Program-made: the position numbers and the translations under genes
Assembly: GCA_018822365.1 (NCBI GenBank)
Contig: JAHJKL010000048.1
Location: 1-41,047 of the forward strand
Source of the DNA: Candidatus Margulisiibacteriota bacterium
Lineage (GTDB): Bacteria; Margulisbacteria; WOR-1; O2-12-FULL-45-9; XYB2-FULL-48-7
Reading direction: 5' to 3'
Length of the DNA: 41,047 bases
Notes under the pieces: generated by a model
Told to the model about the DNA's origin: nothing
The model's database searches: none
What the model saw: only the letters and a program-made list of their open reading frames with translations
Part shown: one piece after another, positions 1 through 41,047 of the stretch
Layout: every line of letters starts with the position of its first letter
Numbering within the stretch: position 1 is the first letter of the stretch

Positions 1-158
1 ATACACTTGCCACTGGTGACTCCTTTCCCGTGTGTGATGACACGGCTTCTTAAGATCTGCTTGAGCTTTCTATAGTATATCTCGCTGATATATCCGATCT
101 TAATTAACTGAGGGGGGTCACCATGTCCATAGAACTTTCTAAGCCCCGGATCAACTAA
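1..158. other. Left-edge stretch with no assignable gene
   Basis: No convincing gene was found. On the minus strand, one frame stays open from about 170 to the window edge. It reads like protein (residues such as FYGHGDPPQLIKIG) but has no in-frame ATG, GTG or TTG after the preceding stop, so it could be a decayed remnant or chance. On the plus strand, a purine-rich GAGGGGGG at about 111-118 precedes an 11-codon ORF (ATG 123, stop 156-158). This looks like a Shine-Dalgarno site with a minigene, but nothing else supports it. Confidence 0.25.
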
Positions 159-186
159 TGAAATTTCCTCAATTATTTAACGATAA
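159..186 (+). promoter_or_regulatory. Sigma-28-like promoter of the transglutaminase/TPR gene
   Basis: TGAAATTT (159-166), a 12-base spacer, then AACGATAA (179-186). The start codon lies 42 bases further on. The same arrangement precedes eight other accessory genes in the window. It resembles the FliA layout TAAAGTTT-N11-GCCGATAA. Sigma assignment is inferred. Confidence 0.6.
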
Positions 187-228
187 TTATATACGAGCGA
201 AAAAATATACTTTAGGGGGCCATTCAAA

Positions 229-2061
229 ATGCGAACACCAGGACCGACAAGTGTCAGACAAGGTTTGCACTGTAACGCTGGTCAACCACCAAAAACAACA
301 TTTGTCAGACAGTTTATTGGTGCTCACCCTTCTCTTGTTCTCCCACAAACCGGCAATCGGAGTCAAGTCTTCGCCGCCCTGCTAAATCATGGCGGCAGTT
401 CATCAGAACGAAATAAAGATCTTTTGGCTGTATTAGAAAAAATGGGGCTCCAGCATCCTATTATGCAGAGCGATTCCGCTGTTTTGGGACATTTAGGAAA
501 ACTCCGGGGAAATGCTCCAGAGATATATTCACCTGTTTATCACTCGCTGTTAATATTAACTTCAATTGTAAATCAATCTGAAGAAATTGCCGTTTCCCTC
601 TCTCGAATAAATTTAAAGATCTTTCCCTCCTATTCAAAAAAGTTAGGCACCGTCTGGGGGCTCCCAACTGTTTCCGGCGGGTTAGGCGTCCGATACAGCG
701 AAGACCCATCGGCGGCCGCCAGGTTGAAATACGGCAGTATCCTTCCCAACCAGATGATCACCCTCCCCCCGGGAGAGCGAGTCGCGACTTGTTTTGAATT
801 CAGCGTACTGTTAATTTCTCTGCTCCGCGCCGCCGGCCTCACCGCTGAATTCAACATGGTAGAGAACGAGTCTCACGCTAATGTCGTCGTTACCATCAGA
901 AACGATTATACCGGCCGCGATCAGTATTATTTATTGGATGCCGCCAGACATTCCTTCGCGGAAATACCAGAAAGGCCAGGCACCATTGTTGACGACGCTA
1001 CTGTCTATATGAAAAGCTGCACCAACCGGATTTTTTGGCGCGTCCAGCAGGACGCGATCGGCCTGGGACATGCCGAATGGTGCCAGGAGCTTAACGACTG
1101 CGTCGCTGGCGCCGCGCTGGCTGGACAAAATCAAAGCCAGAGAACCTTCAACGCCCTGGGGCTCGCCAAACTAAAAATCGGCAATAAGCAAGGGACTATC
1201 CCATTCACCGAACGTGAAATCAACGCCGCGGCGTTTGCCGTCGAGCGGGCCGCTCAACCTGAGTTAGACAAATACTTTACCAGTCAGGGGCTCGGGCCAA
1301 ACCCTTCACCTTCCCAGATTGCCGCCGCTTTTAATCTATTACTCGACAGCGCTGACTCATCATCGTCTGGCCTCAAGCTTGACCGGAGCAATCCCAAAAA
1401 TGGAGTCACGCCCAATAATCGTCTAATTATTAAAATTAAATTGGCGGAGCTCTTCCCGCAAACATTAACCAGCGGCCGCTCTTTCCTGAACAACCTGGAA
1501 AACGCCGTCGCCTGTTTCAAGGTGGCAATCACGCTGGACCCACAATACCGGACCGCCCGCTATAATCTGGCAAAAGCTCTTTTGGATCTGCGACAATACG
1601 GCGACGCCGAAGTTGTTATTCACCAGGCCCTTAATGTCTTTCAAAACGATCGTTACCTCCTCTGTCTGGCGGGGGAAGCGGCTGGCCACCTGGGAGACAT
1701 CAACAACATGGAGCGGTATTATAAAAAAGCGCTGCTGCTCGACCACAATTACGTCATTGAAACGATCGCTGAACGGAACCCAGATGAGAGCCGTCGGGGA
1801 TACTTTATATGGCAGGTTCTAGGTCTAGCCTGGAGTAAAGGCAAAGATTATGAGTCAGCCGCCACCTGCTTCCAGCACGCGCTGGCAATCAATCCTCACG
1901 ACTCGACATCCGCTTTTGAACTCTCCTACGTGCGGCTGAAAATGGGGCATTTGCTGGGTGCGCTCGCCTCTTTCTTTCAGGGGATGCGTTCCCTGCTTAA
2001 CCCAAACAGCCGCTTAATCGCCATTGATCCATTGGAAAACGTAGATGCCGCTGATCAGTAG
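229..2061 (+). CDS. Transglutaminase-like domain protein with C-terminal TPR repeats
   Basis: A 610-residue protein. Residues about 140-260 look like a transglutaminase-like (papain-fold) core. The Cys is in ERVATCFEFSVLL (C188), the His in ESHANVVV (H216) and the Asp in YYLLDAAR (D237), in the order and spacing of the Cys-His-Asp triad. From about residue 420 to 600 there are TPR-like helical pairs, for example YRTARYNLAKALLDLRQYGDA and YESAATCFQHALAINPHD. The first 45 residues are basic and low in predicted order, with no clear signal peptide. The ATG at 229 follows a GGGGG Shine-Dalgarno stretch. The gene overlaps the next ORF by 17 bases, so the two are probably cotranscribed. The fold predicts a peptidase, amidase or crosslinking enzyme; the substrate is unknown. 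Confidence 0.75.
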   Translation: MRTPGPTSVRQGLHCNAGQPPKTTFVRQFIGAHPSLVLPQTGNRSQVFAALLNHGGSSSERNKDLLAVLEKMGLQHPIMQSDSAVLGHLGKLRGNAPEIYSPVYHSLLILTSIVNQSEEIAVSLSRINLKIFPSYSKKLGTVWGLPTVSGGLGVRYSEDPSAAARLKYGSILPNQMITLPPGERVATCFEFSVLLISLLRAAGLTAEFNMVENESHANVVVTIRNDYTGRDQYYLLDAARHSFAEIPERPGTIVDDATVYMKSCTNRIFWRVQQDAIGLGHAEWCQELNDCVAGAALAGQNQSQRTFNALGLAKLKIGNKQGTIPFTEREINAAAFAVERAAQPELDKYFTSQGLGPNPSPSQIAAAFNLLLDSADSSSSGLKLDRSNPKNGVTPNNRLIIKIKLAELFPQTLTSGRSFLNNLENAVACFKVAITLDPQYRTARYNLAKALLDLRQYGDAEVVIHQALNVFQNDRYLLCLAGEAAGHLGDINNMERYYKKALLLDHNYVIETIAERNPDESRRGYFIWQVLGLAWSKGKDYESAATCFQHALAINPHDSTSAFELSYVRLKMGHLLGALASFFQGMRSLLNPNSRLIAIDPLENVDAADQ

Positions 2062-2551
2062 ACTTAGCTCAATTCTCCCGCTTCGCTGGGGAACCGTCGT
2101 CTCGGCTGATAAGCCAGGGGGGGCCAAGGCTTTGTTCTTTCGTGGCATCAAAGGTGAACATCGACCGCTTATTCCGACCGAGGGAAATGACCGTCTCTTT
2201 TTTCTCGCGCCTCGGCAAGAAGTCATGAGACTGCTTGAGGGATACAAAGCAATCGACGAAGGATCAACCAACGGAGCAAACTCCTTGCCTCCCTCCCTAC
2301 GCCGGGAAGTTTTTTTAGGGATAGCGGCTGATTTCGCGGCTTTATTAAATAGCGGGTTAGCTTTTTTAATAGAAAGAAGCCCAGCTGGCACCAGGGAAAA
2401 AACAATCCGCCGGGAAACATCAGGCACTTACTTTTTTTCAACAAATGAGAATCTGACCTTTATTGATGACCACATTCCCCCGGTGAGTCCTTTGGAAATG
2501 ATTTTTCCGGCTGTCGGCCCGCGACCGGATTATTTTCCGCCGAAAAAATAG
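2045..2551 (+). CDS. Unrecognised protein, second gene of the transglutaminase/TPR pair
   Basis: A 168-residue protein of unknown function. It starts inside the end of the transglutaminase/TPR gene (17-base overlap in another frame), which argues for translational coupling and a shared role. It has no signal peptide, membrane segment or recognised motif. The N-terminus is basic, and the C-terminus is rich in Pro and aromatics ([12 protein letters not shown]). Its 3' end overlaps the 3' end of gcvPB on the other strand by 22 bases, leaving no room for a terminator. It could be a partner, inhibitor or substrate of the upstream protein, but nothing in the sequence decides this. Confidence 0.6.
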
Positions 2552-3993
2552 CGCAGGTTAAGGTCTCTGGCCGCTTTCGCTTCATCCAGCCTTCTTACCG
2601 GCGTGGTTTGAGGCGCATTTTTCACCAGCTCCGGCGTTGTTTCGCACTCTTTGGCAATGGCGATCATCGCGTCACAAAATTCGTCCAGGGTCGCTTTTGA
2701 TTCCGACTCGGTCGGCTCGATCATCAGAGACTCTTCCACGATCAGCGGGAAATAGATCGTCGGCGGATGAAACCCGTAGTCGATCAATCTTTTGGCGATA
2801 TCGAGCGCTTTGACCCCGTATTTTTCTTTTTGCCACTTGGCCGACAGGACAAATTCATGCTGACAGGGTCGGTCGTAAGGAAGCCAATAATGTTCTTTGA
2901 GCCGGTTCATCATGTAATTGGCGTTCTCAACCGCCTTTTCAGAAACTTTTTTTAACCCTGCTCCGCCTAAGGAGCGGATATAAGCATATGCTTTAATAAT
3001 AACGTTTATATTGCCATGAAAAGGATGGACCCGGCCGATCGATTTCGGAGAAACGTCAGAAGAAAACTTGTATTTCTTCCCTTTTTTAACTATCCGCGGC
3101 GTCGGAAGAAACGGGACCAGTTTTTTGTTGACCCCTACCGGCCCGGCCCCCGGCCCACCACCGCCGTGCGGTGCAGAAAAAGTCTTGTGTAAGTTGAAAT
3201 GAGCAACATCAAAACCCAGGTCAGCCGGACGGCAGATCCCAAGATTGGCATTGGCATTTGCTCCGTCGTAGTAAAGTAGCCCTCCCGCTTTATGGACCAG
3301 TTCGGCAACCTCCAGAATATGCTCGTCAAATAGTCCCAGAGTATTGGGATTGGTCAGCATTAGCGCGGCGGTGTCTGGCCCAAGCGCCGCTTTGACCGCC
3401 GCAACATCGATATTTCCCCGTTCATTAGACTTAATAACAACCGGTTCGTACCCGACAATCGCCACCGAAGCCGGATTGGTCCCGTGAGAGGAATCGGGAA
3501 TAATGACTTTGCGCCTCTCTTTTTCACCTTTATCCCGGTGATATTCCTTGATCATCATCAGGGCGGTCAACTCACCGTGCGCGCCGGCAGCCGGCTGAAG
3601 GGTAAACGCGTTATAACCAAAGATCGCGCAAAGGTACTGCTCAAAATTGTACAGGAGCTCCAGCATCCCCTGGATATCTTTTTCTTCCTGTAATGGATGA
3701 AGTTCGGTAAAGCCCGGCAAACTGGCAACATCTTCGTTAACTTTGGGGTTGTATTTCATGGTACAGGAACCTAAGGGGTAAAACTGAGTATCAACTGAAA
3801 AATTCATTCGCGACAAGCGGGTAAAGTGGCGGACAACATCAAGCTCGGTCAGTTCCGGCAGGTCAAGGTCGCCCCTGATAAGCTCAGGCGGAATAAGTTT
3901 TTCCAGCTCAACTTCCGGAACATCCAGCTCTGGCAGCGAACAACCGATCGCGCCAGGTGAAGATTTTTCAAATATCAACTTCTCCCTATTCAC
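2530..3993 (-). CDS. gcvPB: Glycine dehydrogenase (decarboxylating) subunit 2, P-protein beta
   Basis: A 487-residue P-protein C-terminal-type subunit of the two-subunit glycine cleavage enzyme, which decarboxylates glycine with PLP and passes aminomethyl to the lipoyl H protein. The PLP lysine is K270 in [20 protein letters not shown], with the usual glycine-rich loop after it. [13 protein letters not shown] (72-84) and the [11 protein letters not shown] motif (166-176) are also family hallmarks. Length fits the family. The partner gcvPA and the T and H proteins are not in this window. The gene begins 17 bases after the ABC ATPase gene on the same strand, so the two are probably cotranscribed although functionally unrelated. 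Confidence 0.95.
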
Positions 3994-4010
3994 CTAATTC
4001 CCTATTCTTC

Positions 4011-5117
4011 CTAGACTATCGCTTTCTGGGTCTCCGGGTCAAAAAAGTGGATCTTTCGCAGGTCCATGACCAGGTCAAGTTCGGCTCCCGGCTTTGGGTC
4101 GGCAAATGTCCCAATGCGGCCGATCATCTGATCTTTCCCCGCCTTGACATAGACATTGATGTCGGAGCCCATCATCTCCCTGAAATCCACTTTAACTTTA
4201 ATATGAAAACGATGCTGCTCTTCCAGCCAGGTGGAAGAAGGAACATCCCAAAGGTCTTCCGGCCTCATTCCAAAAACGACCTCTTTGTCAACATGGTTCG
4301 CCAGCTCGCCGTCAATTTCCGGTGGAACAAAAAAGGTAAAGGCTTCCCCTTCAAAGCTATATTTCCCGGCCTTCTTCCTGATCATCCCCTTGATAAAATT
4401 CATCTGGGGTGAACCAAGGAACCCGGCAACAAAGCGATTGGCCGGCTTTTCATAAATGCTGACCGGATTTTCAACCTGCTGGAGCTCGCCGTTCAGGATC
4501 ACGGCAACCCTCTGCCCCAGGGTCATCGCCTCAACCTGATCGTGAGTCACGTAGATGATCGTCGTCTCCAGGCGCTTGTGGAGCCGCTGGAGCTCCGCCC
4601 GCATCTGGACACGGAGTTTTGCGTCAAGATTGGAGAGTGGCTCGTCCATCAGGAAAACCTGGGGATTGCGGACGATCGCCCGGCCAAGCGCGACCCGCTG
4701 GCGCTGGCCGCCGGAAAGTTGTTTGGGCAATCGATCAAGCAGCTTGGTCAGTTCCAGGCTTTCAGCTGCTTCCTTGACCCGCTCATCGATCTCCTTTTTG
4801 GGCAAACCGCGAAGCTTTAGTCCAAAAGCCAGGTTATCAAATACTTTCATGTGGGGATACAAAGCATAGGATTGGAAGACCATGGCAATGTTCCGGTCTT
4901 TAGGGGGAACATCGTTGATCAGCCGGTCGCCGATATAGATCTTCCCTTCAGAAACTTCTTCAAGCCCGGCGATCATCCGGAGAGTGGTCGTCTTGCCGCA
5001 GCCGGACGGCCCGACCAGTACGACAAACTCCTTGTCTTTGATCTCCAAATTGACGTTCTTGACCGCGACGACATCATCGAAATATTTAAAAACGTTCTCT
5101 AATACGACTTTTGCCAC
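4011..5117 (-). CDS. ABC transporter ATP-binding protein, UgpC/MalK/MsmX type
   Basis: A 368-residue ATPase of the carbohydrate-importer type. It has Walker A GPSGCGKT (36-43), the LSGGQRQR signature, Walker B VFLMDEP, an H-loop in [11 protein letters not shown], and a C-terminal TOBE-like regulatory part (about 240-368). I chose the GTG at 5117 because AAGGAG sits 10 bases upstream and because starting further upstream would run into ribH. MsmX-type ATPases often serve several sugar permeases encoded elsewhere. No permease or binding protein is encoded here, which fits that role. The neighbours are ribH upstream (4-base gap) and gcvPB downstream. Confidence 0.92.
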
Positions 5118-5121
5118 TGGC

Positions 5122-5577
5122 TTATATCTCCTTACCCAGGTTTGCCATTTCAATCGCTGATTGGGCGGCGGCAAACCCTTTATTTGATTTGACTCCGGAG
5201 CGCTCGAGCGCCTGCTCCAGGTTGTCAGTCGTCAAAACGCCAAAGATCACCGGGACACCGGTCTGCAGGCCAACCTGGGCGATCCCCTTGGCCGCTTCGG
5301 AAGCGACATATTCAAAATGCGGCGTTCCACCCCTGACCACCGCGCCAAGGCAGATGACCGCGTCATAGTTCTTGGCAAGCTTCTGCGCGACCAACGGCAT
5401 TTCAAACGCTCCCGGCACCCAGACAATGGTCACATTCTCGTCTTTGGCTCCGTGGCGCTTCAGGCAGTCTTCCGCCCCTCCAACCAATCCTTTCGAGATC
5501 ATTTCATTGAACCGGGAAACGATCAGGCAAAACTTAAGTTTACTTGCTTCCAGATTTCCGGCGATCACTTTTACCAT
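5122..5577 (-). CDS. ribH: 6,7-dimethyl-8-ribityllumazine synthase
   Basis: A 151-residue lumazine synthase, which condenses 3,4-dihydroxy-2-butanone 4-phosphate with the ribityl-aminopyrimidine in the penultimate step of riboflavin synthesis. Family motifs are [16 protein letters not shown] near the N-terminus, VPGAFEMP (substrate loop), and [14 protein letters not shown] with the catalytic His. The ATG at 5577 is preferred over an in-frame TTG nine bases upstream because GAGGGGG lies about 9 bases before the ATG. The start overlaps the end of ribBA by 38 bases. It is the last gene of a ribE-ribBA-ribH cluster. No ribD is present in the window. Confidence 0.95.
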
Positions 5578-6808
5578 GTTTAACAACCCCCTCTAATAAA
5601 TGGCCCAGCTTGCGGGATTTTGTCCGCAAGTATTTTTCGTTAAATTTATTTGACCCCACTTCAAGCGGCAGTCGTTGAGTGATCTTTAGCCCGTATCCCG
5701 CAAGACCAACAACTTTTTTTGGGTTATTGGTCAAGAGTTTGATCGAAGTTAAGCCCAGGTCACAAAGGATCTGCGCCCCGATCCCGTAATCGCGCAGGTC
5801 AGGAGCAAAACCAAGCATTTCGTTCGCTTCAACAGTATCGTACCCCTGCTCCTGCAGTTCGTACGCCCGTAATTTGTCCTTCAGTCCTATTCCCCGCCCT
5901 TCCTGTCTCATGTAAAGCAAAACCCCAAGGCCGCAAAATTCGATCTTTTCCAGAGCTTTGGCCAGTTGCTCGCCGCAATCGCAGCGGAGCGAACCAAACG
6001 CGTCGCCGGTCAAACATTCAGAATGAACGCGGACCAGGACGTCTTTTTTCCCTTTTACTTTCCCCTTGACCAACGCAATATGGCTCTCGCCATTTAAGAT
6101 GTTCTCATAACCCACGGCCGAAAACTCCCCATGTTTGGTCGGCAGTTTTACCGTCGAGATCCGCCTGACCAGCTTTTCGTGGTTCATCCGGTAAGAGATC
6201 AGGTCGGCAACGGTAACGATCTTGAGCTTGTGCCAGCGGGCAAATTCCATAAGCTGGGGGACCCTCGCCATGCTGCCGTCCTGATGAATGATCTCGCAAA
6301 TGACCGCGGCCGGATATAGTCCGGCCATCTTGGCCAGGTCGACCGAAGCTTCGGTATGCCCGGCCCGCCGCAGGACCCCCCCTTCAACAGCGCGCAATGG
6401 GAAGATATGGCCCGGTTTAACCAGGTCGTTCACTTTTGATCTGGGATTGATCAGAACTTCAATGGTCTTTGCCCGGTCCGACGGGGAGATCCCGGTCGAG
6501 ACCCCAAAGCGATGATGCGCGTCAACTGACACGGTAAAGGCGGTCCGGAGTTTTTCCCGGTTGTTCCCGACCATCTGGTCAAGTTCCAATTCGTCGGCCC
6601 GGTCGCCAGTCATGGGAACGCAAACCAATCCTTTGGCATGAGTGATCATAAAATTAACAAGCTCCGGAGTGATCTTTTCCGCCGCCACGACCAGGTCACC
6701 TTCGTTCTCCCGGTCGGCGTCGTCAACCACGACGACAAGTTTTCCGTTACGGATATCTTCTATCGCTTCGGCAATTGTATTGAATTTAATTTTAGATTTT
6801 ACGTTCAT
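5540..6808 (-). CDS. ribBA: Bifunctional 3,4-dihydroxy-2-butanone-4-phosphate synthase / GTP cyclohydrolase II
   Basis: A 422-residue fusion supplying both precursors of riboflavin. The N-terminal RibB part (about 1-205) has the acidic active-site loop [11 protein letters not shown] (29-39) and HTEASVDL. The C-terminal RibA part (about 210-405) has zinc ligands C265, C276 and C278 in [16 protein letters not shown] and the GTP-binding RQEGRGIGL (301-309). Both halves look intact, so both activities are expected. It starts 6 bases after ribE and overlaps ribH, consistent with one transcript. Confidence 0.96.
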
Positions 6809-6814
6809 TTAAGG

Positions 6815-7474
6815 TCAGTTCTCGATCCAGCCCATCGGTAAAAATCCAACCCGCATCATCGGGTCGTCGAGCATGTCGACGCCTTCTTCACGCCGGAGAT
6901 GGTGTTCAATATATTTGGAAAAGATGTCGGCTTCAATGTTGACCTTGTCTCCGGCGGTCAGGGACCCCAAAGTGGTCTGCTTCAGAGTAAGCGGAATGAT
7001 CGAAACACGCAGCAACCCCTGCCGAAAACCGGCAACGGTCAGGCTGACACCATTGATCGCGATCGAACCTTTGGCCACAAAATAATTCATCAGGTCGCTC
7101 GGCACGGCAAGATAAAGCTCAATCGCGTCACCGGAGCGGACAGTTTCGCGGACCTCGCCGACACCGTCGATATGGCCGGTAACAATGTGCCCGCCAAGCC
7201 GGGCGGTAACCAAAAGGGCTTTCTCCAAATTAACTTTATCGCTAACTCTAAGCTCGCCGATAGTGGATTTTTTAAGCGTTTCCGAGGAAAGATCAAACTC
7301 AACGTAGTCGCGGCGGATGTGAGTAATGGTCAAGCAAACCCCGTTCACGGCAAGGCTTTCTCCGACCTTGGTCCCTTCAAAATACTTCCTGCTATAAATG
7401 ACCAGCTTGGCCGCACTCCCTTGTCGGACAAGAGAGGCAACGCTGCCTATTTGCTCAATTATTCCTGTAAACAT
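6815..7474 (-). CDS. ribE: Riboflavin synthase alpha chain
   Basis: A 219-residue protein that dismutates two lumazine molecules to riboflavin. It begins with the diagnostic MFTGIIEQIG and shows the internal duplication typical of the family: VNGVCLTI and GHIVTGHIDGVG in the first barrel, INGVSLTV in the second. Length is normal apart from a slightly extended C-terminal tail. It is the first gene of the riboflavin cluster. Only 43 bases separate it from nusB, too few for an FMN riboswitch. A TGGTAAAAT extended -10 sits 6 bases before the ATG, suggesting a leaderless transcript. Confidence 0.95.
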   Translation of the reverse strand: MFTGIIEQIGSVASLVRQGSAAKLVIYSRKYFEGTKVGESLAVNGVCLTITHIRRDYVEFDLSSETLKKSTIGELRVSDKVNLEKALLVTARLGGHIVTGHIDGVGEVRETVRSGDAIELYLAVPSDLMNYFVAKGSIAINGVSLTVAGFRQGLLRVSIIPLTLKQTTLGSLTAGDKVNIEADIFSKYIEHHLRREEGVDMLDDPMMRVGFLPMGWIEN

Positions 7475-7480
7475 AAGGAT

Positions 7481-7489
7481 ATTTTACCA
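7481..7489 (-). promoter_or_regulatory. Extended -10 promoter of ribE
   Basis: TGGTAAAAT on the minus strand (7489 to 7481), with only 6 bases between it and the ribE ATG. The expected transcript start falls at or next to the start codon. Confidence 0.45.
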
Positions 7490-7517
7490 CATTTTAGCGT
7501 CTGGCTCAAGCCGGGGA

Positions 7518-7916
7518 TTAAGGCAAGCGGAGATACGCGCCAAGTATCCCGTTGATAAACTTAGCCGCCTCTTCGGAACTGTACTTTTTGGCCAGTTCGA
7601 CCGCTTCGTTAACTACGACCGAAGGGGGTGTTTCTGCGGCTTTAAGCTCGCTAAAGGACAGGCGGAGAATGCTCCGGTCAACCTTGCCTATTCTATCCAG
7701 AGGCCAGTCGACCGAAAATTTGGCGATTATCTGGTCGCTCCACTCCCGGTCGGCCCAGGCCTGTTTGGCCAGTTTTTCGGAAAAGCCAATTGTTTCATCA
7801 ATGAATTTTTCCGACTCAAAGAGGTTCTTTAGCGCTTCTTCGATCGAATTATTGGATATTTCCGCCTGGTAAATGGCCTGCATCGCCAACCGGCGGGAGG
7901 TTGTTCGTTTTCCCAT
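7518..7916 (-). CDS. nusB: Transcription antitermination protein NusB
   Basis: A 132-residue NusB. It has the RNA-binding Arg-rich N-terminus (GKRTTSRRLAMQAIYQ), WPLDRIGKVDRSILRLSFSEL in the middle, and the C-terminal VVVNEAVELAKKYSSEEAAKFINGIL helices. NusB with S10 joins the boxA antitermination complex on rRNA operons. It lies just upstream of the riboflavin cluster on the same strand; nusB next to ribH/ribE is a common bacterial arrangement. The start codon is 6 bases from a TGATATACT extended -10. The divergent kinase gene shares the 63-base intergenic region. Confidence 0.95.
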   Translation of the reverse strand: MGKRTTSRRLAMQAIYQAEISNNSIEEALKNLFESEKFIDETIGFSEKLAKQAWADREWSDQIIAKFSVDWPLDRIGKVDRSILRLSFSELKAAETPPSVVVNEAVELAKKYSSEEAAKFINGILGAYLRLP

Positions 7917-7922
7917 AACTTC

Positions 7923-7931
7923 AGTATATCA
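7923..7931 (-). promoter_or_regulatory. Extended -10 promoter of nusB
   Basis: TGATATACT on the minus strand (7931 to 7923), 6 bases before the nusB ATG, with TTGGAT as a possible -35 about 18 bases upstream. It is back to back with the sigma-28-like element of the kinase gene. Confidence 0.5.
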
Positions 7932-7939
7932 TTCAAGTC

Positions 7940-7967
7940 TGAAATTATCCAACATTTATGACGATAA
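7940..7967 (+). promoter_or_regulatory. Sigma-28-like promoter of the kinase-like gene
   Basis: TGAAATTA (7940-7947), 12 bases, GACGATAA (7960-7967). The ATG at 7980 is 12 bases further on, so the leader would be only a few bases long. Confidence 0.6.
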
Positions 7968-7979
7968 ATAGCAAGGATC

Positions 7980-9068
7980 ATGACCTATCTTCAATCATAT
8001 ATTGGTTTTAACGCGCCAAGCCTATCGGTAACGGCCCGCAGGAACGCCGGCTTGCCCATTTGGCGCAACCCAGATAATTATAGAATAATTGGTGACGCCA
8101 ATAACAGGCGGCTGGTTGTTCTTGACGTTGAAGGCCGGATCAAACATGGGAACGCTCCAGTTTATCGCGGTTTTTTGATATCGCCTGAAACACCTTTTGG
8201 CCATCCTTGTCAGCCTGAACCGATTTTCATCAAATTTCCTCACGGATCTGAAATCGGCCTCTATGAATGGTTGGAAAAAGAAAAAGAGACATTGACCGCC
8301 TTAATTGACATCCCCAGAGTACCGCGGTTTTTGGCCGCCGGACAAGCTGACATTATCGAATACCAGCGCTTTGGCCAGGATTGGCATGATTGGCTTAAAA
8401 ATGGAAATCAACCTCCATATCCTTATAAAATGCCGTTTATCGTTATCTCTTCAGTAAATGGAACAGCAATGAACGCCTTTAGCGACCAAACCCTCAAATT
8501 TGTACCAAGCAGACAAAGGCTCGGTTGGTTGACTGGCACGGTGCTTGCCGGGGCGTCTGAACTGCTGGCCAGGGTCCATGATCACGGCATTATCCATCGA
8601 GACCTAAAACCCGCCCATATTCTATACGACCAGGAAGAACAGATAGTTGGCCTAATCGACTTCGGATCTTCAACCAGAATTGCCGACCGGCCAATAAACG
8701 GCCACTTCGGAACATTAGCTTTTTTCCCGCCTGAATATGTGTTTGAGCCGCCGGAGAAAGAAGATCCAAGGATCGATGCCTACTCAATAGGAAGCACCGC
8801 CTTCACCCTGGCTTCCGGCGGCGGACATATTCATTACGGGGAACGTTTACCGGTCGACACGGTATATAATTTTGTCGAAAATATCTGGGCGTATCGGAGC
8901 GCGGGGGTCGCGGAATTGATCAAAGAAAGCAATCTGCCGGCGGAACTAAAAGAGACCTCTTTTGCTCGCTATATTTTTCAATTGATGCATCCTGATATAA
9001 ATCAACGGCCAATCAACATGCGCGAGATCGCCGATAATTTCAGAAGGATCGGGGCGGAGTTGGGCTGA
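7980..9068 (+). CDS. Serine/threonine protein kinase-like protein with an altered catalytic loop
   Basis: A 362-residue kinase-fold protein. Visible motifs are a likely ATP-anchoring lysine in PIFIKFP (K85), the catalytic loop HRDLKPAHIL (206-215), the IDFGSS metal-binding motif (D227), and a PPEY APE-like motif (about 250-253) followed by IDAYSIGSTAFTLASG. The Mg-binding Asn of HRDLKPxN is His here (H213), and no glycine-rich P-loop is obvious in the N-terminal lobe. It may be a divergent active kinase or a pseudokinase. No transmembrane segment or PASTA domain is present, so it is cytosolic unless exported by a non-classical route. Its TGA abuts the accC stop codon on the other strand (TGATCA). 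It is a single-gene unit with its own sigma-28-like promoter. Confidence 0.8.
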   Translation: MTYLQSYIGFNAPSLSVTARRNAGLPIWRNPDNYRIIGDANNRRLVVLDVEGRIKHGNAPVYRGFLISPETPFGHPCQPEPIFIKFPHGSEIGLYEWLEKEKETLTALIDIPRVPRFLAAGQADIIEYQRFGQDWHDWLKNGNQPPYPYKMPFIVISSVNGTAMNAFSDQTLKFVPSRQRLGWLTGTVLAGASELLARVHDHGIIHRDLKPAHILYDQEEQIVGLIDFGSSTRIADRPINGHFGTLAFFPPEYVFEPPEKEDPRIDAYSIGSTAFTLASGGGHIHYGERLPVDTVYNFVENIWAYRSAGVAELIKESNLPAELKETSFARYIFQLMHPDINQRPINMREIADNFRRIGAELG

Positions 9069-10412
9069 TCAGCTCCCGAAATGCTCTTCGATAAACTTGG
9101 TGGTCGCTTCCCCTCTTTTGAAAGCTTCATTGCGCAAGACTTTCAGGTGAAAAGGGATCGTGGTGTGAATGCCGACGATAACGTACTCGTCTAAGGCCCG
9201 CTCCATCCGCTGGATCGCTTCCGTCCTGGTTTTCCCCCAGGCGATCAGTTTGGCGACGAGAGAGTCGTAGTGCGGCTGGATATAATAGCCGGAATAAACG
9301 TGGCTGTCGACCCTGATACCAGGCCCGCCGGGAGCATGATAAGCCCTGATCTCCCCCGGGCTCGGCATGAAATTGCGGGTGTGATCTTCAGCATTAATTC
9401 GGCATTCGATCGCGTGTCCCTGGTATTTAACGTCGCCCTGGCGGAACCTGAGCCGATCCCCGTCCGCGATCATGATCTGCTCTTTGATAATATCAACATT
9501 GGTGATCATCTCGGTCACCGGATGCTCGACCTGGACGCGGGTATTCATTTCCATAAAATAAAAATTGCCGTTCTTGTCGAACAGGTACTCGATGGTTCCG
9601 GCACTGTGGTACTTGACCGCTTTTGCCGCCCGGACCGAGGCTTCCCCCAGTTTTTTGCGGGTCCGATCGTCAACCACCGGAGAAAGTGATTCTTCAACTA
9701 ATTTTTGGTGGCGCCGCTGGATCGAGCAGTCGCGCTCCCCAAGATAAACGACATTGCCGTGCCTGTCGGCCAGGATCTGGACCTCAATGTGACGCGGCTC
9801 TTCGATGAACCGCTCCAAATAGACTTCCGGGTTGCCGAACGCAGCCCCCGCTTCGCTCTTGGCGGTCCGCATCAGGTGGAGAAAATCCTTGGGGTCAAGG
9901 CAAATGCGTAATCCCCGGCCGCCGCCGCCGGCGGTCGCCTTGATAGCGATCGGAAATCCGATCTTTTCGGCGACTCTCTGCGCCTCCCCTTCGTCGGAAA
10001 TCGTCCCGTCGGAACCGGGGACGATCGGAACGTTGGCCTTGGCCATGGTCTTTCGGGCGGTCGCCTTATCCCCCATTTTGTCCATCGCTTCGGGATCGGG
10101 ACCGATAAAAACGACCTTATTGGCGGCGCAGATCTCCGCAAATTTTGAATTTTCCGCCAGGAAACCATAACCGGGGTGGATCGCTTCCGCGCCGGAAACT
10201 TCGGCGACACTGATGATGCTGGGGATGTTCAGATAGCTTTGGGTCGGGGCGGCCGGCCCGATACAGAACGATTCGTCAGCGATCTTGACGTGCAGCGAGT
10301 CTTTGTCCGCTTCGGAGTAGACGGCCACTGTCTTGATCCCCATCTCTTTGGCCGCCCGGATAATCCTGACGGCGATCTCTCCGCGATTAGCGATCAGTAT
10401 TTTTTTGAACAT
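9069..10412 (-). CDS. accC: Acetyl-CoA carboxylase, biotin carboxylase subunit
   Basis: A 447-residue biotin carboxylase, which carboxylates biotin on BCCP using ATP and bicarbonate for malonyl-CoA synthesis. It has MFKKILIANRGEIAVRIIRA, the ATP loop TAGGGGRG (160-167), HIEVQILAD, and the catalytic EMNTRVQVEHPVTE. Length is exactly that of the family. The BCCP gene accB, usually directly upstream, is absent here; the upstream neighbour is the Nramp-like transporter gene. The same subunit can serve other biotin carboxylases (propionyl-CoA or pyruvate), but acetyl-CoA carboxylase is the default reading. Confidence 0.95.
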   Translation of the reverse strand: MFKKILIANRGEIAVRIIRAAKEMGIKTVAVYSEADKDSLHVKIADESFCIGPAAPTQSYLNIPSIISVAEVSGAEAIHPGYGFLAENSKFAEICAANKVVFIGPDPEAMDKMGDKATARKTMAKANVPIVPGSDGTISDEGEAQRVAEKIGFPIAIKATAGGGGRGLRICLDPKDFLHLMRTAKSEAGAAFGNPEVYLERFIEEPRHIEVQILADRHGNVVYLGERDCSIQRRHQKLVEESLSPVVDDRTRKKLGEASVRAAKAVKYHSAGTIEYLFDKNGNFYFMEMNTRVQVEHPVTEMITNVDIIKEQIMIADGDRLRFRQGDVKYQGHAIECRINAEDHTRNFMPSPGEIRAYHAPGGPGIRVDSHVYSGYYIQPHYDSLVAKLIAWGKTRTEAIQRMERALDEYVIVGIHTTIPFHLKVLRNEAFKRGEATTKFIEEHFGS

Positions 10413-10422
10413 GCAAGGTCGA

Positions 10423-10431
10423 ATGTTATCA
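10423..10431 (-). promoter_or_regulatory. Possible extended -10 of accC
   Basis: TGATAACAT on the minus strand, 10 bases before the accC ATG. It is weaker than the other extended -10 sites (TAACAT hexamer), and accC could also be read from the upstream transporter gene. Confidence 0.3.
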
Positions 10432-10436
10432 TGGAA

Positions 10437-11666
10437 TTAAAAGAAGGTCAAATAAAGCATGATCAGGGAAATAACAGTAAAGCAGACGATCGTCAACCAG
10501 GCGATGGCGTTGAACAAGCTGCTGTTGACATGATTCCCCATCATTTTTTTATCGTTAATAAGCCGTAATATGACCACAAAAATGATCGGCAAAATAATTG
10601 TATTCAACGCCTGAGAAGCAACCAGGATGAACATGATCGGCAATTGCGGCAGAAGGACCAGAAAAGTACAGACAAAAATGCAAAAGCCAATGATCAGATA
10701 AAAAAGCGGAGCATCCCGGTAAGAAGAGTTTACTTTCCGCTCTGTTCCTAAGACCTCGGTTATCGCGTAGGCGGTCCCCATGGAAATAACGCAAACTCCG
10801 AGGATCGAAGCGTTGAGCAGCCCCCAGGCAAAAAGATGTTTGGCAAAATCTCCAAGCAGCGGCCCAAGGGCCCGGGCGGCGTCAATAGCGCTTTCGATCC
10901 TTACCCCTTTGACATAAAGGGTCGCGGCACAGGAAATAATGATAAAATAAGCGACCAGATCGGTCCATATTGCTCCAAAGATCACATCCAGCCGGGCGTT
11001 TTTCAGATGTTTCTTGGTTACCCCTTTATCGACAAAATACGACTGGACAAAAAACTGCCCCCAAACGGTCAGAGTGGTCCCGATCAAAGCGGTCGCGGTA
11101 AAAATATATTCCCGGTTTAGCGGCAAATATGGGACAAAGCTCCCCCGGACCATTGCCGGAATGTCCGGCCTGGCAAGGAATCCATTGATTATGTAGCCAA
11201 AAAACAAGATACATGAGGTCAGAAATATATTCTGGACCAGGTTAAAGCTCCCTTTAACGATAATATAATATATCAGCACACTAAAGATCGGCACAAAAAT
11301 ATAGCGGGGCAGACCATAGATGTCGGCAACCGAGGCGATCCCGGCCACATCAGCTAAAACGTTGGAAAAATTAGCCAGAAAGACCAGGCTGATCAGGATC
11401 AAAGCGCTCTTTAAACCAAGCTTTTCTCTGATCAGATCGGCCAACCCTTTGCCGGTCACCACCCCAAGCCGCATACCCATCTCCTGGGTGACGTAAAGCA
11501 TGATGGTAATTAAGATCAGGATCCAAAGCATCCGGTAGCCGAAATGAGCCCCAACTATCGAATACGTCGCGACCCCACCGGCATCATTATCGGCGGTCCC
11601 GGTTATGATCCCCGGACCGATTACCGATAAAAAAATGATTCCCCTGATCCACCAGTAGCGCAGCAT
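10437..11666 (-). CDS. Nramp-family divalent metal transporter, non-canonical (NRMT-like) type
   Basis: A 409-residue membrane protein with about 11 hydrophobic segments and the Nramp layout. TM1 holds GPGIITGTADNDAGG (17-31), aligning D28-A29-G30 with the canonical DPGN. TM6 reads GTTLTVWGQFFVQSYFVDKG where Mn/Fe transporters carry a methionine in an MPHN-like motif. Loss of that methionine is typical of the NRMT magnesium-type branch, so Mg2+ (or Mn2+) rather than selective Fe/Mn uptake is plausible. The gene follows the MgtE-like regulatory protein with 1 base between them, so they are clearly cotranscribed. The neighbour supports a magnesium role; substrate remains inferred. Confidence 0.85.
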   Translation of the reverse strand: MLRYWWIRGIIFLSVIGPGIITGTADNDAGGVATYSIVGAHFGYRMLWILILITIMLYVTQEMGMRLGVVTGKGLADLIREKLGLKSALILISLVFLANFSNVLADVAGIASVADIYGLPRYIFVPIFSVLIYYIIVKGSFNLVQNIFLTSCILFFGYIINGFLARPDIPAMVRGSFVPYLPLNREYIFTATALIGTTLTVWGQFFVQSYFVDKGVTKKHLKNARLDVIFGAIWTDLVAYFIIISCAATLYVKGVRIESAIDAARALGPLLGDFAKHLFAWGLLNASILGVCVISMGTAYAITEVLGTERKVNSSYRDAPLFYLIIGFCIFVCTFLVLLPQLPIMFILVASQALNTIILPIIFVVILRLINDKKMMGNHVNSSLFNAIAWLTIVCFTVISLIMLYLTFF

Positions 11667-11667
11667 T

Positions 11668-12924
11668 TTAACCTATCCTTTGCCTTTTGCGGCGGGCAAC
11701 AGGCGGTAAAATGTAATCAACCACGTCGTCGATCGTTACGATCCCGAGGATCTTCTTTTCCTCATCAACCACCGGCACCGCCAGCAAATTGTATTTGGAA
11801 AAGATCTCGGCGGTCTCTTTTTCTTTCATCTCCGGTGTCAAAGTCACAAAATCGGTGATCATGATGTCGGAGATCAGCCGGTCCGGCGGTGAAACGATCA
11901 AATTTCTCAAGCTCAGAATCCCGGCCAAATGATGTTGATCATCGACCACGTATAAATAATAAATAGTCTCCGCCCCCGGGGCGATCTCCCGCAGTTTGGC
12001 GATCGTCGCTTCTACCGTCATATCCTGGGGAAAAGTGATAAATTCGGTGGTCATGAGCCCCCCCGCGGTCTGGTCGTGATGCTTTAGCAGCTCGCGGATC
12101 TTCCCCGCTTTACCGACCCGCATCAGCCGAAGGAGCTCTTCGGCCTTTTCCTGCGCGAGGTCGCCGATAATATCGGCCGCTTCGTCGACCGGCATCTTCT
12201 CCAAAACTCCCAGCGCCTTTTTGGTGTCAATGTTGGAAACAATGATCGCCCCTAGCATCGGCTCCAGCTCGTGCAGGGCTTCGGCCGCGGTCTTATCGGC
12301 GAGGGAAGAAAAGATCGCTGTCTTCTCATCAACGTGGAGCTGGGAAATGATCTGGGCAACATCGGCCGGGTGGAGGTCAGAAATAGTTTTGCTCGGAATG
12401 GCGATCTTGCCTCCAGTAAGCCACTGGACATGGTCCCAACCGATCAGGCTCTCCTGGATCCGGCGGTGAAAGACCGAAGTGACCCAGTTGACCGCCCCCT
12501 CCAACCCCAAACGCCGCAGCATCCCCAGCGTCCCAACATCGGCCGCGATCAGCCGGACATCCTGGTTCATCTTGGCCAGCTTCAGGTCGTTGACCCGAAT
12601 AACCCTCGCCCCTTCCAGGTCAACTATCTGTTTGTCGACAATATCCCGCATCAGCATAACTTCGCCTTCGCGGCGCGTCGCCAGCGCAACCTGCTCCCTG
12701 GGACTGCGGGTAGAAACAAACCGCCGGCCGATCAGGTCGATCTCGCCGATCAACAGGACTTTTTCGGCCCCTTCTATGGTTATGATCAAAAGGCCGGCAA
12801 CTTTGGGAAAGGATTCTCCCAAAGCAATGATAATATCTTTGACTTTGCCGATGTTTTCCTGCACGCGATCAACCACAGGAATGCCGATTAGCTCTGAAGC
12901 GAACATTTCAGAAAATAAAACCAT
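11668..12924 (-). CDS. PRC-barrel / MgtE N-domain / CBS-pair cytosolic regulatory protein
   Basis: A 418-residue soluble protein. Order: a PRC-barrel-like segment (about 5-75, IGIPVVDRVQENIGKVKDI), a second beta-rich segment, an MgtE N-terminal-type superhelix (about 185-285, LHPADVAQIISQLHVDEKTAIF and EKMPVDEAADIIGDL), and a CBS pair (about 285-405, TVEATIAKLREIAP and AVPVVDEEKKILGIVTIDDV). The MgtE transmembrane domain is missing. In MgtE the N and CBS domains sense cytosolic Mg2+ and gate the channel; here they may do so for the adjacent Nramp-like transporter. I chose ATG 12924 because GGGGGG lies just upstream; an earlier in-frame TTG would overlap that site. Annotation as 'magnesium transporter MgtE' would be misleading. 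Confidence 0.88.
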   Translation of the reverse strand: MVLFSEMFASELIGIPVVDRVQENIGKVKDIIIALGESFPKVAGLLIITIEGAEKVLLIGEIDLIGRRFVSTRSPREQVALATRREGEVMLMRDIVDKQIVDLEGARVIRVNDLKLAKMNQDVRLIAADVGTLGMLRRLGLEGAVNWVTSVFHRRIQESLIGWDHVQWLTGGKIAIPSKTISDLHPADVAQIISQLHVDEKTAIFSSLADKTAAEALHELEPMLGAIIVSNIDTKKALGVLEKMPVDEAADIIGDLAQEKAEELLRLMRVGKAGKIRELLKHHDQTAGGLMTTEFITFPQDMTVEATIAKLREIAPGAETIYYLYVVDDQHHLAGILSLRNLIVSPPDRLISDIMITDFVTLTPEMKEKETAEIFSKYNLLAVPVVDEEKKILGIVTIDDVVDYILPPVARRKRQRIG

Positions 12925-13009
12925 GATGAAGCCCCCCAATATTTGTCGGACTGGGGAATCTAGAGAGGTTTTGCAAGATCACCAGATCACCTAGCCCTGG
13001 ACCGAACTC

Positions 13010-13018
13010 ATTATATCA
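13010..13018 (-). promoter_or_regulatory. Extended -10 promoter of the MgtE-like/Nramp operon
   Basis: TGATATAAT on the minus strand (13018 to 13010), a perfect extended -10 built into the last codons of dprA. It leaves a leader of roughly 80 bases before ATG 12924, one of the few long leaders in this window. It is too short for an M-box riboswitch. Confidence 0.45.
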
Positions 13019-14030
13019 TAATGTAATATTGGCCCGGGAGTTGTTTTACCGCCCGCTTGATCTCTAAAGAAAGAAGCAGGGTTGAAAGCTGGTATCCGGG
13101 TAAAGCTAATTCAGCGGCAATGACGTCCAAATGTTTTGGCTCCCGGCTTAAGCGGGCAAAGATCCGTTCCTCTTCCAGGGTTAATTGGCAGGCGGCTGCC
13201 GGCCGGCACTCCCGCTCATTGTTTTGGGGTTCCAGGTTAAGTTCAACCAGGACATCGTTAACCGTTTCAACCAGCTTAGCCCCGTCTTTGATCAGTGAAT
13301 GAGGCCCGCGGCTTAATTCGGAATCGATCCTTCCCGGCACCGCCATGACCTCCCGCCCCTGCTCCAGCGCCATCCGGGCAGTGATCAGCGCGCCGCTCTT
13401 TTCTCCCCCTTCGACCACGATCACCGCCCGACAAAGACCGGAAACTATCCGATTGCGCCGCGGGAAGCTCCAGGTCTGCGGTTTTTGACCAAGCGGATAT
13501 TCGGATATGACCCCGCCGCTCTTACTTATCTCGATCGCCAGCCTGGCATTACAATACGGGGTTGGAGCATCCACCCCACCGCCCAGAACCGCGATCGTCC
13601 GTCCGCCGGCCGACAACGCCCCTTCATGAGCGGCAGTATCTATCCCCATCGCCAGACCGGACACTATCGTCAACCCGCAGCTGGCCAGGCCCGCGGCCAG
13701 TCGCCTGGCGCACTCCAACCCATACGCTGTCGCCTTTCTTGTTCCAACGATCGCCACGGCCGTCTCCATTTTCACTAAATCGCCTCGAAGATAGAGGATC
13801 GGCGGCGGGTCGTGGATCTGCTTTAGTATTTCCGGATAATCGTGGTCGACCAGCTGGATAATGCGGATATTGTTCTTTTGCGCGGTCTCTATCTGCCGGT
13901 CGGCAAGGTCAAGGGGAGCATTGAATTCGGCGCAAAGAGATTGGGGCGAATCCCCTCGCTCCAAACGCTGACGCAGTTTGATCGGCCCCAACCCCTCCAC
14001 CATATTCAACCCCACCCAGTAACGCAGCAT
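13011..14030 (-). CDS. dprA: DNA-processing protein DprA
   Basis: A 339-residue DprA/Smf, which loads RecA on incoming single-stranded DNA in transformation. The Rossmann core shows VAIVGTRKATAYG, TIVSGLAMGIDTAAHEGAL, AVLGGGVD, the conserved FPRRNRIVSGL and SGALITARMALEQGREV. A C-terminal winged-helix part (about 275-335, LTLEEERIFARLSREPKHLDVI) is present. The gene starts 1 base after scpB and ends the trpS-scpA-scpB-dprA run. Other competence genes are not in the window. Confidence 0.95.
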   Translation of the reverse strand: MLRYWVGLNMVEGLGPIKLRQRLERGDSPQSLCAEFNAPLDLADRQIETAQKNNIRIIQLVDHDYPEILKQIHDPPPILYLRGDLVKMETAVAIVGTRKATAYGLECARRLAAGLASCGLTIVSGLAMGIDTAAHEGALSAGGRTIAVLGGGVDAPTPYCNARLAIEISKSGGVISEYPLGQKPQTWSFPRRNRIVSGLCRAVIVVEGGEKSGALITARMALEQGREVMAVPGRIDSELSRGPHSLIKDGAKLVETVNDVLVELNLEPQNNERECRPAAACQLTLEEERIFARLSREPKHLDVIAAELALPGYQLSTLLLSLEIKRAVKQLPGQYYIMI

Positions 14031-14031
14031 A

Positions 14032-14715
14032 TTAAGCGATAGTTTCTTCTCCTGTAATTATTGTCAATGGCTCATCAGGCCCTGGTTCGTTGACCGGTTG
14101 CGCTTCAACTGGCGTTTCTGCCTGCTCTTCAGGCAAGACCGACCGATAATCGACCGGAGTTTCGTTGATATCAAACGGGAGCGGCGGCAGCTCCGACAGG
14201 TCCTTAAGGCCGAAATGGCGGAGAAAATTTTCGGTCGTAACATATATATATGGATGGCCCAGCGCCTCGCTCCGCCCCGCTTCTTTGATCAGCCGCTTGG
14301 AGATCAAGGTATCCATAATGTAATCGGCATTGACCCCGCGGACCCGCTCCACTTCCCCTCTGGTCACCGGTTGTTTATAAGCGATCACCGCCAAGGTATC
14401 GAGCGCCTGAGTCGACAGGGTGGTTTCAACTTTGGGACGGAGGACCTTTTGCACATATTCGGCGTTATCGGCGTTCGTCCCCATTAAGTAACCACCGGCC
14501 ACCGAAAAGATCATAATTCCTCTGGCCTGATATTCAGTCAGCAATTCTTCCAGGGCCGGAAGGAAAACTTCTTGAGAAAGCTCCAATACTTCCGCCAGCT
14601 GGTCCGGTGACAACGGCTTGCGGGCGACAAACAGGACCGACTCAATAATGCTTTTGATCTTTGACCGGTCAAGGGCTACGGCCGCTTGCTCACCAATATT
14701 TTCAGCTGTTTCCAT
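14032..14715 (-). CDS. scpB: Segregation and condensation protein B
   Basis: A 227-residue ScpB, the dimeric winged-helix kleisin-binding subunit of SMC condensin. Family motifs are KSIIESVLFVARKPLSPDQL near the N-terminus, LSTQALDTLAVIAYKQPVTRGEVERVRGVN in the middle, and LIKEAGRSEALGHPYIYVTT. After about residue 180 there is an acidic, Pro/Glu-rich tail typical of ScpB. It overlaps scpA by 14 bases and abuts dprA. Confidence 0.95.
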   Translation of the reverse strand: METAENIGEQAAVALDRSKIKSIIESVLFVARKPLSPDQLAEVLELSQEVFLPALEELLTEYQARGIMIFSVAGGYLMGTNADNAEYVQKVLRPKVETTLSTQALDTLAVIAYKQPVTRGEVERVRGVNADYIMDTLISKRLIKEAGRSEALGHPYIYVTTENFLRHFGLKDLSELPPLPFDINETPVDYRSVLPEEQAETPVEAQPVNEPGPDEPLTIITGEETIA

Positions 14716-15469
14716 CTCTCTCTCCCCCTCCCCCGGCGGTGCCGAGGCTGATCATGATCGTCGCGAACCGGCGGTCCTGTTTCAAGTCAAGATTTCCCTG
14801 CTTGGCCAGCTCCAGGATCGCCAGGAAAGTGACCACTACTTCCAGTCTGGTCTTCCGGATAAACAGCTCTTCAAAAGGGACCCCGGCCGGTGTCCGGGTC
14901 AAGATCTCCCTGATCTCCACTATCCGCTCTTCCAGAGTGATCTCTTCCGCTTTAATGTGCAGAACGTTTTCCCGTTCGACCGCTTCGTCATAAACCTTCT
15001 TAAAAGCGACGACCAGGTCGCGCAAAGAAACATCGACCAGCTTGATCTCTTTGTCGACCTTCTCCCCCTCGTGGCGGGAATAGATCTTGTCAAAAACCTC
15101 TTTACGCTGGCGCAAATTCAAGGCGATCTGCTTATAGGCGGCATATTCATGGATATGGGAGATCAGCGACGCCTCGATCTTCAGGTCGTTTTCCGCTTCA
15201 CCTTCGACCTGCCGGACCGGCAAAAGCCCTCGGGTCTTCAAGTCGATCAGGTAAGCCGCCATGTAAAGAAAGTCGGAGGCGGCGATCAAACCCGGTTTAA
15301 AGTTTTTCCAGTATTCAAAATAAGAAGAGATAATGTCGGAGATCGAAACGACCGCGGCCTCAAGCTTGCCGTCATCGATCGCTTTTAACAGCAGGTCGAA
15401 CGGCCCCTCAAATACTTCAAGCTTGATCTGGTAAGCAGTCTCCCGGTTAAGCAGTGCTCCTTCCGTCAT
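14702..15469 (-). CDS. scpA: Segregation and condensation protein A
   Basis: A 255-residue ScpA kleisin, which bridges the SMC heads together with ScpB during chromosome segregation. It has the hallmark FEGPFDLLLKAIDDGKL (19-35), ISDIISSYFEYW, and AAYLIDLKTRGLLPV. The C-terminus VVTFLAILELAKQGNLDL is the winged-helix SMC-cap contact. The start overlaps the trpS stop by 4 bases (ATGA), a coupled arrangement. The smc gene itself is not in this window. Confidence 0.95.
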   Translation of the reverse strand: MTEGALLNRETAYQIKLEVFEGPFDLLLKAIDDGKLEAAVVSISDIISSYFEYWKNFKPGLIAASDFLYMAAYLIDLKTRGLLPVRQVEGEAENDLKIEASLISHIHEYAAYKQIALNLRQRKEVFDKIYSRHEGEKVDKEIKLVDVSLRDLVVAFKKVYDEAVERENVLHIKAEEITLEERIVEIREILTRTPAGVPFEELFIRKTRLEVVVTFLAILELAKQGNLDLKQDRRFATIMISLGTAGGGGERDGNS

Positions 15470-16449
15470 AATAAACCCACCGCCTGTTTGGCCTCTTTCA
15501 GGGTCTTGGAAGCGACCTCTCTCGCCTTGGCCGCTCCGGCCGCCAGTATTTTAGCGACCAGCTCCTGGTCTTTCTGGTAATGAGCCTGGCGGGCATGGAT
15601 CGGCGCCAGATATTTGATCAGTATCTCTGCCAGCTCTTTCTTGCAGGCGACACAACCCCGTTTGGCAGACCGGCATTCTTCCGCCACGGTCCCGGTCATT
15701 TCTTTGCCAAAAACCTGATAATAAGCGTAGACCGGGCAAACTTCGGGATGTCCCGGATCATCTTTCTTTACCCTGGCCGGGTCGGTGATCATTGATCCGA
15801 CTTTTTTCCGGAGCTCTTCCGGAGGGTCAGAAATAGCGATGGTGTTGCCGTACGACTTGCTCATTTTGCGTCCGTCGATCCCCGGCAGGACCGGGAAATT
15901 GGTGAGCGCATCCTTAGGCTCCGGGAACGTCTCCTTATAAAGAAAATTGAAGCGCCGCGCGACCTCTCGGGTCAGCTCAAGGTGCGGCAGCTGGTCCTCG
16001 CCAACCGGGACCAGATCAGCTTTATAGATCAAGATATCGGCCGCCTGAAGCAGTGGGTAACCGAGAAAACCGTATGTCCCCAGGTCCTTCTCCTTCATTT
16101 CGTCGATCTTCCCCTTATAAGTCGGGACCCTCTCCAGCCAGGAAAGAGGGGTGATCATCGAAAATATCAGGTGGAGCTCGGCATGTTCAGGAACATCAGA
16201 CTGGCGGAAAAGGACCGCTTTTTCCGGATCGATCCCGGCTGACAGCAGGTCAACGGTCAATTGTTTGACGCTGGAGCGAAGATGTTTGGTTTCGGCGTAG
16301 GCGGTCGTTAAGGCATGGAAATCAGCGATAAAAAAGAAACATTGATGTTCGGTTTGCAGTTTGACCCAATTTTCCACCGCCCCGATAAGATTACCAAGGT
16401 GGAGTTTCCCTGTCGGCTGAATTCCTGATAAAACCCGTTTTTTAATCAT
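15466..16449 (-). CDS. trpS: Tryptophanyl-tRNA synthetase
   Basis: A 327-residue class I synthetase that charges tRNA-Trp. It has SGIQPTGKLHLGNLIGA (HIGH-type motif), DLVPVGEDQLPHLELTREV and GRKMSKSYGN (KMSKS loop). ATG 16449 gives the usual N-terminus; an in-frame TTG at 16461 is also possible. A TGTTATAAT extended -10 lies 14 bases before the ATG (2 before the TTG), and no Shine-Dalgarno is visible, so the leader is very short. First gene of the trpS-scpA-scpB-dprA operon. Confidence 0.95.
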   Translation of the reverse strand: MIKKRVLSGIQPTGKLHLGNLIGAVENWVKLQTEHQCFFFIADFHALTTAYAETKHLRSSVKQLTVDLLSAGIDPEKAVLFRQSDVPEHAELHLIFSMITPLSWLERVPTYKGKIDEMKEKDLGTYGFLGYPLLQAADILIYKADLVPVGEDQLPHLELTREVARRFNFLYKETFPEPKDALTNFPVLPGIDGRKMSKSYGNTIAISDPPEELRKKVGSMITDPARVKKDDPGHPEVCPVYAYYQVFGKEMTGTVAEECRSAKRGCVACKKELAEILIKYLAPIHARQAHYQKDQELVAKILAAGAAKAREVASKTLKEAKQAVGLL

Positions 16450-16463
16450 AACAATTTTCAATG

Positions 16464-16472
16464 ATTATAACA
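16464..16472 (-). promoter_or_regulatory. Extended -10 promoter of trpS
   Basis: TGTTATAAT on the minus strand (16472 to 16464). The surrounding ATTTGTGTTATAAT is shared with the lysA promoter. The transcript would begin within a few bases of the trpS start. Confidence 0.55.
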
Positions 16473-16495
16473 CAAATATTAGTTGTTTCTCGCGC

Positions 16496-18088
16496 TCACA
16501 ACATATCCGGTCGAACGTTCAAATACCGGAGGGTATATTCAGTGACCGTTTTAAACGGCGGAGCCGCCACTGTTTCCCCCCAGATCGAAGTCTGCGGCGC
16601 GTCAAAGATAACCAAAGTTATCACCGCCGGATCATTGAGCGGGGCCAAACCGATAAACGAAGTAATATACGAGTTCTTTAAATAACCCCGCCCACCCGGC
16701 GCGGCTTTTTGCGCGGTCCCGGTCTTGCCGCCAACAGAAAAATAAGCCATGGCCGCTTTCTTGCCGGTCCCCCGCAGGACAACATTTTTCATAATGGAAA
16801 GAACCGCTCCCGCCGTTTTCTCGGAAACGGCCCGCCGGTCTGGCCGTTCGTCAAACGCTTTCACAAAATTCCCGTCGCTCCCTTCGATCTTTCTAACAAC
16901 ATGCGGTTTCACCATTTTCCCTTTATTGGCAAAAGCGGAAACCGCTTGCAGAAGCTGAAGCGGGGTGACCGCCAACCCCTGGCCAAAAGTTGACATCCCG
17001 ATCATTGCTTTTGGCCATTTTGGCCAATCCATTACTATCCCGCGCGATTCGCCGGCCAGACCAAAACCGATCTGCTCCCCAAAACCAAAGCGCCGGATAA
17101 CTTGATGATATTTTTTTGCCCCCAGCATGATCCCGACCTGAACGGTCGCGGTATTGATCGACTGCTCCAGCATTTCCGAAATAGAGACGGTCGAGCCCTG
17201 CCAATCAATGTGGTGGGCATTGGTGATCTTGCGCCCGCCGATCTCGACCTGGTCCAGCGCTTTTAGTTTGGTATCGAGATTAATTACCCCTTGTTCAAGG
17301 CCAGCAGCAGCCAAAACCAACTTAAAGGTCGAGCCAGGCTCATAAGGATTTAAAAATCGGGGATGCCAGAGACGGGAATCGGCCTTCCCGTAATAATTGG
17401 GGTTAAAATCAGGTTTACTGGCCAGGGCGAGGATCTCCCCGTTCTTGGCATTCATGACAATGATCATACCGGACAAAGCCCCGGTCGCTTTGATCTGTCT
17501 GGAAAGTTCGCGTTCGGCAACATATTGAATGGCGCTATCAACCGTCAGGGTGACGCTCATCCCGTCGCCGCTCGGCTCGATCTCGCGGACCGCGCCGTAA
17601 AGCTCGCGGCCGGTCGGGTCCCCTTCGGTCACTACCTTTCCTGTTTTTCCCTGCAGGTATTTGTCCCAGGAAACCTCGATCCCGGAAAGCCCCTGATTGT
17701 CGACACCGACAAAACCAAGGAGCTGAGCGCATAACCGCTCTTTGGGATAGATCCTTTTTTTCTCCCTGATCATCCGGTATTCTTTGGGATTTTTTGCCAG
17801 CGCCCTGGCCGCTTCTTCCCGGGTAACTTTGCGGACGATCCAGGAGAACCCTTTTCGGCTGGTAAAAACCGAGTAAGAATCAACCGTGGTCGCCAGAATA
17901 TCTCCCCGCGCGTCCAAAATATCACCCCGGTTGGTGGAGATCGGAATGATCCGCAGGCGCTGGTTTTGCGACCTTTCCAGATAGAACTTGTAATGGACGA
18001 TCTGCAGGTCGACCAGCCGGACAATGACCGCCGCGAAACCGATCAGGAAAAAAAGAAAAAGCAACCTGAGCCGCGTTTTAAGCTGCAT
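16496..18088 (-). CDS. ftsI: Penicillin-binding protein, FtsI-type transpeptidase
   Basis: A 530-residue class B PBP anchored by one N-terminal membrane helix (about 8-26). It has a PBP dimerisation domain followed by the transpeptidase with active-site S253 in PGSTFKLV, the SxN motif S310-I-N312, and KTG at 455-457 (VGGKTGTAQ). It crosslinks septal peptidoglycan with FtsW. No C-terminal PASTA repeats are seen. It lies 3 bases after holA as the last gene of the long lysA-to-ftsI run, away from any division-and-cell-wall cluster. PBP2 or SpoVD-type naming is possible; FtsI is the simplest reading. Confidence 0.88.
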   Translation of the reverse strand: MQLKTRLRLLFLFFLIGFAAVIVRLVDLQIVHYKFYLERSQNQRLRIIPISTNRGDILDARGDILATTVDSYSVFTSRKGFSWIVRKVTREEAARALAKNPKEYRMIREKKRIYPKERLCAQLLGFVGVDNQGLSGIEVSWDKYLQGKTGKVVTEGDPTGRELYGAVREIEPSGDGMSVTLTVDSAIQYVAERELSRQIKATGALSGMIIVMNAKNGEILALASKPDFNPNYYGKADSRLWHPRFLNPYEPGSTFKLVLAAAGLEQGVINLDTKLKALDQVEIGGRKITNAHHIDWQGSTVSISEMLEQSINTATVQVGIMLGAKKYHQVIRRFGFGEQIGFGLAGESRGIVMDWPKWPKAMIGMSTFGQGLAVTPLQLLQAVSAFANKGKMVKPHVVRKIEGSDGNFVKAFDERPDRRAVSEKTAGAVLSIMKNVVLRGTGKKAAMAYFSVGGKTGTAQKAAPGGRGYLKNSYITSFIGLAPLNDPAVITLVIFDAPQTSIWGETVAAPPFKTVTEYTLRYLNVRPDML

Positions 18089-18091
18089 CGA

Positions 18092-19033
18092 TCACGCTCC
18101 GCAGAGCGTGGTCAGCAGTATTTCAAATACAACCGCCTGCGACGCTCCGGACTTTAATTTCAGGTTAGTATCCAGAAGAACTATGATGTTGTTCTTTAAT
18201 TCGTCCAGGGAAAAACGGTCGATCGTTTCCAGGCATTTTCTAACGTTAAACTGGCTCGCCCCAATCGCCTTGGCTACGCTGTAGGGGTTGCGGTCACGGC
18301 CGGGAAGAGCCTTGATCTGGAACATCAAGCGGTACTGCGTCCTAAGCAGCCCCAGCAGGGGCAACAGCTCTACCCGGTTATAAAGCAAGTTCTGGAAAAG
18401 CGTCAGCGCCAGCGTCAGATCTTTATGCCTTAGAGCGTCAACCAGGGCAAAGACGTTGACCTCTCCCTGTGAGGCGGCCGCCTTTACATCGGCCGGGGTG
18501 ATCTCTCCAGATTCCCCGACATAAGTTGCCAGCTTATCGAGCTCATTGGCTAAGAAAGCCAGGTCAGTCCCGCAGACCTCGATCAAAAGATCGGCCGCGG
18601 GGGATGATATTTTTTTGCCGAGTTTTTTTCCCCGCTCCGTGATCCATTCTGCCAGCTGATCGGTCTCCCACGGCGCAAAAGAGCGGCATTCGGTCACCTC
18701 CGCCCTCTCGGCCAGGAACTTAAAGAACTTCATCCGCTTGTCGATCGCGGAAAAATGGAACACCGCGGTTACTCCCGGCGGAAGATCGCGCAGAGGAGCG
18801 ATAAGATCGGCCTGATTTTCCGGGGATATTTCAATGTCCCTGATTATGACGACCTTATCCCCCCCTAAAAGGGTTTGGGTCTGCAGGGCCGAGCTTAATA
18901 CGGCGGGGGAAATTTCGCCTTCAAGGATTTCGAGATCGAGGGAAGGATCGGCCACCGATCTTTTAAAAGCGGATATTTTTTCTTCGACCAGCAGCCGTTC
19001 GTCGCCGTAGATCAAATGGAGTTGATTAGACAT
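18092..19033 (-). CDS. holA: DNA polymerase III, delta subunit
   Basis: A 313-residue clamp-loader delta subunit. It opens with [16 protein letters not shown], the usual 'x-Y-G-x-E/D' start of the AAA+-like module, followed by [11 protein letters not shown] and a C-terminal helical collar ([23 protein letters not shown]). Delta binds and opens the beta clamp. I chose ATG 19033, which overlaps the tyrS stop by 8 bases; starting further upstream would extend deep into tyrS without matching the family. Sequence conservation in HolA is low, so the call rests on the N-terminal motif, length and domain pattern. Confidence 0.85.
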
Positions 19034-20195
19034 TTTTGACGCGCAGGAATTTCCGTTTTCCGACCTTGATCGTCCGCTCTTGTTCAAGCGAGACGACCGC
19101 TTTTTCGTCGGCCGCGATCTGACCGTCTATGGATACCCCCCCCTGCTGGACCAGCCGCTTGGCTTCCGAGCGGGACGGCGCCAGCCCTGCCTCGGTCAAC
19201 AGGTCAAGCAGCGGCAACTGACGATGCCCGGTGGTATAGAGTTCAACTTCCCTGGGGACCTCCCCTTTTTTAAAAACGGAGGTAAAATGTTCTTCGGCCG
19301 CCGCCGCCGCGCGATCATCATAAAAACGGGCTACCAATATGCGGGCCAGCTTCTTTTTTGCATCCATTGGATGGGCAGTTTTGATCTCCGCCAGCGATTC
19401 GGTCGTCAGCAGCTCATAATAGCGGATCATCAGCTGGTCCGAGATCGACATGATCTTGCCGTAGATCTCATTGGGTTCTTCGGTAATGCCGATATAGTTG
19501 CCGAGCGATTTACTCATCTTTTGGACCCCGTCGGTCCCTTCCAGCAGCGGCATGGTCAGGACCACCTGTGCCGCCTGACCCGCTTTTTGCTGCAGGGTCC
19601 GTCCCATCAACAAATTAAATTTCTGATCGGTCCCGCCGATCTCGATATCCGCCTTGAGATGGACCGAATCATGCCCTTGCAGAAGAGGATAAAGAAACTC
19701 CAGGATCGAAATATCCTTTTCCCCCTCAAAGCGGGCGGCAAAATCTTTCCGCTCCAGCATCCGGGCGACCGTGTATTGGGCCGAAAGCTTGAAAACATCC
19801 ATCAGGTTCATTTTTTCCAGCCAATGCGAATTATAGACGATCTCGGTTTTCCTTTTGTCGAGGATCCTAAAAACCTGCTCTTTATAAGATCCGGCGTTAG
19901 CTTCAACCTGCTCCCTGGAGAGCGGCTTGCGGGTCTCAGACTTGCCGGAAGGATCGCCGATCATCGCGGTAAAATCGCCGATCAAAAATATGATGTGATG
20001 CCCCAGCTCCTGGAACTGGCGGAGCTTGTTCAAAACCACGGTGTGCCCCATATGGATATCGGGAGCCGACGGATCGGCCCCAAACTTGATCCGCAGGGGA
20101 CGGCCAAGCTTTAATTTTTCCACCAGCTCATTCTCCGGGATGATCTCAACCGCCCCGCGCCTGATCAGCTCCAGCTGTTCATCATAGTTCTTCAT
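19026..20195 (-). CDS. tyrS: Tyrosyl-tRNA synthetase
   Basis: A 389-residue class I synthetase charging tRNA-Tyr. It has [12 protein letters not shown] (HIGH motif, 48-51), [33 protein letters not shown], and the [11 protein letters not shown] loop. A C-terminal S4-like RNA-binding domain (about 325-389, [18 protein letters not shown]) completes it. The HMGH and MIGDPSGK forms fit the TyrZ-type branch. The 4-base ATGA overlap with aroB indicates coupling. Confidence 0.95.
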
Positions 20196-21301
20196 TTTGC
20201 CCCCAGTTCGAGCAACGTCTTCCTGATTATTGGCAGCGGCACGTTGTCGCGAATGATGACTTTCCCCAGTTTTTCCGGAAGAACAAAGTTGACCTTCCCC
20301 CCCAGTACCTTTTTATCAATATTGATCCCGGCTATAAGCTTGCTGACCGGAAAGTTCTTTATTTCCGACGGCAAGCCAAGCTTGTCGAGCAATTGACGGA
20401 GCCGCGCGGTCACATTCGGGTCCAGAATGCCAAGCTTTTGAGCGACCAGCGCCGCCGCGACCATGCCGATCGCCACCGCTTCGCCATGATTATAAGAGCG
20501 GTAATGGGTCAGCGATTCGATCGCGTGGCCAAAAGTATGACCAAAGTTAAGGATCATCCGAAGTTTGGCCTCTTTCTCGTCTTTTTCCACCACTTCCGCC
20601 TTGATCTTGGCCGATTCGACGACGATCGTTTGCCAAAGTTTCATGGCGGCCCGCAGGGTATCTTCTTTTTCAAACGCCCTGGTATGAAGATGATGGGCGT
20701 TCTCTTCCAAAAATTTAAAAAAGCTCGCGTCTTTGATCATGCCGTATTTGACGATCTCGGCCAGTCCGGTCCGCAATTCCCGCGCCGGGAGAGAGGTGAG
20801 CGACTTAACGTCGACAAATACCAGCCGGGGCTGATAGAAGGCGCCGATCAGGTTTTTCCCCTTGGGGTGGTTGACCGCGGTTTTCCCGCCGATCGCGGCA
20901 TCAACCTGCGCAAGCAAGGTGGTCGGCACCTGAATATAAGGGATCCCTCTCATATAATTGGCGGCGACAAAACCGGCCAGGTCTCCTACGACCCCGCCGC
21001 CAAGCGCGACGATCAGGCTGTCGCGATGGGCTCCGTGGCGGACCAGCTGGTCAAAAACTTTGGCCGCTTCGGCCAGGGTCTTGTGGTTTTCTCCCCGTTT
21101 GGTCTCGATCGTCACCAGCTTCCCTTTAAACCCCTTGCTGACCCGGTCACCATAAAGATCATTGACCAGCGGATCAGTGATCAGGAAGATCTCTTTTCCC
21201 CAGTTATTGGCCTCAACGATCTTGCCAAGCTCCGGCAGGATATCGGTCCCGATCAAAACATCATAACTGTGCTCTTTTAGATTGACCCTGATCTTGTTCA
21301 T
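20192..21301 (-). CDS. aroB: 3-dehydroquinate synthase
   Basis: A 369-residue NAD- and metal-dependent cyclase of the shikimate pathway, converting DAHP to 3-dehydroquinate. Key motifs are [16 protein letters not shown], the [11 protein letters not shown] segment, [11 protein letters not shown], and metal-ligand histidines in [11 protein letters not shown] and [10 protein letters not shown]. Length is standard. Its start overlaps the aroK stop by 4 bases, pairing consecutive shikimate enzymes. Confidence 0.97.
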
Positions 21302-21801
21302 AATTTTAATTCCTTAATTATTTTTTCGGCTACTTCCGTTACCGAAAGAGTGGTCGTATCGATCGTCAGATCCGCTGCGGCCTGATAGCTTGGCCGCCGT
21401 TTCTCCAATAGCCTGGCGATCTCGGCCCGGGGGTCGCTAACGTTCAAAAGCGGCCGGTGCGTCTCCCGCCCGACCCGTTCATGGATCTTGTCCGGCTCGG
21501 CAGTAAGCAGGACGACTTTCCCTATCTCTTTGAGCAAGTCAATATTTTCCTGGCGCAAAACTATGCCGCCGCCGGCAGACAGGACAAAACCTTCATAACT
21601 TTTCAATGTCTTTAGCGTATCGGTCTCCAGCGCCCGAAAGTGATCTTCCCCCTCTTCTTTAAAGATCCGGCTGATCTTCTTCCCCTCCACCCCTTCGATC
21701 AGTTCGTCGGTATCAAGGAACTCAATGTTCAGTCTTTTGGCCAGCGCCTTGCCGACAGACGACTTGCCGGAACCCATAAAACCGATCAAAATTATGTTCA
21801 T
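21298..21801 (-). CDS. aroK: Shikimate kinase
   Basis: A 167-residue shikimate kinase: Walker A GSGKSSVG (10-17), LDTDELIE, a shikimate-contacting SAGGGIVLR, and RETHRPLL. The ATG is only 13 bases downstream of the 3' end of tRNA-Arg, with no Shine-Dalgarno. The mRNA 5' end may therefore be produced by tRNA 3' processing of a longer transcript that starts at lysA. It is followed by aroB with a 4-base overlap. Confidence 0.95.
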   Translation of the reverse strand: MNIILIGFMGSGKSSVGKALAKRLNIEFLDTDELIEGVEGKKISRIFKEEGEDHFRALETDTLKTLKSYEGFVLSAGGGIVLRQENIDLLKEIGKVVLLTAEPDKIHERVGRETHRPLLNVSDPRAEIARLLEKRRPSYQAAADLTIDTTTLSVTEVAEKIIKELKL

Positions 21802-21814
21802 ATATGTTTTAATT

Positions 21815-21888
21815 TGCCCCCGACAGGGATCGAACCTGCGGCCTGCGGTTTAGGAAACCGTCGCTCTATCCAACTGAGCTACGGGGGC
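21815..21888 (-). tRNA. tRNA-Arg (anticodon CCT)
   Basis: A full cloverleaf on the minus strand: acceptor GCCCCCG pairs with CGGGGGC, D-arm AGCTCAGTTGGATAGAGC, anticodon loop TTCCTAA (anticodon CCT, reads AGG), T-loop GGTTCGATCC, discriminator A. CCA is not encoded. It sits inside a protein operon, 6 bases after the panB stop and 13 bases before the aroK ATG. Confidence 0.95.
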
Positions 21889-21894
21889 AAGATC

Positions 21895-22641
21895 CTATTT
21901 TCTGATTTCCCTGATAAATTCGCCAACCACCCGGCGGACCGTCCCGGCCACATCAGCCCGTTTCTTCACAAAGCTGGGCGGGTTCTCGTAAAGTCCGATC
22001 AGGTCGCTGGTCACCAGGACCTGGCCGTCAACTTTCTCCCCGGCGCCGATCCCGATCACCGGGATCTTTAAAGCCTTGGTCACCTTCGCGGCCAGGGCTT
22101 CGGTAACCAGCTCCAGAACAACGGCAAAACAGCCAGATTTTTCCAGCGCTCTGGCGTCAGCCATGATCTTATCGGCCGACCGCCGCTCTTTTCCCTGGAC
22201 CTTATAACCGAGCAAATTGACCGACTGCGGCGTAAAACCAAGATGCCCCATGACCGGGATCCCGGCTTCAATTATTTTACGGACCGCGGTTAAATGGGCC
22301 GGGCCTTCGAGTTTGACCGCGTCTGCGCCCGCTTTGACCAAACGGATCGCATTGGCGGCCGCTGTTATCGGGTCGGCCTGAAAGGAGCCAAAAGGCATAT
22401 CGGCAACGACCAGGGAGCGTTTGACCCCTCTGGCAACCGCCCGGACGTGGACCTCCATCTCTTCCATCGTCACGGGCAAGGTGTCCTTATAACCAAGGGC
22501 GACATTGCCAAGCGAATCGCCAACCAGAACAATATCAACCCCAGAACTGTCCAAAAGCCTGGCAAACTGAAAGTCATAAGCGGTCAGCATGACCAGCTTA
22601 TGCTCAGCTTGCTTAATATTGAGCGCGTTTAATTTTGCCAT
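21895..22641 (-). CDS. panB: 3-methyl-2-oxobutanoate hydroxymethyltransferase
   Basis: A 248-residue ketopantoate hydroxymethyltransferase, first committed step of pantothenate/CoA synthesis. Motifs: LTAYDFQFARLLDSSGVDIVLVGDSLGN, VVADMPFGSF, KLEGP, GHLGFTPQS and IGIGAG. ATG 22641 is chosen because GGAG precedes it closely and the earlier in-frame codon is a TTG deeper inside cdaA. It overlaps the 3' end of cdaA by 29 bases. panC and panD are not in the window. Confidence 0.95.
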   Translation of the reverse strand: MAKLNALNIKQAEHKLVMLTAYDFQFARLLDSSGVDIVLVGDSLGNVALGYKDTLPVTMEEMEVHVRAVARGVKRSLVVADMPFGSFQADPITAAANAIRLVKAGADAVKLEGPAHLTAVRKIIEAGIPVMGHLGFTPQSVNLLGYKVQGKERRSADKIMADARALEKSGCFAVVLELVTEALAAKVTKALKIPVIGIGAGEKVDGQVLVTSDLIGLYENPPSFVKKRADVAGTVRRVVGEFIREIRK

Positions 22642-23425
22642 GACTCCAGCCAAACAGATCGATCCGGTGCTTCTCCATCCGATAAATGGAAAAGAGTTTT
22701 TCTTCCAGCAGTTCGCTGGTCAGGTGCCTGATCAGGTTGCCATTCTCCGCCACCGAAACGATCCCGCTCTTTTCCGAAACGACGATAACCAGAGCGTCGG
22801 AAACCTCGGACAGGCCGACCGCCGCCCGATGCCGTGTCCCCAATCGATGATCGAGCAGACGACTGTCGGAGATCGGGAGCAGACAGCTTGCCGAGATGAT
22901 CCTTTCCCCCTGGACAATGACCGCCCCGTCGTGCAGAGGGGACCTTGGCTCAAAGATCGAAAGGAGAAGTTCAGTCGAAAGAAAAGCGTCGAGCCGGACG
23001 CCCGACTCAAGGTGTTCGGTCATCCCCATCATCCGTTCAATAACGATCAGGGCGCCGACTTTTTCTTCGGCTAACTGCTCAACCCCCCGGACGACGCTCC
23101 TGACATAATAGCTTCCTTCGCGGACCGGAGCCAGGGAAAAAAGCCCCAGGATCCGGCCTCGGCCAAACCGCTCCAGCGTTCGACGGAGTTCCGGCTGGAA
23201 AAGAACGACCAGCATGACCGCGACCGCCGGAGCAAATTTCTCGAACAGCCAGTTGATCGTATAAAGGCCGATGAACCGTCCGACCGCGTAAACAAAGATC
23301 AAGAAGATCAGCCCGCGGATCAGGGTCATCGCCCTGGTCCCCTGGAGCCAAAGGAGCGAGTAATATATAAATACCGCGACCGTAAATATATCGATCAGGT
23401 CAACCCAGCGAAATTCAGGTGTCAT
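22613..23425 (-). CDS. cdaA: Diadenylate cyclase CdaA
   Basis: A 270-residue membrane-bound c-di-AMP synthase. Three N-terminal hydrophobic helices (about 12-75) lead to a DAC domain with the catalytic DGA (166-168, LHDGAVIV) and RHR (198-200, LGTRHRAAVGLSE). c-di-AMP usually controls K+ and osmolyte balance. The common partners ybbR and glmM are not adjacent; here cdaA is wedged between lysA (11-base overlap) and panB (29-base overlap), so expression is tied to biosynthetic genes. Confidence 0.95.
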   Translation of the reverse strand: MTPEFRWVDLIDIFTVAVFIYYSLLWLQGTRAMTLIRGLIFLIFVYAVGRFIGLYTINWLFEKFAPAVAVMLVVLFQPELRRTLERFGRGRILGLFSLAPVREGSYYVRSVVRGVEQLAEEKVGALIVIERMMGMTEHLESGVRLDAFLSTELLLSIFEPRSPLHDGAVIVQGERIISASCLLPISDSRLLDHRLGTRHRAAVGLSEVSDALVIVVSEKSGIVSVAENGNLIRHLTSELLEEKLFSIYRMEKHRIDLFGWSHGKIKRAQY

Positions 23426-24677
23426 TTTTGATCATATCCTCATAACTTTCTCGTTTAACGATTTTTTTAGCTTGGCCGCCCCCTACCATGATCATGGCCG
23501 GACGGGGGACCCGGTTGTAATTGGAGGCCATTGAATAATTATACGCGCCTGTGCAGGCAATCGCTAAAACATCGCCAGCTTTTGCCGGCGGGAGTTGGCC
23601 ATCCTTGATGATCAGGTCTCCCGATTCGCAAAACCGCCCCCCGATCGTCACAGTTTCACTCCTGGCCGCCTGCGGGTCGCGCGCCAAAAAAGCTTCATAC
23701 TTCGCCTGATACAAGATAAAGCGCGGGTTATCGGACATCCCGCCGTCAACGATCAGATATTTTCTGACGCCTGGAATATCGCGAACCGCACCTATCGTAT
23801 ACAATGTTATCCCGGCCAGCCCGACAATCGAGCGGCCTGGTTCTATAATCAATTTAGCTTTTGTCTTGCCAATAAGCTCTGCTGAGATCTTCTTGGCAAA
23901 TTCCTTAATATTGGGGGCTGTTTCACCGCTTAAATAAGGGATCCCAATCCCTCCCCCCAGGCTTAGTTCATCCGTCTTATATTTTTGTGTCAAAGAGACC
24001 AGTAGTTTTGCTTCAGCAACGAACGGCTCAACGTCAAAGATCTGCGAGCCGATATGCGCATGAAAGCCGGCCAGCTTGATCCGTTTATGTTGACCGATCT
24101 TTTTGATCAGCTCATCAAGTTGATCCAGGGGAACCCCAAACTTGGAATCGATCTTGCCGGTTTGGATAAATTCATGAGTATGAGCTTCGATCCCGGGATT
24201 GACCCGGACCAGAACCGAAGCATCTTTATTAAGCTTGTCGGTTATCCCCGCAAGATTGACCAGCTCATCTTGGTTGTCGATCACAAATCGGCCAACACCC
24301 GCTTTAAGCCCCTCTTCGATCTCTTTTGGCGATTTATTATTACCGTGAAAATAGATCTTTTTTGGATCGGCTTTCGCCTTCAGAACGGTAAAAAGCTCTC
24401 CGCCTGATGAAACATCAAACCCCAGCCCTTCGGAAGCAATGACCTTGACAGCTCCGACCGCGCAAAGGGCTTTACTGGCAAAAACAACTTCACCGTTCGG
24501 GTAATGCTCGCGAAAGGCGCTCATATAAGCCTGGCACTGCCGACGGATAGTTTCTTCGTCCAAAACATAGAGAGGGGTCCCAAATTCTCTGGCCAGATCA
24601 AGCAGATCACAGCCGCCGACCTCCAGATGTCCGGAAGCGTTTATTTGCGCGGTTTTGGGCATATTTTCAGCTAACAT
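23415..24677 (-). CDS. lysA: Diaminopimelate decarboxylase
   Basis: A 420-residue PLP enzyme (fold III) making L-lysine from meso-diaminopimelate. The PLP lysine is K69 in VVFASKALC. Other family motifs are HAHIGSQI, GGGIGIPY, EPGRSIVG, GRFCESGD and CTGAYNYSMASNYNR. First gene of the long lysA-to-ftsI run. The ATG lies 8 bases after a TGTTATAAT extended -10, with no Shine-Dalgarno visible, so a leaderless transcript is likely. Confidence 0.96.
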   Translation of the reverse strand: MLAENMPKTAQINASGHLEVGGCDLLDLAREFGTPLYVLDEETIRRQCQAYMSAFREHYPNGEVVFASKALCAVGAVKVIASEGLGFDVSSGGELFTVLKAKADPKKIYFHGNNKSPKEIEEGLKAGVGRFVIDNQDELVNLAGITDKLNKDASVLVRVNPGIEAHTHEFIQTGKIDSKFGVPLDQLDELIKKIGQHKRIKLAGFHAHIGSQIFDVEPFVAEAKLLVSLTQKYKTDELSLGGGIGIPYLSGETAPNIKEFAKKISAELIGKTKAKLIIEPGRSIVGLAGITLYTIGAVRDIPGVRKYLIVDGGMSDNPRFILYQAKYEAFLARDPQAARSETVTIGGRFCESGDLIIKDGQLPPAKAGDVLAIACTGAYNYSMASNYNRVPRPAMIMVGGGQAKKIVKRESYEDMIKNDT

Positions 24678-24685
24678 ATGTTTGA

Positions 24686-24694
24686 ATTATAACA
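24686..24694 (-). promoter_or_regulatory. Extended -10 promoter of lysA operon
   Basis: TGTTATAAT on the minus strand (24694 to 24686), 8 bases before the ATG. ATTTGTGTTATAAT is shared with trpS. No good -35 is seen at 16-18 bases. Confidence 0.55.
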
Positions 24695-24716
24695 CAAATA
24701 ATTGATCAAAAATAAC

Positions 24717-24744
24717 TGAAATTTCCGTTTATGGGAGAGGATAA
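24717..24744 (+). promoter_or_regulatory. Sigma-28-like promoter of the GH16 lipoprotein gene
   Basis: TGAAATTT (24717-24724), 12 bases, GAGGATAA (24737-24744). The leader to ATG 24783 is 38 bases and contains AGGAG. Confidence 0.6.
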
Positions 24745-24782
24745 TCAATTGTACGGCTCATTTTAATAAAACAGGAGCAAAC

Positions 24783-26132
24783 ATGAAACTTACCATGACG
24801 CGGCCTCGTTTGATCACCAGATCATTACTTTTAGCTGGAGCGACAACTCTTGCCGCCTGCGGCTCAACCTGCGGAGGGCAAAAAAGCCAACCCAGCGCTC
24901 CTGCCACAACTATTCCATCAGTATCTGCTTCAACAATAATTCCCCCGGCAGTCGGTACTTCAATCACCAACTCCCTTTTCACTACCCTGGGGATCGTTCC
25001 AACCGAAGTCCACGAATTTAACATGGACGATACTACTGCCTGGGAACGGAGGAGCGGCGCCAACGGCGATCCCTTCAATTGCGTCTTCAAACCTGATAAG
25101 ATTTCTTTTTCTAATGACGGCGTATTGAAACTCTTTTTATCGAAAGGTGAGTGCGCGGAATACCGAACAGTCAAAAAATATAGTTTTGGTTTTTTTGAAG
25201 TTCGTATGCGCATTGCTAGTGGCAGTGGTCTCATGGCCGGCTCATTTTTCTTATACACCGGGACTTATGGCAAACCCAATCATCACGAGACCGACATTGA
25301 AGGCAAAGGCAAAGATTGTTCTATCCAACTAAACCACTATGGCCAGGGGAAAGGAAACCATGAATTAGTTCTAACCCACGATCGGCTGGGGTTTGATCCT
25401 TGCGCCGATTTTCATAATTATGGTTTTAAATGGGCACAGGACAGCATTACTTATTATATTGATGAAAAAGAAGTTCATCGGGTCACCACGGATATTCCTT
25501 CCCAACCGGGACAAATAATGACCAACATTTGGGCCGGGACAAAAACGGTAGATGGTTGGCTCGGCGCTTACACCCCTGGCAAAACTTACACAACTCAATA
25601 CGATTGGGTAAGATACGCGCCGCTGACTGCCGAAAGTCAACCGGCATCACCCCCCACCACTGCGTCAACTCCGCTTACAGCAAGACCTTTGGCTCCATCA
25701 ACAGCCTCTGTCGCTTCGGTCAATGTTCTACCGATCAAGACAATCCAACAAAACAATTACGCCTACAATGGCGGTGCTCTGCGGGAAGAAAACGGGGTTT
25801 ACTATTTTAGCGCTAGCGGCTCCAGAGATCCTGGTTTTGGCATTATTACCGGAAACGCTCCTCTGGCCGGACGAAAAACCGTCCATTTTAAGGTCCGCGG
25901 ATCCGTTGCCAATCAGGAAAATGGAGCCAGATTGATCACCCAGGTTTACAGCGATAAGAATAACGCAAGCCACCCGGCGATCACTTATGATCCGGTCAAT
26001 GTCACCAGCGATTGGACTGAAGTCGTGATCTTCCTGGGCAATGAAGTGGAAAAAGCGCAAAAACTCCAGTGGCAGTTGAACAGCAACAACGGTTCGTGTC
26101 AGATCGAGGTCAAAAATATTCGCTTCGAATAA
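24783..26132 (+). CDS. Lipoprotein with a GH16-like glycosidase domain and C-terminal beta domain
   Basis: A 449-residue predicted lipoprotein. The signal peptide ends in the lipobox LAAC (C26), followed by a Ser/Thr/Pro linker (about 30-70). Residues about 75-285 resemble glycoside hydrolase family 16: FGFFEVRMRIASGSGLMAGSF and the catalytic-type HHETDIEGKG, where E169, D171 and E173 match the E-x-D-x-E pattern. A second Pro/Thr linker (about 286-310) joins a beta-rich C-terminal domain (about 320-449) that could bind carbohydrate. The expected role is beta-glucan (laminarin, lichenan or similar) cleavage at the cell surface. The AGGAG five bases before the ATG supports the start. It ends 3 bases from the convergent cimA stop. 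Confidence 0.8.
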   Translation: MKLTMTRPRLITRSLLLAGATTLAACGSTCGGQKSQPSAPATTIPSVSASTIIPPAVGTSITNSLFTTLGIVPTEVHEFNMDDTTAWERRSGANGDPFNCVFKPDKISFSNDGVLKLFLSKGECAEYRTVKKYSFGFFEVRMRIASGSGLMAGSFFLYTGTYGKPNHHETDIEGKGKDCSIQLNHYGQGKGNHELVLTHDRLGFDPCADFHNYGFKWAQDSITYYIDEKEVHRVTTDIPSQPGQIMTNIWAGTKTVDGWLGAYTPGKTYTTQYDWVRYAPLTAESQPASPPTTASTPLTARPLAPSTASVASVNVLPIKTIQQNNYAYNGGALREENGVYYFSASGSRDPGFGIITGNAPLAGRKTVHFKVRGSVANQENGARLITQVYSDKNNASHPAITYDPVNVTSDWTEVVIFLGNEVEKAQKLQWQLNSNNGSCQIEVKNIRFE

Positions 26133-26135
26133 GGG

Positions 26136-27695
26136 TTAGCAGGCCTTCATCAGCTTATATTCGAAGGAGTCGACCAGAGCGAGCCACGAGGCCTCAATGA
26201 CGTTGGTCGAAACACCGACCGTGTTCCAAACATCTTTCTCGTCGGCCGATTCGATCAGCACTCTGACCCGGGCGGCAGTCCCGGCCTGGCTGTTTAAAAC
26301 CCTAACTTTATAATCGGTCAACTTGACCGTTTTAATTTCCGGATAAATATTCTCCAGTACTTTGCGCAACGCGTCGTCTAACGCGTTGACCGGCCCATCC
26401 CCCATCCCTTTAGCATCGTATTGTTTTCCCTTGACCTCTAGTTTAATATTAGCGGTAACAACAGGGGTCTTTTCTCCTTCTTTATCGGTCTCAATCTTAA
26501 AAGACTCCAGTTCAAAAAACGGTTTAAATAAACCGACCGTCCGCTTGACCAGAAGCTCGAACGAAGCCTCCCCTTCTTCAAACGAATAACCGGCATGCTC
26601 CAGTTCTTTCAGCATGGTGATCAGTTTCTTGACCTCCGGCGAATCTTTTTTCAGGTCGACTTTATACTCCCGCGCCTTGACCAGCAGGTTGCTGACGCCC
26701 GACAGTTCAGAAACGGTAATTCTCCGTTCGTTACCGACTAGTTCCGGTTTGATGTGTTCGTAGGTCCCCGGATGCTTGACCACCGCGCTGACGTGGATCC
26801 CCCCTTTATGGGAAAAGGCGGAGCGGCCGACGTACGGCTGGTGCGGGGATTGCGGCAGGTTGGCGATCTCGGCAATATGCCGGGAGATCTCGGTCAGTTT
26901 TTTTAGCTGATCATCGCTGAGGCACTCGGCGCCAAGCTTAAGCTTGAGCATTGGAATAATGGAACAAAGGTTAGCGTTGCCGCAGCGTTCCCCCAACCCG
27001 TTCATCGTCCCCTGGACATGCGTGGCCCCACAATAGACCGCCATACCAGAGAGCGAGACCGCGCATTCGGAATCGTTATGGGCATGGATGCCAAACGGGA
27101 TGTTAATCTCCTTTTTCATCTCGTTTAAGATTATCTCTCCTTGATAAGCAAGTGTTCCGCCATTAGTATCACAAAGGCAGAGAAGGTCGGCCCCCGCTTC
27201 TTCCGCCGTTTTTAAGACTTTCAGGGCATATTCTTTGTTTGCCCTGTACCCGTCAAAGAAATGTTCGGCGTCAAAAACGACTTCTTTCCCCGCTTTCTTG
27301 GCGTAAGCAACCGTTTCCTTGATCATTGCCAGATTTTCTTCCAGGGTCGTCTTGAGCGCGTCGGTCACGTGGAAATCCCAGGTTTTGCCAAAGATAGAAA
27401 CGACCGGGGTCTCGGCCGCCAGCAAGGTTTGGATGTTCCTATCATCTTCAACTTTAACGCCTGGCCGGCGGGTCGAGGAAAAAGCGACAATCTTCGCCTG
27501 TTTTAGCTTTAACTCCCTGACCGCCCTAAAATACTCAATATCCTTCGGGTTGGAGCCGGGCCACCCCCCTTCGATATAGTGAACCCCAAGCTCATCGATA
27601 AGTTTGGTTATTTTAAGCTTGTCTTCCAGGGAAAAGCTGATCCCTTCGGTCTGGGCGCCATCACGCAGGGTGGTATCAAATAATTTTACAAGCAT
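26136..27695 (-). CDS. cimA: (R)-citramalate synthase
   Basis: A 519-residue LeuA-family enzyme. It opens with [18 protein letters not shown] and has [22 protein letters not shown] and [12 protein letters not shown]-terminal regulatory domain (about 385-510) resembles LeuA dimer/allosteric domains. The long linker and the DGAQTEG start fit CimA, which condenses pyruvate and acetyl-CoA toward isoleucine, rather than 2-isopropylmalate or homocitrate synthase. leuCD are not in the window. The ATG is 6 bases after a TGCTATAAT extended -10, so the mRNA is probably leaderless. Confidence 0.9.
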
Positions 27696-27701
27696 GGATT
27701 A

Positions 27702-27710
27702 ATTATAGCA
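27702..27710 (-). promoter_or_regulatory. Extended -10 promoter of cimA
   Basis: TGCTATAAT on the minus strand (27710 to 27702), 6 bases before the cimA ATG, with no Shine-Dalgarno. Confidence 0.55.
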
Positions 27711-27742
27711 TGAAAGAATAAACTTCCTCTATTAAAAACGCG

Positions 27743-27769
27743 TGAAATCCCCCCCTGAAGTAGCGATAA
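27743..27769 (+). promoter_or_regulatory. Sigma-28-like promoter of the epimerase/radical SAM pair
   Basis: TGAAATCC (27743-27750), 11 bases, AGCGATAA (27762-27769). It is the only member with an 11-base spacer. Leader to ATG 27800 is 30 bases and includes AAGGGAG. Confidence 0.55.
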
Positions 27770-27799
27770 TAAGACAAAGGGAGATGAGCAAAAACCGCT

Positions 27800-28852
27800 A
27801 TGTCTAATAATTATTCGATCGGTCATCATGTTTTTATTGCCGGTTTTTCCGGCTTCCTGGGCAAAGCGCTTAAAACTGGTTTCGCCAGGAACGCTGACAA
27901 ATTATATTTGCAAAACCGGAGCGGCATTTTTGTTGAAGAAAAAGGAGCAAAGACCCCTCGCCAGATTTCCCGCGACCCCTACGATCAAAAGAACCTGCAA
28001 ACCGCCCTTGCTGATTCGCAGACCTGCCTGAATGCTGTTGGCTTCCCCAGCGGATACGGAGAAATCAGCCCTGAAATTGTGGCTAAAAGCTTAGCCGGCA
28101 ACCTTTTACACACCGATCAGCTCGCGCAAACCGCCGCCGAAACCGGGGTAAAAATGTTTATTTCGCTTTCGAGCATGGCGGTCTATTATCAATTTCTTTC
28201 TCCGCAAGTCAGGGTGGCAAATGAAAACTCGCCGCTTGAGCTCCCACCCCAACTTCTTGAAATGGCCGAAGCCGGTCTTGCCAGGTTCCGGGCTCATCCG
28301 TCAAGTTCAGCCTTGACCAGCGGAGAGGACGTTTTCCCCCAAGCCTTGCTGGAAAACATCAAAAACACTCGCCTCGCTTACTCTCTAGGAAAGTATCTGG
28401 CCGAAGCCAGCGTGAGAAATTGGTTTCCGCCTCAAAACAGCAGGCTCCTTCGGATAGCCAATATTTATATTGCGGGAGACAGTGGGCAGCGCATTATCCC
28501 TTCGTTCATCAGAAAATTCGCCGCCGGCGAGGACGTGGTAGTTCACAACCTCTCCCGTAATTTTATTTACTGGGCTGATTTTGAAAACTTATTGGACCGC
28601 ATCATCTCCCGGACCGAGCCGCCGGCCGGCCCGGTCAATGTTTATGCCCCGGGGTGCACGGTCCCGCTCCCTGACCTGGCAAGGGAATTGGGGTCATACT
28701 TCCCCCTCTCTCTCTCCCGCATTGTTCTCAATGAAAACATCTCCGAACCGGATATTGATTTTACTTCGCGATACCCGGACCTTTACGCGGCAAACTTCAC
28801 TTCAGTAACCGAAGGGCTCAAAAATGTCATTCCCCTTCAAGGAGAAAAATAA
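27800..28852 (+). CDS. NAD(P)-dependent epimerase/dehydratase family protein (extended SDR)
   Basis: A 350-residue Rossmann protein. The nucleotide loop is GFSGFLG (15-21). The catalytic Ser lies in SLSSMAVYY (about 122-130) and the YxxxK pair is Y194/K198 in AYSLGKYLAE. The distance from the Ser to the Tyr (about 70 residues) is roughly twice normal because of an insertion at about 132-190. The C-terminal substrate domain has RIANIYIAGDSGQRIIPSFI, as in sugar-nucleotide epimerases. The substrate is not recognisable. The gene ends 1 base before the radical SAM gene, so the two form a two-gene operon. Confidence 0.8.
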   Translation: MSNNYSIGHHVFIAGFSGFLGKALKTGFARNADKLYLQNRSGIFVEEKGAKTPRQISRDPYDQKNLQTALADSQTCLNAVGFPSGYGEISPEIVAKSLAGNLLHTDQLAQTAAETGVKMFISLSSMAVYYQFLSPQVRVANENSPLELPPQLLEMAEAGLARFRAHPSSSALTSGEDVFPQALLENIKNTRLAYSLGKYLAEASVRNWFPPQNSRLLRIANIYIAGDSGQRIIPSFIRKFAAGEDVVVHNLSRNFIYWADFENLLDRIISRTEPPAGPVNVYAPGCTVPLPDLARELGSYFPLSLSRIVLNENISEPDIDFTSRYPDLYAANFTSVTEGLKNVIPLQGEK

Positions 28853-28853
28853 A

Positions 28854-30098
28854 ATGTCGTCAACGATCGTGAGAACACAAGATATAGTAAAGCGTTTCAT
28901 TCGTTCCGGAGGCAATACTCCCCTGAACTACGAAAAGCACCTGGTGCAGCAGCAATGGTCGCGTATCCTCAAAGTGCTCCAGGGAAAAGTCGTCCCTCCC
29001 TATGAAGTCGAGATCCAGCCTTCCAGCGCCTGCAACATCAGCTGCATCTGGTGCATCGGCGAAAGCATTCAAAACGCCAATCAGGTCATCCGTCTCCCCA
29101 ACGCCCTAAAAAAAACAAAGGATATGCTCAAAGTCGTCGCCGGAATAGTCGATTATAAGGTCCGCGACAACTACACTGAAGGCGGGGAGCATAGAATGCG
29201 CGATTATCGCGTCGAAACCGTAAAGTTTTCCGGATTTATCGGAGACCCACTGGTCGCTAAAGAAGCGACCCTGGCCGGCATGCAGTATCTCTCGCAAAAT
29301 TACGTCCGGGTCGGCCTTTTCACTAATGGCATCATGATGGACGAAACAACCTGGGACACTATCGCCAACGCCGGCTTCCTCCATCTTAGCCTTGATGCCG
29401 GCTCCCCTGAAACTTTTGCCTATCTGAAATGCAAACGGGACCTGGCTCTCGGAGAAAAATACTTTGGCTTGATAATGCGCAACCTGGAAGGGCTGGCGGC
29501 CCGCAAAGCAAGATCGGCCGGCGCGGCTGCCGACCTTAATGTCGGATATATTCTTAATCCCTATAATTATCGCGAACTGCCTGGAATTGCTCATCGCCTG
29601 AAAGAGACCGGTGTCAATTACCTGAGGCTAAAAATTGACATCGCGGACCAATTGACCCTCAGTCTACCCCAGATAAGGGAAGCCAAAGAGCTGATCGGCG
29701 AAGTCAAAGCCACACTGGTAGGCCCGGATTTCAAATTAGTGGAAACCCATCAGCTGGAAGGCCCGCCCGATGAACGGCGGTGTTTTTCCCGCTGTTACAC
29801 GCATTTCCTTTGGGGGACGGTCGGCTCCGACGGCAATGTTTATCCATGCGACCATAACACCTACCCCGGAGCCCCGCACTACGGCAACGCGATCAACACC
29901 CCCTTTCGCGAAGTCTGGGAAGGTCCGATGCACGCCCTGATCAGCCGCGGCCTCCCCAATATCTGTCCCCCTACCTGCTCCCCTTTTGCCACCCGCGTCA
30001 ATCCTTTTCTTGAAGCACTGAAAAGACAGCAACGCAAACATGGCCTGGATGGGCTGGAAAAGATTCGGCAGGAGATAGAAGGGATGAAATCAACTTGA
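28854..30098 (+). CDS. Radical SAM protein with SPASM-like C-terminal cysteines
   Basis: A 414-residue radical SAM enzyme. The cluster motif CxxxCxxC is C60, C64 and C67 (ACNISCIWC). The core shows VKFSGFIGDPL and LFTNGIMM. The C-terminal part (about 305-385) carries more cysteines, including RCFSRCYTHFLWG, GNVYPCDHNTY and NICPPTCSPF, a SPASM/twitch-like auxiliary cluster site. ATG 28854 is chosen because AAGGAG lies 9 bases upstream; an earlier in-frame ATG is inside the epimerase gene. SPASM enzymes modify peptides or carry out sugar and alcohol dehydrogenation. With an epimerase-type partner, tailoring of a nucleotide sugar or small metabolite is plausible, but the substrate is unknown. 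No precursor peptide is evident next door. Confidence 0.85.
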   Translation: MSSTIVRTQDIVKRFIRSGGNTPLNYEKHLVQQQWSRILKVLQGKVVPPYEVEIQPSSACNISCIWCIGESIQNANQVIRLPNALKKTKDMLKVVAGIVDYKVRDNYTEGGEHRMRDYRVETVKFSGFIGDPLVAKEATLAGMQYLSQNYVRVGLFTNGIMMDETTWDTIANAGFLHLSLDAGSPETFAYLKCKRDLALGEKYFGLIMRNLEGLAARKARSAGAAADLNVGYILNPYNYRELPGIAHRLKETGVNYLRLKIDIADQLTLSLPQIREAKELIGEVKATLVGPDFKLVETHQLEGPPDERRCFSRCYTHFLWGTVGSDGNVYPCDHNTYPGAPHYGNAINTPFREVWEGPMHALISRGLPNICPPTCSPFATRVNPFLEALKRQQRKHGLDGLEKIRQEIEGMKST

Positions 30099-30118
30099 AC
30101 CAAAGTTGCCGGTTCTTT

Positions 30119-30146
30119 TGAAATCCTGACAAATATTTCACGATAA
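30119..30146 (+). promoter_or_regulatory. Sigma-28-like promoter of the 169-residue unknown gene
   Basis: TGAAATCC (30119-30126), 12 bases, CACGATAA (30139-30146). The ATG at 30155 is 8 bases further on, so the transcript would be essentially leaderless. Confidence 0.6.
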
Positions 30147-30154
30147 TATTACAT

Positions 30155-30664
30155 ATGAAATGCATATCCTCAACAGGACAAAGACCAAGAATGCTCTTCA
30201 ATGGTGCGCCAAGATCAAAATGGGAGACCTCTTTCATCCATAGCGGCATGCGCACAACCTTGCGGACATTGATTGTTTACCTGCTGAAAAAGGAACGATC
30301 GACATATCAGATAGCCAAAGAGGCAGAAATAAAAAACCTTAGCCTTGAGGAGCTGATCTCCAAAGATGAGGTTAAGACTATGCTGGAAAGACCGGATATT
30401 ATTGATCGCTTAAAAAACAATCAGATGTTAATGCTTTCCTACAAAGAGACCAGCGCTCGGGCCATGCACGATTTCTATCGGCAAATATCTTCTTTTGCCC
30501 AAGCTTTTCTTGCGCATTCTCCTTCAGGTCAGCGTCAACTTGCCGTTCAAGAAGCCCAAAACGGAATGAATCCAGAGCCAAAGCAACCTTGCTTAAGCTC
30601 ACTAACCGGAAGTGAAACACTCCTTTACATGATCAGCCGAACCTCTCAAACAATCAAGCTTTAA
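30155..30664 (+). CDS. Unrecognised 169-residue protein
   Basis: Function unknown. The first 30 residues are basic and look disordered (MKCISSTGQRPRMLF). Residues about 32-75 have a helical, HTH-like look (TLIVYLLKKERSTYQIAKEA), and the C-terminal third is polar. No signal peptide or membrane helix. The ATG at 30155 fits the promoter, which ends 8 bases upstream; ATG 30191 or 30248 could be used instead. It lies between the radical SAM gene and another unknown gene, each with its own sigma-28-like element. Confidence 0.5.
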   Translation: MKCISSTGQRPRMLFNGAPRSKWETSFIHSGMRTTLRTLIVYLLKKERSTYQIAKEAEIKNLSLEELISKDEVKTMLERPDIIDRLKNNQMLMLSYKETSARAMHDFYRQISSFAQAFLAHSPSGQRQLAVQEAQNGMNPEPKQPCLSSLTGSETLLYMISRTSQTIKL

Positions 30665-30667
30665 ACC

Positions 30668-30695
30668 TGAAATTTCTGCCGGAAAATGCCGATAT
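30668..30695 (+). promoter_or_regulatory. Sigma-28-like promoter of the 256-residue unknown gene
   Basis: TGAAATTT (30668-30675), 12 bases, GCCGATAT (30688-30695). This -10 half is identical to the classical SigD form. Leader to ATG 30739 is 43 bases. Confidence 0.65.
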
Positions 30696-30738
30696 ATTAT
30701 AGAGAGACATACGTTAAGAACCAGGGAGTTCAATAGAT

Positions 30739-31509
30739 ATGCATATTTCCAGCGCCGAACATTTACGATTCACCGCTCCACTAAGACAGCTCCCGGCCAG
30801 CAGCCACCGGGTTCCCGCCAGGATCACGGCCAAACTTTCCGAAACAAAATCCTGCGAAGGGATCCAAAGCCTGCTGCAAGGCGTTGGACTGACGGTTTTA
30901 GAGGTCGAAGCCACTCCAAGCGCTTTTCTGGCCAGGATCGCCTTGCCATCAGCCATTTTGGAACTGATTCCCAATAAAGAAAGTTATTTTAGCCCCCAGA
31001 TCAAGTTCCCCAGATTTGCCTCGGCCGATCTTCCTTTTGGAACCGTCTTGCTCAACTGTTTGATGCCTCCGCTTGAGGAGCTTGATTCCGCGGAAAAGGT
31101 CTTTTCCGCTTATGTTGATGTTTTGGCTAAATTATCTCAAGCGCTTGAAGCAACCCCTGTCGCCTGCTATACCGGCATCAAAGGGGACCAGGATCAGGGA
31201 AAGAACGATCTGTTTGAACGAAGTTTCCGGTTTTTCTTCAGTTCTGATCCGGCCGGATCGACCGCCGCGATCGAAACGATCGTTGCTCTATACATGATGC
31301 CGAAGCCAGAAACAGCTCAAGAGCGCAAATTTCTATACAATGAAAAAGTTAACGCTCGTTATCGCCGCGATCTCTGTGCCCCGCCAAATTCCCGGCCTAT
31401 ACCGCATCCAATCCTCGAAGATGTTATGCCGATGATCAAGACCGGCCTCCTTTTACGGTTTGGGGACCAAATAGAAGCAGAAACCAACCAATTAAAACAG
31501 AGCGCCTAA
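30739..31509 (+). CDS. Unrecognised 256-residue protein
   Basis: Function unknown. A basic, low-order N-terminus (MHISSAEHLRFTAPLRQL) precedes a mixed alpha/beta body. There is no signal peptide, membrane segment or recognised catalytic motif. The middle (about 95-175) has an amphipathic helical stretch and an FFFSSDPAGSTAAIETIV segment. A GGGAG-like purine run lies about 11 bases upstream of the ATG. It stands alone between its own promoter and the separately driven Fic gene. Confidence 0.6.
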   Translation: MHISSAEHLRFTAPLRQLPASSHRVPARITAKLSETKSCEGIQSLLQGVGLTVLEVEATPSAFLARIALPSAILELIPNKESYFSPQIKFPRFASADLPFGTVLLNCLMPPLEELDSAEKVFSAYVDVLAKLSQALEATPVACYTGIKGDQDQGKNDLFERSFRFFFSSDPAGSTAAIETIVALYMMPKPETAQERKFLYNEKVNARYRRDLCAPPNSRPIPHPILEDVMPMIKTGLLLRFGDQIEAETNQLKQSA

Positions 31510-31534
31510 AAAACCCAAACACTTAACTAGAGGC

Positions 31535-31563
31535 TTGACGCTTTCTTTACGCTTTGTTATAAT
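31535..31563 (+). promoter_or_regulatory. Sigma-70-type promoter of the Fic gene
   Basis: TTGACG (31535-31540), a 17-base spacer, TATAAT (31558-31563). This is the best full -35/-10 pair seen in the window. Only 12 bases separate it from the ATG at 31576, so the leader is about 5 bases. Confidence 0.8.
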
Positions 31564-31575
31564 TATGCTATTCCA

Positions 31576-32595
31576 ATGTTTAAACCAATTTATAGGATTA
31601 CCCCATACCTATTGAATTTGATCGATGAAGCGAGCTCGCTCAAGACCTGGATCGAGCTAGCGCCGCTTCAGCTCGCCTGGCTTCCGCTGATGCAAAAAGA
31701 CGCCCGGGCGAGACAAGCCCACTTCTCAACTTCGATCGAAGGGAATGCCCTGACCCTGCCAGAGGTCAAGGCGGTCGACCGGGGAGAAACAGTCGGCCAT
31801 TCGCGCCAGCACGAGCTGGAAGTCACCAATTATTTAAAAGCGATGATCTGGATCTCTCATAACACCAAAGCGAATATCGATGAAAAGCTGGTCTTTAATC
31901 TCCACCAGATCATCACTCACGGCCTGCTAGACGAAAAAAAGAGCGGCTGTTATAAAACCAGGCAAAACTATGTGGTCGATGACCATAAGATCAGGGTCCA
32001 TACCCCAACCTCTCCATCTGAAACCCCGGCCGCGGTCGCCGATCTCCTGGCCTGGGTCAACAGCAACGAAGCCAAAAATCTACACAGCATTCTGGTTTGC
32101 GCGATCTTCCACCACCGCTTTGTTTCGATCCACCCGTTCAGCGACGGGAACGGCCGGCTGGCCCGCGCCATCAGCACCCTGATCCTCTACCAGCGCGAAT
32201 TTGACCTCCACCATATTTTTAGTCTTGACGAATTCTTTGCCGGCGAACTGAAACGCTACTATCAAAAGATCCAGCAGGCCAGAGGCCTCGACTACGACCT
32301 GACCCATTGGATCGAATACGTCGCTGAAGGGGTTGTCGCCACGCTGAAACGGACCAAAAAGCGGATCGAAGACCTTCAGGTCACCTCCAGTTATCCGCTC
32401 GCCATCTCCAGGCGCCAGGAAGAGACCCTTCGCCTCCTGCGCGACCGCCGCTCGGTCCAGGTCAACGATCTGATGAGCGAACTGAAGGTCTCCCGGGCCC
32501 GGATCAACCAACTCATCGCCCCGCTGATCAAAGGGGGGATTATCATCAAGGAAGGAGAGAGTCGGGCGACCCGCTACAAATTAAACATCCATTAA
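31576..32595 (+). CDS. Fic family protein with N-terminal inhibitory motif and C-terminal winged helix
   Basis: A 339-residue Fic protein. The catalytic motif HPFSDGNGRLAR (186-197) is complete (HxFxxGNGRxxR), so AMP (or other NMP) transfer to hydroxyl side chains is expected. The autoinhibitory helix is present N-terminally (STSIEGN, 51-57, with E55), making it a class II Fic. Residues about 275-339 form a winged-helix DNA-binding domain (VNDLMSELKVSRARINQLI). This Fic-wHTH layout is common on bacterial chromosomes, often as a self-regulating single gene. It uses an ordinary sigma-70 promoter, unlike the genes around it. No adjacent antitoxin is needed because the inhibitor is internal. Confidence 0.92.
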   Translation: MFKPIYRITPYLLNLIDEASSLKTWIELAPLQLAWLPLMQKDARARQAHFSTSIEGNALTLPEVKAVDRGETVGHSRQHELEVTNYLKAMIWISHNTKANIDEKLVFNLHQIITHGLLDEKKSGCYKTRQNYVVDDHKIRVHTPTSPSETPAAVADLLAWVNSNEAKNLHSILVCAIFHHRFVSIHPFSDGNGRLARAISTLILYQREFDLHHIFSLDEFFAGELKRYYQKIQQARGLDYDLTHWIEYVAEGVVATLKRTKKRIEDLQVTSSYPLAISRRQEETLRLLRDRRSVQVNDLMSELKVSRARINQLIAPLIKGGIIIKEGESRATRYKLNIH

Positions 32596-32596
32596 A

Positions 32597-32624
32597 TGCA
32601 ATTTTTACCGGTTTATTACGATAT
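32597..32624 (+). promoter_or_regulatory. Sigma-28-like promoter of the 335-residue unknown gene
   Basis: TGCAATTT (32597-32604), 12 bases, TACGATAT (32617-32624). It has one mismatch in the upstream half. Leader to ATG 32643 is 18 bases with AGAGGAA. Confidence 0.5.
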
Positions 32625-32642
32625 ATAACCAGAGGAACCTAT

Positions 32643-33650
32643 ATGAGGATCGGTAATTTAACCGCAGTTCACCACGCCGGTCAGGCAGGACCCAAGACTG
32701 ACCGCCACGAAATGACCAAAAGGTTGCTGCTCAACCCGCTGGCCAGGCGCTTTTTTGACCGGGCAACATCCACCGGCGCAAGTATCATTGAAATCTTTGA
32801 CGGAACGATGAATAACCAGGTATTAATGAAAGTGCTTGGGCCAAAGATCGAGGAGATAGAGCGGCTTGGCCCTGCGGCAATTATGGCCCAGGCCAGAAGA
32901 GTCATCAATAAACATATTGAGGAAACAGGATTTAAACGGCCGACAGAATTACCGGACGACAACCTGCTGGTCAACAACTTTTTTTCCATAATGCCAAACG
33001 GGGATGTTGATCTTGGCCAGCTATTATCTCAAAATCTGGCTGCCCTGCAGATGATCAGCGATCCGTCAAAATACGCCAGATATTCCGAAGCGATCCTTAG
33101 CCGCTTTGAGAAAATATACTATGTCCTTCGAGCCGGCGAAATACTTGCCAACGGGAATATTGTCCCCATTGCCAGTGCCACACCTCTGCCGGTCCAAACC
33201 GCTGACAGGCTTGATCGGGATCTAACCGATATTATTACCGGTCATATCAACGTGTCTAGAATTGAAAACGAGACCTGGCGAGAAACAATTACATCAATTA
33301 TTATCACCCCCCATCCTTTGCCGGTAAAAGCCCTTTTGGAAGAGGCAATCATACAGTTTGACGCCTTAACCCCGGAAGAAAAAACAGCCGAAGCGCGAAA
33401 ATACGACCACTCGATCCATCAATTAAGCCAGGCTGATCTTCCGCATCCCCATGACGCGAAAGAGCTCGAAGAACGGGGATTAAACTGGGCGCTGGGTATT
33501 TTGACCGCCTTCCGATCCGATCGGGCCAACGTTCCGCCGGCGGATTTAACCGAAGCCTTCCGGACCGCTCTGGTTTGGTTGAGCGTAAAGTATGATCCTG
33601 CCCTCTTTCTCCCTAAAAAAGTGAATTATCTCCCAAAAGGGGCCGAATAG
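32643..33650 (+). CDS. Unrecognised 335-residue protein
   Basis: Function unknown. The N-terminus (MRIGNLTAVHHAGQAGPKTD) is short and low in order, followed by a mostly helical body. No signal peptide, membrane helix or catalytic motif. AGAGGAA eight bases before the ATG supports the start. The C-terminus is Lys/Pro rich (PKKVNYLPKG). It lies between the Fic gene and another unknown gene, both separately promoted. Composition resembles neighbouring accessory genes. Confidence 0.6.
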   Translation: MRIGNLTAVHHAGQAGPKTDRHEMTKRLLLNPLARRFFDRATSTGASIIEIFDGTMNNQVLMKVLGPKIEEIERLGPAAIMAQARRVINKHIEETGFKRPTELPDDNLLVNNFFSIMPNGDVDLGQLLSQNLAALQMISDPSKYARYSEAILSRFEKIYYVLRAGEILANGNIVPIASATPLPVQTADRLDRDLTDIITGHINVSRIENETWRETITSIIITPHPLPVKALLEEAIIQFDALTPEEKTAEARKYDHSIHQLSQADLPHPHDAKELEERGLNWALGILTAFRSDRANVPPADLTEAFRTALVWLSVKYDPALFLPKKVNYLPKGAE

Positions 33651-33661
33651 TCGAAATAGCC

Positions 33662-33689
33662 TGAAATTATACCCATTTTTTCTCGACAA
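33662..33689 (+). promoter_or_regulatory. Sigma-28-like promoter of the 234-residue unknown gene
   Basis: TGAAATTA (33662-33669), 12 bases, CTCGACAA (33682-33689). The downstream half has one departure (CGACAA). Leader to ATG 33705 is 15 bases with GGGAGA. Confidence 0.5.
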
Positions 33690-33704
33690 ATATAGGGAGA
33701 AACA

Positions 33705-34409
33705 ATGACAAATCGGGCCCTATATTTTTTACCAAGATTACACCAATACTCCGAAAAAGATCTGCGGCTTGCTCATCGTTCGGCTTTTACTCTTTTGCGG
33801 CGGCGAAGCAAAACATTGGCCCACGATCCAAACGGCGACCAATCAGTTGAACAGGCCAAAAGGATCGTCGTTATGAGCCTGGCGGCTCAAAATAAGTATG
33901 ATCACATATTTACCACCGACGGATTAGAGGCATCGCTTCGCGCCTTCGATAACTATCAAAAATACGCCCGATTACTAGCCGATTACCCTGATCCCTTAAA
34001 AACACTCCCTGGCGGACTGCAATTTAATTTAATCGCCGGGTTTAATTCTCTTGAAATTGAACAGGTCGGTACCGGTCTGCGGCTCAACGCCATGCCACAG
34101 GTCCACCCCATCAACCCAACTGATGATTTTATCATGATCCGGGTACTGGCTTGCGCTCACGCCCAGATAACCTTTATGTATCAATGGTGCATGGACCTGG
34201 CAGGCACCCGGCCAAGAAATTATCAGGATGTCTACATTGATCGGCCCGTTCGCCTGGGAACAGAAGAGGTCAAAAACTTTTTACAGCCTTTCCAGGGTAA
34301 CCTTTCCTATCATAGTGAGTTTTTCCCTCCAGTGTTATATTTTACTGCCAGATCTTTAATCGTTGCCCCAGACACAGCCCTCCCCTTTAATATTACAATC
34401 CCATACTAA
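33705..34409 (+). CDS. Unrecognised 234-residue protein
   Basis: Function unknown. The N-terminal 40 residues are strongly basic (HRSAFTLLRRRSK). The middle holds an EQAKRIVVMSLAAQNKYDHIF helix and the C-terminus is beta-rich with many aromatics. There is no signal peptide or clear membrane segment. GGGAGA seven bases before the ATG supports the start. It is the last of the plus-strand genes with a sigma-28-like element. Confidence 0.6.
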   Translation: MTNRALYFLPRLHQYSEKDLRLAHRSAFTLLRRRSKTLAHDPNGDQSVEQAKRIVVMSLAAQNKYDHIFTTDGLEASLRAFDNYQKYARLLADYPDPLKTLPGGLQFNLIAGFNSLEIEQVGTGLRLNAMPQVHPINPTDDFIMIRVLACAHAQITFMYQWCMDLAGTRPRNYQDVYIDRPVRLGTEEVKNFLQPFQGNLSYHSEFFPPVLYFTARSLIVAPDTALPFNITIPY

Positions 34410-34412
34410 TTT

Positions 34413-34441
34413 TTGATTTTCTCTATTATTGGTGCTAAAAT
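34413..34441 (+). promoter_or_regulatory. Promoter of the uracil-DNA glycosylase operon
   Basis: TTGATT (34413-34418), 17 bases, TAAAAT (34436-34441) with an extended TGC just before it. Only 8 bases separate it from the ATG at 34450. Confidence 0.6.
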
Positions 34442-34449
34442 TTTAAGTA

Positions 34450-35091
34450 ATGGGATTATTTGCTACCGAACCAGATCTTAGCCATCTTTCCTACATCGAG
34501 ATCGAACAACTCGCCCAAACCTGCGTGAAATGCCCTCTTTCCAATGGCCGTAACAAAGTCGTCTTTGGCAACGGCCCGGTCCCCTGCGACCTGATGATCA
34601 TTGGCGAAGCGCCAGGAGCTGACGAAGACGAACAAGGGTTCCCATTTGTCGGCCGGGCCGGACAGCTCCTTACCCAAATCCTCGGATCGGTCGGGATCAA
34701 GCGGCCAGACGATGTTTATATCGCCAATACCGTCAAATGCCGCCCGCCGAACAACCGGGCGCCACTGGCGACCGAACAGGCGGCCTGCGCCCCTTACCTG
34801 GCCGCCCAGGTCCGACTGGTCAACCCAAAAATTATTATTCTGCTCGGCGCGCCGGCGGTCAAAGCGATCCTGAAGCTGGACGAACCGATGAGCACGATCC
34901 GCGGCCGCTGGTTCAAGTTCCCCGGCAACCAGGAGATATCGGTAATGCCCCTCTTCCATCCGGCCTATCTCTTGCGCAATCCATCAAAAGAAAAAGGGGC
35001 CCCAAAATGGATCACCTGGCAGGACATGCAGGAGGTCAAGAACGCGCTGGAATATTTGAAGAAAGTCGAAGAACTGTCCACTGTCAAATGA
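34450..35091 (+). CDS. Family 4 uracil-DNA glycosylase with a 4Fe-4S cluster
   Basis: A 213-residue type-4 UDG, which removes uracil from DNA. The Fe-S ligands are C25, C28, C97 and C113 (CVKC, TVKCRPP, AACAP), in the family pattern. The active-site motif is GEAPGADEDEQGFPFVGRAG (52-71) and the second motif is HPAYLLR near residue 176. Length is typical. The stop codon overlaps the DUF362 start (ATGA). The start codon sits 8 bases after the promoter, implying a leaderless transcript. Confidence 0.95.
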   Translation: MGLFATEPDLSHLSYIEIEQLAQTCVKCPLSNGRNKVVFGNGPVPCDLMIIGEAPGADEDEQGFPFVGRAGQLLTQILGSVGIKRPDDVYIANTVKCRPPNNRAPLATEQAACAPYLAAQVRLVNPKIIILLGAPAVKAILKLDEPMSTIRGRWFKFPGNQEISVMPLFHPAYLLRNPSKEKGAPKWITWQDMQEVKNALEYLKKVEELSTVK

Positions 35092-36011
35092 ATGTCTTTT
35101 TCTCTTCAGACATCTCAAAAGCCAAAGAAATATTTGAAACTGCCGGCTTCAGCAAGATCATCTTCCAAGACGATGCCGTCGCCCTTAAGATCCATTTTGG
35201 CGAACCGGGTAATACCGCCTACCTAAAGCCCGACCGGGTCAGCCCGATCGCCCGGCTGATCAGACAGCTTGGCGGGCGTCCCTTTTGGACCGACGCGAAC
35301 ACCTTATACCAGGGCAAACGAAACGACAACGAGACCCATTTACAAACCGCCCACGAACATGGTTATACTTTGGCAAATACCGGAGGGGAAACAATCATCG
35401 CCGATGAACCGGGAGACCAGCGGGGCCGCGAATTGGCCGTAAATTACCCCCATTTCAAAAAGCTTTACGTCGCAGCCGGAACGCTGACCGCCGGAGCGAT
35501 GATCGTCTTAACCCACTTCAAAGGCCATGAAACGACCGGCTTTGGCGGCGCCCTGAAAAATATAGGCATGGGGCTGGGGAGCAAACTGGGAAAGCTAAAA
35601 ATGCACCAGGATTGCCTTCATTGCCCCGAAGTCAAAACCTGCCGCAAAAACCAGACCCTTGAAGCCTGCTGGTTCGGCTCCCCCGAATTGGTCCAGGAGA
35701 AAATTGCCGAATATGCCGCCGGGATCGCCGCCCAATTCAAAGGGAAGATTGCCTATATAAACTTTATCACCGACGTTTCACCGAATTGCGACTGTTATCC
35801 GCACAACGACCCGCCGGTCGTTCCGGACATCGGGATCGCCGCCTCTTTTGACCCGGTCGCCCTCGACCAGGCCTGCGTGGACCTGGTCAACAAAGCGGCC
35901 GGCAACGATAAGTTCCGCGCTCTCTGGCCAGCCGTCGACTGGGGCATCCAGCTCTCTCACGCCGAGAAGATCGGCCTGGGTAGCCGGAAGTATGCGCTTG
36001 TGGTAAAATAA
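35088..36011 (+). CDS. DUF362 domain protein with iron-sulfur-type cysteines
   Basis: A 307-residue DUF362 protein. The family core shows [12 protein letters not shown], the [12 protein letters not shown] segment, [23 protein letters not shown], and the C-terminal [14 protein letters not shown]. Cysteines C176, C179, C185 and C194 ([10 protein letters not shown]) plus C234 and C236 could hold an Fe-S cluster in place of the usual ferredoxin tail. The ATG at 35088 overlaps the UDG stop by 4 bases. An earlier reading frame over the UDG gene is an out-of-register shadow. Function of the family is poorly defined. It is cotranscribed with the UDG and followed closely by pta. Confidence 0.88.
36001..36009 (+). 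promoter_or_regulatory. Possible extended -10 for pta
   Basis: TGGTAAAAT (36001-36009) in the last codons of the DUF362 gene, 9 bases before the pta ATG. It matches the other short-leader promoters but lies within coding sequence. Confidence 0.35.
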
Positions 36012-36018
36012 AAAAATC

Positions 36019-37014
36019 ATGGACTTAATCGCCGAGATCTGGAACAAAGCCAAGCGCCTCAATAAAACGATAGTCCTCCCCGAAACCGAAGACGCCCGGA
36101 CCCTGAAAGCGGCCGAACTCGCCGTTAAAAGCAAGATCGCTAAAATTATCTTGATCGGCGAAGCCGACAAGATCAAAAAGACCCCCGGCGCCGGCGACGT
36201 CGACCTCTCCGGCATGACCATCGTCAATCCGCTCGAGCATCCCAAACTTGATAAATACATCCAGGTATTAAAAGACAAACGGGCCGCCAAAGGAATGACG
36301 ATCGAAAAAGCGCGCCAGCTTCTGACCAGGGACTTTCCATATTTCGGAGCAATGCTGGTCGACCAGGGGGAAGCCGACGGCATGGTTTCCGGCGCGACCC
36401 ACACCACCGCCGACACTCTCCGGGCGACGATCGACTGTATCGGCAAAGGGACCGGACAATCGATCATCTCCAGCTATTTTGTGATGATCCTGCCGGACAA
36501 GACCTTTGGCGAGGAAGGGATCCTTTTTTACGCCGACTGCGGCGTCGTCCCCAACCCGACCGCGGAACAGCTGGCCGATATCGCCATCCAAACCGCCGAC
36601 CAGTTTGTGAAGCTCGTCGGCCGCGAACCACGGGTCGCCATGCTCTCTTTTTCGACCAAAACTTCGGCGGTCCATCCGGACGTCGATAAGGTCATAAACG
36701 CGACTAAGATCGCCAAAGAAAAAAAGCCCAACCTTCTCCTTGATGGAGAGCTTCAGCTCGACGCCGCTATTGTCCCGGAGATCGGCTCCCGTAAAGCGCC
36801 GGGGAGCATCGTCGCCGGTCGGGCTAATGTTCTTATTTTCCCTGATCTTGATGCAGGTAATATCGGTTATAAACTAACCCAGCGGTTGGCTAAAGCCCAG
36901 GCTTTCGGGCCAATTTTGCAGGGGGAAGCGAAACCGGTCAACGATCTTTCCCGGGGTTGCAGTGTAGAAGACATCCTCAATGTTATCGCGATAACCGCGG
37001 TCCAGGCACAGTAG
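36019..37014 (+). CDS. pta: Phosphate acetyltransferase
   Basis: A 331-residue Pta of the short type, interconverting acetyl-CoA and acetyl phosphate. Family motifs: [46 protein letters not shown] and [20 protein letters not shown]-like residues (here [14 protein letters not shown]). AckA is not adjacent. Seven bases separate it from the DUF362 gene. Phosphate butyryltransferase is less likely given length and motifs. Its product would feed acetate or acetyl-phosphate metabolism in a fermentative lifestyle. Confidence 0.95.
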
Positions 37015-37021
37015 CTTTTGC

Positions 37022-37442
37022 ATTTTTGATCGTATAGCAAGCGACATCCGAGCCGGCAATTAATCTTTTTTGAACGCGTAAAACGGCCGAAACTGTTTTG
37101 TCCGGATTTTGGCTCATGCCTTCAACACAGACTTTTTTGGCCTAATTTTAATTTACCTGCGCGCCTTAACAGATCGGTTATCACCGCCTCCGCTACCCCA
37201 GCCTGCTCACCCAAATCCTGGCCGTTTTCTTTGGCTTTTTGAAATAAAGCGGCGGCTTTCAAGCGGCACTCGATCGCTCCGGGCTTGGCGCGGGCATAAT
37301 CGCAGACCCAGGCGGCAGGTCGCTTTAGATATATCCGGGCTGCAATAGCCGCAGGCCGGGCAGGACTGGATCCACGTTTCCATAGTTGAGCGGTACATTT
37401 CGGTCGGCCTGGCATCCAGGTCCGGCGAGCAAAAAAAACAGC
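37022..37442 (-). pseudogene. Remnant of a zinc-ribbon protein (DUF2225-like)
   Basis: Three coding blocks in three different frames on the minus strand. The first (37442 to about 37310) has CFFC, then METWIQSCPACGYCSPDIS, a CxxC...CPxCG zinc ribbon. The second (about 37316 to 37130) reads AAWVCDYARAKPGAIECRLK and ends LLRRAGKL. The third (37117 to about 37022) reads NPDKTVSAVLRVQKRLIAGS and DVACYTIKNA. Together they look like one bacterial zinc-ribbon family member, broken by a deletion and two frame changes. The family name is a weak recollection. It lies between pta and the HNH-RecQ gene, in an eroded zone. Confidence 0.5.
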
Positions 37443-37461
37443 TTGACGAACCGAGCAGATT

Positions 37462-39378
37462 TTAGTCAAGGGCTAGGAGATGGGAGGGGCTAGGCTTGCT
37501 CTCTCTGCCGCCAGGGCGTCTATTATTTAAAGCTTGTTTTATGCAAATATTTCTGCAGCAATTATCACAACACTTCGGTGCTACCGGAAGAGCAACAAGA
37601 TTCGCCTGGTCAAAACCCTTTCTTAGCGCGCGTACCAGGTGTTTAAACCCGTCGATGAGACGAACAATTAACCGACCGATCCCATCCGTTACTCCGTTTA
37701 AAATAGTGACGTCCCCGTAATATGAAAGCAAGAACTGCCGGCGGCATTCTTTCGTACTTACATACTCGACCAATTTAGCCAGCTCGTCATATCTCATTTT
37801 TTCCGCTTGCCCCAGATCCCGGTAATCGTTATAAAGGTTTTTATCCGACTTGATCGCTCGTATTGTCCCGTCGCTCTGATCAAACGACACATAACCCCTT
37901 TCGCACAACAACTCTCTGGCAATCTTATACTTCTCTCGCTCATACTGGTCATGGGCATAGCACTTTTCAATTTCCTTATCATTGGCTAACCCATCGATCG
38001 AACATCCTACTGCGGAACTATAAACTCGCTTAATATCGGCAATATTAACGCTTTTTCCGATTAGATAGACCTGCTTGCTTTCATTACCCTGGTCATACAA
38101 TATTACACTCTCAACCTCGGCACCATTCCTACCTGCCCGGCCGCTTTCCTGATAATAACAATTTATCGACTCCGGCAGATCGTAATTAACAATATAGTCA
38201 ATATCCTGGATGTCTATCCCCATACCGAACGCCTTGGTGGCAACCATTACGGTTTTCGTGCCGTAAATCGCATCATAGTTTTGGTTATTCTGTTTCGCGC
38301 CCATTTTTCCAACATATTTGACACTCTCGATCCCGCGGCTTTTTAACAATGCGCGAACCTCATGGACGGTTTTTTGCCAGGCACAATAAATTATCCCCTT
38401 TTTGCCGTTTCGCGCAATAATATATTCTACTAACGCGGCCTGCTTGTCCGTCTCATGGCGATAGCGATTGACTCGATAATAGATGTTCTTTCGATTAAAC
38501 CCCTTGATGAACGTATTGGGCTTGCTCATGACCAGTTTATCCCTTATCTCCGCCTGCATGAGCTTGTTCGCGGAAGCGGTGATCGCCAGGATGGGGATCG
38601 GCCCCAGGGCTTGCCGAACTTTAGCTATTTTGGAATAACTTGGCCTGAAGCCCAGCCATTCCTTGACACAGTGCGCCTCGTCGACAACGATCAAATTGAT
38701 CTTGATCATTCGCAATTGTTCAATGAATTCCTCCGACAAGCGCTCCGGCGCGATGTAAAGCAGTTTAAAATACCCTGCCGCGACCATAGCCAGTCTTTTT
38801 TCTCTTTCTTCCTTACTGAGATCGCTGTTGATATAAGTAGCCGGTATATTCTTTCTGATCAGGGAAGTCACCTGATCATGCATTAAACTTTTGAGGGGAG
38901 AAAACACCAGCACGATCCCTGTTTGATATCCCAGGGCAGGCAACTGGAAACAAAGTGATTTCCCTGCCGAGGTGGGCATGACGAGCATTGTATCCTTGCC
39001 TTTTAGTAGGCTTTCGATCGTTTCCTTTTGGCCTATTTTAAAATCGCTGTAGCCAAAATAGCTTAAAAGGTAGTAAAGATCAGAAAACTTATTATCAATC
39101 AGACCTATGTGCCCAAGGAAGCGCCGGATCTTCCTGTTAAGGAAGCGAAAGAATCGTTGACCAAGAGTGGCCTGGACCTGGGGGTGGATAAGACAATGAC
39201 ATTTATTACAAAGCGTAATTAAGTTTGATAACTCGTGAGATCCGCTTTCTGAAATAGGGATTATATGATGAACATACAGCAGGCTTTTTTCACCGCATTT
39301 TTGGCAAGCATGCTGGTCTCTATTTTTAACTTTGGCGCGTATTTCTTCCCAATTACTGGGATACTTTTTTGACAACAT
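37462..39378 (-). CDS. HNH nuclease-RecQ helicase fusion
   Basis: A 638-residue fusion. Residues 1-66 are an HNH domain: CxxC at C25/C28, the catalytic HH at 37-38, N52, and C57/C60 with H61 and H65 (TLCNKCHCLIH). A basic linker (about 68-95) leads to a RecQ-type SF2 helicase: motif 0 with Q117, Walker A TSAGKSL (136-142), DEAH (233-236), HCVKEW, and motif VI ESGRAGRNG. The RecQ zinc subdomain has C545 and KCCDNCC at about 602-608, with about 55 residues between them, longer than usual. No HRDC domain follows. DNA nicking or cleavage coupled to unwinding is expected. It carries a sigma-28-like element upstream, on the minus strand, and lies next to a macro-domain pseudogene. Confidence 0.85.
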   Translation of the reverse strand: MLSKKYPSNWEEIRAKVKNRDQHACQKCGEKSLLYVHHIIPISESGSHELSNLITLCNKCHCLIHPQVQATLGQRFFRFLNRKIRRFLGHIGLIDNKFSDLYYLLSYFGYSDFKIGQKETIESLLKGKDTMLVMPTSAGKSLCFQLPALGYQTGIVLVFSPLKSLMHDQVTSLIRKNIPATYINSDLSKEEREKRLAMVAAGYFKLLYIAPERLSEEFIEQLRMIKINLIVVDEAHCVKEWLGFRPSYSKIAKVRQALGPIPILAITASANKLMQAEIRDKLVMSKPNTFIKGFNRKNIYYRVNRYRHETDKQAALVEYIIARNGKKGIIYCAWQKTVHEVRALLKSRGIESVKYVGKMGAKQNNQNYDAIYGTKTVMVATKAFGMGIDIQDIDYIVNYDLPESINCYYQESGRAGRNGAEVESVILYDQGNESKQVYLIGKSVNIADIKRVYSSAVGCSIDGLANDKEIEKCYAHDQYEREKYKIARELLCERGYVSFDQSDGTIRAIKSDKNLYNDYRDLGQAEKMRYDELAKLVEYVSTKECRRQFLLSYYGDVTILNGVTDGIGRLIVRLIDGFKHLVRALRKGFDQANLVALPVAPKCCDNCCRNICIKQALNNRRPGGRESKPSPSHLLALD

Positions 39379-39402
39379 ATGCTTAAGCCTTGCCTCCCCT
39401 CA

Positions 39403-39430
39403 TTATCCCCACTATTTAGCCTAAATTTCA
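39403..39430 (-). promoter_or_regulatory. Sigma-28-like promoter of the HNH-RecQ gene
   Basis: Minus strand: TGAAATTT (39430 to 39423), 12 bases, GGGGATAA (39410 to 39403). Leader to ATG 39378 is 24 bases. It is the only minus-strand member of the set, which argues against a simple strand or repeat artefact. Confidence 0.55.
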
Positions 39431-39518
39431 ATATCTATATAGTGATTTTTGGCTTTATAATTTAAATATTATCTCTTTTCAGCCTGATCCCAGCCTCCCC
39501 AATTCTATAAATCCCCAT

Positions 39519-39838
39519 ATGCCCATTGAGCTGATCCAGGGCGACATTACCACGCTGTCAGTTGATGTCATCGTCAACGCCGCTAACAAGACTCTCCTGT
39601 GTGGGGGCGGAGTGGGACCCATTTTTGGGTGGAAAGAAGGGAGGGACGAAGCGATCCTAACCGGTTGCTATCTTAATTAATTTAAGCTGGCCCAAGAGAA
39701 CGGCTTTAAAAGCCTAGCCTTCCCCGCCATCGCCATCGGAACTTATGGCTTCCCAATAGACCGGTCGGCTTGAAGACATGACCCACCAACTGAAAACGAT
39801 CAAAAAGCATCTAGGGGAACTATGTTGTTGGTGGAAAT
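39519..39838 (+). pseudogene. Degraded macro-domain protein
   Basis: The reading starts MPIELIQGDITTL (ATG 39519) and continues with VDVIVNAANKTLLCGGGV, the ADP-ribose-binding start of a macro domain. The next stretch jumps to KEGRDEAILTGCYLN, so about 60 internal residues, including the usual GAIHxxAG region, are missing. An in-frame TAA follows, after which FKLAQENGFKSLAFPAIAIG and TYGFP, the second family signature, continue in frame to a TGA. A frame change then gives MTHQLKTIKKHLGELC. No functional product is likely. A TATAAA lies just before the start. It is divergent from the HNH-RecQ gene. Confidence 0.8.
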
Positions 39839-39850
39839 AAAAATAAGTGG

Positions 39851-39926
39851 CGGGCCCGAAGGGATTTGAACCCTCGATCTCCTGCGTGACAGGCAGGCAT
39901 GTTAAACCAGGCTACACCACGGGCCC
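39851..39926 (-). tRNA. tRNA-Asp (anticodon GTC)
   Basis: A full cloverleaf on the minus strand: acceptor GGGCCCG with CGGGCCC, D-arm GTAGCCTGGTTTAAC, anticodon loop CTGTCAC (anticodon GTC), T-loop GGGTTCAAATCCC, discriminator G. CCA is not encoded. A TGTTATAAT promoter lies 31 bases upstream. Its 5' half and upstream flank are duplicated at 40472-40538. Confidence 0.95.
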
Positions 39927-39957
39927 ACTTATTTAATAGCGGGAAATCAACCTGATT

Positions 39958-39966
39958 ATTATAACA
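39958..39966 (-). promoter_or_regulatory. Extended -10 promoter of tRNA-Asp
   Basis: TGTTATAAT on the minus strand (39966 to 39958), 31 bases before the tRNA. The duplicated copy keeps a similar TGATATAAT at 40553 to 40545. Confidence 0.5.
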
Positions 39967-40010
39967 GATATGAAAATTATTGGGAAGACAGATAAAATAA
40001 CGGTTAATTG

Positions 40011-40265
40011 TTAAATGTAGTTCTTAGTTGTTATTAATGATTCTATGAATTTGCGGCTTTTTCTCCTTTTCAGGCAAGATTCACGTTTTCTGGCCTCACT
40101 ATTTGTCGTATAACTCTCTGAATAGACAATTTCAAGCGGAATAAGCCCCTTTGTGCTTCTTATCTTACCGGCATTATGTTGTCTTAATCGCTTCTCAAGA
40201 CAATGCGTAGCCCCAACATAATACTTGCCATTCTTTTTACTTCTTAGGATATACATAAAAAACAT
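40011..40265 (-). CDS. GIY-YIG nuclease-fold protein (UPF0213/YhbQ-like)
   Basis: An 84-residue single-domain GIY-YIG protein: MYILRSKKNGKYYVGATHCL gives the first strands (GKYYVG in place of GIY-YIG), with the following ERKL-like Arg in KRLRQHNAG, and EARKRESCLKRRK holding the conserved Glu/Arg helix. Such short proteins have DNA-nicking potential but mostly unknown roles. The start may be at M1 (40265) or M4 (40256). It lies between the intact tRNA-Asp and its broken duplicate, so the duplicate flanks it. Confidence 0.85.
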   Translation of the reverse strand: MFFMYILRSKKNGKYYVGATHCLEKRLRQHNAGKIRSTKGLIPLEIVYSESYTTNSEARKRESCLKRRKSRKFIESLITTKNYI

Positions 40266-40304
40266 GATAAAAAACAGCTCATAAAGGATGATAGTTTGGG
40301 ATTT

Positions 40305-40389
40305 TCCCGACTCACATTATTTTAAAATAATTGTGGAACAGTCGGGATCCCGTCGGTTTCACATCATCATATTTTAATGTCCGACGGGA
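40305..40389. mobile_element. Bipartite palindromic insertion element 1 (85 bp)
   Basis: Two abutting imperfect palindromes. The first (40305-40347) runs from TCCCGACT to AGTCGGGA around an AT-rich core with CACA/TGTG. The second (40348-40389) runs from TCCCGTCGG to CCGACGGGA. Ends are TCCCG...CGGGA. Inserted in the T-loop of the tRNA-Asp copy without loss of tRNA bases. No ORF. Confidence 0.75.
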
Positions 40390-40406
40390 GAACCCTCGAT
40401 CTCCTG

Positions 40407-40471
40407 TCCCGATTCACATTATTAAACAATAAAATAATTATGGAATAATCGGGATCCCGCCATAGGCGGGA
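40407..40471. mobile_element. Bipartite palindromic insertion element 2 (65 bp)
   Basis: Same plan as element 1. A first palindrome (40407-40454) from TCCCGATT to AATCGGGA shares the core CACATTATT and AATAATTATGG with element 1. A second short hairpin (40455-40471) is TCCCGCC-ATA-GGCGGGA. Inserted beside the anticodon loop of the tRNA copy with no bases lost and no obvious target duplication. Confidence 0.75.
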
Positions 40472-40538
40472 CGTGACAGGCAGGCATGTTAAACCAGGCT
40501 ACACCACGGGCCCACTTATTTAATAGCGGGAAATCAAC
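40472..40538. repeat. 67-bp exact direct repeat of the tRNA-Asp 5' half and flank
   Basis: Identical to 39885-39951. It covers the tRNA-Asp D-arm and 5' acceptor strand plus 25 bases of upstream flank. Weaker similarity continues through the promoter. The repeats bracket the GIY-YIG gene. Confidence 0.9.
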
Positions 40539-40613
40539 ATAGTTATTATATCAGATTACCTGTTATACGCCCACTCTAAATTTATTAACGGGTTGTTTCA
40601 TACGATTAAATGT

Positions 40614-40765
40614 GGCCTTCAAAGGGGTTCCTTGCTGGGGCGGGGTTAGCAACAACCCTACTAAGATCAGGTTGTTGCGGGGGCATTTTGAAGGCCGGGG
40701 ATTCTTAAGGGGTATCCCCTTAAGCAGTTTCTTTCCCCCATTTCTTTGCTGTCAAAGAAATGGGG
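40614..40765. repeat. Cluster of four perfect inverted repeats
   Basis: GGCCTTCAAA (40614-40623) pairs with TTTGAAGGCC (40687-40696) around an inner GCAACAACC / GGTTGTTGC (40649-40657 with 40670-40678). Then CTTAAGGGG-TAT-CCCCTTAAG (40704-40724), then a 13-bp stem CCCCATTTCTTTG / CAAAGAAATGGGG with loop CTGT (40736-40765). No U-tract follows, so these are not simple terminators. It could be a structured RNA or a dispersed repeat. The rest of 40554-40900 shows no gene. Confidence 0.6.
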
Positions 40766-40914
40766 AAGAAACAAAAGAGAACAAAAACTAAAATACGGGT
40801 AAGGATAAAACTAAAGAAACCGGAGTTCCCCCTGACCTCCCCCCCTCAACAAGCAGGTTCAGTCGCGGGTAAAAAAGAGCCGCTTGGAAAGTGGAAACAA
40901 CTCAATTTATATTC

Positions 40915-40920
40915 TATAAT
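40915..40920 (+). promoter_or_regulatory. Possible -10 of the exported-protein gene
   Basis: TATAAT 9 bases before the ATG at 40930, with TGGAAA as a weak -35 at 17 bases. No Shine-Dalgarno is seen, as in the other short-leader genes. Confidence 0.45.
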
Positions 40921-40929
40921 ATATCTATT

Positions 40930-41047
40930 ATGAAAAAACTAATTATCGGTTCTTTGCTGGTCCTCTTTGCCGCTTCGCTCGCCGTCGCGCAGGAAACCAG
41001 CCAGCAGGCTGACCAGGATTACATCAACAAGCTCTATTACCGGCATA
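40930..41047 (+). CDS. Exported protein, N-terminal part only
   Basis: The first 39 codons of a gene cut by the window edge. MKKLIIGSLLVLFAASLAVA is a standard Sec signal peptide with a likely cleavage after AVA, then QETSQQADQDYINKLYYRH. The mature protein is not long enough to identify. Composition after the signal suggests a periplasmic or surface protein. Confidence 0.75.
   Translation, partial: MKKLIIGSLLVLFAASLAVAQETSQQADQDYINKLYYRH

Follow-up and report, generated by a model that had tools for sequence, protein, structure and literature searches.

Analysis of a 41,047-nt stretch of DNA from a Candidatus Margulisiibacteriota bacterium (here called the window) revealed nine promoter-like sites, each positioned upstream of an accessory gene (Table 1). 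The nearest named genome is candidate division WOR-1 bacterium RIFOXYB2_FULL_45_9, i.e., Candidatus Saganbacteria. The coordinates and sequences of all nine sites were confirmed as given in the original prediction, and the start codons were found 8 to 43 bases downstream, as it had claimed. A paralogue of the TPR protein at C42:18426 likewise lies downstream of a site. The mRNA from the promoter at position 30119 is predicted to be nearly leaderless. The site on the minus strand is the least certain of the nine, and the HNH-helicase encoded behind it lacks the shared N-terminal composition (see below). The window also contains a SoFic-like Fic-domain gene, a relative of which (L312:982-2004) is located near flhA in another genome (G029). 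PDB sequence searches with three of the orphan members returned nothing useful. A reading of the locus as a defence island was rejected. The PADLOC matches of the window members involve generic domains (of kinases, Fic proteins, radical SAM enzymes, and helicases), and taken as a whole, the set does not form a defence cluster.

Table 1. Promoter sites and associated genes in the 41,047-nt window (sister, sister genome; 12/12, hexamer bases kept in the sister genome)
Feature	Position	Strand	Remarks
Sigma-28-type promoter	159..186	+	Exact match; 42 nt upstream of TPR gene; no homologue in fetched part of sister
TPR protein, 610 aa	229..2061	+	Regulon gene; N-terminus acid-poor, basic
Sigma-28-type promoter	7940..7967	+	Exact match; 12 nt upstream of kinase gene; 12/12
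Ser/Thr protein kinase, 362 aa	7980..9068	+	Regulon gene; Pfam Pkinase 1e-16
Sigma-28-type promoter, -10 GGATAA	24717..24744	+	One mismatch; 38 nt upstream of GH16 gene; 12/12
Glycoside hydrolase family 16, 449 aa, lipoprotein-type signal	24783..26132	+	Regulon gene
Sigma-28-type promoter, 15-nt spacer	27743..27769	+	30 nt upstream of epimerase gene; 12/12 and 15-nt length kept
NAD-dependent epimerase	27800..28852	+	Regulon gene; radical SAM/SPASM gene 28824-30098 next
Sigma-28-type promoter	30119..30146	+	Exact match; 8 nt upstream of ATG; sister region diverged, not alignable
Orphan protein, 169 aa	30155..30664	+	Regulon gene; no match in Pfam or NCBIfam
Sigma-28-type promoter, CGATAT	30668..30695	+	One mismatch; 43 nt upstream of orphan gene; sister sequence diverged
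Orphan protein, 256 aa	30739..31509	+	Regulon gene; Fic-domain gene 31576-32595 next
Sigma-28-type promoter, TGCAAT / CGATAT	32597..32624	+	Two mismatches; matrix 22.8 bits; 18 nt upstream of orphan gene; 12/12
Orphan protein, 335 aa	32643..33650	+	Regulon gene; no match in Pfam, NCBIfam, or PDB
Sigma-28-type promoter, CGACAA	33662..33689	+	One mismatch; 15 nt upstream of orphan gene; 12/12
Orphan protein, 234 aa	33705..34409	+	Regulon gene
Candidate sigma-28-type promoter, GGATAA	39403..39430	-	One mismatch; 24 nt upstream of HNH-helicase gene; no homologue in fetched sister region
HNH-DEAD helicase, 638 aa, resembles DpdF/PsyrT helicases	37462..39378	-	

The strict motif occurs four times in the window, compared to 0.01 times in shuffled sequences. 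In the whole genome (1.68 Mb, 88 contigs), 30 exact copies were counted versus none of the reversed pattern; with at most one mismatch and fixed spacing on both strands, 75 copies were counted versus 4. The stretches around the sites and the flagellar genes were fetched. Among the 77 fetched sites, 73 are located outside called genes, mostly just upstream of start codons, and 60 are followed within 60 bases by a reading frame that begins with ATG and spans 60 codons or more. A scan with a 35-column matrix revealed 76 intergenic matches above 14 bits in 410 kb, compared to 2 in the reversed control. Additional weaker matches precede proteins similar to regulon members. The nine sites of the window therefore represent a real motif, but only about an eighth of the genome set. 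All 31 genomes of the class hold 10 to 74 sites each, versus 0 to 3 in controls. An exact copy within a gene just upstream of rplW (L192, C30:15009-15036) is probably fortuitous, its conservation being that of coding sequence.

Three lines of evidence, each independent of how the sites were selected, indicate that the motif is a promoter. A purine is present 7 nt past CGATAA in 66 of 71 sites (P = 1e-13; this position was not selected for), preceded by a pyrimidine in 50 of the 71, and the same purine is found in 29 of 29 sites of a genome from another family. The distance from CGATAA to the ATG peaks at 6 to 9 nt (18/60 sites; 11/29 in the other-family genome). The start codon thereby coincides with the purine or lies no more than three bases away from it, and about one-third of the messages are accordingly predicted to have no leader or almost none. 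Comparison with orthologous regions of a sister genome, which were partly picked near the sister's own motif copies and thus carry a mild bias, revealed 284 of 288 identical hexamer positions versus about 74% identity in the spacer (Fisher 5e-21). The window sites were mapped to the sister genome by synteny alone; five of them (7940, 24717, 27743, 32597, and 33662) could be aligned, and all 12 hexamer bases are kept in each. The purine 7 nt past CGATAA is the putative transcript start, judged by this signature, and lies within the 6 to 9 bases previously predicted. The motif is almost certainly a genome-wide promoter class; a regulator-binding site or dispersed repeat without promoter function would also come in dozens of copies, but this reading is most improbable given the fixed 16-nt spacing around a freely varying spacer, the purine start signal at a constant distance, and the sense-oriented copy that precedes each gene.

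The -10 element of the motif is CGATAA. The Escherichia coli sigma-28 consensus is TAAAGTTT-N11-GCCGATAA (PMC2859248), and when the AAA of both motifs is aligned, the AAA-N17-CGATAA register is identical. The -35 element is GAAATT(T) instead of TAAAG, and the GC of the extended -10 element shows no preference among 70 sites. The motif is a variant of the sigma-28 promoter and not its canonical form. The assignment to the sigma-28 family is borne out by the shared register and by the FliA/WhiG-family factors encoded inside flagellar operons (see below), and the sites are very probably promoters of this family.

The genes behind these promoters encode three Ser/Thr kinases, two histidine kinases, guanylate cyclase, RelA/SpoT, and HD domains, TPR proteins with transglutaminase, a methyltransferase, an alpha/beta hydrolase, glycoside hydrolases of families 16 and 116, and aminotransferase, arginase-like, and S-layer domains. 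About half of the members have no Pfam match, and most are not related to one another. One RelA/SpoT-type enzyme behind a motif (L184:5502-7673) is about 70 residues longer at its start and carries a proline-rich, basic extension; a second RelA/SpoT-domain protein with a site is encoded at L205:2884-5298. None of the housekeeping genes inspected for the original prediction was preceded by the motif, but genome-wide, a few do carry a site. The most prominent is the primary sigma gene rpoD, located behind dnaG, with a motif 18 nt upstream (L201, C61:77874-77901), all 12 hexamer bases of which are kept in the sister genome. This sigma factor may be subject to the same control.

The members share an unusual N-terminal composition. 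In residues 2 to 30 of the 51 members without Sec-type signals, Asp plus Glu account for 4.4%, versus 11.7% in neighbouring genes (P = 1e-13), and Arg accounts for 11.1% versus 5.5%. This bias is confined to about the first 30 residues, does not vary with leader length, and was not seen in codon-atypical control genes; in a second genome, it is weaker (Asp plus Glu, P = 0.03; Arg, P = 0.001). Substitutions in these stretches fall on codon positions 1, 2, and 3 in numbers of 159, 90, and 233, and this third-position bias supports the view that the N-termini are translated. Acid-poor, Arg-rich stretches are typical of type III export signals, although they do not prove export. A shared export signal would be the simplest reading of the common N-terminus. 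Some members (rpoD, typA, and an Rrf2-type regulator) look plainly cytoplasmic; rpoD and the Rrf2 regulator, together with the HNH-helicase of the window, are among the exceptions with the most acidic N-termini. The regulon could instead be a genuine sigma-28 regulon with intracellular products that serve development or signalling in step with the completion of the basal body, as the many signalling enzymes (Ser/Thr and histidine kinases, guanylate cyclase, RelA/SpoT, and HD proteins) and the conserved site of rpoD would suggest. This reading is considered doubtful, since acid-poor, Arg-rich first 30 residues in unrelated proteins are unexpected for cytoplasmic enzymes.

The window itself contains no sigma factor or flagellar gene, as originally noted, but the genome encodes both elsewhere. 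The proposed search for a sigma-28-family gene revealed two genes of the FliA/WhiG family besides rpoD. The first is part of the operon flgI-flgJ-sigma-flgB-flgC-fliE-fliF. Orthologues that are 60 to 95% identical within the class occur in 30 of the 31 class genomes and adjoin basal-body genes in every case; 29 of these 30 genomes share the operon order, the thirtieth being interrupted by a contig end, and FlgJ was not recognised in some of them. The best solved relatives of this protein are WhiG (6pfv) and FliA (1rp3 and 6pmi). Its score against TIGR02479 (FliA_WhiG) is 141 bits, which is below the curated cut-off of 189.6 but the best among all NCBIfam families. Regions 2 and 4 are present, and region 3 was not recognised. 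Structure prediction was confident for regions 2 and 4 only, and the predicted fold matched sigma factors, FliA and WhiG ranking near the top, albeit with low TM-scores. The matrix scan found no sites upstream of the flagellar operons or these sigma genes, and sigma orthology across the phylum failed on its own to separate site-rich from site-poor families. The FliA-like factor of the basal-body operon probably reads these promoters. The second gene (L185, C52:25618-26214) encodes a short FliA-family sigma factor without region 3 and is located behind flhA. That this second factor is the reader is conceivable because it belongs to the FliA/WhiG family, follows flhA in 11 of the 18 class genomes examined, and has a 34% relative likewise encoded behind this gene in three site-rich genomes from outside the class. 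In seven class genomes that still have many sites, the second factor was not found at this position and may lie elsewhere, whereas the first factor is present in 30 of 31 class genomes; a role of the second factor as the reader is unlikely.

Pfam analysis confirmed genes for P- and L-ring proteins, rod proteins, FliE, FliF, the ATPase, FliP, FliQ, FliR, FlhB, FlhA, FliK, and FliM/FliN-type proteins. The FlhA export gate is encoded in 30 of 31 class genomes. In contrast, neither flagellin nor the FliG torque domain (FliG_C) was found in any of the 31 genomes; FliG is shortened to 156 residues and lacks this domain. MotA is absent from both genomes tested, that of the organism itself and a complete sister genome. 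Positive controls for the flagellin, FliG_C, and MotA searches matched in known flagellates. An export machine without filament or motor may be a protein-delivery device. Alternatively, the machine might still assemble an unrecognised protein into a filament for motility or adhesion, and the late flagellar regulon would then be of the ordinary kind; P-ring, L-ring, rod, hook-type, and FliK genes are still present, but the absence of flagellin and the torque domain from 31 genomes and of the MotA family from two makes this very unlikely. Outside the class, those families of the phylum that have flagellin carry two FlhA genes. Eight such genomes (G033, G035, G038, G040, G043, G046, G048, and G051) encode a second FlhA plus flagellin and FliG_C, as though the filament-less machine existed beside a normal flagellum.

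Taken together, these results favour, with a probability of roughly 0.6, a sigma-28 regulon that is uncoupled from motility and whose products are probably exported by a flagellar machine lacking a filament. Points against it are that no site was found upstream of the flagellar operons or the two FliA-like genes, the sub-threshold family score and unrecognised region 3 of the basal-body factor, the existence of a second FliA-family gene, the weaker N-terminal bias in the second genome, and the members that look cytoplasmic. In motile cells, sigma-28 directs the synthesis of filament and chemotaxis proteins after hook completion. For WOR-1, the promoter class and its conservation, the sigma genes, the absence of the filament and torque domain, and the N-terminal bias are established, and we infer which sigma factor reads the promoters, the timing, and the export. 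The sites very probably act as -35/-10 promoters of a FliA/WhiG-family regulon of about 70 genes, from which transcripts would start 7 nt past CGATAA, often at the ATG or just before it. The reader would most likely be the FliA-like factor from the flgI-flgJ-sigma-flgB-flgC-fliE-fliF operon. The machine retains the FliK ruler, the rod with its P- and L-rings, the ATPase, and the export gate but has neither flagellin nor the FliG torque domain. Sigma-28 would instead activate kinases, cyclases, hydrolases, and orphan proteins with acid-poor, Arg-rich N-termini, and these proteins would most likely leave the cell through the filament-less machine. That the regulon products are indeed its cargo has close to even chances at best. 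Somewhat more tentative is the extension that the whole class converted the flagellum into a machine dedicated to delivery, in which the sigma-28 checkpoint would control effectors, tens per genome, that can be identified by the motif. Much of the orphan and eukaryote-like gene pool of this uncultured class would be explained as one regulon, the promoter tag could list candidate exported proteins in any class genome, and the system would be a natural case of a flagellar late-gene switch retained after motility loss. No paper on this system was found in the library searched, and a survey of the metabolism of Saganbacteria makes no mention of flagella or secretion.

The system resembles the late regulon of E. 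coli sigma-28 (FliA) in its CGATAA -10 element and AAA-N17-CGATAA register, in the location of a sigma gene among flagellar genes, and in a start a few bases past the -10 element (PMC2859248), which here is predicted from a sequence signature. It differs in that the WOR-1 -35 element is GAAATT(T), the extended -10 GC is not kept, and the targets are genes other than those for filament and chemotaxis proteins. Streptomyces WhiG also serves a non-motility programme, and FliA and WhiG are the best solved relatives of the WOR-1 factor; unlike WhiG, the latter is encoded within a flagellar basal-body operon. Buchnera likewise retains basal bodies and the export gate without a filament, in a role that is unknown but suspected to be transport (PMC8109811). 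In contrast to Buchnera, in which no secreted proteins have been recognised, WOR-1 has a large co-regulated set of candidate cargo, and its filament-less state is class-wide. Non-flagellar type III secretion systems, including the Myxococcales intermediate, are also flagellum-derived machines without motility parts and have been proposed to serve in protein translocation (PMC3459982). The flagellum-specific FlgH, FlgI, and rod genes argue against such a system in WOR-1, where the machine, which keeps the rod and P/L-ring proteins, is still flagellar in type and where, unlike in non-flagellar systems, the candidate cargo is tagged by sigma-28 promoters.

Follow-up and report, generated by a model that had tools for sequence, protein, structure and literature searches.

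An HNH nuclease fused to a RecQ-family helicase in a rare, horizontally spread bacterial gene family, a plausible candidate for single-gene defence

The window, that is, the whole stretch of 41,047 nucleotides that was analysed, carries on its minus strand a gene (37462..39378, ATG start at 39378) for a protein of 638 aa in which an HNH nuclease is fused to a RecQ-family helicase, as read from the open reading frame list, Pfam and NCBIfam. Judged from its sequences, the HNH-RecQ fusion is a real, rare, horizontally spread and stand-alone bacterial gene family. The same two-domain protein was found in 15 other distinct sequences, and the fusion is therefore neither chance nor a mis-assembly. 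The window copy belongs to this family, is accessory in its genome and keeps its catalytic residues intact. The fusion appears as a coherent, rare variant of the RecQ family for which a defence interpretation is plausible, and it is a good candidate for single-gene defence. By a narrow balance of probability, the gene would encode a mobile, single-chain nuclease-helicase whose most likely task is defence, directed at foreign DNA that is invading or replicating.

The HNH domain (aa ~10-66, 39181..39351, on the minus strand like all parts of the gene) was matched by Pfam PF01844 at residues 25-65 (1.5e-10) and also by HNH_5, all above the gathering cut-off. The first-pass annotation had described a complete HNH zinc domain (C25/C28, HH37-38, N52 and C57/C60), and all of these residues were present, together with H61, the last H of the H-N-H, which had been left unlisted. 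An Arg-rich helical linker (aa ~66-103, 39070..39183), common to other fusion proteins, leads into the helicase, where the full RecQ core that had been claimed was confirmed. RecA-like domain 1 (aa ~104-290, 38509..39069) holds the Walker A residues G139, K140 and S141 and the DEAH box at 233-236, RecA-like domain 2 (aa ~291-440, 38059..38508) holds Q410, R414 and R417 of motif VI, and the matches to DEAD (117-271, 2.3e-26) and Helicase_C (312-419, 6.1e-27) were above the gathering cut-off. The NCBIfam RecQ family TIGR00614 was matched with 329 bits (cut-off 220), and the scores of the housekeeping RecQ equivalogs were not reached (TIGR01389, 359 bits vs 640; PRK11057, 296 vs 1015). The RecQ-type zinc subdomain has a long loop (aa ~512-608, 37555..37845; C545 ... 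C603 C604 D605 x C607), and RecQ_Zn_bind (PF16124) was matched at 524-556, just above the gathering cut-off. The stop-to-stop frame of the gene comprises 645 codons, so the HNH part cannot be put down to a start codon placed too far upstream; this frame and the 15 other fusion proteins together rule out a start-site or assembly artefact.

The structure prediction that had been proposed for this protein was obtained with AlphaFold2 (mean pLDDT 79.8, pTM 0.72), and the HNH domain and the helicase core were confidently modelled, with a helix at 72-90 in the linker. Ahead of the zinc motif, residues ~446-508 (37855..38043) were poorly modelled (pLDDT ~51-70) as a winged-helix-like succession of helix-helix-helix-strand-strand. 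Pfam gave no HRDC match in the window protein, and because of this winged-helix-like stretch, HRDC would be the only one of the usual RecQ accessory domains that is clearly absent. The earlier remark that RecQ enzymes usually carry WH and HRDC domains, not a nuclease, holds for HRDC; it is weakened by the low-confidence winged-helix-like stretch and by the precedent of the WRN exonuclease. The top Foldseek matches of the model were all of the RecQ family, and RecQ catalytic cores (PDB 1oyw, 4tmu, 6crm) were its best solved relatives, both by sequence and by fold. The window protein shares the helicase core and the zinc motif with these bacterial RecQ proteins, which have no nuclease, whereas it has an N-terminal HNH domain, a long-loop zinc motif and no HRDC.

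A search for the same fusion in other genomes, also proposed beforehand, brought the family to at least 16 distinct proteins, the window's included, most of them from Alphaproteobacteria and others from a Chloroflexota MAG, a Mesorhizobium plasmid and two IMG/VR lineages. The first relative was a single tblastn match on the Mesorhizobium plasmid, with HNH and helicase in one piece; this copy is a full fusion of 557 aa whose gene crosses the origin of the circular record NZ_AP023260.1 (ends L047 and L048). The gene, which spans the start of this record, is missing from the PLSDB gene table. Successively widened alignments brought in further relatives. A profile scan of genome contigs gave at least 13 fusion loci, and those among the matches listed belong to Neoroseomonas, Ensifer, Sinorhizobium, three near-identical Sphingomonas, Bradyrhizobium, Afipia, Mesorhizobium, a Rhodobacterales, Tokpelaia, a Pseudomonadota MAG and a Chloroflexota MAG. 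Full-length fusions were present in two of the 383 sampled genomes, the window's genome and G131, and none was found in the other sampled genomes of the window's genus, family, order and class. The genome with the L099 fusion is the sole sampled member of its phylum. Neither of the two refuting conditions set beforehand was borne out: the HNH and helicase parts are joined in the relatives, not separate genes, and nothing points to a housekeeping role, the gene being absent from sister genomes. When viral contigs were scanned with the window protein as a single sequence, no fusions were found, and the first two-row alignment likewise gave none. Two candidates were discarded: L122, where HNH and RecQ lie in separate frames of a phage-like contig, and H43 (Pseudanabaena), where the overlapping gene carries a UvrD-helicase annotation and not a RecQ one. 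A plasmid of Sinorhizobium sojae bears, at NZ_CP023068.1:1205283-1206116, a partial relative with 62% identity to Mesorhizobium residues 230-506, perhaps a decaying copy.

The window protein is about 29-34% identical to its relatives. In the 16 aligned fusion proteins the HNH set (C25, C28, H37, H38, N52, C57, C60, H61), the helicase residues (K140, DEAH and Q410/R414/R417) and the zinc set (C545/C603/C604/D605/C607) were all invariant, and PF01844 was matched in each of the 15 family members scanned. The expanded zinc subdomain noted at first was borne out as a long-loop C…CCDxC motif, common to the window protein and its relatives and shown by none of 105 ordinary RecQs; under the strict pattern four of 18 fusion rows (one truncated) go unmatched, and the alignment shows the cysteines in all 16 proteins. 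The spacing from motif VI to CCD is 190 residues in the window protein vs 105-110 in most relatives, about 80 aa more. When a profile was made of the 15 other linkers, the window linker scored above 1000 shuffles and all other HNH tails, by a modest amount (11.9 bits). In a tree of the helicase core, which left out the HNH and zinc regions, the window protein and 14 fusions formed one group (support 92/98), and the same grouping had a support of 85 in a quick tree of 117 rows. The window member is the deepest branch of the family. A single origin of the fusions is probable; the support in these trees is good and not decisive because the branch of the window protein is long.

The setting of the gene, first described as lying beside pseudogenes and repeats, is better defined as an accessory insertion of 2,826 bp (37014..39839) between pta and tRNA-Asp, in which decayed fragments are indeed present. 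The tRNA-Asp(GTC) (39848..39926, minus strand) faces the insertion with its 3' end, 8 bp away. In a complete genome of the same genus (G001) the insertion is absent and pta runs directly into tRNA-Asp, with flanks about 89-91% identical to the window. Since the family's other genera lack the adjacency of pta and the tRNA, the same-genus genome is the only one in which the empty site is legible. Since the fusion gene is absent elsewhere, we infer a gain in the window's genome and not a loss in G001. The insertion also holds a macro-domain-like decayed fragment (39521..39830, plus strand), identified by eye from the sequence, and an uncharacterised ORF of 115 aa without a Pfam match, possibly decayed (37122..37469, minus strand). 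No integrase is left in it. The accessory promoter that had been proposed found no support, as promoter-like matches were near the shuffled expectation (7 vs 4.3 +/- 2.0).

Among 281 neighbour ORFs of the fusion genes no conserved operon partner was found. As to recurrence in defence islands, a check suggested at the outset, restriction-type neighbours were recognised at about 5 of 12 fusion loci, where selected neighbours were scanned. McrB-like AAA and McrC genes lie directly upstream of the fusion at L235, on the same strand, and an HNH gene with weak SRA/AspBHI similarity lies directly downstream at L228. At L236 there are an HNH gene matching type IV profiles, an RNase_T-type exonuclease and DUF4365; at L231, Mrr_cat, OmpA/ZorB-like and ZorA-like genes (weak scores); and at L237, a DUF4238 neighbour. 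Integrase or recombinase neighbours were present at L227 and L236. At L229, L233, L238 and L239 no restriction-type neighbour was recognised among those scanned. For the restriction-type neighbour proteins, no match was obtained in the 1.1 Mb that surrounds 67 ordinary RecQ genes, a comparison biased by queries taken from the fusion loci. Many fusion copies are on seemingly chromosomal contigs with no mobile element in view. As a separate observation, the three-gene set at L231:13657-17365 (Mrr_cat-like, OmpA/ZorB-like and ZorA-like) is possibly a form of Zorya whose effector is of the restriction type.

Several known systems resemble the fusion in part. Human WRN carries a 3'-5' exonuclease at its N-terminus, followed by a RecQ helicase with RQC/HRDC domains, and acts in repair. 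As in the window protein, the nuclease precedes the helicase in one chain; in contrast, it is an exonuclease accompanied by RQC/HRDC domains, and that of the window protein is an HNH. Cas3 couples a Superfamily 2 helicase to a nuclease for defence. The same kind of coupling has been described for Hachiman HamAB (PMC12278908). The helicase branch and the nuclease folds of both differ from those of the fusion, and HamAB consists of two proteins. McrA-like or type IV HNH restriction enzymes share the HNH fold with the family, and the mREase_IV profile gave weak cross-matches in 13 of 15 members; in the fusion proteins, unlike in those enzymes, a domain that reads modified bases was looked for and not found. 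By analogy, RqlH and PsyrT (RqlHI, PsyrTA) would be the nearest functional counterparts: in each, an effector domain is fused to an accessory helicase of the RecQ type. They have been linked to toxicity (PMC4670107) and are listed among phage-defence helicases (PMC12278908). The PsyrT profile matches residues 105-557 of the window protein. The effector of RqlH is a phosphoribosyltransferase domain restrained by the partner RqlI, whereas the window protein has an N-terminal HNH and no partner gene, and Pfam matched no phosphoribosyltransferase domain in any of 15 family members. No published description of the HNH-RecQ fusion was found in the open-access papers searched.

RecQ moves along single strands in the 3'-5' direction and opens forks and flaps, and HNH domains use a divalent metal to nick or cut DNA. 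Since a single chain keeps both active sites intact, the simplest reading is a coupled nuclease-helicase, and from it we infer enzymatic activity, a coupling of the two parts, a DNA trigger and a defence role. The motor would load on an exposed single strand, a fork or another non-native DNA structure, would then translocate 3'-5' with ATP, and would feed the duplex or the displaced strand to the HNH domain to be cut, a coupling of motor and nuclease comparable to that of Cas3 or Hachiman. A more specific version, held tentatively and at somewhat less than even chances, is a single-gene immune family in which DNA that is exposed or aberrant would be sensed by the RecQ motor and destroyed by the HNH domain of the same chain. 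Such a family would be the one-protein equivalent of Hachiman or Cas3, misfiled as DpdF. Since no partner methylase or antitoxin accompanies the gene, structure-sensing as in Hachiman (PMC12278908), or tight regulation, is suggested by analogy. The defence role had already been suggested in the first-pass annotation, and mobility (the empty site, the plasmid, the integrase or recombinase neighbours) and the restriction-type neighbours of several relatives speak for it; the neighbourhood evidence is partial and its control biased. Inclusion of the family in the PADLOC defence-protein models also counts in its favour. Against it count the position of the window copy among decayed sequence, with its own frame and motifs intact, the limited share of loci with restriction-type neighbours among those selected for scanning, and the lack of a conserved partner gene.

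Because the gene is accessory, mobile and solitary in its distribution, a conflict with foreign DNA is more likely than repair. A specialised repair or recombination enzyme, in which RecQ would unwind damaged or branched DNA and the HNH would cut flaps or junctions in the manner of WRN, is judged unlikely, at about one chance in a handful. Such an enzyme would be in keeping with the intact RecQ core and the intact zinc motif, whose fold is close to that of bacterial RecQ and human RECQL5, and the window's genome has no other RecQ. However, the gene lies on an accessory insertion and is missing both from the sister genome and from all sampled relatives of the class, most of which have no RecQ at all, and the fusion turns up again on a plasmid and next to genes for restriction and integration. 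This same mobility would agree with a cargo or competition gene of plasmids, integrative elements or satellites that attacks rivals and defends the element, not the cell, a reading that overlaps with cell defence and is rather improbable as the whole account. The Mesorhizobium plasmid copy, the integrase or recombinase neighbours, the two IMG/VR lineages and the tRNA 3' end beside the insertion are consistent with it, whereas the many seemingly chromosomal copies and the loss of any integrase from the window's insertion are not.

That the window copy is a relic without function is suggested by the decayed fragments flanking it within the insertion, yet its 638-codon frame is intact and every catalytic and zinc residue is kept despite the low identity to its relatives, which makes this quite improbable. 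Least probable, and only barely credible, is membership of the Dpd restriction system (7-deazapurine in DNA), which is implied by the name DpdF of the PADLOC profile PDLC02859. This profile has the same HNH and RecQ architecture, covers the whole fusion, matches the Mesorhizobium protein with 819 bits over 539 of 545 positions and matches all 15 members scanned. By contrast, the curated NCBIfam DpdF model (NF041063) gave the window protein 149.8 bits vs a cut-off of 550, and in the window's genome (about 95% complete) DpdA had a sub-cut-off match alone, of 27 bits vs 200. At permissive E-values PDLC02859 also matched 13 of 14 well-known control genomes, which makes the label unspecific and such matches alone a poor sign of a Dpd system. 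Because PADLOC bases each HMM on a cluster of five or more sequences (PMC8565338), others have probably come across this architecture before, at least implicitly. Defence against foreign DNA thus stays the preferred reading, and if it is true, the DpdF label, which defence-annotation pipelines may propagate, would be corrected. RecQ helicases guard genome stability from bacteria to humans. An HNH-bearing RecQ branch that spreads horizontally and lies close to restriction genes would offer a compact, one-gene model for the turning of a repair motor into a weapon.

Additionally, a second stretch absent from G001 lies on the other side of tRNA-Asp (39972-40882), with a GIY-YIG ORF at 40011-40265. 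It contains a partial copy of tRNA-Asp and its flank (40472-40556, 95% identical to 39885-39969, with a 17-bp piece at 40390-40406), itself split by short repeats. Within it, a 144-bp stretch (40605-40748) is 92% identical to the distant G001:C1:1644168-1644311 and is probably a dispersed repeat. About 5 kb upstream of the insertion, a Fic/DOC-family gene is present at 31576-32595.
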